Source: a virus
IMG/VR virus record: IMGVR_UViG_3300042922_000087
Span: 1-38,469 of that record
Length of the DNA: 38,469 nt
Reading direction: 5' to 3' (one strand)
Shown: piece after piece, positions 1 through 38,469 of the stretch
Position numbering within the stretch: position 1 is the first letter of the stretch
Layout of the letters: each line of letters begins with the position of its first letter
Program-made: the position numbers and the translations under genes
Notes under the pieces: model-generated
Seen by the model: the letters and a program-made list of their open reading frames with translations, nothing else
Database searches by the model: none
Told to the model about the DNA's origin: nothing

Positions 1-14
1 GAGGTAAAGCTGGC

Positions 15-245
15 ATGAACTGGGATATTTTCTGGTTGGTAGCTTGGATCATGGCTCTGTTCTTGACTCCGGTTATGGCCTGGCTGGCAGCAGTGCTGAT
101 CATGGTGTTCGGAGTTGAAGTAGCTCCCGGTAAGTGGAAGGCAGTAGGCTGGCCCGTACTTGCGGGAATAATTTTGGTGCTCGGATGGTTGTTATTAGTA
201 GGATATAACATCATCAATCAGATCATCACACTAGCAGGAGGATAA
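15..245 (+). CDS. Small two-helix membrane protein
   Basis: A 76-residue protein that is mostly hydrophobic. Two membrane segments are visible, at about residues 5-35 and 45-68, joined by a short charged link (APGKWKA). A GAGG ribosome site at 1-4 sits about 10 bases before the ATG. It ends 3 bases before the Sak4-like ATPase gene, and the AGGAGG that serves the next gene lies in its last codons, so the two are probably co-translated. The family is not recognised; a role at the membrane is the only inference. Confidence 0.7.
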   Translation: MNWDIFWLVAWIMALFLTPVMAWLAAVLIMVFGVEVAPGKWKAVGWPVLAGIILVLGWLLLVGYNIINQIITLAGG

Positions 246-248
246 GTT

Positions 249-980
249 TTGGGATTGAGTTTTGCCGTGGAAAAGGCTAGCGCTGTTGATCGAATCAATA
301 GCATGATTATCTTCGGAGAGTACGGCACGGGTAAGACCTGGCTGGCTAGCTCTGCGGATGAGATTGAAGAGTACGCACCCGTTCTAGTGGTGGACATTGA
401 GGGCTCAGCGGCAGGTGTTGGTCGTCGTTATCCGAACGTGGATATCGTGGTGGCTGACACTCATGCTAAGCTTGAGTTCATCAAGAACGAGCTACTCACA
501 GAGGATCATGAGTACAAGACAGTGATCTTCGACACGCTGAACGTGGCGCAGAAGCGAGCTAAGAACAAGTTCAAGTCCGACTTCCCGAACAACTCGTTTG
601 CTATGTGGGATGCTCTTTCTGAGTGGTCCATGGATTTTGTACGTTCGATGCATCACGCACCGTTCATGGCAATCTTCATTGCTCACCCTCAGACCGACAA
701 GGACGACAACACCGGTAAGCTGACAACCACTGTTAAGCTGGCTGGTGGAGCGCGTTCCGAAGTCCCCACCGTGCCTGACCTTATTGGTTACACGTTCTAT
801 ACCACGGACGAAGAGACTGGTCAGCCGGTGCGAGCACTACAGGTTGGTCGCTCAGCAGGTGTGGTAACCAAGAATCGTTTCGGACTGCCGGATGTTATCG
901 TTCCGCAGACCGGTAGTGAGGGTGTAACAATCTTTGACATTCAGTCCGAGATTATCAAGGCACGGGAGGCAGGCAAGTGA
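249..980 (+). CDS. Sak4-like RecA/RAD51-fold ATPase (recombinase)
   Basis: A 243-residue P-loop ATPase of the phage Sak4 type, which promotes single-strand annealing and recombination during phage replication together with an SSB. The Walker A motif GEYGTGKT is at residues 23-30. A Walker B-like strand (KTVIFDTLN) lies near residue 90, and IFIAHPQTDKD near 140 resembles the RecA core strand after Walker B. The start is a TTG at 249, chosen because a perfect AGGAGG lies at 237-242 just before it and the previous gene stops at 245. The gene behind it encodes the likely SSB partner, a pairing common in phages. The family call is by motif and context; an unrelated AAA_24-type ATPase is the alternative. 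Confidence 0.85.
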   Translation: MGLSFAVEKASAVDRINSMIIFGEYGTGKTWLASSADEIEEYAPVLVVDIEGSAAGVGRRYPNVDIVVADTHAKLEFIKNELLTEDHEYKTVIFDTLNVAQKRAKNKFKSDFPNNSFAMWDALSEWSMDFVRSMHHAPFMAIFIAHPQTDKDDNTGKLTTTVKLAGGARSEVPTVPDLIGYTFYTTDEETGQPVRALQVGRSAGVVTKNRFGLPDVIVPQTGSEGVTIFDIQSEIIKAREAGK

Positions 981-1156
981 GCTTCGAAGTCTCTGGCGAA
1001 GTAGTAGCTGTCGAGTATGAATTCGATGGTGACTACTTCACGGTTAAGCAGGTAAAGCTAAACATTTTCGGGAACGAGTTTTATCTCGACCCGGATCAGG
1101 CGCACAATCTCCGACTGGATATTGATACTGCGTTGTTCGAAATTGGAGGAAATTAA
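977..1156 (+). CDS. Small hypothetical protein (59 aa), GTG start
   Basis: An overlapping gene of 59 residues reading from a GTG at 977, inside the last codons of the ATPase gene (GTGA overlap), to TAA at 1154-1156, where it overlaps the next ATG (TAATG). GGGAGG at 964-969 gives a good ribosome site. The protein begins MSFEVSGEVVAVEYEF and is rich in beta-type alternation. Its exact fit between two real genes is the main evidence. Function is unknown; its place between recombinase and SSB suggests a DNA-metabolism accessory. Confidence 0.75.
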   Translation: MSFEVSGEVVAVEYEFDGDYFTVKQVKLNIFGNEFYLDPDQAHNLRLDIDTALFEIGGN

Positions 1157-1653
1157 TGGTACGTTCTATTGGAGTTGACGACAAGGCGCTTGAGGGTGGT
1201 AACTTCGAGCCCATCCCGGACGGCACGAAGCTGCGTGTTTCTCTCTTCGAGATTGAAGAGACTACCGTGCAGAACGGTGACAACAAGGGCAAGCCTCAGG
1301 CTATGTACACCGTGAAGGTGACTGAGGATGGTCCATACAAGGGCCGCGAGGTCAAGTACAACTACTTCCCGCTGTTCGCAGGTGCGAAGAACGGATGGGT
1401 CCTTACCTCATTCGCTGAGGCTGTCGGCTGGAAGGTTGACAAGGACACAAAGGTTGTCGAGGTTCCTGACAACCTGGCGGATGCCCTGGGCACCGAGTTC
1501 ATCGCCAAGTTCGGCACGACCAAGAGCACCAAGGTCAACCCCGAGACTGGTCAGCCGTACATCAACAACCGAGTGACCGGTACGCGCAAGATCAAGGCCG
1601 GTGCAGGCGCTATCACAGAGCCCGCAGAGAAGCCCGCTTGGGACAAGCTCTAA
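1156..1653 (+). CDS. Putative phage ssDNA-binding protein (DUF669-like)
   Basis: A 165-residue protein with an acidic, beta-rich core (KLRVSLFEIEETTV, AMYTVKVTEDGPYKGREV) and an ending of basic repeats followed by EKPAWDKL. It resembles the DUF669-type SSBs that sit directly behind Sak4-like ATPases in many phages. The ATG at 1156 overlaps the preceding stop codon, and GGAGG at 1145-1149 serves as ribosome site. The role would be coating single strands at the fork and loading the recombinase. The call rests on context and overall look rather than on a diagnostic motif. Confidence 0.65.
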   Translation: MVRSIGVDDKALEGGNFEPIPDGTKLRVSLFEIEETTVQNGDNKGKPQAMYTVKVTEDGPYKGREVKYNYFPLFAGAKNGWVLTSFAEAVGWKVDKDTKVVEVPDNLADALGTEFIAKFGTTKSTKVNPETGQPYINNRVTGTRKIKAGAGAITEPAEKPAWDKL

Positions 1654-1661
1654 GCTAGTTG

Positions 1662-1670
1662 TGGTATCAT
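1662..1670 (+). promoter_or_regulatory. Candidate extended -10 promoter before tRNA-Leu
   Basis: TGG-TATCAT at 1662-1670 matches the extended -10 pattern seen at several other places in this window. There is no convincing -35 box at 16-18 bases. It lies between the SSB gene and the tRNA-Leu. A start about 7 bases downstream would fall inside the hairpin at 1671-1698, so either the promoter or the hairpin may be unused. Confidence 0.35.
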
Positions 1671-1698
1671 GGGGAGTCGGTCTACGGATCGGCTCCCC
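1671..1698 (+). other. Hairpin between SSB gene and tRNA-Leu
   Basis: GGGGAGTCG at 1671-1679 pairs with CGGCTCCCC at 1690-1698 (9 bp with one G-U), with a 10-base loop. Only TT follows, so it is a weak candidate for an intrinsic terminator. A processing or stability element just upstream of the tRNA 5' end is equally possible. Confidence 0.5.
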
Positions 1699-1701
1699 TT
1701 A

Positions 1702-1774
1702 GCGCTTCTAGCCCAATGGAAGAGGCAACGGATTTAAGTCCCGTTCAGTCTGAGTTCGAGTCTCAGGAGGCGCA
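1702..1774 (+). tRNA. tRNA-Leu(UAA), short variable loop
   Basis: Acceptor arm GCGCTTC/GAGGCGC is 7 bp with one G-U. T arm is CTGAG-TTCGAGT-CTCAG. Anticodon loop TTTAAGT gives UAA, with an A-C mismatch at 31-39. The variable region is only five bases, whereas bacterial tRNA-Leu is class II with a long variable arm. No CCA is encoded. The 3' acceptor strand contains the GGAGG that serves as ribosome site for the next gene. Confidence 0.75.
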
Positions 1775-1776
1775 CA

Positions 1777-1917
1777 ATGAAATGGCATAAACATAAATGG
1801 ACCAGAGCAAACGGTGATAACAGACCATTTTGTACTGTTTGCGGTAAGAAAAAAGACTGGTGGTATGATCCTAGGATCGGACACTTTGTAGCATACGGCG
1901 GAAGAATTAGCAAGTAA
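1777..1917 (+). CDS. Small basic protein with one CxxC (46 aa)
   Basis: A 46-residue, lysine- and tryptophan-rich protein starting MKWHKHKWTRAN, with a single zinc-knuckle-like pair (FCTVCGKKK). The start is 3 bases after the tRNA-Leu discriminator base, and the best ribosome site (GGAGG, 1766-1770) lies within the tRNA's 3' acceptor strand. It ends 8 bases before the primase gene. Nothing homologous is recognised; DNA or RNA binding is plausible from the charge and the CxxC. Confidence 0.7.
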   Translation: MKWHKHKWTRANGDNRPFCTVCGKKKDWWYDPRIGHFVAYGGRISK

Positions 1918-1925
1918 GGGGTAGA

Positions 1926-4148
1926 GTGGAAGCCAAGAAATTCTTCGAGGTAATTTTTGGGGACGGTGAAGGCGAGGCCGTCCTCGTTCTTCCTAACAGA
2001 GAGGGGAAGCCTACTAACGACTTCTGGTTCTCGTACCCAGAACAGCTTGAGGAAATGGCTGACTTTGTGTGGTCGAATGAGCACGCAGATGTATGGTTCA
2101 GCCCCGCACTGTTCCGTGAGCGCGACCGCCACAAGGAATATTCACAGCGCCTAGGAGTATTGGGCGCGGACGCTGACACATGCGAGCCAGATAACTTCCG
2201 CGTCTATCCTGACATTGTAATTGAGTCTAGCCCTGGACGTTTTCAGGTCTACTGGATTCCGTCAGACGTTGACGACTACGCACCCGAGGACGTAGCCAAG
2301 GTCAACCGCCGCATCGCACAGGTACACAAGCATCAGGGCTGTGACCCCTCGTACGTCAACCCGGCCAAGCTTATGCGCGTGCCGGGTACGTCGAACGGTA
2401 AGCACCCCGGCGCTATCGTGATCGTACAGAGCTACGATTTTACCTCACCGATTTCGGTGCAGGCAATGGACACTCTGTACCCTGAGTCTGAGGTAGCGGA
2501 CGCATACGAAGCCAGCATCGGTGATATGCCGGATGATCTGGAAGAGTTCATCGCGCAGAACCGAGCCAAGCTTCTCAACGGTCTGCCCAACAGTGCAGGT
2601 CTACGTGACCTAGTGTTCAAGGCTCCACACATGGAATCTCGTTCAGAAGCATTGTTCAGACTCATGTGTGAGCTTTATCGTCTTGGTCTGGACGACAAGG
2701 AAGTAATGGCTGTCGCTTGGGGAAGCCCGAGCAACAAGTTCAACGGCGAAGACCCGCGAGGACTCAAGGGACTGTGGGACACCGCACTTCTCAAGGCTAA
2801 GACAGCGGCTTTCGATCCTGACTACGAGTGGGATATCGAGACGGCTTACTACGATAACGACGAGCCAGCTCCACGCAAGGAACAGCAGTTTGTTAAGAAG
2901 ATTGACTTCCTGACAAATGAAGAGCAAGAATTAGTATCATCGATCCCTAACTTCATTGATGAGTGGGTGACCTGGGCAGGTACCAAGACGGACTCGCCCG
3001 CAGAGTATCACCGAGCAGCAGCTATGGCTCTGTTGTCGGCTGTGTATTCTGAGTTTGGTCACGCCACCCCGCAGTGGGGACCGATGAAACTTAACTTGTG
3101 GTTCATGGTGCTGGGTCGCTCGACCCTTGACCGTAAGTCTACGGCACGGTCGTACATGAACAAGGCATTCCGTGCCTTGAAGACTGAGGATTACAACTAC
3201 AGTATCGGTGACGACGTAACGCCGGGAGGTATCTCTCTGGCGCTTCACGACCGAGGCAACAAGGCAACGGTGTTCGACCGCGATGAGGTACAGGGTCTAT
3301 TCAAGGAACTTCTGCACCAAAGTTATATGTCCGGTGGACTCGAAGTCTTTACTAAGTTGTACGACGGCTGGTCCGGTGGTCGAGTTCGAGCATCTGGCGA
3401 GAAGAAAATTCAAGAGTCTGTTCCGGTTTCATTCATCATGTTCATGATGGGTATTCTCACGGAGTCTGCTGACGTTCTTACGGTGACAAACTTCCGATCA
3501 GGATTCCTTACACGATTCCTGTACGTGGTAGGACACCGCCCTGAGGGGTACGTTCCACCGCCCATCCAACAGAGCAAGGAAGAGGAAGACAAGTCCGATC
3601 CTGTGTTCGATGGAATGATGAGTCATCTGTCTCGTAACCGAGATTACTGGGAAATGTATGGAGGGGACGGCGACACCGTTCCCATCCGTGCCACTGACGA
3701 AGCATGGGCGCGCTACCAGAAGTTCGAAACCGACGTTAGAACGGCGGCTGGCAACACTCTGTATGCTGAGGTCATCGCTACCACGTCTGAGCGTACTACA
3801 CACAGCACGCTCAAGCTGGCGGCTCTCCTGGCCATGGATGATCGTTCAAAGCGTATCGAGCTAAAGCACATGTTGCAGGCTATCGGCTACGCGGGTGAGT
3901 GGATCACTAATGCTATGACAATGGCGACTATGGTTTCCGAGTCTGAGTGGCAGCGTGACGTGGACAAGCTGGAACAGTTCATAAACAGCAAGGGTGGCAT
4001 AGTGAGCTACGCAGTAGCCTATCGCCACTTCCAAGACAAGAGGCCATTCGAGTTCGAAGAAATGATCGCCGCGCTAGAGCAGCGCGGAGTTCTAACCCGA
4101 GAAAAGGATGGTTCACGATGGACATTGAAGGTGAGTTATGGCGACTGA
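1926..4148 (+). CDS. Primase-helicase (RepB-type primase + P-loop helicase)
   Basis: A 740-residue replication protein with two modules. The first 180 residues resemble RepB-type archaeo-eukaryotic primases: catalytic acidic cluster ADAD at 81-84, SSPGRFQVYW at 101-110, and NPAKLMRVPGTSNGK near 145-159. Residues 340-600 look like a DUF3987-type P-loop helicase, with a divergent Walker A GRSTLDRKST at 397-406 and Walker B VFDRDE at 449-454. A short C-terminal winged-helix-like tail follows. The start is a GTG at 1926 with AAGGGG six bases before it. It would prime and unwind DNA for the split PolA encoded downstream. The assignment is strong for a primase-helicase and weaker for exact family names. 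Confidence 0.85.
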   Translation: MEAKKFFEVIFGDGEGEAVLVLPNREGKPTNDFWFSYPEQLEEMADFVWSNEHADVWFSPALFRERDRHKEYSQRLGVLGADADTCEPDNFRVYPDIVIESSPGRFQVYWIPSDVDDYAPEDVAKVNRRIAQVHKHQGCDPSYVNPAKLMRVPGTSNGKHPGAIVIVQSYDFTSPISVQAMDTLYPESEVADAYEASIGDMPDDLEEFIAQNRAKLLNGLPNSAGLRDLVFKAPHMESRSEALFRLMCELYRLGLDDKEVMAVAWGSPSNKFNGEDPRGLKGLWDTALLKAKTAAFDPDYEWDIETAYYDNDEPAPRKEQQFVKKIDFLTNEEQELVSSIPNFIDEWVTWAGTKTDSPAEYHRAAAMALLSAVYSEFGHATPQWGPMKLNLWFMVLGRSTLDRKSTARSYMNKAFRALKTEDYNYSIGDDVTPGGISLALHDRGNKATVFDRDEVQGLFKELLHQSYMSGGLEVFTKLYDGWSGGRVRASGEKKIQESVPVSFIMFMMGILTESADVLTVTNFRSGFLTRFLYVVGHRPEGYVPPPIQQSKEEEDKSDPVFDGMMSHLSRNRDYWEMYGGDGDTVPIRATDEAWARYQKFETDVRTAAGNTLYAEVIATTSERTTHSTLKLAALLAMDDRSKRIELKHMLQAIGYAGEWITNAMTMATMVSESEWQRDVDKLEQFINSKGGIVSYAVAYRHFQDKRPFEFEEMIAALEQRGVLTREKDGSRWTLKVSYGD

Positions 4149-4317
4149 TATTTTTAAATTTGTGGTGAGGGACGAAGAAACCCGGCAGATAATTGCTGGG
4201 TTCACTACCTCAACTGCGGCAAATAGTTATGCCGGTGACCTGTACTTTAAGACAGGCAGAACTTATACGGTGGGACCAAATGACCGACAAAGCAGAAGCA
4301 CTAAGAGTAGCAACTGA
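4138..4317 (+). CDS. Small hypothetical protein (59 aa)
   Basis: Reads from ATG at 4138, inside the end of the primase-helicase gene, to TGA at 4315, overlapping the next gene by 38 bases in another frame. It begins MATDIFKFVVRDEETRQI, and the first 45 residues look like a compact alpha/beta fold. The tail (NDRQSRSTKSSN) is basic and may be constrained by the overlap. Function is unknown. Support is the fit between genes and a plausible amino-acid make-up. Confidence 0.55.
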   Translation: MATDIFKFVVRDEETRQIIAGFTTSTAANSYAGDLYFKTGRTYTVGPNDRQSRSTKSSN

Positions 4318-4663
4318 ATACAATGATAGAATCCGATTCGGATTGAAGGTCGATAAGTCGAGGGCCGCTGGGGAACTAGCGGCCTTTGGCTTATTCTCCT
4401 GGCTTGAGATTAGCATGATTCTGGATACCTCTGTAGATTTTGTTAAGAGGGCCGAGGGCATGCACGGAAATCTCTCACAGCCTCAGCGTGTCTGGAATAT
4501 CCACAGCCTGTCCGCGTTGTACCTAGTGGCTCTGAACTACCGCGACGGTAAGGTATCTACTGCACTTATCCGCAGGCTGGCAGAGAACAACAATAGCTTG
4601 CGAGCTATTTCACAGCTAACGGACATTCCGATTGAGAGATTGAGGGAAGTGATGAATGACTAG
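4280..4663 (+). CDS. Helical, possibly DNA-binding protein
   Basis: A 127-residue, mostly helical protein beginning MTDKAEALRVATEYN. Two stretches could be helix-turn-helix units: SWLEISMILDTSVDFVKRAEG and, at the C-terminus, LRAISQLTDIPIERLREV. The frame is open further upstream to a TTG at 4193, but ATG 4280 is preferred because the upstream part overlaps the 59-residue gene and lacks a ribosome site, while GGTGGGA lies just before 4280. The stop overlaps the polymerase start by 8 bases. A replication accessory or regulator role is inferred only. Confidence 0.65.
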   Translation: MTDKAEALRVATEYNDRIRFGLKVDKSRAAGELAAFGLFSWLEISMILDTSVDFVKRAEGMHGNLSQPQRVWNIHSLSALYLVALNYRDGKVSTALIRRLAENNNSLRAISQLTDIPIERLREVMND

Positions 4664-6062
4664 ATTCTGTTATGTCTACAGCGAGCAGGAACTAACCCCT
4701 CGTGCCGCTGACACTATCTCTACAATCAAGAAAGAAAATGGCTGGGATGATGTAACGTTCTTGCCCGCCGATGGTATGGTTTACGGTAAAGTTCTAGTGT
4801 TCGGTAGTCGCGCGCCTGAGGGTGTGTGGGACGGCGTAGAGTTTATACACACCTATTCGGTGGCTCAAATCATGAGCAAGGCTAACGCCATTACGGTGCT
4901 GGATGCCGCACTCAAGATGTATTTCAACGGCAAGCACGAGCCCACAATTAATGCTAATCTTAATTGGTTGTGCGCCATTGACGTACCGCCAGTTTCATAT
5001 TCATTTCAATATGATCAGCCAGTAGCAATAGATATCGAGACAGACGGTAACTTAGGCAAGACTCACACACCGGATGAAGTCAACATCATCAGCATTGCTA
5101 TGTACGACGGCGGTCAAATTCCTATTGTGTGGGTGAATCCCGCTGAGGATGGTACCTGTCTGCCACTCTCGGCTGAGCAGATAGCGATGTTCCGAGAGGA
5201 ACTACCCAAGTACACAAAGCTGATCTTCCAGAACGGCAAGTTCGACCTCAGGGTTATGGAGCGAGTGCTTGGCGTTAAGCTATGCAACTGGTTCGATACC
5301 ATGCTGGCGCACCACGTTCTCAACATGGCGGCAGGTGAGCACGGACTCAAGATTCTGGCCCAGAGATATCTCGGCGCGGAGGATTGGGAAACTGGCATCA
5401 AGCAGTACACCAAGGGTGGCGGTCACTACGAGCGCATTCCTTACACAATTCTGGCCAAGTATAATGGCTGGGATGTGTACTGGACGTACCGTCTCTGGGA
5501 GTTGTTCGCACCGCAAATCGAGGCAGACGAGAACAATCAAATGGCTTTCATGCTAGAAATGCAGGCCGCTGATATGCTTCTCAACGTAGAACGTAACGGT
5601 ATCCCGTTCTCTATCAAGGCAGCGACAGAGCTTGCCGCTGAACAGGAAGCTATTATGGAGGATCGCAGAGCACAGTTGCGTGACTTGACTATGCGACCCG
5701 AGTTCAATCCTAATAGTCCTCAGCAAGTCAAAGCCGCACTGAAAGAATGGGGTATCGACGTAGCTTCGACGGCTGTTGAAGTGATCGAAGAACTTACGGA
5801 CAGCACAGGGTCTGTATTCGTTAAGTCATTCTGTGAGTTTTTGTTGGAGTACCGTAAGGCATCCAAAATCAAGGGTACGTACGCTGAGGGCTGGATGAAG
5901 TCAGCGCGTATCGACGGTAACGCACAGTTCAGAGTACATCCTACGTTCCTAGTACATGGAACATCAACAGGCCGTCTGTCGTCTACCTCGCCAAACGCAC
6001 AGAACATGCCTAGGAATAAAGAGGTCAGAAAGATTGTTGCATTGAGTAGCGGGGGAAGCTAA
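4656..6062 (+). CDS. polA: DNA polymerase I, N-terminal half (3'-5' exonuclease + thumb)
   Basis: 468 residues corresponding to the proofreading exonuclease and thumb of a phage family-A polymerase. Exo I is D126/E128 (AIDIETD), Exo II is FQNGKFD with D197, and Exo III is YNGWD with D273, so the nuclease looks intact. The C-terminal part has the family-A signature TGRLSSTSPNAQNMPR. The gene stops about 15 residues later, just where an intact PolA would run on into motif A. The stop TAA overlaps the ATG of a small acidic ORF (TAATG). The missing palm and fingers are encoded at 6246-6995. It probably assembles with that half; see findings. Confidence 0.9.
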   Translation: MTRFCYVYSEQELTPRAADTISTIKKENGWDDVTFLPADGMVYGKVLVFGSRAPEGVWDGVEFIHTYSVAQIMSKANAITVLDAALKMYFNGKHEPTINANLNWLCAIDVPPVSYSFQYDQPVAIDIETDGNLGKTHTPDEVNIISIAMYDGGQIPIVWVNPAEDGTCLPLSAEQIAMFREELPKYTKLIFQNGKFDLRVMERVLGVKLCNWFDTMLAHHVLNMAAGEHGLKILAQRYLGAEDWETGIKQYTKGGGHYERIPYTILAKYNGWDVYWTYRLWELFAPQIEADENNQMAFMLEMQAADMLLNVERNGIPFSIKAATELAAEQEAIMEDRRAQLRDLTMRPEFNPNSPQQVKAALKEWGIDVASTAVEVIEELTDSTGSVFVKSFCEFLLEYRKASKIKGTYAEGWMKSARIDGNAQFRVHPTFLVHGTSTGRLSSTSPNAQNMPRNKEVRKIVALSSGGS

Positions 6063-6265
6063 TGGGTACATTTACATTTGTCAGCTATAGTGGTCCAGAC
6101 GCAGGTATAGTGTTAGTTAAGATGCTGGCAGATGGTGTGCCCGAGGCCGAAGTCCATGATCTAGAATCCGTGGAGGAAGAGCGCAGGCCGATTGGGTTCC
6201 AGCCTAATCCTGAGTCTGACGACGAGGAACCTGAGGAAGGTGACGATGACGAAGGTGATGATTAA
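6062..6265 (+). CDS. Small acidic protein inserted between the PolA halves
   Basis: 67 residues. The first 35 look like a small fold (GTFTFVSYSGPDAGIVLVKM); the last 25 are almost all Asp/Glu/Pro/Gly (SDDEEPEEGDDDEGDD). The ATG overlaps the stop of the N-terminal polymerase half, with GGGGGAAGC before it, and its 3' end overlaps the start of the C-terminal half by 20 bases. No intein or endonuclease motif is visible. It may bridge or regulate the two polymerase halves, mimic DNA through its acidic tail, or be an unrelated insertion. Confidence 0.75.
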   Translation: MGTFTFVSYSGPDAGIVLVKMLADGVPEAEVHDLESVEEERRPIGFQPNPESDDEEPEEGDDDEGDD

Positions 6266-6995
6266 TATTGACCTGAGTCAGGCGGAGCTTAGAGTCATGG
6301 CTATCCTCAGCGGAGACAAGTGGCTACAGGAAGCTCTACAAGAAGGTGCAGGAGACTTCTTCAACACTCACCTAATGCCCGTAGCTTATCCAGCCAAGGT
6401 GAATAAGTACGGCACGGTGGATAGATGGGAAGAGCATGCACCGGTAGAACACAAGGAATGCCGTACTATATGCAAAGCCGTCGTGTACGGTCTAGCATTC
6501 GGTCGGCAGGCACCCGCTATCGCTCAGTCTCTTGGAATGACTACGCGAGAAGCGCAGAAGATTATCGATGCCTTCCTGAGTAAGGCGCATGATCTGGACC
6601 GTTTCCGTCAGGAGATTATGGAAGCGGCACGGGTGCCGTCCAAGCGGGATATTCTAATTAACCCTTTCGGTCGCCGCTTTCAATCCGAGGTAGTAACTAC
6701 AAAGAACTACAGAAACATTCAGCGAGAAGCGTTGTCGTTTCTGCCGCAGTCCACGTCCAGTGACATTATGATTGCTACAGCTATTCGAATCTATCCGAAC
6801 CTAGAGCAGGCAGGGTACAAGATGTTCAATCTCGTACACGATGCTATGATGCTTGAGGGTGACGTAGAGGGTGCTGAAATGATCGCAACGTTTGTCGGAC
6901 AAGAGCTGCGTAAGACAGGGGAAATGGTTCTCGGCAACGCCGTGCCGTTCCTCAGTGATTGGTCGGTAGGCCAGTCGTGGGCCGATTTGTCATAG
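6246..6995 (+). CDS. polA: DNA polymerase I, C-terminal half (palm and fingers)
   Basis: 249 residues holding the polymerase active site. Motif A is IDLSQAELR with D9; motif B (O-helix) is RTICKAVVYG with R73, K77 and Y81; motif C is LVHDAM with H198 and D199, where the Glu usual after HD is Ala. The start is ATG 6246, preferred over 6258 because GGAAGG at 6235-6240 lies five bases before it. In an intact PolA this polypeptide would follow directly on the N-terminal half encoded at 4656-6062. Both catalytic carboxylates are present, so the reconstituted enzyme should be active. Confidence 0.9.
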   Translation: MTKVMINIDLSQAELRVMAILSGDKWLQEALQEGAGDFFNTHLMPVAYPAKVNKYGTVDRWEEHAPVEHKECRTICKAVVYGLAFGRQAPAIAQSLGMTTREAQKIIDAFLSKAHDLDRFRQEIMEAARVPSKRDILINPFGRRFQSEVVTTKNYRNIQREALSFLPQSTSSDIMIATAIRIYPNLEQAGYKMFNLVHDAMMLEGDVEGAEMIATFVGQELRKTGEMVLGNAVPFLSDWSVGQSWADLS

Positions 6996-7008
6996 AGAGG
7001 AAGACACA

Positions 7009-7236
7009 ATGGCAGGTGCTAGCAAGAGTGAGATTATTAAGTTCGTTAAGGAAGAGATTTCGGAGACTGAAACAGCATTGGGATTTGTTGTTTCCGAGCT
7101 AGCGAAAAAGACCACTACACAATTCAATCGCGTGTATCAGCGCAAAAAGTCTGAGTATGAGGGCGCACTGTGGGCTCTCAATGCGGTACTAGAACTGGCG
7201 AACGGAGTAGAAAATGAAGATCAGAATTCTGAATGA
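7009..7236 (+). CDS. Small helical hypothetical protein (75 aa)
   Basis: A 75-residue protein predicted to be two amphipathic helices, from KSEIIKFVKEEISETETA and KSEYEGALWALNAVLEL. GAGAGG before the ATG is a good ribosome site. It follows the polymerase by 13 bases and overlaps the next gene by 23. Unknown function; a small early-operon accessory. Confidence 0.7.
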   Translation: MAGASKSEIIKFVKEEISETETALGFVVSELAKKTTTQFNRVYQRKKSEYEGALWALNAVLELANGVENEDQNSE

Positions 7237-7441
7237 CTATCAGTACGAAGGCTACGAAGAATTCGGTGAGCCTATCGCTATCGGCACGGTGATTGAGGAT
7301 GCCGAACTCTATGACACCCCCTGGTGGGTCAGCGAAACAGAAGACGACGTGGATCAGGGGAAGTCAGCCGTCTACGCTCATCCCGTTACCGGAGAAGACT
7401 GGATCAGCTACCCCGGAGCATTCGAAATCTTGGAGGCATAA
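7214..7441 (+). CDS. Small acidic hypothetical protein (75 aa)
   Basis: An acidic 75-residue protein (MKIRILNDYQYEGYEEFGEP) with several aromatic residues and a compact beta-type pattern. It overlaps the preceding gene and is followed one base later by the next ATG. GGAG at 7205-7208 serves as ribosome site. No family is recognised. Confidence 0.65.
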   Translation: MKIRILNDYQYEGYEEFGEPIAIGTVIEDAELYDTPWWVSETEDDVDQGKSAVYAHPVTGEDWISYPGAFEILEA

Positions 7442-7442
7442 C

Positions 7443-7634
7443 ATGGCAAGAATCAATGTGACTGGATCGGCGCACGCCGCAGTTGAAACCGAGAATGATA
7501 TTCTTGGAGCGCTCGCAGAGTTCTCTGCTCTGGTGCAGGAAGCCGTGCTTACTGACAAGCGTAAGTACAGACTCAACCTGAGTTTTTCGGCATACGAAGA
7601 AGACGGCACGGATCAAATAGGGGACGTTTTCTGA
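7443..7634 (+). CDS. Small hypothetical protein (63 aa)
   Basis: 63 residues starting MARINVTGSAHAAVE. The ATG at 7443 is chosen because it follows the previous stop by one base and GGAGG lies at 7432-7436; the same frame is open upstream but would run through the previous gene. The stop codon overlaps the proposed CTG start of the next gene (CTGA). The function is unknown. Confidence 0.65.
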   Translation: MARINVTGSAHAAVETENDILGALAEFSALVQEAVLTDKRKYRLNLSFSAYEEDGTDQIGDVF

Positions 7635-7867
7635 GTACCAACGACGAAGGGCCGGACGTAATCAAACGTCCGGCCCATTACACTGAGCATCCATCTGGTA
7701 TTGAGCCCATTGAGATTACAAAGCATGAGTCTTTCTTGCGGGGCAACATCATTAAATATGTGTTGCGAGCACCGTATAAGGGTAGCGAGCTACAAGACCT
7801 AAAGAAAGCTAGGCAGTATCTAGACTGGGAGATTGAGAGGGTAGAGAATGCCGAAAGGAATTCTTAG
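7631..7867 (+). CDS. DUF3310-family protein with a CTG start
   Basis: 78 residues matching the phage DUF3310 pattern: RPAHYTEHPSGIEPIEI, then the GNIIKYVLRAPYKG core, then LQDLKKARQYLDWEI. The frame is open only from 7565 and contains no ATG, GTG or TTG before the conserved region. The only sensible start is CTG at 7631, overlapping the previous stop as CTGA, with AGGGGA at 7619-7624. The family is sometimes called a nucleotide kinase, but its activity is not established. The stop lies 20 bases inside the next gene. The family call is firm; the start codon is inferred. Confidence 0.8.
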   Translation: MSTNDEGPDVIKRPAHYTEHPSGIEPIEITKHESFLRGNIIKYVLRAPYKGSELQDLKKARQYLDWEIERVENAERNS

Positions 7868-8045
7868 GGAGAGGATTTATTTCTCAGGGGCTGAGTCTCT
7901 ATATGCTGAGCTTGAAGCCCTAGACCCGGCCTTCCGCCGCGCCGCTGGTATTGTAGATGTAGACTACGAAGACGTGCTAACGTTCAGCGGAGGCTACAGA
8001 CAATATACTATGATTCTTGAAGCTGAGATAGACGTTTCTCCCTAA
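7848..8045 (+). CDS. Small hypothetical protein (65 aa)
   Basis: 65 residues (MPKGILRERIYFSGAESLY...) with GAGAGG before the ATG, overlapping the DUF3310 gene by 20 bases. It is the last gene of the replication operon. Its 3' end overlaps the converging minus-strand gene by 38 bases. The family is not recognised. Confidence 0.65.
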   Translation: MPKGILRERIYFSGAESLYAELEALDPAFRRAAGIVDVDYEDVLTFSGGYRQYTMILEAEIDVSP

Positions 8046-8220
8046 GCTTAAACGCTGAGGCTAGAATGTCCCAAGGATCGGTGGAGCTTGTGCGAACCGA
8101 GTAGTCGTGACCATCAATTGTCACACTCCACCGATTCTTGGACGTTTGACTGATTTCTAAGTAGTCGAATTTCTTGTCAAGCTTATTGATAACAGCCCAA
8201 TACACATTTGAATTATCCAT
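8008..8220 (-). CDS. Small protein on the opposite strand with its own promoter
   Basis: 70 residues (MDNSNVYWAVINKLDKKFDY...KLREKRLSQLQES), ending in a basic helix. It is the only minus-strand gene left of 14.6 kb. A near-consensus promoter (TTGACA, 17 bases, TAGAAT) ends 6 bases before the ATG, so the mRNA would be essentially leaderless. It overlaps the preceding plus-strand gene tail to tail. The isolated orientation and private promoter suggest independently timed expression, as in a small regulator or anti-host factor; the function is unknown. Confidence 0.65.
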   Translation of the reverse strand: MDNSNVYWAVINKLDKKFDYLEISQTSKNRWSVTIDGHDYSVRTSSTDPWDILASAFKLREKRLSQLQES

Positions 8221-8226
8221 GAGACT

Positions 8227-8255
8227 ATTCTAATGTATCTATTAACCTTTGTCAA
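8227..8255 (-). promoter_or_regulatory. Sigma70-type promoter for the minus-strand gene
   Basis: On the minus strand: TTGACA (8255-8250), 17 bases, TAGAAT (8232-8227). The ATG at 8220 follows after six bases, so transcription should begin at or next to the start codon. Its -35 box overlaps the -35 of the divergent plus-strand promoter. Confidence 0.7.
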
Positions 8256-8277
8256 GGCGCTGGAAATGTGATATACT
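8249..8277 (+). promoter_or_regulatory. Sigma70-type promoter facing the tRNA array
   Basis: TTGTCA (8249-8254), 17 bases, TATACT (8272-8277) with an extended -10 (TGA-TATACT). An ATG follows after seven bases (8285), giving a leaderless start. The -35 is shared with the divergent promoter through the sequence TTGTCAA. Confidence 0.75.
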
Positions 8278-8284
8278 AATACAC

Positions 8285-8335
8285 ATGATGAATTTGCACG
8301 TTGAACTCCCCGCATTTGAGGATGCCTACGTTTAA
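8285..8335 (+). CDS. Leaderless 16-residue micro-ORF
   Basis: ATG 8285 to TAA 8333-8335 encodes MMNLHVELPAFEDAYV. It starts where transcription from the TTGTCA/TATACT promoter should begin and ends about 20 bases before a terminator-like hairpin. A leader peptide or attenuator role is conceivable. The same layout recurs at 10215-10379 with a different peptide. It could also be chance. Confidence 0.35.
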   Translation: MMNLHVELPAFEDAYV

Positions 8336-8355
8336 CGCGCCCTGAAACCAGATCA

Positions 8356-8391
8356 GACCCGGCGCTCAAGACACTTGACACCGGGTTCTTT
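8356..8391 (+). terminator. Terminator-like hairpin ahead of tRNA-Ala
   Basis: ACCCGG (8357-8362) pairs with CCGGGT (8381-8386), with an inner stem TCAAG/CTTGA closed by ACA, followed by TCTTTGT. The layout fits an intrinsic terminator or attenuator. Its 3' arm contains the -35 box of the next promoter. Confidence 0.55.
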
Positions 8392-8403
8392 GTATGATAT
8401 GGT
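8375..8403 (+). promoter_or_regulatory. Promoter for the first tRNA run
   Basis: TTGACA (8375-8380), 17 bases, TATGGT (8398-8403), extended by TGA just before the -10. The start would be near 8410, about 12 bases upstream of tRNA-Ala. The -35 lies inside the terminator-like hairpin, so read-through and initiation could compete. Confidence 0.5.
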
Positions 8404-8421
8404 AGTTCTACAACTTGATAC

Positions 8422-8494
8422 GGGCCTGTAGCTCCAATGGTAGAGCAACGCTTTTGCAAGGCGAAGGTTCTCGGTTCAAATCCGAGTAGGTCCA
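8422..8494 (+). tRNA. tRNA-Ala(UGC)
   Basis: Acceptor GGGCCTG/TAGGTCC with the G3-U70 pair that marks alanine tRNAs. D arm GCTC/GAGC, anticodon loop TTTGCAA (UGC), T arm CTCGG-TTCAAAT-CCGAG, discriminator A. No CCA is encoded. First tRNA of the main array. Confidence 0.95.
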
Positions 8495-8742
8495 CAACAA
8501 GAGGGGGCACTCTCTTGGGGAATGGCGGAACGAACGTCGGTAGCAATAGCCGACAACGAAACGCACATGCGGAGTCACAATCTCAAGACATATCTGAGGG
8601 CAAGCTGCTGAGGATATGGGGGCGAGGACGGGTTTAGCGGCCTTGAACGTGATTTGCTTAGCGGCTAACGTATGGTCAGACAGTATTTATCAGCCAAATG
8701 ATTGCCTGTCTGTGTGGGTGGAGTCCCACTTCCCACTTTTAT
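8495..8742 (+). ncRNA. Folded inter-tRNA segment 1 (unrecognised)
   Basis: 248 bases without a credible gene, between tRNA-Ala and tRNA-Met. Several good hairpins are visible: AAGAGGG/CTCTCTT with a GGCA loop (8499-8516), CATATC/GATATG (8589-8618), CAGACAG/CTGTCTG (8677-8712) and GTGGG/CCCAC (8714-8729). The density of paired arms suggests a structured RNA cotranscribed with the tRNAs. A tmRNA was considered but no tag frame ending in the usual Ala-Ala was found. Identity is unknown. Confidence 0.4.
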
Positions 8743-8816
8743 GTCGGGGTGCAAGTAACGGTAACTGGCCAGCCTCATAAGCTGTGCGACTGAGGGTTCG
8801 ATTCCCTCCCCCGCCA
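8743..8816 (+). tRNA. tRNA-Met(CAU), imperfect acceptor and D arms
   Basis: T arm GAGGG-TTCGATT-CCCTC is clear. Anticodon loop CTCATAA gives CAU on a 4-bp stem. Acceptor GTCGGGG/CCCCGCC has one mismatch at 2-71, and the D stem is weak although the loop has GG. It could be elongator Met, initiator, or a lysidine-type Ile tRNA; the sequence does not decide. Confidence 0.6.
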
Positions 8817-8978
8817 CGGAATAACTCAACAGTGTTTAATCATGGCCGTCCAAAAAAGGTTAGCGAGGACGGCGGAAGCGGATGACAAACCAGTAACCTT
8901 GCGGTGCGAGCGTGTCGCTCAAACCAAGACCCACACTAGTAGACCATGCTAGGGTTGTAGCTGTTAGGTCATCCACCC
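8817..8978 (+). ncRNA. Folded inter-tRNA segment 2, tRNA-like outer stem
   Basis: 162 bases between tRNA-Met and tRNA-Pro. GCCGTCC/GGACGGC (8845-8873) forms a 7-bp hairpin. Then GGATGAC (8880-8886) pairs perfectly with GTCATCC (8968-8974) as a 7-bp outer stem followed by A, like an acceptor, around an inner GAGCG/CGCTC hairpin. There is no T loop or standard anticodon loop, so it is not an ordinary tRNA. A degenerate tRNA or an unknown RNA is possible. Confidence 0.4.
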
Positions 8979-9053
8979 CTGGGTGTAGCTCAGTTTGGTC
9001 AGAGTGTTTGCTTTGGAAGCTTAAAGTCGTAGGTTCGAATCCTGCCACCCAGA
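8979..9053 (+). tRNA. tRNA-Pro(UGG)
   Basis: Acceptor CTGGGTG/CACCCAG is perfect; D arm GCTC/GAGT; anticodon loop TTTGGAA (UGG) on a stem with two T-T mismatches; T arm GTAGG-TTCGAAT-CCTGC; discriminator A. No CCA is encoded. Confidence 0.85.
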
Positions 9054-9055
9054 CT

Positions 9056-9127
9056 GTGAACGTAGTTCAATGGTAGATAGCCTGAATGTGAGTCAGGAAG
9101 ATGCCGGTTCGAGTCCGGTCGTTCACC
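9056..9127 (+). tRNA. tRNA-His(GUG)
   Basis: Acceptor GTGAACG/CGTTCAC is perfect; anticodon stem CCTGA/TCAGG with loop ATGTGAG (GUG); T arm GCCGG-TTCGAGT-CCGGT; discriminator C, as expected for histidine. It starts two bases after tRNA-Pro. Confidence 0.93.
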
Positions 9128-9131
9128 CCAA

Positions 9132-9203
9132 GGCTGTATAGTGAAAAGGTCATCACACCTGTCTGTCTAACAGGTAGTCGGGGTTCGAGTCCCCGTACGG
9201 TCG
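9132..9203 (+). tRNA. tRNA-Asp(GUC), encoded CCA
   Basis: Acceptor GGCTGTA/TACGGTC with G-U pairs; anticodon stem CCTGT/ACAGG with loop CTGTCTA (GUC); T arm CGGGG-TTCGAGT-CCCCG; discriminator G. CCA follows at 9204-9206, one of only three tRNAs here with it encoded. Confidence 0.93.
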
Positions 9204-9207
9204 CCAA

Positions 9208-9278
9208 GCTCCCATAGTGTAATGGTAACATCGCTGATTCTCAGTCAGTGGTCAGGGGATCGAAACCCCTTGGGAGTA
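9208..9278 (+). tRNA. tRNA-Glu(CUC)
   Basis: Acceptor GCTCCCA/TGGGAGT; anticodon stem GCTGA/TCAGT with loop TTCTCAG (CUC); T arm AGGGG-ATCGAAA-CCCCT; discriminator A. It lies immediately behind tRNA-Asp. Confidence 0.92.
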
Positions 9279-9545
9279 CAGAGGAAGGAAGCGCTAGGCT
9301 ACCAACCTGCCAACAATGTATGACTCAGTAGCGTAAGTCCCTTGCGGGCGGTGAACAGAATAGTGACATGAGGTAAGGTGGAAGCCTAAGCGGGCCGGAT
9401 TCCGATGAGGGTTGGTTACCCTGGGCCAGCGCAAGGCTGAAATAACCTGAGGGCGGGGACCGTGCCGAGTAGCTGTGGTTGCTAATGCCAGGCGAAGCGG
9501 TATTAAATGTACCGATTGAGGATGCGTCACGGTACCCGCCTACAT
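9279..9545 (+). ncRNA. Folded inter-tRNA segment 3 (unrecognised)
   Basis: 267 bases between two tRNA-Glu genes with no supportable ORF. It is purine-rich, with multiple hairpins including AGGGT/ACCCT (9408-9422) and GTACCG/CGGTAC (9509-9535). Short GNRA- and GAAATAA-like single-stranded stretches recall structured RNAs, but no known class could be matched by eye; RNase P RNA and group I intron cores are not evident. Confidence 0.4.
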
Positions 9546-9617
9546 AGTCCTATAGTGTAAAGGTTAGCACGAGAGTTTTTCACACTCTTAGTTAGGGTTC
9601 AAGTCCCTATAGGATTA
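9546..9617 (+). tRNA. tRNA-Glu(UUC)
   Basis: Acceptor AGTCCTA/TAGGATT; D arm GTGT/GCAC; anticodon stem AGAGT/ACTCT with loop TTTTCAC (UUC); T arm TAGGG-TTCAAGT-CCCTA; discriminator A. Confidence 0.92.
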
Positions 9618-9618
9618 C

Positions 9619-9689
9619 GGCATCGACGGTAGGTTACTGGGCTAGCGCTGTAAACGCTTCGCACTTGGGTTCGAGTCCTAACGGTGTCA
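9619..9689 (+). tRNA. tRNA-Tyr(GUA), short variable loop
   Basis: Acceptor GGCATCG/CGGTGTC; anticodon loop CTGTAAA (GUA) on stem AGCG/CGCT; T arm TTGGG-TTCGAGT-CCTAA; discriminator A. The variable loop is five bases, although bacterial tRNA-Tyr is normally class II. Positions 8-9 are AC rather than UA. Confidence 0.8.
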
Positions 9690-9771
9690 CGCAAGGGCGG
9701 TTCGAAACGCACCTACCATGTGGCCCGCATGAATGTGATCCCCCGGACGCTGTTAAAGGGGAAGGGCACTT
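9690..9771 (+). other. Spacer between tRNA-Tyr and tRNA-Phe
   Basis: 82 bases with no gene. A TCCCC/GGGGA stem (around 9740-9761) and a GCG/CGC mini-hairpin around GGTTCGAAA are visible; the latter resembles a T loop out of context and may be a tRNA remnant. Confidence 0.3.
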
Positions 9772-9844
9772 GGCTTTCAAGCTCTAATGGTCTGAGCGTA
9801 GGTTTGAAAAACCTGAGGGTAGGGTTCGAGTCCCTGGATAGCCA
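9772..9844 (+). tRNA. tRNA-Phe(GAA)
   Basis: Acceptor GGCTTTC/GATAGCC with one mismatch; D arm GCTC/GAGC; anticodon stem TAGGT/ACCTG with loop TTGAAAA (GAA); T arm TAGGG-TTCGAGT-CCCTG; discriminator A. Confidence 0.93.
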
Positions 9845-9873
9845 CACAGAAAAACACAACAATAGGAGGAAAC

Positions 9874-10056
9874 ATGGGCGCTGAATTTTATGTTCTGATT
9901 GACCGTAAGACTAACAAGGTAGCACTCATGAAGAGCGGTAAGCCATTCGTATACACTACCTTGAAGACGGCACGGATGGGTGCTAAGTACTTGGGCTTGA
10001 AGCGCAAGACTAAGTTCAAGGTTACGCCCCGGTTTACCGGAGCTATTGTTACATAA
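9874..10056 (+). CDS. Small basic protein within the tRNA array (60 aa)
   Basis: 60 residues (MGAEFYVLIDRKTNKVALMK...), lysine-rich with alternating beta strands and a basic C-terminal half (LGLKRKTKFKVTPRF). A strong AGGAGGAA at 9864-9871 precedes the ATG. The gene sits between tRNA-Phe and tRNA-Leu and its stop codon is the first triplet of an AU-rich box that leads into the next tRNA. The charge suggests nucleic-acid binding; the family is unknown. Confidence 0.75.
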   Translation: MGAEFYVLIDRKTNKVALMKSGKPFVYTTLKTARMGAKYLGLKRKTKFKVTPRFTGAIVT

Positions 10057-10064
10057 TTTAATAC
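10054..10064 (+). repeat. AU-rich box abutting tRNA-Leu(CAA)
   Basis: TAATTTAATAC; its last base is directly before the 5' end of the tRNA at 10065, and its first TAA is the stop codon of the preceding gene. One of five similar boxes at RNA 5' ends in this array. Confidence 0.6.
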
Positions 10065-10137
10065 GCACCACTACGCCAACGGAAGAGCGTACCGCCTCAA
10101 CAGCGGAGGGTTCTGGGTTCGAATCCCAGGTGGTGTA
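10065..10137 (+). tRNA. tRNA-Leu(CAA), short variable loop
   Basis: Acceptor GCACCAC/GTGGTGT; anticodon loop CTCAACA (CAA) on stem CCGC/GCGG; T arm CTGGG-TTCGAAT-CCCAG; discriminator A. The variable loop is GGGTT, with no long arm, unlike standard bacterial tRNA-Leu. Confidence 0.85.
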
Positions 10138-10138
10138 C

Positions 10139-10211
10139 GGCTCGGTATCCCAACGGTAGAGGAAGCGGTCTTAGAAACCGTTCAGTGTGGGTTCGAATCC
10201 CACTCGGGCTA
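10139..10211 (+). tRNA. tRNA-Leu(UAG), short variable loop
   Basis: Acceptor GGCTCGG/TCGGGCT; anticodon stem GCGGT/ACCGT with loop CTTAGAA (UAG); T arm GTGGG-TTCGAAT-CCCAC; variable loop TCAGT; discriminator A. It is the third leucine tRNA lacking a long variable arm. Confidence 0.87.
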
Positions 10212-10214
10212 CGT

Positions 10215-10243
10215 TTGACACAACACAGGAAGTATGGTATACT
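10215..10243 (+). promoter_or_regulatory. Strong sigma70-type promoter inside the array
   Basis: TTGACA (10215-10220), 17 bases, TATACT (10238-10243) with extended -10 TGG. An ATG follows after seven bases (10251). It begins four bases after tRNA-Leu(UAG) and closely matches the promoter at 8249 around the -10 (TATACTaatacacATG and TATACTagtacacATG). Confidence 0.8.
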
Positions 10244-10250
10244 AGTACAC

Positions 10251-10313
10251 ATGTTCACAACGATCCAGTCGAAGCGCACCGGCAATAACGTCGGGAACTT
10301 TGTGCTGGGTTAA
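10251..10313 (+). CDS. Leaderless 20-residue micro-ORF
   Basis: ATG 10251 to TAA 10311 encodes MFTTIQSKRTGNNVGNFVLG. It starts at the expected transcription start and is followed by a strong terminator hairpin. The architecture equals the 8249-8391 module but the peptide is unrelated. It could be a leader peptide, a small functional peptide, or incidental coding in a small RNA. Confidence 0.4.
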   Translation: MFTTIQSKRTGNNVGNFVLG

Positions 10314-10337
10314 ATTCCTCCTTTCTGTGTTGATTAC

Positions 10338-10379
10338 AGAGGCCCGGTACCTTACAAAGGAACCGGGCCTCTAACATTT
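10338..10379 (+). terminator. Intrinsic terminator of the micro-ORF transcript
   Basis: AGAGGCCCGGT (10338-10348) pairs with ACCGGGCCTCT (10362-10372), an 11-bp perfect stem, followed by AACATTT. It closes the short promoter/micro-ORF unit just before tRNA-Ser; alternatively it is a stable 3' end of a small RNA. Confidence 0.65.
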
Positions 10380-10462
10380 GGAAGCTCCGACATTGGCGTG
10401 TTATACGGTCTTGAAAACCGGTAAGCCGCAAGGCAGTGTGGGTTCGACTCCCTCAGCTTCCG
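10380..10462 (+). tRNA. tRNA-Ser(UGA)
   Basis: Acceptor GGAAGCT/AGCTTCC is perfect; anticodon loop CTTGAAA (UGA); long variable arm with stem GCC/GGC; T loop TTCGACT; discriminator G. It is a normal class II serine tRNA, in contrast to the leucine tRNAs here. Confidence 0.93.
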
Positions 10463-10467
10463 CAGCA

Positions 10468-10478
10468 TAATTAAATAC
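10468..10478 (+). repeat. AU-rich box before the 10479 hairpin RNA
   Basis: TAATTAAATAC, the same element that abuts tRNA 5' ends elsewhere. Here it leads into a folded segment rather than a tRNA. Confidence 0.5.
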
Positions 10479-10557
10479 TTGGGGCACCACAAACGATTTC
10501 CCGAAGGGGGGAAGTCAGACGATGAGGCGAGTACCCATTCGTGTGGTGTCCCAACTA
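10479..10557 (+). ncRNA. Hairpin RNA candidate between the tRNA-Ser genes
   Basis: TGGGGCACCAC (10480-10490) pairs with GTGGTGTCCCA (10543-10553), an 11-bp outer stem with one G-U; inside are a TTCCC/GGGAA hairpin and a CGATGAGGCGAG loop. It is preceded by the AU-rich box that otherwise marks tRNA 5' ends, which suggests a processed RNA. The class is unknown. Confidence 0.45.
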
Positions 10558-10642
10558 GGAAGGTAGAACAGGGTTGGTGCCCTGGCCTGTTTGCTAAACA
10601 GATCGTACCGAGAGGTATGGAGTTCGACTCTCCCACTTTCCG
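10558..10642 (+). tRNA. tRNA-Ser(GCU)
   Basis: Acceptor GGAAGGT/ACTTTCC; anticodon loop TTGCTAA (GCU) on stem CTGT/ACAG; long variable arm GTACC/GGTAT; T loop TTCGACT; discriminator G. Confidence 0.9.
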
Positions 10643-10643
10643 C

Positions 10644-10714
10644 TGGCCTAAAGCATTATGGTGATGCACTTGACTCTTAATCTCGGGATCAGGGTTCGAT
10701 TCCCTGTGGGCCTA
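10644..10714 (+). tRNA. tRNA-Lys(CUU)
   Basis: Acceptor TGGCCTA/TGGGCCT with a mismatch at 1-72; D arm GCAT/ATGC; anticodon loop CTCTTAA (CUU) on a stem with two mismatches; T arm CAGGG-TTCGATT-CCCTG; discriminator A. Confidence 0.82.
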
Positions 10715-10715
10715 C

Positions 10716-10789
10716 GTGGTAGTAGTGTTAGTGGTATAGCACGTCAGTCTTCCAAACTGAAAGGCAGAGTTCGAGTCTCTGTTACCGCA
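10716..10789 (+). tRNA. tRNA-Gly(UCC)
   Basis: Acceptor GTGGTAG/TTACCGC; D arm GTGT/GCAC; anticodon stem TCAGT/ACTGA with loop CTTCCAA (UCC); T arm CAGAG-TTCGAGT-CTCTG. Confidence 0.93.
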
Positions 10790-10855
10790 CTCGTCCGTGT
10801 ACACGATATCGCTCTGGGACGCTAAGCTGAGCGGGCTGACAACCTACTGTCACAT
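10790..10855 (+). other. Spacer with palindrome between the tRNA-Gly genes
   Basis: 66 bases with no gene. CGTGTACACG (10796-10805) is a perfect 10-base palindrome, and GCTC/GAGC can form a short hairpin downstream. No regulator can be named. Confidence 0.3.
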
Positions 10856-10928
10856 GTGGTACTAGTGTTAGTGGTTAGCACAAGACGTTGCCAACGTTTT
10901 AGGGTGGGTTCGAGTCCCGCGTGCCGCA
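10856..10928 (+). tRNA. tRNA-Gly(GCC)
   Basis: Acceptor GTGGTAC/GTGCCGC; D arm GTGT/GCAC; anticodon stem AGACG/CGTTT with loop TTGCCAA (GCC); T arm GTGGG-TTCGAGT-CCCGC; discriminator A. The next gene's ATG begins two bases after its discriminator. Confidence 0.93.
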
Positions 10929-10929
10929 C

Positions 10930-11193
10930 ATGGGATACAAAAGGACAGGGCGTCCTACTGGTCGCCCATCAAAGCACACAACTGAACAGTGGAATGAAGC
11001 TAAGAAACTCTTAGAAGACGGAGCAAGCTATCGAGAGACAGCCTTGACAACTGGTATTCCGAAGAGTACACTTAGAGATAACCTTCCGGGTTACGGATGG
11101 TCGGCACAGGAGGCAGGTCGTTTCCGTGCCATGCTGAACAAGTCACACATATCCAAGGAAGTGTGGGATTTGAACAGACGTAACAACGGATAA
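10930..11193 (+). CDS. Helix-turn-helix DNA-binding protein
   Basis: 87 residues with an N-terminal homeodomain-like HTH: RPSKHTTEQWNEAKKLLEDG, then ASYRETALTTGIPKSTLRDN, in the style of Hin/resolvase or Psq-type HTH units. A C-terminal basic tail follows. ATG 10930 is chosen; the frame also has a GTG at 10921, but that lies within tRNA-Gly. There is no ribosome site; the start lies two bases after the tRNA's last base, so tRNA 3' processing would leave a leaderless message. It ends one base before tRNA-Thr. A transcriptional regulator is likely. Confidence 0.75.
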   Translation: MGYKRTGRPTGRPSKHTTEQWNEAKKLLEDGASYRETALTTGIPKSTLRDNLPGYGWSAQEAGRFRAMLNKSHISKEVWDLNRRNNG

Positions 11194-11194
11194 C

Positions 11195-11266
11195 GCCGGT
11201 ATAGCTTAATGGGCAAAGCATGTGTCTTGTAAACATAAGTCGGGAGTTCGAATCTCCATTCCGGCA
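11195..11266 (+). tRNA. tRNA-Thr(UGU)
   Basis: Acceptor GCCGGTA/TTCCGGC with one mismatch; D arm GCTT/AAGC; anticodon stem TGTGT/ACATA with loop CTTGTAA (UGU); T loop TTCGAAT; discriminator A. Confidence 0.9.
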
Positions 11267-11337
11267 CGGTGAGGTAGGCTACTGGGTATGCCCCTCACAA
11301 GGGACTGAGACTAGACCCAGGCTAGTCTCACTCCTAC
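11267..11337 (+). ncRNA. Folded segment between tRNA-Thr and tRNA-Val
   Basis: 71 bases with two strong hairpins: GTGAGG/CCTCAC (11269-11298) and TGAGACTAG/CTAGTCTCA (11306-11330, 9 bp perfect, loop ACCCAGG). No ORF. It is a candidate small structured RNA or a processing element. Confidence 0.4.
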
Positions 11338-11406
11338 CCTCCTGTCGTCGGGTGCGGACGGCTCTCTTACACGGAGCCAGGCTAGGTTCGATTCCTAGTG
11401 GGAGGA
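11338..11406 (+). tRNA. tRNA-Val(UAC)
   Basis: Acceptor CCTCCTG/TGGGAGG; anticodon stem GCTCT/GGAGC with loop CTTACAC (UAC); T arm CTAGG-TTCGATT-CCTAG; discriminator A. D arm is GTC/GAC, slightly short, for a total of 69 bases. Confidence 0.87.
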
Positions 11407-11461
11407 CAGTGGGTGATGGTACGCGCCTTCCCTTATCTAAAAAGGTAAAAGCGGCCAGTAT

Positions 11462-11533
11462 TCTCACGTAGCTAAATGGTAAAGCGCTTGACTGTTAATC
11501 AGGTGATTGTTGGTTCGAATCCAGCCGTGAGAG
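11462..11533 (+). tRNA. tRNA-Asn(GUU)
   Basis: Acceptor TCTCACG/CGTGAGA is perfect; anticodon stem CTTGA/TCAGG with loop CTGTTAA (GUU); T arm GTTGG-TTCGAAT-CCAGC; discriminator G. The 55 bases before it (11407-11461) hold only a weak GCC/GGC stem. Confidence 0.93.
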
Positions 11534-11589
11534 CAATACGCGAAGAACTGCCAAGCACAGGCCCGGTAATGCGCCGGTAGCGTAGATTT

Positions 11590-11661
11590 GCCTTCGTAAG
11601 CTAAAGGATAAACTACGACGCTACGAACGTCATATTCTAGGTTCGAGTCCTAGCGGGGGCA
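11590..11661 (+). tRNA. tRNA-Arg(ACG), encoded CCA
   Basis: Acceptor GCCTTCG/CGGGGGC with G-U pairs; anticodon loop CTACGAA (ACG, needing A-to-I editing by the host to read CGU/CGC/CGA); T arm CTAGG-TTCGAGT-CCTAG; discriminator A; CCA at 11662-11664. The preceding 56 bases (11534-11589) contain only a CCGG/CCGG mini-hairpin. Confidence 0.88.
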
Positions 11662-11687
11662 CCACCAACACAGAAAGTAGGAGTAGA

Positions 11688-11897
11688 ATGAAGAGAATTA
11701 TCAGTGTAGTACTTGGTGCATCGTTGATCTTTGGTCTTGGAGCAGTGTCAGCAAGCAACGTGTTAAACACCCCCAAGCCTCAGGCACCGGCAGTTGTTAA
11801 GCAGACTCAGTTTTGCCAGACGTGTTTCTACACCTGGAACCCCAAAACTCAGTCCTACGTTCGGACTTGCTACCTAGTAGTTTGTCACGCAGTATAA
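11688..11897 (+). CDS. Small secreted Cys-containing protein (69 aa)
   Basis: 69 residues with a classical signal peptide: MKRI, a hydrophobic core ISVVLGASLIFGLGAVSA, and a possible cleavage after AVSA or VSAS. The mature part (about 46 residues) has a CQTC motif and two further Cys near the C-terminus (TCYLVVCHAV), suitable for disulphides outside the membrane. AGGAG at 11678-11682 precedes the ATG. It lies between tRNA-Arg and tRNA-Gln; the stop codon forms the start of an AU-rich box. An envelope-directed role such as exclusion or lysis timing is possible but not shown. Confidence 0.75.
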   Translation: MKRIISVVLGASLIFGLGAVSASNVLNTPKPQAPAVVKQTQFCQTCFYTWNPKTQSYVRTCYLVVCHAV

Positions 11898-11905
11898 TTC
11901 AATAA
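11895..11905 (+). repeat. AU-rich box abutting tRNA-Gln(CUG)
   Basis: TAATTCAATAA, directly before the 5' end of the tRNA at 11906 and overlapping the stop codon of the secreted-protein gene. Confidence 0.55.
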
Positions 11906-11977
11906 TCCCGGTTGGTGTAATCGGCAACACGACAGACTCTGAATCTGTAGTACGAGGATCGTAACCTTGGCTGGGAG
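11906..11977 (+). tRNA. tRNA-Gln(CUG)
   Basis: Acceptor TCCCGGT/GCTGGGA with wobble pairs; anticodon stem ACAGA/TCTGT with loop CTCTGAA (CUG); T arm CGAGG-ATCGTAA-CCTTG; discriminator G. Confidence 0.88.
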
Positions 11978-11981
11978 CTTT

Positions 11982-12054
11982 ACGCGGGTGGGTTGCTGGC
12001 ATCCCATTCTGACTTTGAATCAGAGCCACGCTGGTCCGATTCCAGCCCCGCGTG
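11982..12054 (+). tRNA. tRNA-Gln(UUG)
   Basis: Acceptor ACGCGGG/CCCGCGT is perfect; anticodon stem TCTGA/TCAGA with loop CTTTGAA (UUG); T arm GCTGG-TCCGATT-CCAGC; discriminator G. Confidence 0.93.
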
Positions 12055-12058
12055 CCGA

Positions 12059-12130
12059 GGGTGTATAGCTGAGATGGATTAGCTCTTGCCTTTTAAGCTT
12101 GAGAGGTGGGTTCGATACCTACTGCACCCA
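12059..12130 (+). tRNA. tRNA-Lys(UUU)
   Basis: Acceptor GGGTGTA/TGCACCC; D arm GCT/AGC; anticodon loop CTTTTAA (UUU) on a stem with two T-T mismatches; T arm GTGGG-TTCGATA-CCTAC; discriminator A. Confidence 0.87.
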
Positions 12131-12131
12131 C

Positions 12132-12141
12132 AATTTAATAC
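12132..12141 (+). repeat. AU-rich box abutting tRNA-Ile(UAU)
   Basis: AATTTAATAC fills the whole spacer between tRNA-Lys and the first base of tRNA-Ile at 12142. Here the box separates two tRNAs, so it is not just a by-product of a stop codon. Confidence 0.6.
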
Positions 12142-12215
12142 GCGGAGGAAGCACGCTGGTATGTGCAACTGTCTTATTAACAGCAGGTAGGCGAGTTCGA
12201 TTCTCCCCCTCCGTA
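12142..12215 (+). tRNA. tRNA-Ile(UAU)
   Basis: Acceptor GCGGAGG/CCTCCGT; D arm GCAC/GTGC; anticodon stem CTGT/ACAG with loop CTTATTA (UAU); T loop TTCGATT; discriminator A. UAU reads AUA directly, without the lysidine-modified CAU tRNA used by most bacteria. Confidence 0.87.
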
Positions 12216-12216
12216 C

Positions 12217-12287
12217 GGTGGACTGGCCGAGTGACTAGGTACAGGATTGCAACCCCTGGTAGGTGAGTTAGAATCTCACGTCCACTT
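12217..12287 (+). tRNA. tRNA-Cys(GCA)
   Basis: Acceptor GGTGGAC/GTCCACT; anticodon loop TTGCAAC (GCA) on CAGGA/CCCTG with A-C at 31-39; T arm GTGAG-TTAGAAT-CTCAC, where A replaces the usual C56; discriminator T, as expected for cysteine. Confidence 0.88.
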
Positions 12288-12312
12288 CCACTTGAACAGA
12301 TAGGAGTAGAAT

Positions 12313-12627
12313 ATGTCGTATAGCGAAAACATTGCATATCAGCCCGAGAAGTTTGGGCTTGAGTTTCATGGCTCGCTCGACCTTGAGGACGAGCCTTATC
12401 AGTTTTACATTGTAGGTGTTTGGGAAGGACCGGAGGGATTCTATATCTCTACGGACAGCGGGTGCTCGTGCCCTTCGCCGTGGGAAAACCACATGAGCAT
12501 GGAAGACCTTACAGGTCCGCTAACACGCGAGCAGGCTCACGAAGAGATTACCTCTCTTTGGAACAACTCTTATTACAAGGGTTCGCTACCAGAGCGTGAC
12601 CTAGAGCAGTTTCTAGCGAGCTTCTGA
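12313..12627 (+). CDS. Hypothetical protein in the tRNA array (104 aa)
   Basis: 104 residues, acidic, with an aromatic beta-rich first half (EPYQFYIVGVWEGPEGFYIS), a CSCPSPWE segment and an acidic helical C-terminal half (LTREQAHEEITSLWNN). TAGGAGT precedes the ATG. It sits between tRNA-Cys and tRNA-Arg, and an AU-rich box follows its stop directly. No family is recognised with confidence. Confidence 0.75.
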   Translation: MSYSENIAYQPEKFGLEFHGSLDLEDEPYQFYIVGVWEGPEGFYISTDSGCSCPSPWENHMSMEDLTGPLTREQAHEEITSLWNNSYYKGSLPERDLEQFLASF

Positions 12628-12638
12628 TAATTTAATAC
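12628..12638 (+). repeat. AU-rich box abutting tRNA-Arg(UCU)
   Basis: TAATTTAATAC; the last base is also the first base of tRNA-Arg. It follows the TGA of the preceding gene immediately. Confidence 0.6.
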
Positions 12639-12704
12639 CCCCTTGGAAGGATCACCACGGGTGTTCTAAGCCTTTAGGTCCGGGTTCGACTCCTGGCAGG
12701 GGGG
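12638..12704 (+). tRNA. tRNA-Arg(UCU), very short D arm, encoded CCA
   Basis: Acceptor CCCCCTT/CAGGGGG (six of seven pairs); anticodon loop GTTCTAA (UCU); T arm CCGGG-TTCGACT-CCTGG; discriminator G; CCA at 12705-12707. Only 13 bases lie between acceptor and anticodon stem instead of about 19, so the D arm is strongly reduced, giving 67 bases in total. Confidence 0.65.
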
Positions 12705-12708
12705 CCAT

Positions 12709-12782
12709 AGCTAAGACTCCAATTTGGTATAGGTACCGTTCTGATAAGACGGAAATACTGGGTTCGAATCCCAGCTTAGCTA
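12709..12782 (+). tRNA. tRNA-Ile(GAU)
   Basis: Acceptor AGCTAAG/CTTAGCT is perfect; anticodon stem CCGTT/GACGG with loop CTGATAA (GAU); T arm CTGGG-TTCGAAT-CCCAG; discriminator A. Last tRNA of the main array. Confidence 0.93.
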
Positions 12783-12792
12783 CAGGATTCTG

Positions 12793-12801
12793 TGGTAAAA
12801 T
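12793..12801 (+). promoter_or_regulatory. Candidate extended -10 promoter for the glutaredoxin gene
   Basis: TGG-TAAAAT at 12793-12801, within TGTGGTAAAAT, the same style as at 1660 (TGTGGTATCAT). No -35 box is recognisable. The start would lie near 12808, upstream of a long hairpin and the glutaredoxin gene. Confidence 0.4.
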
Positions 12802-12823
12802 AGAATAGATATAGCCCCACATA

Positions 12824-12863
12824 AGTAGCCCTGGTACGTGACTCGCTCCGTGCCGGGGCTACT
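12824..12863 (+). other. Long hairpin in the glutaredoxin leader
   Basis: AGTAGCCCTGGTACG (12824-12838) pairs with CGTGCCGGGGCTACT (12849-12863), 15 bp with two wobble pairs and a 10-base loop. It lies 27 bases before the GTG start and is not followed by a T tract, so a leader or stability structure is more likely than a terminator. Confidence 0.6.
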
Positions 12864-12889
12864 TCCATCTATAAGGAAGTTAACAAGTA

Positions 12890-13111
12890 GTGGTAAAAGT
12901 TTTCAGTAAACCAAATTGCAAGCAGTGCGATATGACCTACACGGTTCTAGACGCACGGGGCATTAGCTATGAAAGCACAGATGTAACAGAAGATGAGGAA
13001 GCCTACAAGTTCATCACAGAGGACTTAGGTTACATGCAAGCTCCCGTTGTCGTCAACGGGGATCAACATTGGTCCGGGTTCCGACCCGATCTGATCAATA
13101 ACATCAACTAA
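12890..13111 (+). CDS. nrdH: NrdH-like glutaredoxin
   Basis: 73 residues with the redox motif CKQC at residues 10-13 and the NrdH hallmarks LGYMQAPVV and HWSGFRPD. NrdH proteins deliver electrons to class Ib ribonucleotide reductase, so this one would help host or phage reductase to make dNTPs. The start is GTG 12890, with AAGGAAG 11 bases upstream. It is expressed behind the tRNA array and a long leader hairpin, and is followed by a terminator. No reductase gene is present in this window. Confidence 0.88.
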   Translation: MVKVFSKPNCKQCDMTYTVLDARGISYESTDVTEDEEAYKFITEDLGYMQAPVVVNGDQHWSGFRPDLINNIN

Positions 13112-13114
13112 GTT

Positions 13115-13138
13115 GAGCCGCCTACGGGCGGCTTTACT
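13115..13138 (+). terminator. Intrinsic terminator after glutaredoxin
   Basis: AGCCGCC (13116-13122) pairs with GGCGGCT (13127-13133) around a TACG tetraloop, then TTTACTT. A compact stem with a stable UNCG-type loop. The T tract overlaps the -35 of the next candidate promoter. Confidence 0.7.
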
Positions 13139-13161
13139 TCTGCTAGCACTCGTGCTAGACT
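13133..13161 (+). promoter_or_regulatory. Candidate promoter of the exonuclease gene
   Basis: TTTACT, 17 bases, TAGACT with extended -10 TGC. A CTAGCA/TGCTAG inverted repeat (13143-13158) overlaps the -10 and could be an operator. The ATG follows nine bases after the -10. Confidence 0.4.
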
Positions 13162-13170
13162 TGGAGCGCT

Positions 13171-14052
13171 ATGTATATTACTAGAGAACAAATCGAGAGT
13201 ACGGCGCATTTAAGTAGTCGCCAGGCCGCACGTCAGTTAGGTGTGGCTAAGACCTCCATCAACAAGTACCGTAAACAGTACGGCACGGAGCGTAGGATTG
13301 AACTACCAAATGCGCGGGTACTCATTATCGATATTGAGTCTAAGCCGGGTAAGTATTACTCGTGGGGACCGAAGGCCGACTGGCTCTCGCCCGACAAACT
13401 AATCGAACCCGGTGGAATGCTGTGCTTCGCCGCTAAGTGGTTAGGCGTAAACGAAACGCTGTTCTACAGCGAGTGGGAGGACGGCCTAGAAGGCATGGTC
13501 AGAGAGGCCCACAAGCTTCTCTCGCTGGCTGATATCGTCATCACCTACAACGGAGACAGGTACGACGTAAAGAGGCTCAACAACGAGTTCCTGCGGCTGC
13601 ACATGGCCCCACCACGACCGTACCGTAGCATCGACCTGTTCAAGACCAACAGAGCTAAGTTCGATCTGCCGTATAAAAAGCTGGACTACATCGCACAGGT
13701 TGTCGGTGTCGGACAGAAGGTCAAGCACGAGGGATTCGGACTGTGGATCGCTTGCATGGACAATGACCCCGAAGCTCAGGCCAAGATGCGAGAGTACAAC
13801 ATCGGTGACGTAGTTCTAACCGAGAGTCTGTACGTCAAGCTGTTGCCGTGGCTGTCCAACGTACCTCATATGGGTATGTTTGCAGTTGATGGTGGCCAGT
13901 GCCCCTACTGTGCCGGTGAGGTACAGGAAACAGGTCACACAACGCACACATATGTACAGGAATATGAACTGTTCCAGTGCGTGAACTGTGAGGGTTGGTC
14001 ACGAGGTACACAGCCTATTGGAGCAACACAGGAAACTAGGAGGATCGTATGA
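13171..14052 (+). CDS. DnaQ-like exonuclease with HTH and zinc ribbon
   Basis: 293 residues in three parts. Residues 1-42 form a helix-turn-helix (SSRQAARQLGVAKTSINKYR). Residues 48-230 are an RNase H-fold DEDD nuclease: IIDIES with D54/E56, TYNGDRYD with D132, and YNIGD with D213 as the third motif. Residues 240-275 are a zinc ribbon with C244/C247 and C270/C273. The GGAG before the ATG gives a start. The enzyme would degrade or trim DNA or RNA from a 3' end, targeted by its DNA-binding ends. The stop overlaps the next gene (ATGA). A proofreading role is less likely, since PolA has its own exonuclease. Confidence 0.82.
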   Translation: MYITREQIESTAHLSSRQAARQLGVAKTSINKYRKQYGTERRIELPNARVLIIDIESKPGKYYSWGPKADWLSPDKLIEPGGMLCFAAKWLGVNETLFYSEWEDGLEGMVREAHKLLSLADIVITYNGDRYDVKRLNNEFLRLHMAPPRPYRSIDLFKTNRAKFDLPYKKLDYIAQVVGVGQKVKHEGFGLWIACMDNDPEAQAKMREYNIGDVVLTESLYVKLLPWLSNVPHMGMFAVDGGQCPYCAGEVQETGHTTHTYVQEYELFQCVNCEGWSRGTQPIGATQETRRIV

Positions 14053-14234
14053 AGACTGCAAAGGATTTTGCGGAGCTTGCCAGCGAGGGACTTGAGGTTG
14101 CGTTTGAGTTCCTTGAAAAGGGCGAGGGAGACGAAGCTATCGTTACGTTGCTGAGTGGTATCCTTACCGGACAGGCTCAGATGCTACTTATGCTAGAGCG
14201 ATTGGTTGACAACCAGAAGCCCGCTGTGCTATAA
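14049..14234 (+). CDS. Small acidic helical protein (61 aa)
   Basis: 61 residues, almost fully helical (MKTAKDFAELASEGLEVAFE...). The ATG overlaps the exonuclease stop, so it is probably translationally coupled. A promoter for the downstream RNA lies in its last codons. The function is unknown; it may pair with the exonuclease. Confidence 0.7.
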   Translation: MKTAKDFAELASEGLEVAFEFLEKGEGDEAIVTLLSGILTGQAQMLLMLERLVDNQKPAVL

Positions 14235-14235
14235 T
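14206..14235 (+). promoter_or_regulatory. Promoter for the tRNA-Trp unit
   Basis: TTGACA (14206-14211), 18 bases, TATAAT (14230-14235), extended -10 TGC. It lies in the 3' end of the preceding gene and points to a 250-base transcript ending at the strong terminator at 14447, carrying a folded segment and tRNA-Trp. Confidence 0.65.
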
Positions 14236-14355
14236 AGTTAGTACAACAGTAAACGGTTTCGCCCTCGCGGCGTGAATCCACCGGTCAACTAAAAGGATTA
14301 CAGGCTGGCGAACCCAAACGCTACACCTGAGCATGTGTCGATAAACTGCTCACAT
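14236..14355 (+). ncRNA. Folded segment upstream of tRNA-Trp
   Basis: 120 bases with no gene. CGGT/ACCG (14254-14283) encloses a CGCC/GGCG stem, and TGAGCA/TGCTCA (14328-14352) forms a second hairpin. With its own promoter and terminator this is a good candidate for a small RNA or a processed leader. Confidence 0.4.
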
Positions 14356-14423
14356 ATCGCACGGTCTGGGACCAAGCGGGCCTCCAAAACCTGCTGTGCT
14401 GAGTTCGATTCTTAGGTGCGGTG
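14356..14423 (+). tRNA. tRNA-Trp(CCA anticodon), reduced D arm
   Basis: Acceptor ATCGCAC/GTGCGGT (7 pairs); anticodon loop CTCCAAA (CCA) on CGGGC/ACCTG with a 31-39 mismatch; T arm CTGAG-TTCGATT-CTTAG; discriminator G, normal for Trp. Only 14 bases lie between acceptor and anticodon stem, so the D arm is minimal (68 bases overall). It could be a degenerate tRNA. Confidence 0.6.
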
Positions 14424-14446
14424 CTGTCCTACCACAGGCAATCGGT

Positions 14447-14497
14447 AAAGACCGAGTTTGACTAAACTAATGCCTTAGTCAAACTCGGTCTTTTTTA
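14447..14497 (+). terminator. Strong bidirectional intrinsic terminator
   Basis: A 19-bp perfect stem (14447-14465 with 14475-14493), an 9-base loop, and TTTTTT at the 3' end; the 5' arm begins AAAG, so it can also work on the other strand. It separates the rightward early region from the leftward structural genes. Confidence 0.9.
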
Positions 14498-14571
14498 TTT
14501 ACTTAAAATCTTAATACGCTTATTAAGTTGTTTATGTTTAATTAAACCTTATAAACTTCCTTTAAACGACA
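14498..14571. other. AT-rich block between converging gene sets
   Basis: About 75 bases that are very rich in A and T, with CTTAAT/ATTAAG (14506-14523), TTAATTAA and TTTAAA. No ORF. It is flanked by terminators on both sides. It may be a replication or packaging-neutral spacer; no iterons were seen. Confidence 0.4.
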
Positions 14572-14600
14572 AGAACCCCCAGTCCGTAGACCGGGGGTTC
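14562..14600 (-). terminator. Terminator of the leftward structural operon
   Basis: GAACCCCC (14573-14580) pairs with GGGGGTTC (14593-14600), 8 bp; on the minus strand it is followed by TTGTCGTTT. It lies about 57 bases past the holin stop. Confidence 0.75.
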
Positions 14601-14656
14601 CGTCAGATAGAAGACACCTACCCTTCTCTTGGGGGCGCTATGCCCTCTTGGGAAAG

Positions 14657-14902
14657 TTACTTGCCGTGCGTATCCTCTATCTCATAGACAACAGCAGTAG
14701 GCGTACCTGCCGTGAAGTCAGCATTTCCAATAGATGTAGCTAGTGACAGGATAGTCGCTAGCGTTGCACCACTCGCCACAAACAGCCAGTCTACGTCCTG
14801 TAGGACTACCGCGCTCGTGCCGAGAATGGCTACGAATGACTGGAAGAACGTCTTAATAGCACGCTCGCCAGCACCCTTCCAGAACTCTTTGGTCCAAAGC
14901 AT
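14657..14902 (-). CDS. Holin, r1t-type
   Basis: 81 residues. The pattern FWKGAGERAIKTFFQSF, then two membrane segments (about 23-36 and 41-57) and SLATSIGN, matches the phage r1t holin family. It would permeabilise the membrane for endolysin release. It is the last gene of the leftward lysis/structural operon, with a terminator behind it. The start overlaps the stop of a Cys-rich micro-ORF (TAATG). Confidence 0.85.
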   Translation of the reverse strand: MLWTKEFWKGAGERAIKTFFQSFVAILGTSAVVLQDVDWLFVASGATLATILSLATSIGNADFTAGTPTAVVYEIEDTHGK

Positions 14903-14979
14903 TAGTTTACACTCTCAATCACACATTGATTATCTTCGCAACAACATCCGTTGTCACAGGTAATCTCTTCATCATCCAT
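14902..14979 (-). CDS. Cys-rich 25-residue micro-ORF before holin
   Basis: Reads MDDEEITCDNGCCCEDNQCV and then IESVN: five cysteines in 12 residues and a strongly acidic make-up. Its stop TAA overlaps the holin ATG, and its ATG lies seven bases after the stop of the membrane protein gene with GGA at a fair distance. The tight fit between two lysis genes supports translation. It could bind metal or form disulphides, or act only as a coupling leader for the holin. Confidence 0.5.
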   Translation of the reverse strand: MDDEEITCDNGCCCEDNQCVIESVN

Positions 14980-14985
14980 TATATC

Positions 14986-15372
14986 CTACTTTTGTTTTGT
15001 TATGTTTATTTCAGAAGTAGGAGGGTCGGAGTCGTAGAACATTCTCTCGTGCGGAGTCAGGTCCGTGGACCCGCCACTCTGCACTCGTCTCACATAGCCT
15101 CTGAATATGTCAATTAATTCGTGGGACCAATTCTCTAGTCTACGCCTCCACTTTCGTTCCATGTCAAGCTCAGCACTTTGGTAAGCTTGCTGCTGCCAAA
15201 TCTCGTTAACATCAGGAGCACGAGTTTCTACCGCACCGCGCCTACGGTTCCAAAGACCGAAGGCACCTACGACCATCCCCCCAAGGATAACGCTAATGAC
15301 TGGAACATACGGTGTTATAAGCTGGCTAATTTCTAGCGCCGAACCTATAAAAGATACGTTATCCGTCTCCAT
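14986..15372 (-). CDS. Single-span membrane protein in the lysis cassette
   Basis: 128 residues with one membrane helix at about 17-40 (LITPYVPVISVILGGMVVGAFG), then a charged, helical cytoplasmic or periplasmic part rich in Glu/Arg (ELDMERKWRRRLENWSHEL) and an acidic tail. Overlaps the upstream gene by 14 bases. Position between endolysin and holin suggests a lysis accessory such as a second holin or antiholin. Confidence 0.65.
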   Translation of the reverse strand: METDNVSFIGSALEISQLITPYVPVISVILGGMVVGAFGLWNRRRGAVETRAPDVNEIWQQQAYQSAELDMERKWRRRLENWSHELIDIFRGYVRRVQSGGSTDLTPHERMFYDSDPPTSEINITKQK

Positions 15373-15823
15373 TTGTTGTCACGCGCTTCTTTCCGCTTTG
15401 TGCCGCTAGATAAACAAATCGGGTCATTGGCAGAATCCCGGCGATGAGTGCGACCGCACCCGCAAACTGCCTACCCAGGTCATGTTCGATAAAGCCCACA
15501 ATATTAAGTCCTGCTATGTAAGCCAGGAAGAGCGCCGACATTGACAACGTTGCCCACTTTTCTAGCTGCTGCCAACGGTCGGTGATAGAACCAACAGCAC
15601 CAAGTACAGCGGAAATTGCCAGGAGTCCCGCCCACACAGGAGTCCAGCCAGGGAATGTCGTGAGATTAAACACCGGCACGCCAGCGAAGAATGCTACTAC
15701 CGAAGCGTATACGAACGCCATGTACGTACTTACCAAGGCAATACGCAAGACAATTACTGGCGACCATGCCCAAATCGCCAGCTTACTCTTAGGCTGTACC
15801 ACTTCTAGATATCTTGTCGGCAT
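15359..15823 (-). CDS. Multi-span membrane protein in the lysis cassette
   Basis: 154 residues with about four membrane segments (near 20-46, 61-80, 92-108, 120-136). The ATG overlaps the stop of the endolysin gene (TAATG). Candidate holin or membrane-lysis partner; the r1t-type protein downstream is the stronger holin call. Confidence 0.7.
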   Translation of the reverse strand: MPTRYLEVVQPKSKLAIWAWSPVIVLRIALVSTYMAFVYASVVAFFAGVPVFNLTTFPGWTPVWAGLLAISAVLGAVGSITDRWQQLEKWATLSMSALFLAYIAGLNIVGFIEHDLGRQFAGAVALIAGILPMTRFVYLAAQSGKKRVTTNGDG

Positions 15824-17535
15824 TATAGTTCATCTACGAGTCTCGCTATTTGTTCTAGGTGCTCGTAGATTTCCTTCTTGGTTTCGTTCTCTGGCTCAGG
15901 CTCGGGCTCGGGGGGTAGCCCGGTAGCCGGGTCTAGCTCGCCCGTACGGAACTTCTCAGCGTAAGCGCGCACCTTCTGGGTGTCGATAAGAGAGCATGAA
16001 GTGCTGTAGAATTCCTTGTGCAGACGAATAGACTCGCCCTGTAGTGTCGGGTTCAGCTTCTCTACAATGTAGTGGAGGTAACCCATTGTCTTGTAGCCAA
16101 GATCGCTAGACGATGTGGTCATAAGAGGATCGTTCTCAGACTTCCAGGCGTACGGGTTACGTCCACCTGTTGTGAGAGCGTTCTTATTAAGCGGCACGGT
16201 GAGGGTCACTCGACCTGCCGATACAACGAAGTTAGCGCTCACGTCCTTGGTGCGGTTGAGGTAGTCAACATTCCCATCGTGTGTGCCGCCCTTGCCGGGT
16301 TCGTTCCACCAGTGCGTGTGCGACTCAATAGGGTTGTACTGAGTCTTGTAGTGCTTGAATGAATCTGTGTTCCACGTTGCCGCGCTAGCTACGTACTGCT
16401 GGTCAAGCTTCTCTTCGAAGCGAATCCAGACAGGGAAGTCAGCCGCCGTAGGAGACACGAGGTTAGGCGTATGCGATGCCTCGTCGCCCTCAGGAACCGG
16501 GTTGGGTCCGTTGTTGGGGAACCCACCAAGCTCGACAGCCTTAGCGTCAGTCTGAGGACCCCAGCTACCGTCAACAGTCAGCTTGTTAGCTTCCTGGAAC
16601 TTAGCTGTAGCTACGGAGGTAGCGGGACCGTAGTCATTGTCGGCACCAGTCGGTCCTAGATCGTATCCACGACTGATAAGGAACTGCTGAATGTCCTTGG
16701 TAGGACGACTAGAAGCGTTACGACCATCGGTCGGGTACGTAGTCTGCGGCGGAGGCGGAGGGAACGCCTTAGCGTCCGTCTGCTCGCCCCACAGAGCATC
16801 AGGAAGAAATCCTACGCTGCGCTGGTAGACGAATGTACCGAGTGAAGTCTTCGGACCCCACTGGTTGTCAATCGGACCAACGCCGATACCCTTGCTTGTT
16901 AGGAACTGCTGAATCTCGGAAGTCGAACGACCCTCGACACGCTTACCGCCTTGCTGAATCGTCTTAGCGACAGCGATGGTTGCAGGACCGAACAGACCGT
17001 CGTTAGTCAGACCAACCCAAGACTGGAAAGTCTTGGTAGCAGCCTCAGACATAGGTCCCCAGCCGTTACCGACACCGCCAGTGTCAAGTCCGATAGATAC
17101 AAGGAACTGCTGACGCTGAACGTCGTTCCAGTCGCCGCCAACTCCACCGGCAGGGCTGCCGCCTAGACCGACAGTAGCGTTCTGATCCATCCAACGCCAC
17201 TCGTCCTGAGCGACACCATTGAGCCACATTTCAAGGTGAAGGTGAGGACCGGTAGAGCGACCGGTACTACCGACGTATCCTACAGTCTGTCCAACAACGA
17301 CCCGCGTGCCGACACCCGCACCGTTGAGGTTAACAAGGTGGCAATACATAATCTTAAGACCATCATCGCGTGTGATAGTCTTGGTGTTTCCGGCGTTGTC
17401 ATTCCACCAACCAGAGTACGTAATCGTACCGTTGGTGATTGCAGGAATGGCAGAACCGCTCGACTTAGGGAAGTCGATACCGCCGTGTCCCTTGTATGTT
17501 GACCACTGAGGGAACGGCTTAGGCATAAGTGCCAT
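15823..17535 (-). CDS. Endolysin: M23 peptidase, three PG-binding repeats, amidase-like domain
   Basis: 570 residues. Residues 1-125 are an M23 metallopeptidase with all ligands: H17/D21 (GHGGID), H66 and the HLH at 98-100. Three peptidoglycan-binding repeats follow at about 136-195, 203-258 and 278-338, each with a WGP or YGP turn. Residues 365-550 resemble the amidase of mycobacteriophage L5-type LysA (SHTHWWNE, GNVDYLNR, SANFVVSAGRV, NPYAW), but the usual AWH zinc ligand is replaced by ALT at 453-455 and the acidic IE is lost. It should cleave peptidoglycan cross-bridges through M23. AAGGAG precedes the ATG. Highly likely an endolysin; the second domain may be only a binding module. Confidence 0.9.
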   Translation of the reverse strand: MALMPKPFPQWSTYKGHGGIDFPKSSGSAIPAITNGTITYSGWWNDNAGNTKTITRDDGLKIMYCHLVNLNGAGVGTRVVVGQTVGYVGSTGRSTGPHLHLEMWLNGVAQDEWRWMDQNATVGLGGSPAGGVGGDWNDVQRQQFLVSIGLDTGGVGNGWGPMSEAATKTFQSWVGLTNDGLFGPATIAVAKTIQQGGKRVEGRSTSEIQQFLTSKGIGVGPIDNQWGPKTSLGTFVYQRSVGFLPDALWGEQTDAKAFPPPPPQTTYPTDGRNASSRPTKDIQQFLISRGYDLGPTGADNDYGPATSVATAKFQEANKLTVDGSWGPQTDAKAVELGGFPNNGPNPVPEGDEASHTPNLVSPTAADFPVWIRFEEKLDQQYVASAATWNTDSFKHYKTQYNPIESHTHWWNEPGKGGTHDGNVDYLNRTKDVSANFVVSAGRVTLTVPLNKNALTTGGRNPYAWKSENDPLMTTSSSDLGYKTMGYLHYIVEKLNPTLQGESIRLHKEFYSTSCSLIDTQKVRAYAEKFRTGELDPATGLPPEPEPEPENETKKEIYEHLEQIARLVDEL

Positions 17536-17612
17536 TAGTTCTCCTTGGTTTGATCTGGCGTTTCGCCGTAGCCCTCAGGCCCAGCCTCATCCATTGGTTT
17601 GTTGTCAGTCAT
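17535..17612 (-). CDS. Acidic 25-residue micro-ORF before endolysin
   Basis: Encodes MTDNKPMDEAGPEGYGETPD plus five residues, from an ATG nine bases past the fibre gene's stop to a TAA overlapping the endolysin ATG. AGGGA lies eight bases before the start. Like the Cys-rich micro-ORF before the holin, it may be a coupling leader or a small protein. Disordered composition. Confidence 0.45.
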   Translation of the reverse strand: MTDNKPMDEAGPEGYGETPDQTKEN

Positions 17613-17623
17613 TATTGAATCCC

Positions 17624-18412
17624 TCACAAAATTCCGTAGCAGGAGATTACTCCGCTGTAAGCGGAACCGGCTCCCATAGTTATTTGTAGACCGGTAAGTT
17701 GATCCCCTGAGTTCAGATTTGACGTGAGGGTTCCTACGCCAGTACTTCCTCCAAGTACTGTCCAGTCTGAAATCGAGTAAGTTTGTATAGCTGCATTGGG
17801 AGAGAACCAACGAGTGTGCGACGCTCCTAGTGTGCCCCAGTACGGAGTAAGGACACTTCCGAAGTCAGTCATACCAGTTGCTTGACTGTCGGCTCTAGCT
17901 CCCGCAATTAGAAACTGCTGTGCTCGGGAATATGTGCCTGCAGAAACAGCCGTCGTACCAACCAAACCGCGTACGGGACAGTCAACGTTTGCGTTTTTCG
18001 CGGTCCAAACTGCCCGAGTTTCATAGTTGCGAAAACGCGAGGAAAAAATACCCAAAATCTGTACTACTGTACCTGGGGCGACACTGGTGAATACGATTTC
18101 TCCGTTAGATCCGATTGACACTCCTGTTCCAGTGACCGAAGTGGGTCTAATCAAATACATGCCATTGTCAGCGCTGATCCAGTTGCTGCCGTCATCAAAC
18201 CAAGTTCGATTCGTGTCGGTAGAGTAGTAAGTGCGTCCCTCTTGGCCTGCTGCGCCCTTAGCCGCGTCTAGTCCCCTGAACGCAGCCGCACCGTTAACAA
18301 CATTATCGATAGCTGTGTTAGTGCTGGTGGCCAGAGAAGCGAAATGATTGGCTAGTGGAGTAAGAGTCGTACCCACGGTAGGGTAAACGATGCCGCGTGC
18401 TGTAGTTGCCAT
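17624..18412 (-). CDS. Minor tail / fibre-type protein
   Basis: 262 residues. An N-terminal segment (MATTARGIVYPTVGTTLTPL) typical of phage fibre proteins, a GLDAAKGAAGQEGRTYYSTD hinge, and a beta-rich C-terminal half with many Gly, Thr and Ser. AAAGG lies about 11 bases before the ATG. Probably a receptor-binding or tail-tip fibre; it is the last virion gene before the lysis cassette. Confidence 0.65.
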   Translation of the reverse strand: MATTARGIVYPTVGTTLTPLANHFASLATSTNTAIDNVVNGAAAFRGLDAAKGAAGQEGRTYYSTDTNRTWFDDGSNWISADNGMYLIRPTSVTGTGVSIGSNGEIVFTSVAPGTVVQILGIFSSRFRNYETRAVWTAKNANVDCPVRGLVGTTAVSAGTYSRAQQFLIAGARADSQATGMTDFGSVLTPYWGTLGASHTRWFSPNAAIQTYSISDWTVLGGSTGVGTLTSNLNSGDQLTGLQITMGAGSAYSGVISCYGIL

Positions 18413-18456
18413 AAGTTATAAACCTTTCTTAACTATTCTATCATGGTCTGTTAATG

Positions 18457-19053
18457 TTACTGATTGTAAACAACAAACGCCTGTACTCTAGCAAACGAAT
18501 CACCGTCGCCTTGAGCCACTTGGTTTGCAATAGCTTGTACTTCCACGTTGAAGCTACTAGTACCGTTGACTACTCGTGACTCTGATATGTGAAACATATC
18601 TCGCGGCGGCGATCCATAGTACGTATAGTTTGTGGTAACAGGCTGAGTTGCCACACCATTCACTACTAGTCTGGTATATGTAACCTCTGCGTACGGCACG
18701 GTGGTATCGACAATGATGCCGTCCGCGACTACAAACAAAGAAGTTTTAGTATAACCCTCAGGCACCGGAACGATGAAGGAAGCCATTGTTGTGTAGGACA
18801 CATTGCTTATTGAAAAACCAGTATTTTGATTTCCATAAACGGCGCTGGCGGCTGGCAGCGTGTTAATGTAGTTGGCCAGTACATCTACCTGCTGAGCCAG
18901 AGCTTGAAGAGTAATATTACCCTGCTGAATCTTAAGGCGAATGTCCTCGTAGGTTCTGGCGATTTCCGTATTCATGGCTTGAATACCGCCAGTAAGTTTG
19001 CGCGCTTCTACGGCTGCATTACCAGGCAAATCCTTGGGCTCTGGAATAATCAT
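18457..19053 (-). CDS. Small tail-fibre-like protein C
   Basis: 198 residues. An N-terminal helical/coiled-coil part (residues 10-65, ending DVLANYINTLPAAS) and a C-terminal beta sandwich (FSISNVSYTTMASFIVPVPEGYT...). The ATG at 19053 overlaps the preceding stop (ATGA). One of three consecutive genes with the same layout, see also 19050-19619 and 19621-20205; likely diverged duplicates forming trimeric tip appendages. Confidence 0.6.
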   Translation of the reverse strand: MIIPEPKDLPGNAAVEARKLTGGIQAMNTEIARTYEDIRLKIQQGNITLQALAQQVDVLANYINTLPAASAVYGNQNTGFSISNVSYTTMASFIVPVPEGYTKTSLFVVADGIIVDTTVPYAEVTYTRLVVNGVATQPVTTNYTYYGSPPRDMFHISESRVVNGTSSFNVEVQAIANQVAQGDGDSFARVQAFVVYNQ

Positions 19054-19619
19054 TTGAAACACACCATCACTGTAAGATAACAGAAAATTTCAGTAACGCT
19101 AGCGCCCGCTGTTGCAGACACTTGCGCTGTAACGGTGAAGGATGGTCCTGACACTACGCGAGCAATAGATACACCTGAGCCAATATAGTTACCAATCATG
19201 GAACTAAGGTCATAAGACCCATTAACACCAACACGAGTGAAGTAATATTGAGCGCCGGTTGTGTAACCGGCCAGGTTGACCTCACCAAAAACCATAACAT
19301 CGGCGGTAGTTTTTCCCTCAGGAAAATCGTAGGTACCGCTGAATGCTGTGAAGTAGTTGCCCGTACCCGAGCCTGTAAAGCCGGGAATATTCTTTTCGTT
19401 GATGCTGTACATCTGAACCAGCGGAAGGTCACCTACTTGCGTATTAAGGGCGCTAATTTGTTCGGACAGCAATCCGATAGTAGCTTCCTGACCCTTACTA
19501 AGTGCTCCTAACTGTGACTCAGAAGCAGAGATAGTTGAGTCGGTTTCCTTTAATAGTTGCTCCATCTTAGTGCCCCAGACCTGAGAGCCAGGCGGTAAGT
19601 TTGACTTAGGAACAACCAT
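19050..19619 (-). CDS. Small tail-fibre-like protein B
   Basis: 189 residues: helical N-terminal half (MEQLLKETDSTISASESQLG..., about 15-62) and a beta-rich C-terminal half (NYFTAFSGTYDFPEGKTTAD...). AAGG before the ATG, one base after the preceding stop. The same two-part layout as its neighbours, with low residue identity, suggests ancient duplication. Confidence 0.6.
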   Translation of the reverse strand: MVVPKSNLPPGSQVWGTKMEQLLKETDSTISASESQLGALSKGQEATIGLLSEQISALNTQVGDLPLVQMYSINEKNIPGFTGSGTGNYFTAFSGTYDFPEGKTTADVMVFGEVNLAGYTTGAQYYFTRVGVNGSYDLSSMIGNYIGSGVSIARVVSGPSFTVTAQVSATAGASVTEIFCYLTVMVCFK

Positions 19620-19620
19620 G

Positions 19621-20205
19621 TTAAACCTTACTAAAAGTAATAAACGAGTTACAGTTAGCTACATTGTTGGGCGTAGCATTGACGGGAGTACTGTCCATTC
19701 TAACAAGATATTTAATATCGTATTGGCCATTGGGAACAGGCGTCCAGCTAATCGATGTGCTGACAAACGACGCAGCCTGCCCGTTACAATACGCATAAGC
19801 TTGGTGGTAGTAAACGCCTCCCACAGACACGGCATTGATTACGTAGATGCTCTGCCCCGAGTTAGGGTTAACGTCAAACTGACCAACCACACTCACGCGA
19901 TTTTTTCCGGGCGGCACTCTAAAGGTATGAGTTATCAATGCCTCATATTCTACATTGCTCACGCCAAAGCCGCTAACATCATCACTATAAACTTCTGTGG
20001 TGGTAATACGATTCGTGTAGTCTGCAAGCTGCTGGTACTGGTTAAGAACCCCTTCGAGTCCTGCGGCTAGCTGCTTATAGTCCGCCGTGCCGTTACTACG
20101 AAAGCGCTCAATAGCCTTACGTTGCTCATCGGTTTTCGTATCCATAGTACGCCACCACGGCATAGTATCCGGGGCAGTGTCTAAACGATTAATGTTAACG
20201 GTCAT
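19621..20205 (-). CDS. Small tail-fibre-like protein A
   Basis: 194 residues from ATG 20205. The frame is open further upstream, but that part overlaps the preceding minor tail gene and has unlikely composition (hydrophobic, Met-rich). Helical N-terminal part with QYQQLADYTNRI, then GFGVSNVEYEALITHTFRVP, aligned with FSISNVSYTTMASFIVPVP of protein C, which supports common descent. Probable tail-tip appendage. Confidence 0.6.
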   Translation of the reverse strand: MTVNINRLDTAPDTMPWWRTMDTKTDEQRKAIERFRSNGTADYKQLAAGLEGVLNQYQQLADYTNRITTTEVYSDDVSGFGVSNVEYEALITHTFRVPPGKNRVSVVGQFDVNPNSGQSIYVINAVSVGGVYYHQAYAYCNGQAASFVSTSISWTPVPNGQYDIKYLVRMDSTPVNATPNNVANCNSFITFSKV

Positions 20206-21847
20206 ATTCATCATCCACATATGGTAGAGGTATAAGAGCAAAGTCACTAAAGCTGAGTCCATCATACAAAGCATCGAAATCAGCAAAGTCCATACCTGGA
20301 TTCATACCCGCAGACTCATCGAAATCTTCGAATGTAGTATCAGCTTCCGCCATATATGATACACCATCAGGAGCAATTGTGGTAGAACGAATTCTATATA
20401 TGGCGCGGCGGAACTGAACACGAGCACCCACGGCGTTACCGAACACCTGGAATTCAAATGTATCCGCGACCTTATCATACCAGAACTGATCGAAGTCACC
20501 GAACGTATCAGGTGACGGCCACTCGGCATCAAAATCACCGAACGTCAACAAAGATTCGTCATCAGCATACTGATCGAAGTCAGCAAACAAAGCATAATCA
20601 AATGACTGCTGCGTCTCTCCTGGTCTATTAATATCAGCCTTGGAAATGTTGATGGTACGTGTTGGTGCTGACCACTTACCGGTTACATCTAGCGCTACGT
20701 CCCATGCTTGCCTAACGTCCTTGACGAAGATGTTATCGACAGTCACGCCTACATCACGAGAAGTACTTGCCTCATCTACGCCGGTAGGAACAATGATCGA
20801 CTCTTGCTTGTAGAACAAACCGGTGCCCTGAATGCGTAGGCTGGAATAGTAATCACTGGGACCGGCACTGACAGCAATACGATAAGGCGCATAGCGCGCT
20901 GCGTCACCGGTTGCGCCTACGACAGTAAGGTCAATGCTCTTACCGTCTTCACCAATAGCTACCGTCAGCTTTCCGCCGTTGTTTGTCCACATAGCTACGG
21001 GAATAGGCAGTCCGTCGTTACCGGCAACGGTGTAACCACTAGAAGGGCCGGTGTAATATCTCGGCATGCTTGTGAACATTGTCGGTTGAACTAGACTCAC
21101 GAGACTAATGTCAACAGGAATGTTTACTTCAAGAGTTTTACCGGCATCTACCGTGTACACAGGAACGTCTTCGTTCCACCCATCCTGAGGGTACACCATC
21201 TTGTTTGTCTTGTACTCAGAATTGTAGTAGTAAATCTCTACCTGCTGGGCAAGGTCTATGTTCTGAACGCTCCACGACTCAGATACGTTGTTAATCTCAA
21301 GAGCGCGACGTTCGCGGACAGGTCTAACCTGCACCGTGCCGCGCACAAGAGCAATCTCAGCCCCTACTGTTACCAATAGTTCCTTGATCTTGGTCCAGAG
21401 ATCACCTTCCCAGCCCTGAGCCAGGATAGGAATACTGCTCAATGTAGTATCTACAGCAATCTCTGTGGTGATACCACCCAGTCCGAGATAGTAGTAAAGT
21501 ACGTTTGAGAAGGTGTCGTTCACAGGATCGGCACGGGTGTCGATGACGAGGCGACCAAGACGTGAGTCAGCGGTGATTGACATTACTCGGTCGTTAGAAG
21601 TAATGGCGTTGATCTTACCTTCGGTGTTTCCTCGGTCACCATCAGTTAGCTTAACAGTGTCGTTAAGCAGCAACACAGAACCCAGTCTGGCTGGGTCATC
21701 AATAGCACCGAACGAAATCTGTCCAGCACCACCACTGCTGTCCGATGCCTCTACAGGAGTGGAGTCTTCGGAAACACTGTACTCGGTAATGTTAGCCTTG
21801 GCACCGGCAAACTGACCGTTACCGACAATCTCTACTTCTATCGCCAT
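20195..21847 (-). CDS. Minor tail protein (tail tip)
   Basis: 550 residues from ATG 21847 (AGAGG seven bases before it; a TTG lies two codons upstream). Beta-rich throughout, with a jelly-roll-like mid part and a C-terminal repeat of the motif FADFDQYADD / FGDFDAEW / FGDFDQFW / FEDFDESA / FADFDALY. This DFD repeat is unusual and could bind divalent metal ions. Its order after tape measure and distal tail protein suggests the tail hub or baseplate. Confidence 0.7.
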   Translation of the reverse strand: MAIEVEIVGNGQFAGAKANITEYSVSEDSTPVEASDSSGGAGQISFGAIDDPARLGSVLLLNDTVKLTDGDRGNTEGKINAITSNDRVMSITADSRLGRLVIDTRADPVNDTFSNVLYYYLGLGGITTEIAVDTTLSSIPILAQGWEGDLWTKIKELLVTVGAEIALVRGTVQVRPVRERRALEINNVSESWSVQNIDLAQQVEIYYYNSEYKTNKMVYPQDGWNEDVPVYTVDAGKTLEVNIPVDISLVSLVQPTMFTSMPRYYTGPSSGYTVAGNDGLPIPVAMWTNNGGKLTVAIGEDGKSIDLTVVGATGDAARYAPYRIAVSAGPSDYYSSLRIQGTGLFYKQESIIVPTGVDEASTSRDVGVTVDNIFVKDVRQAWDVALDVTGKWSAPTRTINISKADINRPGETQQSFDYALFADFDQYADDESLLTFGDFDAEWPSPDTFGDFDQFWYDKVADTFEFQVFGNAVGARVQFRRAIYRIRSTTIAPDGVSYMAEADTTFEDFDESAGMNPGMDFADFDALYDGLSFSDFALIPLPYVDDEYDR

Positions 21848-22695
21848 GACCAAGCCTCTGTCTCTACCATTTCAGCGCTGACTCCCACACGGTCCAGAGC
21901 GGCGCTGTATTCGCTCACAACGGGCTGGGAAGCGAAGGCTAGCCCCGACTGACCCTGACCCGAAATAAAGCCGCCAGATTCGATTACAGCGCCGTCTGGG
22001 AGCACCTGTACCATGAGGCCCGACAGGATCAGAGAACCGGTTGATGCTGAGCGCATTGTCAGAGTGATACCGATGTACGAATTTCCGCTGAATGTAGCGT
22101 TAGTTCTGTCTGACGTGGCCGTGGTCAAAAGTGTCAGGTCTACCGGCGTGTCGGAACCTGTTGCAGATATCTCGGGGATGACACGAACCGTAGCAGAGCC
22201 GCTGGCTAGCTGACCGTGAGCACCAACGTACGCTGTGTGATTCGGAGGGATCGGAATGAAGATACTCGGCACGCGGGAGGAACTAGTAAGGCTGTACTGC
22301 GCTGATTCCACGGGATACCCGTTAACGCTGCCGCTGCTAACTAGAGTAGGTCTTACGCTGTCTACGATTACCGGGCCGTCATAGTAATTCATAAACGGAG
22401 AAGCCCAGTAAGCGGGAAGAGCGTTGCGACCGATGTTGAATGGGTTACTGTAGTAGATGTAGCCGTTGCCGTATACACCATCTGCGTAATCCAGCACCGG
22501 CTGAATCTCTTCGAAGTTCTTCATGTTCCACGCAAAGTTGTAGCGCTTGTGCGATGTTTTTGAGCGTCTAACAAATGCGCCACCATTGGTAAAGACCACC
22601 TGGCTTTGGTGTCCCTGCTTACCTGCCGATACATTGACGGCAGGGGCAGGAATCCATTGCATATGATCCTTAGTACCGAACCATACTTCTGACAT
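21838..22695 (-). CDS. Minor tail protein, distal-tail-like
   Basis: 285 residues directly behind the tape measure gene, where the distal tail (Dit) or a related minor tail protein is normally encoded. N-terminal beta structure (MSEVWFGTKDHMQWIPAPA, YNFAWNMKNFEEIQPVLDYA) resembles tail-tip proteins of actinophages. AGAGAGG precedes the ATG. The start overlaps the tape measure stop. Confidence 0.7.
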   Translation of the reverse strand: MSEVWFGTKDHMQWIPAPAVNVSAGKQGHQSQVVFTNGGAFVRRSKTSHKRYNFAWNMKNFEEIQPVLDYADGVYGNGYIYYSNPFNIGRNALPAYWASPFMNYYDGPVIVDSVRPTLVSSGSVNGYPVESAQYSLTSSSRVPSIFIPIPPNHTAYVGAHGQLASGSATVRVIPEISATGSDTPVDLTLLTTATSDRTNATFSGNSYIGITLTMRSASTGSLILSGLMVQVLPDGAVIESGGFISGQGQSGLAFASQPVVSEYSAALDRVGVSAEMVETEAWSWR

Positions 22696-25600
22696 TAGTT
22701 AGAGCCTCTCTTAGCTGACACGAAGTTAGCGCCGTTAGTAGCTTGAGCTACCACGCGACCATCGATTGTCAGTGTTACATTACCCGCCGCTGCCAATAGC
22801 GCGCGGTCTGTCGCAGACAATTCTACTACACTAATTCCAGAACCGGTTCCTTGAGCAACAGGAGTCTTACCGCTGTTAAGTGCATTAAGGAACGGTAGAC
22901 CCAGACGCGATGTATTCTGCGCGTTGATAACGAATTCCTTACCGTGGACAAGACCAGCAACCTCATTAGTAGCGTCGTCACCTGTGTAACCACCGCTACG
23001 GAATAGCTGCATGCCGGTCTTAACGTAAGCACCCGTAGCAGTATCACGCATCTGCCAGGTTCTCGTCTGGTCATTGAATCCATACTTGAAGCGGCGAGCG
23101 AATTCGTTACCCAGCCAGTAGCCGTCCGGGATGCTGACTCCACCCATGCCGTAGCCACCGCCACCACCGGAACGAATAGAGTTAGCCGCGTTAACTGCCG
23201 CCCTGTGTGCCGCAGCCTCGAATTCGTTAAGCGCCTGAATAGCAGGATTGACGTTAGCGGCTACTGTTACGTTACGCGGAACTCGCTGAATAGCTAGCGC
23301 CACGTCATCGAATCCAGCGGCGTATGTCTGTAGCTGGTCGTAGCTATAGCCCATCGCAAGGCCCTGCTGGATGAACTGAGCGCGAAGCTCCTGCGTCTTA
23401 ATAGCAAGTTCAGCCTGCGACATGCCAGATGAAGCGTACGATCCAATTAGGTCTTGGTATCCCTCGACCAGACCAAGGATATCGGCGCGGTTCTCAATAG
23501 CGCTTCGGCTATTTCCTACGAGGTTCCTGTCCATTTCAGCAGCGGCATCTGCTGCCTTCTTCTGCTCAGCCGCAAGCTCAGCATTGTTCTTGGCAATCTC
23601 GGCAGAGATATCTGCGGAGCGTAGGCTGTCACCATAGGACTCGGCTACCGTCTGGAAGTATGCCAGGATGTTGTTGTCGCTGGTAAGCTCCTGCATACGA
23701 GCCTGGGCCTCTGCAATGGACTGATTGGCGTCATCGATAGCCTCTTGCATCTTGATCCACTGCGACGTGATCTTATCCATGCCCTGACCGGCGCTGAATC
23801 GAATCTCGAACGCACGACTGAATACCTTCTCAAGGTCGTTGGCATAATCAACAAGAGTACGGACTTCCTGAGCGGCTTGCTTGGCAGCACCGCCTAGGCC
23901 ACCGCCTCCACCGCCGCCACCACGACCGCCTCCACCAATGGAGCGAGCAGCCTGAGTGGCACGCTGAGCAACACCGGCAAGAGACTTCTGTAGCATGTTG
24001 GCGTTACCGGTAAGTTGCTTGGTACCACCCATCATGGCCTGGATTCCCTTAACACCGGATGCTCCGATGCCGGGAATATTGGCCAGGCTAGCCATTAGGT
24101 TAGCTGTGTCGATACCCTGTCGCTGTAGCTCTACGAACAGCGCACCAACAGAATCGGCGGCGCTCACACCAAGCTGTTCACCGGCAATAATTGTGGTAAC
24201 AATGGCCTGCTGTAGTGCGCCTAGATTAGCCGATCCGGCCTCACCCAGGATACCGAATGATGCTACGCCACTTTCAGCGAGCCCGCCGAATAGACCCTCA
24301 ATAGCGCTGCCCCACTCAGCGAATGCGCTGATGCTTCCGAATGCACCTTCGACACCGGAACGCAATTCGTCAAGCGCGGATGCTGCGCCCCCGGTTTCTG
24401 CCTCAAGCCCACCCATCATAAGTGCGGCTTGTTCCGTAGAAATACCCAGCGCGCCGAATGCCGCTTCGGTAACCTGAACGGAGGTCGCTGCCTCTTCTAG
24501 CGAGCCTGCGGTAAGTGCCGCTACCTCACCGAACTTACCCAGCGCCTCTTCCGCTTGAAGCGGGATAGCGTTGGTCTGGGCAAAGGAAGTATATTCCGCG
24601 TACCATTCCTGTAGGAGGCGGCGAGCTTCCGTCGTGTCATTACGAACGGATGCACTGATCAGACCCTCTACATCGATTGTAGGAGCACCGGCACGGGCCA
24701 GTTCAGCATTAGCCTTAACAGCCGCTTCCAGAGCCTCGCTGTTGGCAAGCTGGTTAGCCAGCCATGCCTTTGTGTTGTTACCGATAGCAAAGGTCTGGTT
24801 GGTGATTTTGCTACTTGTGTGGTCTATCTCTGAGCCGAGCGAAGTCTGCACTCCGGTCGAACGCTCGATCTGACTGACCCACTCAGCGGACTTCTGGGAA
24901 ACACTTTCGATGCTACCCTCTACGTGACCCAGCGCATCGCCGGTCTCTTCGTAGACACGAGTGTCGGACACAAGGGCATTGGACAGACCGGACAGGTCAC
25001 CGAAGGCTTCCTTAGCGCGCTCCCCGGCAGACTTTGTGGCTTCGCTGATCTGCTCGAATCCTGCAAGCAACAGTGTGATACCGGCTGTAATACCGGCACC
25101 CCACGCAATACCCTTGATGATGTTACCGAATGTAGTCATGGCTACACCGGCCCCGATCATACGGGACTGTAGCGTACCTAGCGCTGTGCCGGACGCCGTA
25201 GCCGATGCTGCCATTGCACGAAGCTCGATATTCACTGTGCGAGTGGCGACAGCCATAGCACCCATACGAGCGGCAAGGCTTGTTAGGATCAGTACGCCAC
25301 CGGCAAGCAGAGTGAAGATACCACCGAAAATAGCAATCCACTGTGCGGCAGGGTTGCTGGCAAGATCAGTCATGACCTTAATTAGGTCAATGAGACCGTT
25401 GACAAGTTCCTTAATAGGACCTGTACCGGTCGAACCTAGCTCAGCGAATAGAGCCTGGATGCTCTGACCCAGAACCTCTAGGCGAGCATTAAGAGTCTCG
25501 GATGTGATACCGAATGCTTCGCTAAGCTGAGTGGCCTGTGCGAATCCGTCACCGGCATAACCGAACGACTGAGTAACGATATCAAGGTTCTGTGACAGAC

Positions 25601-27125
25601 GTAGAAGCGCGTTGATATCACGCACACCGGTAATACCTAGCTGACGTAGAACAGTTTCAGCGTTGGTACCCTCGGACTGTAGACCCTTAAGGAAGTCTAG
25701 GAATGCCTGGCTGGCGTCACCCTGTGTCCACGCCTGAGAGAAATCGCTAGCGCTTTGACCGGCAAGCCGTGCGAACTCTTCTAGCTCCGAGCCGCCCTGC
25801 TGTACGGCAGTGCTAATCTCAGAGAAGATACGGATAGTAGAACCGCGCGCCGCTTCCGGTGCGATACCGAGAGAAGCATAAGACGCCGCAAGACCAATGA
25901 TTTCATCAGCAGTGAATCTCGCCTGAGCACCCGCCGCTGCAATCTGTGTAGTGGTCGAGATAATAGAACTCTCAGTAGCCACCGAGTTAACACCCACGTT
26001 AAGAATCGATGAGCCAAGAGCTTCGTAGTTACCCTGCACGTCAGGAAGAAGGGCGTCAAGACGACCGAAGGCTTCCGCCGACTGCTGAACCGCAACGTCA
26101 GTGGAGCTAGTGAACTTGGCCACAGTCTCCGTGAAGTTTGCAATGTTCTGAGACGGAATGTTCAACTGACCGGCAAGCTCACCGATCTGAGCAAGGTTGG
26201 CGAATCCGGCAGGAACGCTCTGAGCAAGATCAACAAACTGATCCTGGATGATGCTCATTTCGCTGACTGTTGCGCCAGAGGTACGCTGAATAGAGGCCAT
26301 GGCAGTCTCGTAGTCTGCCGCCGCTGAAATAGTAAGTGCGTTGAATGCTAGAAGCGCAGCACCGGCAACACCGGTCGCGTTAGAGATATCGTGTAGAGCG
26401 AAGCGCGCTGTGAACAGAGAATCACGCATCTGCTCGACGCCCTGAGAAGCGCCGATAGCATTCTTCTCGATTACACCGAAGGAATTACCGACACGCAGAC
26501 CAGCCGCCGCAAGTGCTCCCTCATCAAGGTCGCTGATTCTGTTGCTGCTGGCACGCTGGGGTTCGGCGTATCGGTTAGCGCGGTGTCGCTGAGCCTGTAG
26601 CAGGGAGTCCGCATTAGCCTTGTTGGCCGCCGCTGCCTCACGAGCGCTCTTGGACTCCGCAAGGTTAGCCTCAACCGTAGCGCGGATGAGGCGCATGTTT
26701 TCTTCGCGAGCATTCGACAGTGAACGCAAGCGCTGTTCTTCCATACCATAGGCTACCGGACCAGGATAACCCTGTAGGCTAGTGGTGCCACTCTTACCAG
26801 CGGCGAAGACACGTCCACCGCCCTGCTGACGACGCGCTACCTCTAGTAGGTTGTCGCTCAGCGTCTTGGCAACTGCGGCCTGCTGACGCATGGCGTCAGT
26901 GGTAGCCTGCACGCTCTGTGCCGCTGCCTTACCGGAACGGGCAGTTCCTGTGACACCCTGCTCTACCTTAGTAAGAGCGCGAGCGGCATTGACAGCGACG
27001 CTAGCAATGTCTCTAAACGAATCAGCTAGCGATGCCGCCGCGTCTGCGGCAGAGCGCATATCGCGGACAGCATCACTAGCATCGGCCTCTACGCCTATGC
27101 GTAGGGTTTCGTCTTCACCAGCCAT
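22695..27125 (-). CDS. Tape measure protein
   Basis: 1476 residues, the largest gene. Ala-rich helical N-terminal region; a tail-tape-measure core near 290-330 (SVPAGFANLAQIGELAGQLN); hydrophobic segments near 610-640 and 690-710 (IFGGIFTLLAGGVLILTSLA, GITAGITLLLAGF); a glycine run GGGGRGGGGGGGGLGG near 1130; and a C-terminal part ending in FVSAKRGSN. Length sets tail length, roughly 0.2 micrometre at 0.15 nm per residue. AGGAA precedes the ATG. Follows the two chaperone frames, as in siphoviruses. Confidence 0.93.
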   Translation of the reverse strand: MAGEDETLRIGVEADASDAVRDMRSAADAAASLADSFRDIASVAVNAARALTKVEQGVTGTARSGKAAAQSVQATTDAMRQQAAVAKTLSDNLLEVARRQQGGGRVFAAGKSGTTSLQGYPGPVAYGMEEQRLRSLSNAREENMRLIRATVEANLAESKSAREAAAANKANADSLLQAQRHRANRYAEPQRASSNRISDLDEGALAAAGLRVGNSFGVIEKNAIGASQGVEQMRDSLFTARFALHDISNATGVAGAALLAFNALTISAAADYETAMASIQRTSGATVSEMSIIQDQFVDLAQSVPAGFANLAQIGELAGQLNIPSQNIANFTETVAKFTSSTDVAVQQSAEAFGRLDALLPDVQGNYEALGSSILNVGVNSVATESSIISTTTQIAAAGAQARFTADEIIGLAASYASLGIAPEAARGSTIRIFSEISTAVQQGGSELEEFARLAGQSASDFSQAWTQGDASQAFLDFLKGLQSEGTNAETVLRQLGITGVRDINALLRLSQNLDIVTQSFGYAGDGFAQATQLSEAFGITSETLNARLEVLGQSIQALFAELGSTGTGPIKELVNGLIDLIKVMTDLASNPAAQWIAIFGGIFTLLAGGVLILTSLAARMGAMAVATRTVNIELRAMAASATASGTALGTLQSRMIGAGVAMTTFGNIIKGIAWGAGITAGITLLLAGFEQISEATKSAGERAKEAFGDLSGLSNALVSDTRVYEETGDALGHVEGSIESVSQKSAEWVSQIERSTGVQTSLGSEIDHTSSKITNQTFAIGNNTKAWLANQLANSEALEAAVKANAELARAGAPTIDVEGLISASVRNDTTEARRLLQEWYAEYTSFAQTNAIPLQAEEALGKFGEVAALTAGSLEEAATSVQVTEAAFGALGISTEQAALMMGGLEAETGGAASALDELRSGVEGAFGSISAFAEWGSAIEGLFGGLAESGVASFGILGEAGSANLGALQQAIVTTIIAGEQLGVSAADSVGALFVELQRQGIDTANLMASLANIPGIGASGVKGIQAMMGGTKQLTGNANMLQKSLAGVAQRATQAARSIGGGGRGGGGGGGGLGGAAKQAAQEVRTLVDYANDLEKVFSRAFEIRFSAGQGMDKITSQWIKMQEAIDDANQSIAEAQARMQELTSDNNILAYFQTVAESYGDSLRSADISAEIAKNNAELAAEQKKAADAAAEMDRNLVGNSRSAIENRADILGLVEGYQDLIGSYASSGMSQAELAIKTQELRAQFIQQGLAMGYSYDQLQTYAAGFDDVALAIQRVPRNVTVAANVNPAIQALNEFEAAAHRAAVNAANSIRSGGGGGYGMGGVSIPDGYWLGNEFARRFKYGFNDQTRTWQMRDTATGAYVKTGMQLFRSGGYTGDDATNEVAGLVHGKEFVINAQNTSRLGLPFLNALNSGKTPVAQGTGSGISVVELSATDRALLAAAGNVTLTIDGRVVAQATNGANFVSAKRGSN

Positions 27126-27130
27126 ATTTC

Positions 27131-27562
27131 CTAGTCTTCGTTAAGGTCCGATAGATAATCTCTACGGGTAGGGAGCGGAGAACCGTCTAGCATTTCCGGC
27201 ACGGCGTAGGTGTACTCTCCTGGTCTGAGCTTGGGAGCAGGCTTCTTGTTCTGATACTTCTCAAGCTCAGCCGATGCGTAACATACATCCTTTTTCACCT
27301 TGAACAACAGATTCTTTTCAGAGCTTCTGCAAATCCAAAGCGGCTGACCGCATTTCTGGCAAGCCTCCCTGTTAAGGATAGTCCATGCCATTGCTAGTTT
27401 TTTATCTTCCTTACTCCATCCCTCACTAGGCTGTTTGTTGGTGATCAAACTAGTGGGCGGAAGACCCATCTTATATGCCGTCTCGACGGCTACTGCGTTG
27501 TAGTAATTACTCGGCCACGTCAGGACTTCCGCCAAGAAATCCGGCATCGGTAGCCTGGTCAA
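27131..27562 (-). CDS. Tail assembly chaperone, second frame
   Basis: 143 codons in the frame that overlaps the end of the first chaperone by 56 bases. It carries the family pattern FLAEVLTWPSNYYN..AVETAYKMGLPP and a zinc-like CQKCGQPLWIC...C. Possible starts are TTG 27562 and ATG 27547, but neither has a ribosome site, so expression by programmed frameshifting from the upstream gene is more likely. The frame is +1 (or -2) relative to the first, unlike the -1 of lambda. Confidence 0.8.
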   Translation of the reverse strand: MTRLPMPDFLAEVLTWPSNYYNAVAVETAYKMGLPPTSLITNKQPSEGWSKEDKKLAMAWTILNREACQKCGQPLWICRSSEKNLLFKVKKDVCYASAELEKYQNKKPAPKLRPGEYTYAVPEMLDGSPLPTRRDYLSDLNED

Positions 27563-28073
27563 AGACAGCCGCGTTGAAGTTAACGTTCACAACGCCTCTG
27601 ACGAGCTTACCGAATTCACCTTCTTTAAGATATCGGCGGAACTTCTCGACGGCTGCCTCATCCCAAACACGAGCGTCGCGAGCACCCTCTACGTTTGTCA
27701 CGGCCACGATGGTATTGGCGATGAGCTTGTTCTCAGACGAGCGAATCTTCTCGCTGTCAGTTTCGCCCTCTGGAACGTTGTAGAGTTCTTCTACAAGCCC
27801 CGGTGGCAGACCGCGAAGCTCGAAGGTAAGCACAGACTTCTTAACCTTCTCAGAAAGCTCTTCGATGCGAGCGTTAATCTCAGTGTAGTCCTGAGTGTCG
27901 GGGCTCTCGTCCATCTTAAGACGATCCTGATTAGCCTTTAGTAATTCAGTTGCACTCAATGCATCTGTGTAGACGGTGACCTTCTCATTGGGATAAGCTG
28001 TTCCCTCAATGAATGAAAGCACGTCAAATGCGCCCGGTGCCTGGGCCTCTGTAATAGCGTCAATGGTTTCCAT
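27507..28073 (-). CDS. Tail assembly chaperone, first frame
   Basis: 188 residues from ATG 28073, preceded by AGGA at seven bases (a GTG two codons earlier would be too close). Helical, acidic protein with ELRGLPPGLVEELYNVPEG. Followed by an overlapping frame and then the tape measure, the standard siphovirus order. It coats the tape measure during tail assembly. Confidence 0.82.
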   Translation of the reverse strand: METIDAITEAQAPGAFDVLSFIEGTAYPNEKVTVYTDALSATELLKANQDRLKMDESPDTQDYTEINARIEELSEKVKKSVLTFELRGLPPGLVEELYNVPEGETDSEKIRSSENKLIANTIVAVTNVEGARDARVWDEAAVEKFRRYLKEGEFGKLVRGVVNVNFNAAVFDQATDAGFLGGSPDVAE

Positions 28074-28104
28074 ATGCACATCCTATCACATTTTAATAAG
28101 TAAC

Positions 28105-28149
28105 CATAGACATAAAACCGCCCGTGCCGGGAGTAGTCGGCACGGGCGG
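28105..28149 (-). terminator. Terminator after the tail tube gene
   Basis: CCGCCCGTGCCG (28118-28129) pairs with CGGCACGGGCGG (28138-28149), 12 bp; on the minus strand TTTTATGTCT follows. It should lower expression of chaperone and tape measure relative to the abundant tube protein. Confidence 0.88.
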
Positions 28150-28169
28150 AGTCCCTAAGGTAGCAGGGT

Positions 28170-28931
28170 TTAGGAAACCGTTACAGTCTGTGTAACAGGG
28201 GCGGTTGCAGCAGGGTGACTTACCGTGATGGTAGAGGTACCAGCGGCAATACCGGTGATGAAACCGTTCTGCGTCACACGAACCTTTGTAGTGTCAGATG
28301 ACGAGTAGGTTGCAGTTGAACGAATGCTACGAGTCGATAGAATCGGAGCAAGCGGCTTAGTAGTACCGATGGTCAGCGTGTTCGTAGTTGGAACACCGGT
28401 AATAACACCAGCACCCGAAACCATCGTGTACGGGTACAGAAGACCCTGAGGCAGGAACGTAACTGTGAACTTAACAGCGTCGTCACCCTCAGTGTCATCG
28501 ACAACCGTGTCAGCCACGAAGCGGAATACAGATACGCGGTCGCCAGCGGCCCACGCCTCGTTCCACTTCTTCTCAGCAACGCGCATCACAAGGTAACCGT
28601 ATGTACGCGGAACCTTGAATGTCTGCCATGCCTTTACGAAGTCAGACGTAGAGTCGGCAGGGTTGGAGTCGCGGAAGAACGAGAGCGTACCCTCGAAGTT
28701 AGCGAAACCACGAGTAACAGCGTTACCGGGGTCGGTAATTCCACGGTCTTCCACGTCGTCGGAGTCGGTTGCGCCGAGCGCGAAGTCCTGCCACGAGATT
28801 GCGGGAGACAGATCGACGGTCGTCCCGGCAGTCAGAATCGCTGTCGTCGGTGCCGCCGCCTGAGCGGGAGTCATGTTTGCGTCTAGAACCCATGCGATCT
28901 TGACGTACTCATTACTAGTAATCTTTGCCAT
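28170..28931 (-). CDS. Major tail protein (tail tube) with Ig-like domain
   Basis: 253 residues. The first 170 residues have tail tube character (AISWQDFALGATDSDD, FANFEGTLSFFRD, FKVPRTYGYLVMRV). The last 75 form a BIG_2/Ig-like domain (STATYSSSDTTKVRVTQNGF, GIAAGTSTITVSH), typical of surface decoration on tails. AAGGA precedes the ATG, and a strong terminator follows. The high-output position supports major tail protein. Confidence 0.82.
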   Translation of the reverse strand: MAKITSNEYVKIAWVLDANMTPAQAAAPTTAILTAGTTVDLSPAISWQDFALGATDSDDVEDRGITDPGNAVTRGFANFEGTLSFFRDSNPADSTSDFVKAWQTFKVPRTYGYLVMRVAEKKWNEAWAAGDRVSVFRFVADTVVDDTEGDDAVKFTVTFLPQGLLYPYTMVSGAGVITGVPTTNTLTIGTTKPLAPILSTRSIRSTATYSSSDTTKVRVTQNGFITGIAAGTSTITVSHPAATAPVTQTVTVS

Positions 28932-28940
28932 TATTTATCC

Positions 28941-29471
28941 TTAGGCCAGAGTAGCGTTCGTGAAGACCTGACCGTTAGGCTTGAAGCGAGAACCGAATAG
29001 GATGTTCTCACCGTCACCTAGTACGTCAGTCGGGTAGTCGGTGTTAACGCCGAAGATGCTGATTTCCTGACCCGCAGCGAAGGTAGTTCCCTGCGCCGGT
29101 CCAATGCGCTTCACGATGTAGTACGGACGGTCAGCGCCAGAGAACAGATCGACTGGAAGCTCGTACACAGCCGTAGGAGAGCCAGCAGATGCAGGACCGT
29201 TACGGAAACTGTCGAACGAAACGTTGTAGTTGAAGAAGGTCGGTGTCTGAACGTTACCGATATCACAGATCGAGATTGAGTCGTCCGTGTCAGAATCGGT
29301 AAGGTTAATGTCCACCGAGTCATCTGTCAGGGCGCAGGAAATATCCCAGCCAAGACCACCAGAAACAGCGGTGTTCAGAGCAGTCGCAGTGGGAGAGGCC
29401 CAGTTAGTTAGAGCACCCGGTGCGAAAGCATATACCGAGAAGTACCCGCGAAGGAGCTTATTTCCCGCCAT
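28941..29471 (-). CDS. Second tail-tube-like protein
   Basis: 176 residues with a similar pattern to the first part of the neighbouring major tail protein (GWDISCALTDDSVDINLTDS, then a stretch of FNYNVSFDSFRNGPAS). Adjacent and directly upstream of it. Tandem tube-like proteins suggest either duplicate tube subunits or a tube plus a tail-completion protein. AGGA precedes the ATG. Confidence 0.65.
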   Translation of the reverse strand: MAGNKLLRGYFSVYAFAPGALTNWASPTATALNTAVSGGLGWDISCALTDDSVDINLTDSDTDDSISICDIGNVQTPTFFNYNVSFDSFRNGPASAGSPTAVYELPVDLFSGADRPYYIVKRIGPAQGTTFAAGQEISIFGVNTDYPTDVLGDGENILFGSRFKPNGQVFTNATLA

Positions 29472-29782
29472 TAGTTCTTATCCTTATTGTCATCGGCAAT
29501 ACGCTCAACGAGGTCTGCCTTGGTACCAGTCGTATCCAGTCCACGCTTTTCTGCCGACTCGACAAGCTCATCTTTCTTTAGCTCGACAAGTGGAACGGCC
29601 ACAATTTGCGTGCGCTGATCAACGGGGAGTTCATGGTTAGTCTCAATAACGACTTTATCCTCTTCGAACTCTTCTGGACTGTACTCTTCAAGATCATCAC
29701 CGAATGAAGGGTGATCTGCGTAGTGCTCCGGGTACGAAGCTACGACACCAGTACTCTTGTGTCGAAATAGCTTGAAAGCCAT
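29471..29782 (-). CDS. Small protein with C-terminal HeH/SAP-like domain
   Basis: 103 residues from ATG 29782 (a GTG three codons earlier is not favoured by the AAGG spacing). C-terminal 40 residues, VELKKDELVESAEKRGLDTT-GTKADLVERI, match the helix-extension-helix (HeH/LEM/SAP-like) unit often appended to phage head/tail genes. The N-terminal part (MAFKLFRHKSTGVVASYPEH) is unknown. Located between tail terminator and tube genes. Confidence 0.7.
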   Translation of the reverse strand: MAFKLFRHKSTGVVASYPEHYADHPSFGDDLEEYSPEEFEEDKVVIETNHELPVDQRTQIVAVPLVELKKDELVESAEKRGLDTTGTKADLVERIADDNKDKN

Positions 29783-29817
29783 ATGATTCACCTTACTTTT
29801 GTTAAAGTCGCTATTCC

Positions 29818-29826
29818 AGTATAGCA
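29818..29826 (-). promoter_or_regulatory. Candidate promoter for the tail tube genes
   Basis: On the minus strand TGC-TATACT (29826-29818) is an extended -10 of the same type as in the early region, 36 bases before the start codon of the HeH-domain gene. No clear -35. It would drive the tail tube transcription unit. Confidence 0.4.
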
Positions 29827-29840
29827 GACACTTATCATAA

Positions 29841-30266
29841 TTAACTCAGGTTAAACCGATATGAAAATGCTGTTGCATGAACGTATCGGTGGAAACCCAA
29901 ATCCGGGTCTACGAAGCTGTAGCTATTGCCCGGTCGAAGAGAGCTTCCGTCATTGGGGCGGAAGTCCGTCAACATCTTTACGCGAACCTGATCGCGAATA
30001 TCTCGTGTCACTCTGTCGTCAGGACTGACCGTGTACACCGTGAAGGTGGCACGCTGGGTATCCTTGTCAGGGCCGCATATTCCGTTGTCATATTCCTGGA
30101 ACCCGCCGTTGAACTTAACGAGAATGTACGGCTTGAAAAGCTTGTTCTCGTCAAGTTCTGGCAGATAGCTGTCGTCGGTGTAATCACCCTCCATAACATC
30201 GACGCCAGGAATCTCTTTGATGCGGGCGACGATATCATCCTCACCCTGTAGTGTAGAAAGAGGCAT
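29841..30266 (-). CDS. Tail terminator protein
   Basis: 141 residues from ATG 30266, overlapping the upstream stop (TAATG) with GAGAAGGA as ribosome site. The pattern EDDIVARIKEIPGVDV...FKPYILVKFNGG...RDIRDQVRVKMLTDFRPND fits the phage tail completion/terminator type (gpU-like fold). It caps the tail tube and joins to the head. Order after the HK97 gp10-like protein agrees. Confidence 0.75.
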   Translation of the reverse strand: MPLSTLQGEDDIVARIKEIPGVDVMEGDYTDDSYLPELDENKLFKPYILVKFNGGFQEYDNGICGPDKDTQRATFTVYTVSPDDRVTRDIRDQVRVKMLTDFRPNDGSSLRPGNSYSFVDPDLGFHRYVHATAFSYRFNLS

Positions 30267-30763
30267 TATCCTTCTCCATCCGTCCACATAGCTGCGTTGT
30301 TAACTCGGTATCCCTGTGGGTTGGTACCCAGCAGGTGTAGCTCACGACGCAGAAAGTCAGATGCGTACTGTAGCGAATTCATCGCCTGCACGCCGTTCTT
30401 TGTTCCGTGCTCCTGGAAGATAGAATACCCAGGCTCACCGTTAAGCCAACCGAGAGCAAACTCGTACTTAGCCTTGCCAACCTTGCCGCCGCGCCACTTA
30501 ACGCCAGCAATCATTCTACCGGTGTCCTTACGACCAGGACCATTACCACCGAGAGCGGCACGGGCCTGACCGGTAGGAGTGACAACATCGGGGCTATACT
30601 CGATGTAGTTACGCATAACATCTGCCGCCGAAGCAACTGCGCTCTGTAGCTTCTGGAAGTAGAATTTCTCCATTACTTCCTCGGGAAAGCCGATGATACG
30701 GTTCTGCACATGGCGCAACTTGGCAGGCTCGGTCTTAACTCGAATAGGTAGCCAGTCAGCCAT
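30266..30763 (-). CDS. Head-tail connector (HK97 gp10-like)
   Basis: 165 residues with KLQSAVASAADVMRNYIEYS, VTPTGQARAALGGNG and FALGWLNGEPGYSIFQEHGT, the last being the typical end of HK97 gp10-like neck proteins. Start overlaps the upstream stop (TAATG). Confidence 0.8.
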   Translation of the reverse strand: MADWLPIRVKTEPAKLRHVQNRIIGFPEEVMEKFYFQKLQSAVASAADVMRNYIEYSPDVVTPTGQARAALGGNGPGRKDTGRMIAGVKWRGGKVGKAKYEFALGWLNGEPGYSIFQEHGTKNGVQAMNSLQYASDFLRRELHLLGTNPQGYRVNNAAMWTDGEG

Positions 30764-31209
30764 TATGTATCCGCCTTTAGGTCGGCCTCACATACTAGGT
30801 CAGTCAACCAGGCATTAGAGCTACTGATAGCTCCACGAACCTCTAGCGTATACTTTGTCAACTCGGGGTTATCCGGTGAAGCTGTCACAATGACAATATC
30901 GTCAAGGTGAATAGCTGTCGCTACATTCTCGATCTGTACACGCATAAGGCGACGGCCCGATGTATCCTGGCCTACCACCATGTCACCGATAATACCGTAA
31001 GGCTGCACCCGTGCCGGAACAGATTCCAGAATGGTTTCGAATGCAGTTGTGGTCCACGTTTCAGTTTCCTGATCGTAAACAGGAGTGGGGGCTACAGTGC
31101 TCGGGTTTTTGCGAATGACTTTGATAGTAGCCAGCATGAAGTCTGCGGCTACCGGCGTGTGGTGTCTTGTCCACCTTGGGTCAAGCGCTCCCCGTGCATA
31201 TAGCTTCAT
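30763..31209 (-). CDS. Head-tail connector / head closure protein
   Basis: 148 residues, mostly beta (MLATIKVIRKNPSTVAPTPV, RVQPYGIIGDMVVGQDTSG, DDIVIVTASPDNPELTKYTL). Position between adaptor and gp10-like protein fits a head closure (gp16-like) role. AGGAAG precedes the ATG. Confidence 0.7.
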   Translation of the reverse strand: MKLYARGALDPRWTRHHTPVAADFMLATIKVIRKNPSTVAPTPVYDQETETWTTTAFETILESVPARVQPYGIIGDMVVGQDTSGRRLMRVQIENVATAIHLDDIVIVTASPDNPELTKYTLEVRGAISSSNAWLTDLVCEADLKADT

Positions 31210-31228
31210 ATTTTCTTCCTAAAATGTC

Positions 31229-31432
31229 TTACTGCTGAGATTCTGAATTCTCGCCAGAACCGTTTAGCCGAGACTCTAGTCCGGCGAGTTCGGCAACAAG
31301 ATCAAATCCAGGGTACTGTGCGGCGGTAAGTTGCACCGGATCAATCTGAACAGGGGTAAGAGTGTCGCCGTCGTCTACGACTGCCTGTACGGTGATAGTA
31401 ATGGATACGGGACGTACTTTCTTATAACTCAT
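31229..31432 (-). CDS. Small hypothetical protein in the connector region (67 aa)
   Basis: 67 residues: a beta part (VRPVSITITVQAVVDDGDTL) and a helical acidic tail (AELAGLESRLNGSGENSESQQ). Not recognised. Weak ribosome site. Lies between the fibre-like gene and the head closure gene. Confidence 0.6.
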   Translation of the reverse strand: MSYKKVRPVSITITVQAVVDDGDTLTPVQIDPVQLTAAQYPGFDLVAELAGLESRLNGSGENSESQQ

Positions 31433-31449
31433 CGTTCAAGTATTCTCTC

Positions 31450-32517
31450 TTAGTTGTCTACGTATAGCGCTCGACCCGCGCCCCCTGGACCGGTATTGGT
31501 TGCGCCGATCTTGACACGGGACATGGACTTGACGCCTGCCCGATCAGTGCGAAGTAGGATGCCAACCTCGTTGGCGGCAGGCTCATCAAACTCCGCCTGA
31601 GTCTGTGTCGCCGCAGTACCGGAGGGTGTTGTATTGATCTGGAACTTTGCACCCTGAGCGGTCGTATAGACCCAGGACTGCGTTGTTACAGCACGGAGGA
31701 CAACTCCCGCGCGTTCGGTACCAGCATCGACCGCCCCGAAGCGGAGTGACCCGAGGTTATTGGCGCTCGTTGGCACTGTAGGTAGTGTCGGCGTGCCCCG
31801 GTTCTTTGACAGGAATGTGTACGGCTCAGCGGCTGTGCTGTCGTTGTATGTTCGGTACTGAGAGCCCAGCGTGCCGCCATGCTGGAATATGATCGGGATA
31901 GTCGATTGCGTGACCTCACTGAGAAATGTCAGACGTGAACCGTACTGAATTTCCAAGGCACCAGTCGTTCCCATATTCTTCACGGCGACGACTTTGTGAG
32001 CCCCGTCCCAAATACCGATGGGACGAAGTACGCCAGTCCCGGACGCCCATGGGCTGATCTTAAATTCTAGCGGATTCGAGGCGTTCTCACCGGATGCCTC
32101 AATGGCCAGGAACTCGCGGTTCGGAACTCCGCCGCCACCGGGCGTTAGGTACAACTGGAAACCGGCGACTGCACCGCCTACATCGGTTCCACCCCGAGTG
32201 GTGGGCGCAACCTCGAAGTACGGCATAACACCAACCGATGTTCCGGTTAGGTGAAGGCGCTGACCATAGAAGCCGTCAACAAAGGATAGCTTCAATAGGC
32301 TACCGATGCCGATACCCTGAACGGGATCAAAGGTTTGCTTAGCTGTAAAGACTCTGGCCTCGTCTGCAATAGTGGCATCTACCGCAGTCTCCGACAGGCG
32401 TCCGATATTAACTGTGTCTTCTACATCGGTAACAGCAACGCCTAGCTTTTCAAGTTCAGCATTTAGCGGTTCGTCCCAGTTACGGGTGTTTTTTGCAATA
32501 GGGTTGATAGCTACCAT
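31450..32517 (-). CDS. Fibre-like protein in the head-tail connector cluster
   Basis: 355 residues. The start (NPIAKNTRNWDEPLNAELEK) resembles N-termini of phage fibre proteins; the rest is Gly/Thr-rich beta structure, and the end (GVKSMSRVKIGATNTGPGGAGRALYVDN) is like a fibre C-terminal triple helix or knob linker. It lies between the head-tail adaptor and head closure genes, where connector proteins are expected. The ATG overlaps the upstream stop. A neck or head fibre is likely. Confidence 0.65.
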   Translation of the reverse strand: MVAINPIAKNTRNWDEPLNAELEKLGVAVTDVEDTVNIGRLSETAVDATIADEARVFTAKQTFDPVQGIGIGSLLKLSFVDGFYGQRLHLTGTSVGVMPYFEVAPTTRGGTDVGGAVAGFQLYLTPGGGGVPNREFLAIEASGENASNPLEFKISPWASGTGVLRPIGIWDGAHKVVAVKNMGTTGALEIQYGSRLTFLSEVTQSTIPIIFQHGGTLGSQYRTYNDSTAAEPYTFLSKNRGTPTLPTVPTSANNLGSLRFGAVDAGTERAGVVLRAVTTQSWVYTTAQGAKFQINTTPSGTAATQTQAEFDEPAANEVGILLRTDRAGVKSMSRVKIGATNTGPGGAGRALYVDN

Positions 32518-32930
32518 TAGTTTCCGTAGCCGCCATTTCCGAAGTAAGGATCATCATATCCTGGCAGTGCCCACTCGGTAAGCTCTGGGTTGCGCCACGG
32601 TCCACCGAATCCATCCACAATATCGATGTAGAATTCGCCAGCCATTTCATCTTCTTTGTCGGCACGGTCGAAGAGCACTTGCGCGTTCTTACGCATGGCT
32701 TCGGCTACTTGTGCGCCGTTGGTCATCAAGTCCTGTGTCTTAATAACCTTGGAAATCATAGCTTCGCTATTAGAGATAGCGAGCATCGCATATCCAGCAC
32801 CGCGCAGAACGGAACCGTTGGCTACTTCTACATAGTTGGTAAGTTCATCGTCAGTGAAGAGCGTCGTGCCGTCGAACACAGTTTCGCTATCAGGGATGAG
32901 AATTCTCATCTTCTCAACGTCGGTTGCCAT
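32517..32930 (-). CDS. Head-tail adaptor (gp15/gp6-like)
   Basis: 137 residues, helical (VEKMRILIPDSETVFDGTTLF, TDDELTNYVEVANGSVLRGAGYAMLAI), of the type encoded after the capsid gene as first connector. AGGGAGAG precedes the ATG. Acidic and aromatic tail. Confidence 0.8.
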   Translation of the reverse strand: MATDVEKMRILIPDSETVFDGTTLFTDDELTNYVEVANGSVLRGAGYAMLAISNSEAMISKVIKTQDLMTNGAQVAEAMRKNAQVLFDRADKEDEMAGEFYIDIVDGFGGPWRNPELTEWALPGYDDPYFGNGGYGN

Positions 32931-32940
32931 ATCTCTCCCT

Positions 32941-32975
32941 AATGAGAAAGGCCCCGACCCTTTCGGGCCAGGGCC
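32941..32975 (-). terminator. Terminator after the major capsid gene
   Basis: GGCCCTGGCCC-GAAA-GGGTCGGGGCC on the minus strand (32975-32950, 11 bp with two wobbles, GAAA tetraloop) followed by TTTCTCATT. It separates abundant capsid from the downstream connectors. Confidence 0.88.
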
Positions 32976-32997
32976 ATTCCCTTTTGTTTAGCTAGGC

Positions 32998-34143
32998 TTA
33001 CGGAGTACCGAGAGAGACCACAGCAGTCTCGAACGCGATACCAGCAGCACCCACGAAGTGACGGACACGGAACTCAATGTCGTCGTTGATGAAGCTACCC
33101 TCACGGCCAGGAACCTCGCCACCGCCAAGGTAGTTACCCGTAGCGTTCGCGATACGAAGCTCAGGAGCCTCGCGACCACGAATCTTCGAGAACACCACAG
33201 CAGGACGAACGCCCTGTGAGCCTGTAGGCAGAAGGTACCAAGTTGTGTTAACGTTGGCGCTCTTGTCAATGACAGGAAGCCAAGGGTTAACGATCAGGTT
33301 AATGTCGCTGACCGGGTTAGCGTAGGTGTAAACACCGTTCACCGGGTCAGTAATCTCGAAGGCAGTTACGCCTAGAAGACGGCGAGCCTCAGCCTCAAGG
33401 GCAGGAGGAACCATCAGCGAGAAGCTGTTGACAACAACCGGGTTGCCGTTGTAAGTGCGGCTACGGATGTGCGAAGTAGCCTCGACAAGCGCGTCAATCG
33501 ACAGCGGAGCGTCGTCTTCGCTGTAACCGTTAGCAACCTTGAACGTGTTGCCGTTGGTGTTGTTGAAGAAGGTCGAGTTAGGACCAGTCTCCGAAGCAAG
33601 AACCTCAGTGGCAACAATGTCTTCCTGGTTGCGAGCAAGCTGAGCAAGCTGGTTAGGAAGCGACTCAAGCACGCCCCACTCGTCGTTCAGAAGCATCTCG
33701 AACGAGAACTGAACACGAGCACCGTACTTAGCAACTCCGAAGCTAGTCTCGCTAGCCGAGAAGCTGATAGTCGGGAACTCAGTCAGCTCGGGGATACGCG
33801 GAATACCACCAGGGGCATCCTTAATAGTGTCGTATCCACCGTTCTCGTCAGGCAGGTTCGAGTTATCGAACGCTAGGCTGTAGAACGCCTGCGGACGCAG
33901 GTTGTTGACGTTGTACTGACGGGTGTACTGAGGGTACACAGACTGAATCTGGTCGTACTCCCCCATGAATGCCGCAGCAGTGATGGAGCGTAGAACGCTC
34001 GGGAAGTCGCTCGTGCTGTGCGACTCTTCGACGCTCATTGCACGGCGAATCTCGCCCTTGATAGCGCCCTGAGCCTCGTAGTTACCGGCAAGAGCGCCTT
34101 CTACGAGCTTAGCGACGTGATTATAACGTTCCTGGGTGATCAT
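32998..34143 (-). CDS. Major capsid protein, HK97 fold
   Basis: 381 residues with N-terminal extension, the E-loop/P-domain region (PQAFYSLAFDNSNLPDENGG, FGVAKYGARVQFSFEMLLND) and A-domain (VKVANGYSEDDAPL...). The gene follows a protease/scaffold and a decoration protein, and precedes a terminator, as for abundant capsid genes. The start overlaps the decoration gene stop. Confidence 0.9.
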   Translation of the reverse strand: MITQERYNHVAKLVEGALAGNYEAQGAIKGEIRRAMSVEESHSTSDFPSVLRSITAAAFMGEYDQIQSVYPQYTRQYNVNNLRPQAFYSLAFDNSNLPDENGGYDTIKDAPGGIPRIPELTEFPTISFSASETSFGVAKYGARVQFSFEMLLNDEWGVLESLPNQLAQLARNQEDIVATEVLASETGPNSTFFNNTNGNTFKVANGYSEDDAPLSIDALVEATSHIRSRTYNGNPVVVNSFSLMVPPALEAEARRLLGVTAFEITDPVNGVYTYANPVSDINLIVNPWLPVIDKSANVNTTWYLLPTGSQGVRPAVVFSKIRGREAPELRIANATGNYLGGGEVPGREGSFINDDIEFRVRHFVGAAGIAFETAVVSLGTP

Positions 34144-34529
34144 TAGTTAGACAGCCTTACGATAACGGGCTGGTTGGCGGTCGTACCCTTAGCAGAAAGA
34201 GCGTGTCCAAACAGCGGGTTTGCTGCCGAGTTGTCTGTTGTAGTCAGAACACCGGTAGCAGTGATGATGTAAACGGGCGCACCAACCGTAAGAGCCGTAG
34301 TCGTTGACACGGGGATCATGAACGCACCCTTTAGGGCAACCGACGCAAAGCCGGGCTCGTTAGACGAAGCGGCCTTATCGTAGTCGTTCGGTCCCTTGTC
34401 TACAGAACCCTCGTTGGTAAGGAGCACACCGTTCAGGCCACCAATGCGAACCGGCTGGCCAGATAGCTTACCGGTCGGCACAGGGAGGCTAAGGAAGTCA
34501 GCTTCCTTATATACCTGATTCTTTGCCAT
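34143..34529 (-). CDS. Capsid decoration protein (DUF2190-like)
   Basis: 128 residues with the DUF2190 pattern: KLSGQPVRIGGLNGVLLTNE, then GAFMIPVSTTTALTVGAPVY and NPLFGHALSAKGTTANQPVIVRL. These small proteins stud the shell of HK97-type capsids. GGAAAGTAAG precedes the ATG. It lies directly before the capsid gene. Confidence 0.8.
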   Translation of the reverse strand: MAKNQVYKEADFLSLPVPTGKLSGQPVRIGGLNGVLLTNEGSVDKGPNDYDKAASSNEPGFASVALKGAFMIPVSTTTALTVGAPVYIITATGVLTTTDNSAANPLFGHALSAKGTTANQPVIVRLSN

Positions 34530-34532
34530 TAC

Positions 34533-35462
34533 TTACTTTCCCTTGCTCCACGCACCGATTGTCGGCACCGTGATCTTCTTAGCGGACTCTTCGGCTTCTA
34601 CTTCCTTGCCCGCAGACTCTTCAACGCCATGCGTCTCGGCTTCCTTGCCACCGTGAGCCTTAACGTAAGCCTCTTCGGCCTCGATTAGCTCAGCAATGTC
34701 CTTGCCGTTAGCCTTGTGAAGATCGAGCACTCGGGCACGACCGTCAGCGTCAAGAGTAGAGTTAACAAAAGCCTCAGCGATTTCTAGAGCCTTGGCGTAC
34801 GCTTCGTCCGTGCCGCTTTCCTCTACCGGGGCCTCAGGCTTAAGCTGTTCCTCGATAGCAGTCAGACGTGCATCGAACTCGGACTTGATTGCAGCGCTAA
34901 CGCCGTCAACAATGTCCTTTAGTTCCATTGTGTCTCCACTTTCTTCAACACGAGTTTCCTCGTCTTCAATTGCCGACTCTAGGATCGACACGATCTTACC
35001 GCCAGCACCGGGACGCATCACAAAGTCAACGCTACGTGCGGAAGTAAACTGTTGGGCAATCGGCACGCGCTTGCCATTGATGACGCCTTCCTCAGCGACA
35101 ACATTGGCGCGAACGGAAATACCGATGCGGCTCATACGGGCTTTGATCATGGGTGCTGCGTCTTCGAAGACCTCAACATCACCATATAGTCCGTCGTTCT
35201 CGTAATATGCATCCTCAGCTAGTTCACCGACGAAAGTACCTACTGAACCAAATGGTCGTAGAGCCTTTTCTTCGGGAGTCTGGTGATCGATGAACATAGG
35301 GGTTCCCTTGGTGAACACCTTGGGACCATCACGACGAACAACGTCGGCAGGGTAGTACGCGCTAGAGCCTAGCTTGTCACCCTCGATAAGACGAATCTTT
35401 AGACGACGACCGGTGAGTTCACCGACCGTTCCTAGGGATTCATTAATTTCAACGTTTTTCAT
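34533..35462 (-). CDS. Capsid maturation protease with scaffold tail
   Basis: 309 residues. Residues 20-160 carry the phage prohead protease pattern: MFIDHQTP with H60, RIGISVRA with S116, SARSVDFVMRPGAGGK with D146. The C-terminal 140 residues are helical, Glu/Lys-rich (KSEFDARLTAIEEQL, AYAKALEIAEAFVNS), as in protease-scaffold fusions. AAAAGG precedes the ATG. It cleaves the scaffold and capsid precursor during head maturation. Confidence 0.85.
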   Translation of the reverse strand: MKNVEINESLGTVGELTGRRLKIRLIEGDKLGSSAYYPADVVRRDGPKVFTKGTPMFIDHQTPEEKALRPFGSVGTFVGELAEDAYYENDGLYGDVEVFEDAAPMIKARMSRIGISVRANVVAEEGVINGKRVPIAQQFTSARSVDFVMRPGAGGKIVSILESAIEDEETRVEESGDTMELKDIVDGVSAAIKSEFDARLTAIEEQLKPEAPVEESGTDEAYAKALEIAEAFVNSTLDADGRARVLDLHKANGKDIAELIEAEEAYVKAHGGKEAETHGVEESAGKEVEAEESAKKITVPTIGAWSKGK

Positions 35463-35476
35463 ATTGACCTTTTACT

Positions 35477-35485
35477 ATGTTACCA
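35477..35485 (-). promoter_or_regulatory. Candidate extended -10 before the protease gene
   Basis: TGG-TAACAT on the minus strand, 15 bases before the ATG, matching the extended -10 style of this phage. No clear -35; low support. Confidence 0.25.
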
Positions 35486-35513
35486 TAAGTTTAACACTTA
35501 GACTATGAGTTAA

Positions 35514-36377
35514 TTAAGGTAATGGTATTGATCTTGTTTCCAATACCATATTAGATGCATTTTCCGCACCCAAGAATCGTACCCGTTCTGTTTCGCTGGT
35601 ACGAGCAGGTCCGATGAATCCCAAGCCAGTCTTGTCGCCAACCTCAATCTCTACGTCGCTCATTTCAAACCACTCACCCGTGAAGCCTCCGGTGTTGATC
35701 AGGTAGATACCAGAGCCGGAACCTACAGCGGACGGAGACGTGAACGCATATTCATAGGTCCTAATGGTAGCCCCGATAGGAAGGCCGGTCGCAATTACAA
35801 CGCTTCCGGTAGTGGTAGTGATGGTGTTACGGAAGGACAATTGCCAGTTGGTGCGCTCTTCGGACCCTCGGACACGGAAACGCACCGTGTACAGAGTGTC
35901 AGTTCCGAAGTTGGTACCTCGCTTGGGTCCGCCTCGTTGAGCACCATTGGTCGGGTTGCTGACTCGCATAGCCGTAGCACGTCCGAATGCAGACCCATCC
36001 ACGCTGCCCAGCGTACCGGGACTAGCCATCCAGTCGGTAGCAATGTTAAGGCCGACACCGAACGGATCATTGAACAGGTTTCGACGCTGTTGAACCCACG
36101 GAGTATAGTCGTATACTGACAACGCGCTACTAATAAGACCCGATTCCCAAGCATCCGATTGCGCCGCAAAATACGCGGTAATATGCTCAGTCATGGTGTA
36201 ATTATCGGCAGGTACCAATCCGCTGTTAGCGGCAAAGAAGGCACGGCCCCTAGCCCCAAGAGTTGGTTGATCGAATCCAGCGCGTCTAAATACCCAGTCT
36301 TGGTGCTGCTGTTCAGTTAAAAACAGTTTAGGGTCGTAGTCAGACAATGATGCCCAGTATTCATACGAAGGCGTCAT
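35514..36377 (-). CDS. Putative virion adhesin with carbohydrate-binding-like domain
   Basis: 287 residues. N-terminal part (residues 1-90) of unknown helical type; the C-terminal part (RRNLFNDPFGVGLNIATDWM..., SAFGRATAMRVSN, DTLYTVRFRVRG, GFTGEWFEMSDVEIEVGD) has the look of a CBM4/9-type beta sandwich. It is placed between portal and protease, where a minor head or MuF-like protein is usual, so a head-associated carbohydrate-binding protein is inferred. AGAGAT precedes the ATG. Confidence 0.6.
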   Translation of the reverse strand: MTPSYEYWASLSDYDPKLFLTEQQHQDWVFRRAGFDQPTLGARGRAFFAANSGLVPADNYTMTEHITAYFAAQSDAWESGLISSALSVYDYTPWVQQRRNLFNDPFGVGLNIATDWMASPGTLGSVDGSAFGRATAMRVSNPTNGAQRGGPKRGTNFGTDTLYTVRFRVRGSEERTNWQLSFRNTITTTTGSVVIATGLPIGATIRTYEYAFTSPSAVGSGSGIYLINTGGFTGEWFEMSDVEIEVGDKTGLGFIGPARTSETERVRFLGAENASNMVLETRSIPLP

Positions 36378-36379
36378 AG

Positions 36380-38080
36380 TTATCTCTTCTTACTGTCTGC
36401 CGCTCTGCTATCGCGGGCCTGGTTGTTGGTGCTCTGTGCGCCGCCCTTAGCGGCTACACCGCCTGATACACCTTGCTTGGCAATGACGCTCTGCTCACGC
36501 TCGAAAGCCTGTTCAGCCTGCTCATCGGCACGGTCCTGCTCTTCCTTCTTGGCAGGGTTGTCCTCGATAGTCGGAAGCTCCCACCACGGCTTGATAGGAC
36601 TAATGTTCATGGCTTCAAGAACCTCACGACGTACCTCTGCTGGGAACAGAACGTTAAGCTCCATCGCCGTGCCGAGCGCAGCTACGTGATCCTTCTCCGA
36701 GGACGCCTCGATTGGCGGGAACACCACGGATGCATATTCAGAAGGTTCAGGCTTCTCGCCAGCGCTCTCGTAGACTTCCATTTCTTCTTCGATAGTAAGA
36801 AGCTGGCTGGACATGTTAAGGTCAACCTTAGCGCCCCAGAACTCGAAGATTTCCATGAAGCGCTCAACGTGTACCTGTTGACGTGACTCCATCGCCTTGA
36901 GCGTAGGAAGGTCAAGTCCCTCTTCTGCGGCGCGGTTGGATGAGCCAGAGTCCGACAGGATGACAACCTTGGAGACTTCCAGACCCGCCGCAATACCGCT
37001 GGCTAGGGCATCACCGTTGTCGAAGTCCACATTGGACCCTGTGGCATTGATTGGCGTAACCTCGTGGGTTCCCACGTATGCTCCACCGACACTGCGAAGC
37101 TCGCCAGTGAGAGGGTCACGGGTTGGGGGTGCCATTACTTGAGCGGACGCCACGTTACCGGCATTGGCGTTCGGTACCTTCACCTGCCACGCTAGGCGGC
37201 TGTACGCCTTAACGAGCATGGCATTGTCCTCAAGGTACTCCTTGTACGCCTTAGCCCAGTAGATAACGGGCAAGATATCCGGCACTCCCCAACGCCAGCC
37301 TACCTGCTTGTTTACTGCTGTGTGCTGAATGATATAGTTCTGCTCTACGCCGTGCTTGTTCCAGCGCTTAGGGAGATTCTTACCGAGAGCCTTAAGCTTC
37401 TGGTAGTATCCCATGCTGGCATACCACTTGATTTCTTCCTTGGTGTCCTGCTCCCCGGTTTCACGATTCGTCACTACAACCTTGTAGGTACGCTGGTAAT
37501 ACCAGATTTCTTCGCGATCCATCGGGTTTGTTACCGCATTGGTAATCTCATCAAGAATTACTCGGAACGATGAAGTCGGCATGCCCTTGACTTGGTCAAC
37601 GAGCGGGAGCGCAATGAAAGCGTTACCATCCGTCGCCAGTACTCGCTCAAGTTCTTCGTATGCCTGCGGCGAAAACATCTTCGAGCGGTTCTTTGCGAAC
37701 TGGTCCTTAACGCCTTCGATACCATCGAACTTAACGCCTCGGCCCCATACATAGCTGATTCGTGCATTAACCCCTCGCTTAACCCAAGGATTAACCGCAT
37801 TCATCGCGCGGGCCACCTTAGCGATTTCTTTAACGGTCTTTAGTGGCAGTTCCTTGGCATCCTCGCCAGGAAGCGGTGACCAGCCCACATTATCGAATGC
37901 ATCGCTAATGCGGAGCAGGTCTTCTTCGATTTCTTGTACTCGCCCGGTGAGGTAGCCCACTTCCTCAGTAAGGGCTTCATTCTTCGCATATTCCAGCGCC
38001 CAGGCAGGACGATAAACCCCTAGGTCTTCTACTACTTCCTCAGGGGCACGGGGTGGTCGAAACAAATCTAGAGCGCTCAT
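36380..38080 (-). CDS. Portal protein
   Basis: 566 residues from ATG 38080, preferred because GGGAAG lies four bases before it; an ATG four codons earlier has no ribosome site. The pattern NPWVKRGVNARISYVWGRGV, AYEELERVLATDGNAFIALP, GVPDILPVIYWAKAYKEYLE and the helical core with LDLPTLKAMESRQQVHVERF is that of siphovirus portals, with a Glu/Ala/Gln-rich tail. It forms the dodecameric ring for DNA entry. Confidence 0.9.
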   Translation of the reverse strand: MSALDLFRPPRAPEEVVEDLGVYRPAWALEYAKNEALTEEVGYLTGRVQEIEEDLLRISDAFDNVGWSPLPGEDAKELPLKTVKEIAKVARAMNAVNPWVKRGVNARISYVWGRGVKFDGIEGVKDQFAKNRSKMFSPQAYEELERVLATDGNAFIALPLVDQVKGMPTSSFRVILDEITNAVTNPMDREEIWYYQRTYKVVVTNRETGEQDTKEEIKWYASMGYYQKLKALGKNLPKRWNKHGVEQNYIIQHTAVNKQVGWRWGVPDILPVIYWAKAYKEYLEDNAMLVKAYSRLAWQVKVPNANAGNVASAQVMAPPTRDPLTGELRSVGGAYVGTHEVTPINATGSNVDFDNGDALASGIAAGLEVSKVVILSDSGSSNRAAEEGLDLPTLKAMESRQQVHVERFMEIFEFWGAKVDLNMSSQLLTIEEEMEVYESAGEKPEPSEYASVVFPPIEASSEKDHVAALGTAMELNVLFPAEVRREVLEAMNISPIKPWWELPTIEDNPAKKEEQDRADEQAEQAFEREQSVIAKQGVSGGVAAKGGAQSTNNQARDSRAADSKKR

Positions 38081-38090
38081 ATTACTTCCC

Positions 38091-38096
38091 ATTATA
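38091..38096 (-). promoter_or_regulatory. Possible -10 box before the portal gene
   Basis: TATAAT on the minus strand (38096-38091), 11 bases before the ATG, without a -35 or TGn. Low support. Confidence 0.25.
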
Positions 38097-38108
38097 TCGT
38101 ATATACCA

Positions 38109-38146
38109 CGAAACCAGGAATAACGAGATAGTTACTCCTGGTTTCG
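38109..38146 (-). other. Hairpin between terminase and portal genes
   Basis: CGAAACCAGGA (38109-38119) pairs with TCCTGGTTTCG (38136-38146), 11 bp, 16-base loop. On the minus strand it is followed by TGGTATATAC, not a T tract, so its action as terminator is doubtful; a processing or stability structure is possible. Confidence 0.6.
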
Positions 38147-38160
38147 GGTTCTAAACAGAA

Positions 38161-38469
38161 TTAGTATGGACTGAACCAGCCCATTTCGCCTGCCAATTGC
38201 ATAAAGTCGTCGGCACGCATGCTGATCTTCTCGCCGCCCAGATATTGACCGTATGGGTTAGCTGCCATATCGTCAAGGTCGTCGGCCAGAGCATAGATCA
38301 ATGCATCGGCATAGTCAGGAGATTTCAAACCGCGCTTGGCGATATCATCCTTGGACTCCACCTGCATACTGTTCCAGCGGTTCTTGTAGGAGTACTGGAT
38401 CATTTCCAGCTCTTCTTCAAGCTTTCTATCCTCCGGGTCAATATCGACGCGGCCCATGAACATATTCTC
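38161..38469 (-). CDS. Terminase large subunit, C-terminal fragment
   Basis: Partial: the frame continues past the right edge of the window. The last 100 residues show the end of a terminase nuclease domain, including VESKDDIAKRGLKSPDYADALIYAL, in which D (SPDYADAL) is an expected metal-site residue. It packages DNA with the portal encoded next. The small subunit and ATPase domain lie outside the window. Confidence 0.85.
   Translation of the reverse strand, partial: ENMFMGRVDIDPEDRKLEEELEMIQYSYKNRWNSMQVESKDDIAKRGLKSPDYADALIYALADDLDDMAANPYGQYLGGEKISMRADDFMQLAGEMGWFSPY

Follow-up and report, generated by a model that had tools for sequence, protein, structure and literature searches.

A 29-gene phage tRNA set for all 20 amino acids, with conserved structured RNAs in its gaps

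Results

A complete tRNA gene set

The window, by which we mean the whole 38,469-nt stretch analysed here (virus record IMGVR_UViG_3300042922_000087), carries 29 tRNA genes that cover all 20 amino acids, and two adjoining gaps of its tRNA array are filled by conserved, folded RNAs. One of them is manA-like; the other, the MP RNA, appears to be an undescribed RNA family common to phages of very different hosts.

A sequence-only reading had already listed 29 tRNA-like genes by isotype, saying nothing there of structured RNAs in the gaps. By default, ARAGORN finds 23 tRNAs in the window and misses six (Tyr, Ser-TGA, Ser-GCT, Ile-TAT, Arg-TCT and Trp), and Rfam RF00005 finds 21 at its gathering score. 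At the 90% threshold ARAGORN returns exactly 29 across the whole 38.5 kb, all where that reading had placed them, and its isotype list is matched exactly. Ten Markov-resampled windows give a mean of 0.8 tRNAs (maximum 2) at this threshold; since the controls reach 21.7 at 80%, 90% is the useful limit. The complete set had been said to fall if prediction rejected Trp, Met or Tyr: the default programs do drop Tyr and Trp, Met is kept (39.9 bits), and ARAGORN at 90% recovers all 29. The genes are listed below; relatives G001, G002 and G003 are also labelled L034, L032 and L036, respectively.

1702..1775, +, tRNA-Leu (TAA): ARAGORN, Rfam; upstream of primase gene, detached; 5-nt variable loop
8422..8495, +, tRNA-Ala (TGC): ARAGORN, Rfam
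8743..8817, +, tRNA-Met (CAT): ARAGORN, Rfam
8979..9054, +, tRNA-Pro (TGG): ARAGORN, Rfam
9056..9130, +, tRNA-His (GTG): ARAGORN, Rfam
9132..9206, +, tRNA-Asp (GTC): ARAGORN, Rfam
9208..9279, +, tRNA-Glu (CTC): ARAGORN, Rfam
9546..9618, +, tRNA-Glu (TTC): ARAGORN, Rfam
9619..9690, +, tRNA-Tyr (GTA): ARAGORN 90%; short variable loop; same slot in L037, G001
9772..9845, +, tRNA-Phe (GAA): ARAGORN, Rfam
10065..10138, +, tRNA-Leu (CAA): ARAGORN, Rfam; short variable loop
10139..10212, +, tRNA-Leu (TAG): ARAGORN, Rfam; short variable loop
10380..10463, +, tRNA-Ser (TGA): relaxed ARAGORN; same slot in L034, L036, L037
10558..10643, +, tRNA-Ser (GCT): relaxed ARAGORN; near-identical gene in G001
10644..10715, +, tRNA-Lys (CTT): ARAGORN, Rfam
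10716..10790, +, tRNA-Gly (TCC): ARAGORN, Rfam
10856..10929, +, tRNA-Gly (GCC): ARAGORN, Rfam
11195..11267, +, tRNA-Thr (TGT): ARAGORN, Rfam
11338..11407, +, tRNA-Val (TAC): ARAGORN; D arm short, likewise in G001
11462..11534, +, tRNA-Asn (GTT): ARAGORN, Rfam
11590..11664, +, tRNA-Arg (ACG): ARAGORN, Rfam
11906..11978, +, tRNA-Gln (CTG): ARAGORN, Rfam
11982..12056, +, tRNA-Gln (TTG): ARAGORN
12059..12131, +, tRNA-Lys (TTT): ARAGORN, Rfam
12142..12216, +, tRNA-Ile (TAT): Rfam 34.4 bits; relaxed ARAGORN; U at position 37, unusual
12217..12290, +, tRNA-Cys (GCA): ARAGORN, Rfam
12639..12706, +, tRNA-Arg (TCT; CTA per ARAGORN): ARAGORN 90%; D arm reduced
12709..12783, +, tRNA-Ile (GAT): ARAGORN, Rfam
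14356..14427, +, tRNA-Trp (CCA): ARAGORN 90% (14349-14424); canonical Trp at same place in G001

By anticodon, these genes comprise 20 isotypes. The 27 between 8422 and 12783 are co-directional on a single strand, as in a phage tRNA array, while Leu-TAA sits 6.6 kb upstream of the others and Trp 1.6 kb downstream; because these two stand apart, the dense array proper has 27 genes. Phage-type portal, tail and protease genes are found on the same record. The earlier reading of the window as phage DNA that serves every amino acid is supported.

The weak genes have nearly or fully paired acceptor and T stems. Our stem-fit script used a shifted frame for Trp, whose stems were therefore assessed by eye: it has a seven-pair acceptor, a five-pair T arm, the CCA anticodon and G73, and its D arm is collapsed. 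The Ser-GCT anticodon comes from the stem fit; relaxed ARAGORN left it unassigned. For the Arg gene at 12639, which ARAGORN at 90% labels 'Pyl (cta)', the TCT register is backed by the same-slot genes of L036 (5/5 stem pairs, by eye) and L076 (called Arg-TCT). The counterparts of Leu-TAG in L034, L036 and L037 are genes of 82-84 nt.

Relatives of the phage

G001 retains all 20 amino acids in unchanged order, with a primase only 78% identical to that of the window. Its Trp tRNA, which likewise follows the exonuclease gene, is canonical (48.7 bits), whereas the window copy is eroded; between Ala and Met, G001 carries a GOLLD RNA (RF02032, 210.5 bits). G002, a 62% relative, has only 2 tRNAs and no MP RNA. 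G003 has a tRNA array with neither the manA-like nor the MP RNA, and its Ala-Met slot is nearly empty. Hence, neither RNA is indispensable, which we counted against the operon reading of the Discussion. The longest record among the close relatives is 61.5 kb. Megablast of window positions 1-20000 against phages gave no match, and the tail protein as query found no relatives in viral contigs or genomes. The phage is probably an actinobacteriophage.

The manA-like RNA

The two RNAs occupy the first gaps of the array:

8497..8742, +, manA-like RNA: Rfam RF01745, own model R2, covariation; fills the Ala-Met gap
8818..8978, +, MP RNA: models R1/R3, covariation; pseudoknotted, fills the Met-Pro gap

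The manA-like RNA begins 1 nt after tRNA-Ala and ends 0 nt before tRNA-Met. Like manA, it aligns with RF01745 over the full length (1-192), with the conserved 3' domain and the consensus structure over the whole model (49.7 bits, E 2e-11). It differs in scoring below the gathering score (55.2), as do all the array copies from six Microbacterium phage loci, in belonging to an actinophage subgroup, and in lying between tRNA-Ala and tRNA-Met, not in the 5' UTR of a metabolic gene. A fast-prefilter genome search with RF01745 misses the window copy; cmscan detects it. GOLLD (RF02032) has no match in window positions 1-15500 at E up to 10.

Covariation demonstrates the fold: of 72 pairs, 29 have two-sided changes, and 97.6% of cells are paired, a result matched by 0/500 shuffles. 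For the seven sequences of the R2 model, which does not include L121 and L122, the ends were placed manually at the borders of the gap or of the BLAST match. The RNA is 70-76% identical in DNA to those of Microbacterium phages, and the exonuclease, the sole protein compared with those phages, is 37-39% identical.

Nine records carry the manA-like RNA within tRNA arrays (the window, six Microbacterium phages, L121 and L122), in the Ala-Met, Asp-Asp or Asp-Glu slot. The fit is tight in 7/9, starting 1-2 nt past the upstream tRNA and ending at most 2 nt from the next, and looser in Zooman (222 nt before) and L121 (50 nt after). The L037 Ala-Met gap has a weak manA-like score (18.1 bits). Elsewhere, L120 has a manA-like RNA at 86 bits and no tRNA, and classic manA in P-SSM2 and P-SSM4 (182-184 bits) lies outside tRNA arrays, P-SSM4 having no tRNA match and P-SSM2 one; we counted these cases against the operon reading discussed below. 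An obligate link between manA and tRNA arrays was rejected on the basis of eight cyanophage records.

The MP RNA

The MP RNA (8818-8978) has no match in Rfam 15 at E up to 10, and eight further loci have none at E up to 1, barring a sub-threshold tmRNA_permuted overlap at the edge of the L125 copy (23.5 bits, E 0.88). Against phages, blastn with the window copy returned chance matches only. Model R1, built on 3 records, detects the RNA in Pumpernickel, Big4 and Zooman (45-51 bits), each time in the Thr-Val gap, and in all seven of the annotated phages that BLAST had picked out (E 1.5e-11 to 0.014). Outside its training set, R3 matches A3Wally (87.9 bits), Cece (38.5) and, in the Thr-Val gap, G009 (64.9) and G010 (61.7). 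Phages of Vibrio, Bacillus and other hosts carry the RNA as well, in many cases away from any array (L131 group, Bachaco, BabyYoda, Eldridge, KZY1, 11895-B1). Each of the 19 matching records (11 + 8) has exactly one match. The gene after it is on the opposite strand in Bachaco, BabyYoda and KZY1; in L125 and L131 the RNA lies, by eye, shortly ahead of a same-strand ORF.

In an alignment of 19 sequences, 93.9% of cells pair versus 60.5% when shuffled, with two-sided changes in 23/27 pairs and in 7/7 pairs of the closing helix, a count that leans to the model because this alignment (A7) was fitted to the model structure. As a check unfitted to the model, an anchor-based count gives 110/126 for the closing helix versus 49% shuffled, and 104/108 for the pseudoknot versus 85% (0/2000 in both cases), even with the pseudoknot strand of L146 mispicked, which lowers the observed count. 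The last pseudoknot pair is seen as T-A, A-T, G-C and C-G. Dropped beforehand were L148 (close to L145), Zooman (close to Big4), and L128, L130 and L132 (same score as L131). A covarying closing helix and pseudoknot and a common core sequence thus mark the putative family. Taken alone, the MP RNA is not strikingly stable (z -1.7), which we also counted against the operon reading.

A first pattern scan yielded 62 stretches, mostly chance, among which R1 confirmed only the L034 and L037 records (= L078, L088); R3, run on part of the 62, added one weak match, L073 (21.9 bits). A stricter sequence pattern found 0 stretches. A third found 21, including 2 already known records; R1 confirmed 10 of the 19 new ones at E <1e-3 (9/10 viral, 1/9 genomic), the 9 rejected serving as a negative control. 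No description of the MP RNA was found in the open-licence literature searched.

Other gaps, promoters and terminator

Further features of the region are as follows:

8249..8277, +, sigma-70-like promoter TTGTCA-17-TATACT: consensus match only; upstream of array
8375..8403, +, sigma-70-like promoter TTGACA-17-TATGGT: consensus match only; immediately 5' of tRNA-Ala
9280..9545, +, Glu-Glu gap, 266 nt: no homolog found; stability as in shuffles (z 0.05)
10215..10243, +, promoter TTGACA-17-TATACT: consensus match only; within array
10251..10379, +, conserved leader before tRNA-Ser: 90% identical to G001
10464..10557, +, Ser-Ser gap with long hairpin: z -4.75; similar G001 hairpin by eye
14206..14235, +, promoter TTGACA-18-TATAAT (12/12): consensus match only; tRNA-Trp unit
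14447..14493, +, likely terminator of the Trp unit: near-perfect long hairpin, then T-run; read from sequence

Promoter-like sites number 11 against an expectation of 6.2, with 12/12 and 11/12 matches among them. The leader before tRNA-Ser holds a 20-codon ORF followed by a 10-bp hairpin (by eye), and 10213-10379 is far more stable than its shuffles (z -7.2). The likely terminator folds as a long hairpin in alignments and is not listed by the scan that gave the promoter-like sites.

Codon use

The sequence-only reading had explained the many anticodons starting with U by A/U-ending phage codons. U34 is indeed present in 13/29 anticodons, but compact decoding sets of any kind need such anticodons under wobble rules. 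In 32 predicted phage genes (9,676 codons), GC3 is 0.554; the phage is therefore not A/U-ending. The rarest codons are still served by tRNAs (TTA, 18/694 Leu; ATA, 26/497 Ile; AAA, 43/393 Lys), while CTT, the commonest Leu codon (201/694), is without an exact-match tRNA. The argument thus finds no support in the phage genes, on which it was judged. By wobble rules, CGG, the least used CGN codon (20/468 Arg), is the sole CGN without a cognate. Exact tRNAs are present for some heavily used codons (AAG, CAG).

Discussion

We propose that the region is a stable-RNA operon that would replace host tRNAs and free trans-acting RNAs via tRNA processing, a reading we consider somewhat probable. Sigma-70-type promoters would drive transcription of the array; cleavage at tRNA ends by RNase P and 3' tRNA nucleases of the host would yield mature tRNAs and, at one stroke, spacer RNAs whose ends are defined. 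The phage tRNAs may replace a host pool depleted or cleaved during infection, and the spacer RNAs may act in trans, perhaps on translation or nucleotide machinery. Trans action is favoured because slots differ between phages and downstream genes can be opposite-strand. Since the MP RNA is often outside arrays, tRNA enzymes cannot be its general release route. We are evenly divided on a further suggestion: that the MP RNA is a new trans-acting, single-copy class of phage RNA, and that tRNA arrays are 'RNA islands' loading interchangeable GOLLD, manA-like and MP RNAs, which tRNA processing would cut free to aid takeover of host translation or nucleotide supply. Such a class would span phages of Actinobacteria, Vibrio, Bacillus and others.

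The spacer RNAs might instead act in cis, as riboswitch-like or processing elements controlling the array or an adjoining gene. A compact pseudoknot around an invariant core is a feature typical of riboswitches. The same-strand ORFs close 3' of the MP RNA in L125 and L131 would suit such a role, as would the typing of manA (RF01745) as cis-regulatory by Rfam and its location in potential 5' UTRs, given in PMC2864571. Slots and downstream genes vary between phages, however, and a 5' leader role is disfavoured because the next gene is opposite-strand in Bachaco, BabyYoda and KZY1; we regard cis action as rather unlikely. Varied placement, including MP RNAs outside arrays, and a slot that is nearly empty in L036 but taken by GOLLD in G001 and by a manA-like RNA in the window could also point to selfish mobile elements landing in insertion-tolerant tRNA arrays. 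Yet none of the 19 matching records has more than its single MP match, the slot is constant within each phage group, and no mobility gene was recognised adjoining the RNAs in the window, leaving this origin very improbable.

As for the tRNAs themselves, PMC10264068 ranks codon compensation as the most widely accepted view; here they would make good a difference in codon use from a GC-rich host. The exact tRNAs for AAG and CAG agree with it, whereas the GC3 value, the tRNAs kept for rare TTA, ATA and AAA, and the want of an exact match for CTT do not; nor does it predict 20-amino-acid completeness in two phages. We therefore think it quite unlikely here. Decay of the array to a relic, with Trp, Tyr, Arg-TCT and Ile-TAT as pseudogenes, would fit the six genes missed by default ARAGORN, the lost D arm of Trp and the reduction of G002 to 2 tRNAs, but it sits poorly with the paired stems of the weak genes and with the conserved order and completeness in G001; we hold it to be highly doubtful.

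Complete phage tRNA sets are already known. XacN1 is reported to have one, with 56 tRNAs in a 385-kb genome, as are cyanophages S-CRM01 and S-CBWM1 (139-179 kb; PMC9964418); mycobacteriophage cluster C1 has 33 tRNAs on average (PMC10264068). In common with the window, these phages carry a complete set or a large number of tRNAs; the three complete sets are in genomes of 139-385 kb, while the window is a 38-kb stretch. The set was fairly called rare, then, although it is not unique. GOLLD RNA is placed in phage and mycobacterial tRNA arrays by PMC6582537 and described as nanocages in PMC12286853. As in those arrays, a large structured RNA interrupts a dense tRNA array here, and relative G001 has GOLLD itself; the window differs in having no GOLLD, a manA-like RNA in its slot and an Rfam-unmatched RNA in the next gap. 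Microbacterium phages A3Wally, Cece, Zooman, Big4 and Pumpernickel have a similar isotype order and both RNAs, but in other slots and in genomes of 186-195 kb; in Microbacterium phage records the RNAs are unannotated, or the manA-like RNA is overlapped by a 'hypothetical protein' (two records).

The novelty hence lies in the conserved folded RNAs of the gaps: two related phages fill the same slot differently, one with GOLLD and the other with a manA-like RNA, and the adjoining gap holds an RNA absent from Rfam 15. Our results suggest that, despite its cis-regulatory classification, manA can also exist as a free-standing RNA. The MP RNA, unannotated in cultured Microbacterium, Vibrio and Bacillus phages, offers a testable system in laboratory phage-host pairs and bears on the role of ornate phage RNAs.

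The tRNA gene set

ARAGORN at its default setting finds 23 tRNAs in the window, and 21 lie above the Rfam gathering score. The sequence-only reading had placed 29 tRNA-like genes, covering all 20 amino acids, between 1702 and 14423; at a 90% threshold, ARAGORN returns exactly 29 for the whole window, and every one of the positions read is among them. Markov-random control windows (n=10) at the same threshold give a mean of 0.8 tRNAs and a maximum of 2. By a second script, which requires the T loop motif, a perfect T stem and a perfect acceptor stem, Leu-TAA and 17 array sites are recovered (18 in all), versus none in random windows (n=30).

The six genes gained at 90% are Tyr, Ser-TGA, Ser-GCT, Ile-TAT, Arg-TCT and Trp. 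Ser-TGA is backed by three related loci (L034, L036 and L037), Tyr by L037 and Trp by L034, while Ser-GCT, Ile-TAT and Arg-TCT are backed by a further locus, L076; Ser-GCT and Arg-TCT are also backed by sequence in L034. ARAGORN reads the anticodon of the Arg gene as CTA; we prefer TCT as the probable register because of L036 and L076.

Several tRNAs of the set are unusual in form. A long variable arm is the norm for bacterial Leu and Tyr tRNAs, and the variable loops are short (5 nt) in all three Leu tRNAs and Tyr of the window (1702-1775, 10065-10138, 10139-10212, 9619-9690). Conversely, long tRNAs are found for His in phage Cece and locus L121 (86-87 nt), for Met in Cece (90 nt) and for Val in L121 (84 nt), so that the class of arm seems to be uncoupled from the anticodon across these arrays. 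Position 37 of tRNAs is nearly always a purine; the Ile-TAT tRNA (window 12142-12216) has U there, in the loop CTTATTA.

The virus, its relatives and its probable host

The window is a complete IMG/VR virus record, linear (38,469 bases) and probably a fragment. Its genes include a Sak4-like protein, primase, DNA polymerase A parts and exonuclease, with leftward portal, protease and tail genes. The DNA polymerase A is in two ORFs (468 and 267 aa; window 4656-6995) that match successive parts of one family. The best phage relative of the primase is Arthrobacter phage Molivia (35%) and that of the exonuclease is Microbacterium phage Cece (39%). As the best protein relatives are actinobacteriophages, the host is likely to be actinobacterial.

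A 61.5 kb relative, G001, has a primase 78% identical to that of the window. In its array locus (L034), ARAGORN finds 21 tRNAs by default, 25 when relaxed and 26 at 90%, the latter two being counts only. Tyr, Asn, Ser-GCT and Lys-TTT stand at the expected places in the ARAGORN 80% list, and Arg-TCT was read by eye. The 62% relative G002 shows only two tRNAs; a record can therefore lack the array, though G001 and G002 may both be fragments.

Two structured RNAs between tRNA genes

Two gaps of the array hold structured RNAs:

8497-8742 (+), manA-like RNA, between the Ala and Met tRNA genes
8818-8978 (+), MP RNA, a pseudoknotted RNA between the Met and Pro tRNA genes

The first matches the Rfam manA RNA over its full length (8500-8739; E 2.4e-10), but its 49.7 bits fall short of the gathering score, 55.2. 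By blastn it is 70-76% identical over 77-99% of its length to seven Microbacterium phage records, representing six phages, in each of which it lies within the tRNA array. A pattern scan added L121 and L122 (in arrays) and L120 (without tRNAs); the stretch at L119 was a chance match. The seven-sequence alignment supports 72 pairs, 29 with two-sided changes, and 97.6% of cells pair, versus 87.0% shuffled and 35-43% slid. In seven of nine arrays the RNA begins 1-2 nt past one tRNA and ends ≤2 nt before the next. For the seven model sequences we set the ends ourselves from gaps and BLAST matches, but conserved pairs reach within a few bases of either end. In G001 this slot is occupied by a GOLLD RNA (210.5 bits), and in L036 it is only 4 nt. 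The classic manA of cyanophages P-SSM2 and P-SSM4 lies outside any tRNA array; residence in arrays is therefore a trait of this actinophage subgroup. Two of the Microbacterium phage records have a 'hypothetical protein' annotated on top of the manA-like RNA (L116:8018-8191 and L118:3020-3166).

Complete tRNA sets and GOLLD within arrays are already known. For MP RNA, no description was found in Rfam 15 or the open-licence papers searched; subscription journals, or papers that use another name, may describe it.

Occurrence and fold of MP RNA

Between Met and Pro, the window, L034 and L037 have sequences that align. A covariance model from these three (R1), run on 81 sources (800 kb), matches the Thr-Val gap of Pumpernickel, Big4 and Zooman (45-51 bits). 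Among 19 new stretches from a motif scan it confirmed ten and rejected nine; four of the ten (L128, L130, L131 and L132) have identical scores and look like one phage group. Searching with the L131 copy by blastn gave 55 annotated phage records (42 Microbacterium, 10 Vibrio, 2 Bacillus, 1 other). R1 matched all seven of those checked (weakest E 0.014), and no annotated feature lies beneath the match in these seven. A model from 19 sequences (R3) matches four records outside its building set (A3Wally, Cece, G009 and G010) and has no match in eight cyanophages, T4, KVP40 and SPO1, which make up 11 of the 22 records searched.

Contexts of MP RNA
In tRNA arrays: window, L034, L037, A3Wally, Cece, Zooman, Big4, Pumpernickel, G009, G010; Vibrio phages Va1, phiKT1024
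In tRNA arrays, adjoining tRNA-Thr: L124
In tRNA arrays, past a small tRNA group: L125
After ribonucleotide reductase: Eldridge
After RNR-ThyX-holin genes: KZY1
After a gene named recombination directionality factor: Bachaco, BabyYoda
No tRNA found on the stretch: 11895-B1, L131, L123, L127

Wherever a manA-like RNA lies in an array and the record could be searched, MP RNA is present too (eight of eight: window, A3Wally, Cece, Zooman, Big4, Pumpernickel, G009 and G010); these include related phages and are not eight independent events.

In the alignment of 19 sequences to R1, which is thus fitted to structure, 93.9% of 409 cells pair, versus 60.5% shuffled and 35-42% slid; two-sided changes occur at 23 of 27 pairs. 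The closing helix is paired in 99.2% of cells, with two-sided changes at all seven pairs. Because of this fitting, strands of 18 sequences were also cut by sequence anchors alone. The closing helix then pairs in 110 of 126 cells (49% with partners shuffled) and the pseudoknot in 104 of 108 (85% shuffled), with 0 of 2000 shuffles as high in either case; since shuffling leaves relatedness in place, these figures are not probabilities. The outer pseudoknot pair is seen as T-A, A-T, C-G and G-C.

Two further observations concern records with MP RNA. L126, a 46.9 kb virus record of 35% GC, has tRNA-like genes in which long inserts lie close to the anticodon (911-1039 and about 1060-1185), possibly intron-bearing tRNAs. 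Just upstream of MP RNA in L125, a 79-nt stretch (2306-2384) matches the tmRNA model at its two ends (57.8 bits), with the messenger part missing.

Probable expression of the array and proposed role of its tRNAs

Promoter-like sites lie upstream of Ala, Ser-TGA and Trp, the last of these with a predicted promoter of its own and a hairpin resembling a terminator. Transcription of the array would yield long precursors, and cleavage at tRNA ends would free the tRNAs, together with anything lying exactly between them. Release in this way fits the arrangement, because two unrelated RNAs are close-packed between tRNA ends and occupy other slots in other phages. The neighbours of the MP and manA-like RNAs differ and, for MP RNA outside arrays (Bachaco, BabyYoda and KZY1), the next gene is on the opposite strand, which argues for action in trans. 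The proximity of MP RNA to nucleotide-metabolism genes (Eldridge, KZY1 and 41-kb Microbacterium phages) offers a lead as to what it may bind but does not amount to evidence.

Ahead of tRNAs, at 10215-10379 and 8249-8420, are a predicted promoter, a short ORF (by eye, of 20 and 16 codons) and a strong hairpin; the former leader is 90% identical to G001. In layout, both resemble leader-peptide attenuators acting on the array. The gap between the two Ser genes (10464-10557) contains a long hairpin (z -4.75), and that of G001 has one too, of differing sequence (by eye).

GC3 is 0.554 over 32 predicted genes (9,676 codons), and rare codons have their own tRNAs: Leu-TTA (18/694), Ile-ATA (26/497) and Lys-AAA (43/393). 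Under generous wobble rules, CGG (20 of 468 Arg codons) is the sole sense codon without a reader. That phage tRNAs serve to evade host tRNA nucleases is a current proposal (PMC10264068). Replacement of the host pool suits the codon data better than codon compensation does.

Follow-up and report, generated by a model that had tools for sequence, protein, structure and literature searches.

A DNA polymerase I gene conserved in two pieces in a clade of phages, with replaceable small genes at the cut

We found that the DNA polymerase I gene (polA) of an uncultured phage is present as two genes, and that this split is real, conserved, and independently evolved, with a replaceable cassette of small genes at the cut. 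The stretch of DNA analyzed, referred to as the window, comprises the 38,469 nucleotides of the IMG/VR record IMGVR_UViG_3300042922_000087. We consider it highly probable that one ancient fission gave rise to a two-chain Pol I made from one coupled message, and that small genes then used the cut as a point of entry. The earlier note on this DNA had described DNA polymerase I in two genes around a further ORF, a description borne out by complementary Pfam matches. The features of the locus are as follows.

249 to 980, plus strand: Sak4-like/ASCE ATPase, a context gene in the same replication module (PF13479, phrog_124)
1926 to 4148, plus strand: primase, a context gene in the same replication module (phrog_10514, 8e-141)
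4656 to 6062, plus strand: ORF1, N-terminal half of a family A DNA polymerase (468 aa)
6051 to 6056, plus strand: GGGGGA, probable (weak) ribosome-binding site for ORF2, within the 3' end of ORF1
6062 to 6265, plus strand: ORF2, acidic-tailed protein of 67 aa (coding signal, tail composition, homologues at the same place)
6232 to 6241, plus strand: GAGGAAGGTG, probable ribosome-binding site of ORF3, doubling as the acidic-tail codons E-E-G-D
6246 to 6995, plus strand: ORF3, C-terminal half with palm, fingers, and motifs A, B, and C (PF00476, phrog_17, alignment)

ORF1 comprises the N-terminal region, the 3'-5' exonuclease, the thumb, and the first palm strand, and ends in ...QNMPRNKEVRKIVALSSGGS followed by the stop codon. 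It matched phrog_17 (6e-70), PF01612 (6e-17), and positions 5 to 141 of the PF00476 model, and ORF3 matched positions 155 to 381 of PF00476 (9e-30); the halves are therefore complementary. The exonuclease residues of a family A Pol I (D126, E128, N193, D197, Y269, and D273 in ORF1; pattern DxE, NxxxD, YxxxD) are present and invariant across the split clade. ORF3 contains motifs A (INIDLSQAELR), B (R..K...YGLAFG), and C (HDA), and thus the family A signatures with the catalytic Asp (IDLSQAELR, R..K...YG, and HD). The previous observation that the key residues of both activities are present therefore stands, but the Glu reported as lacking after HD is no peculiarity of this enzyme. Intact relatives also have another residue at this position (HDA in Stenotrophomonas virus Jojan60 and Curtobacterium phage Yappy, HDQ in Anansi), so that its absence characterizes the family and does not point to decay. 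Across the clade, both activities retain their catalytic residues, except for motif A insertions in three members (L010, L090, and L181; see below). The pN/pS ratios were 0.17 to 0.33 for ORF3 and 0.25 to 0.45 for ORF1, which are rough values since synonymous changes are near saturation, and indicate that purifying selection acts on both polymerase halves.

Alignment with intact relatives located the cut between the NMPR-like motif and motif A, in agreement with the initial reading, and at the same place across the clade. The window reads VRKIVALSSGGS / MTKVMINIDLSQAELR where the intact enzyme of Jojan60 reads VRHCFIARSEDRVLIEVDYSQAELR. Compared with intact homologues, phage PolA proteins included, no residues are missing at the cut, and the halves align end to end without an extra domain. 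On Klenow, we take the cut site to be the turn of the palm hairpin between two strands, before the strand with the first catalytic aspartate. We also modeled the sequence that runs in frame from ORF1 into ORF3, with stops read as Gly and together with 53 relatives. The joined model formed one Klenow-like fold (pLDDT 88, pTM 0.87) with a disordered joining stretch, and Klenow was its best match in the PDB (1kfs, E = 9e-29; 1kln, TM 0.86 by target). Because this is an artificial single chain, modeled on an alignment of mostly intact polymerases that would tend to assemble anyway, it shows that ORF1 and ORF3 are structurally compatible, which is a statement on compatibility and not on binding.

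ORF1 and ORF3 share one reading frame in the window, and that of ORF2 is different. ORF1 and ORF2 overlap by 1 nt (TAATG), and ORF2 and ORF3 by 20 nt, or by 8 nt if ORF3 starts at the ATG at 6258. The ATG at 6246 is most likely the start, because it is preceded by the Shine-Dalgarno-like GAGGAAGGTG, because the near relative L009 keeps both candidate ATGs, and because the resulting MTKVMINID matches the starts of relatives (MRNTLINCD, MSLTLINVD, and MGRVLINVD). The GGGGGA ahead of ORF2 received no score in an automatic ribosome-binding-site scan. The start/stop overlaps already noted at both junctions extend to the clade, in which neighboring genes at the cut are mostly chained in this manner, by 1 to 20 nt. 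Since there are such overlaps, and ribosome-binding sites inside the preceding gene, we infer coupled translation, in line with the suggestion that the three proteins are likely made together.

Scans of IMG/VR revealed the same cut in 12 distinct sequences, including the window, from at least eight datasets; all of them are metagenome contigs, with no cultured member. The adjacent and complementary gene halves that mark a split polymerase are conserved in these relatives. In a maximum-likelihood tree, the split sequences formed one clade (100/100) within intact polymerases. Of the loci with both halves, the gene is intact in 230, and outside the clade it is broken only in OM43 phage MEP401 and L254. 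The single clade and the 230 intact loci argue for one split event in the clade of the window, with the intact gene as the apparent ancestral state. Relatives with an intact polA and no middle ORF, which had been named as potential evidence against the split, do exist, but they are distant and indicate only this ancestry. The closest named relatives of both halves are Jojan60, Yappy, and Arthrobacter Amigovirus (38 to 41% over the C-terminal half); like the window, they have the same surrounding replication module, but they possess one polA gene and no insert. The primase lies beside intact polA in the same order in Yappy and Jojan60. A scan of bacterial genomes with ORF1 retrieved no clade member, only distant relatives of at most 32% identity. 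In L254 (660-3966), the break is at a different position, with approximately 630 nt separating the open frames. L083 was rejected as a split member, since a run of N accounts for its apparent break.

The content of the cut differs among the members of the clade. There is no gene in L012/L013, where the halves overlap by ATGA and, in L012, are in different frames. A single gene was observed in L009 (acidic gene) and in L182 and L179, the latter a partial contig (a 102- or 87-aa gene), whereas two genes were found in L011 (26 and 76 aa), L184 (Cys-rich and charged helical), and L090 and L181 (87- to 89-aa gene and acidic gene). The cut harbors three genes in L093 (87- to 89-aa gene, acidic gene, and 71-aa Cys-rich gene) and L185/L186 (acidic, 89-aa, and charged helical genes), and four ORFs in L010 (102-aa gene, acidic gene, 90-aa Cys-rich gene, and 74-aa gene). 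A relative of the Cys-rich gene sits elsewhere in L182, at 2818-3051, as would be predicted for small genes that come and go. The insert proteins gave no convincing family match; the best was that of the Cys-rich gene of L010 to phrog_9706 (E = 0.0016), a family of unknown function. No homing endonuclease family (mobE/seg type) was detected at E ≤ 0.001 in the inserts scanned; an ancient homing endonuclease may formerly have been present at the cut and been lost.

The 67-residue protein with a poly-acidic tail that fills the gap in the window had been noticed previously. Of its residues, 22 are D or E, including 13 among the last 17; all other genes of the 39 checked in the window have fewer than six D/E in this segment. 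The frame of ORF2 had a coding score of +0.17 log-odds per codon, versus -0.25 to -1.15 in the five other frames; based on this score and the homologues at the same place, we judge ORF2 to be a coding gene. Homologues are located at the cut in L009, L010, L090, L093, L181, and L185. The family thus occurs in 7 of the 12 split records, invariably at the cut and nowhere else, and is missing from L011, L012, L182, L184, and the partial contig L179, which all have the same cut. Of the three-gene order anticipated in relatives, the split therefore recurs in all 12 sequences, but the acidic ORF in only seven. The pN/pS of the family (0.26 to 0.54) indicates some purifying selection. ORF2 had no match in Pfam or in the PDB (profile search) and no solid match in PHROG; the best tblastn hit in phages had an E value of 7, and two scans of viral contigs returned nothing beyond the members reached through polA. 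An AlphaFold2 model based on seven sequences was poor (pLDDT 65) and mostly disordered, with one helix. In the window, L009, L010, L090, L093, and L181, the gene that follows the acidic one has its ribosome-binding site in the GAG/GAA/GGN codons of the tail, and we hypothesize that requirements of the RNA may account for some of the acidity.

These data bear on the possibility that the acidic protein is a third subunit (a bridge, a DNA mimic, or an SSB-tail-like regulator), kept at the cut for synthesis in step with the halves. It forms a conserved family found only there, is predicted to be co-translated, and is under some purifying selection, all of which would fit such a role. However, five records do without it despite the same cut, its predicted structure is largely disordered, and unrelated genes occupy the same site; we thus regard a third subunit as improbable. 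Somewhat more doubtful still is an extended version, in which this subunit docks at the exposed palm hairpin, exchangeable small proteins tune the replicase, and the motif A hairpin-TAG of L090 and L181 is maybe hopped or read through. The free-standing acidic linker proposed in the earlier note is not supported, given that 5 of the 12 split relatives have no acidic ORF, with nothing in its place in L012 and unrelated genes in the others.

Another reading is that the insert is an intron, an intein, or a bypassed segment whose removal generates a full-length polymerase; in its favor, introns are common in phage DNA polymerase genes, and the frame of ORF1 in the window is also that of ORF3. An intron has been suggested by the authors who published the split DNA polymerase of MEP401 in 2023 (PMC10580990). 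For the window, we consider removal very unlikely: the segment is only about 190 nt long and consists of an overlapping reading frame with coding signal, relatives have unrelated genes or nothing in its place, and the frames differ in L012, with an ATGA overlap. Furthermore, there was no group I or II intron match in Rfam at E ≤ 1, no intein match in Pfam, and no extra domain at the ends of the halves. An artifact of sequencing or assembly, or a pseudogene undergoing decay, is hardly credible, since, although the window is a single metagenome contig and L010 has a frameshift in motif A, the same cut in 12 distinct sequences, which form one clade with catalytic residues and low pN/pS kept, excludes the sequencing error.

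The preferred explanation is therefore a single fission followed by the entry of genes. In the ancestor of the clade, polA would have undergone one break, at the surface turn of the palm hairpin that immediately precedes motif A, through an ATGA-type stop/start overlap that is still present in L012. The halves would have kept their catalytic residues and be translated in a coupled fashion from one message, and the chains would pair by re-forming the palm sheet, so that the phage would replicate with a family A (Klenow-like) DNA polymerase built of two chains. Once a gene boundary, the cut would have taken in small genes, one of which, in the sub-lineage of the window, would be an acidic-tailed accessory gene, not a linker, with tail codons that also serve as the ribosome-binding site for the second half. 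Pairing and activity of the two chains are plausible by analogy with Aeromonas phage 25, in which the two chains of a split family B polymerase (43A/43B) co-purify and are active (PMC2988022).

Polymerase splits of this kind are already known (MEP401, QDWS535), and the clade of the window is a new, independently evolved case. In MEP401/MEP402 (OP830906; PMC10580990), as in the window, a family A polymerase is cut at the same turn, with ...LQNFDGEIKTLFLSRYGE and a stop codon before the cut and MILNADAKALEWV after it, and a small unknown ORF lies between the halves. However, MEP401 belongs to a remote lineage (Zobellviridae), next to intact HMO-2011-like enzymes, and its ORF14, unlike ORF2, has no acidic tail. 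Alcaligenes phage vB_Af_QDWS535 (OK172329) and the Manatee Spring phages MW202697 and MW202796 also have two family A genes cut at this turn. In contrast to the window, QDWS535 has no insert and its halves overlap by 1 nt, whereas MW202697 has one small ORF in the cut, and in MW202796.1 (L276, L278) a cytosine methyltransferase and a stomatin-like gene lie in the 3.6 kb that separate the halves. In the tree, MEP401, QDWS535, MW202697, and MW202796 form a second clade beside intact HMO-2011-like polymerases. Since a single origin of the MEP401 group and the clade of the window was rejected (AU p = 0.0003), the same site was cut independently at least twice, with genes entering the cut in both lineages. 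No report of two such independent cuts with gene entry was found in the open-access literature. The T4-like Aeromonas phages 44RR and 25 likewise encode the replicative polymerase in two genes (gene 43), but this enzyme belongs to family B, and its two genes are kept apart by untranslated sequence or by a homing endonuclease gene, whereas there is no endonuclease at the cut of the window. In jumbo phages, the core of DNA polymerase III alpha is also divided between two proteins, although it is of family C and the genes are far apart (PMC7824862).

The cut at the same turn in two remote lineages suggests that a family A replicase tolerates a chain break at the palm turn by the catalytic aspartate. 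Split polA provides a natural blueprint of a two-chain Pol I that can be put to the test, and it illustrates that a gene boundary within an essential enzyme can turn into an entry site for small genes. In addition, the inserts of this clade, as replaceable coupled genes and not introns, offer an answer to the intron question raised for MEP401.

Three members carry insertions in motif A. In L090 (10016-10050) and L181 (11842-11876), an in-frame TAG interrupts the motif (QAEL-TAG-LR; CTT-TAG-CTY) within a small hairpin, which in L181 reads GGAGC-TTTA-GCTCC. Both originate from the same metagenome, but the synonymous sites of their ORF3 are near saturation, and they are therefore not copies of one another. 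Among the viral contigs, QAEL-TAG-LR occurred in a polymerase only in these two. No ribosome-binding site was present ahead of the next Met after the TAG. Global recoding of TAG is unlikely in L181, where it is an ordinary stop that ends 7 of the 21 long ORFs. Possible outcomes are a hop or bypass, readthrough, a three-piece enzyme, or a lost enzyme. L010 (7990-8015) has a palindromic insertion of 7 nt (CGA-TTAT-CGA) behind QAELR, which causes a frameshift at the codons where L090 and L181 carry the TAG. The sister L093 is free of the insertion. In view of these disrupting insertions, some members may be losing or recoding the enzyme.

The window also contains an array of 22 tRNA genes (8422-12783; ARAGORN) with a near-complete set of specificities, and one further tRNA-Leu at 1702-1775. 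Such an array is common to the window, L009, L010, L012, and L184. Two weak matches to the tRNA-Sec model (10380-10461 and 10558-10641), which were not called by ARAGORN, probably represent tRNAs that have a long variable arm, for example Ser. Also within the array, at 8500-8739, there is a structure resembling the manA RNA (49.7 bits versus the Rfam cut-off of 55.2; E = 2e-10).
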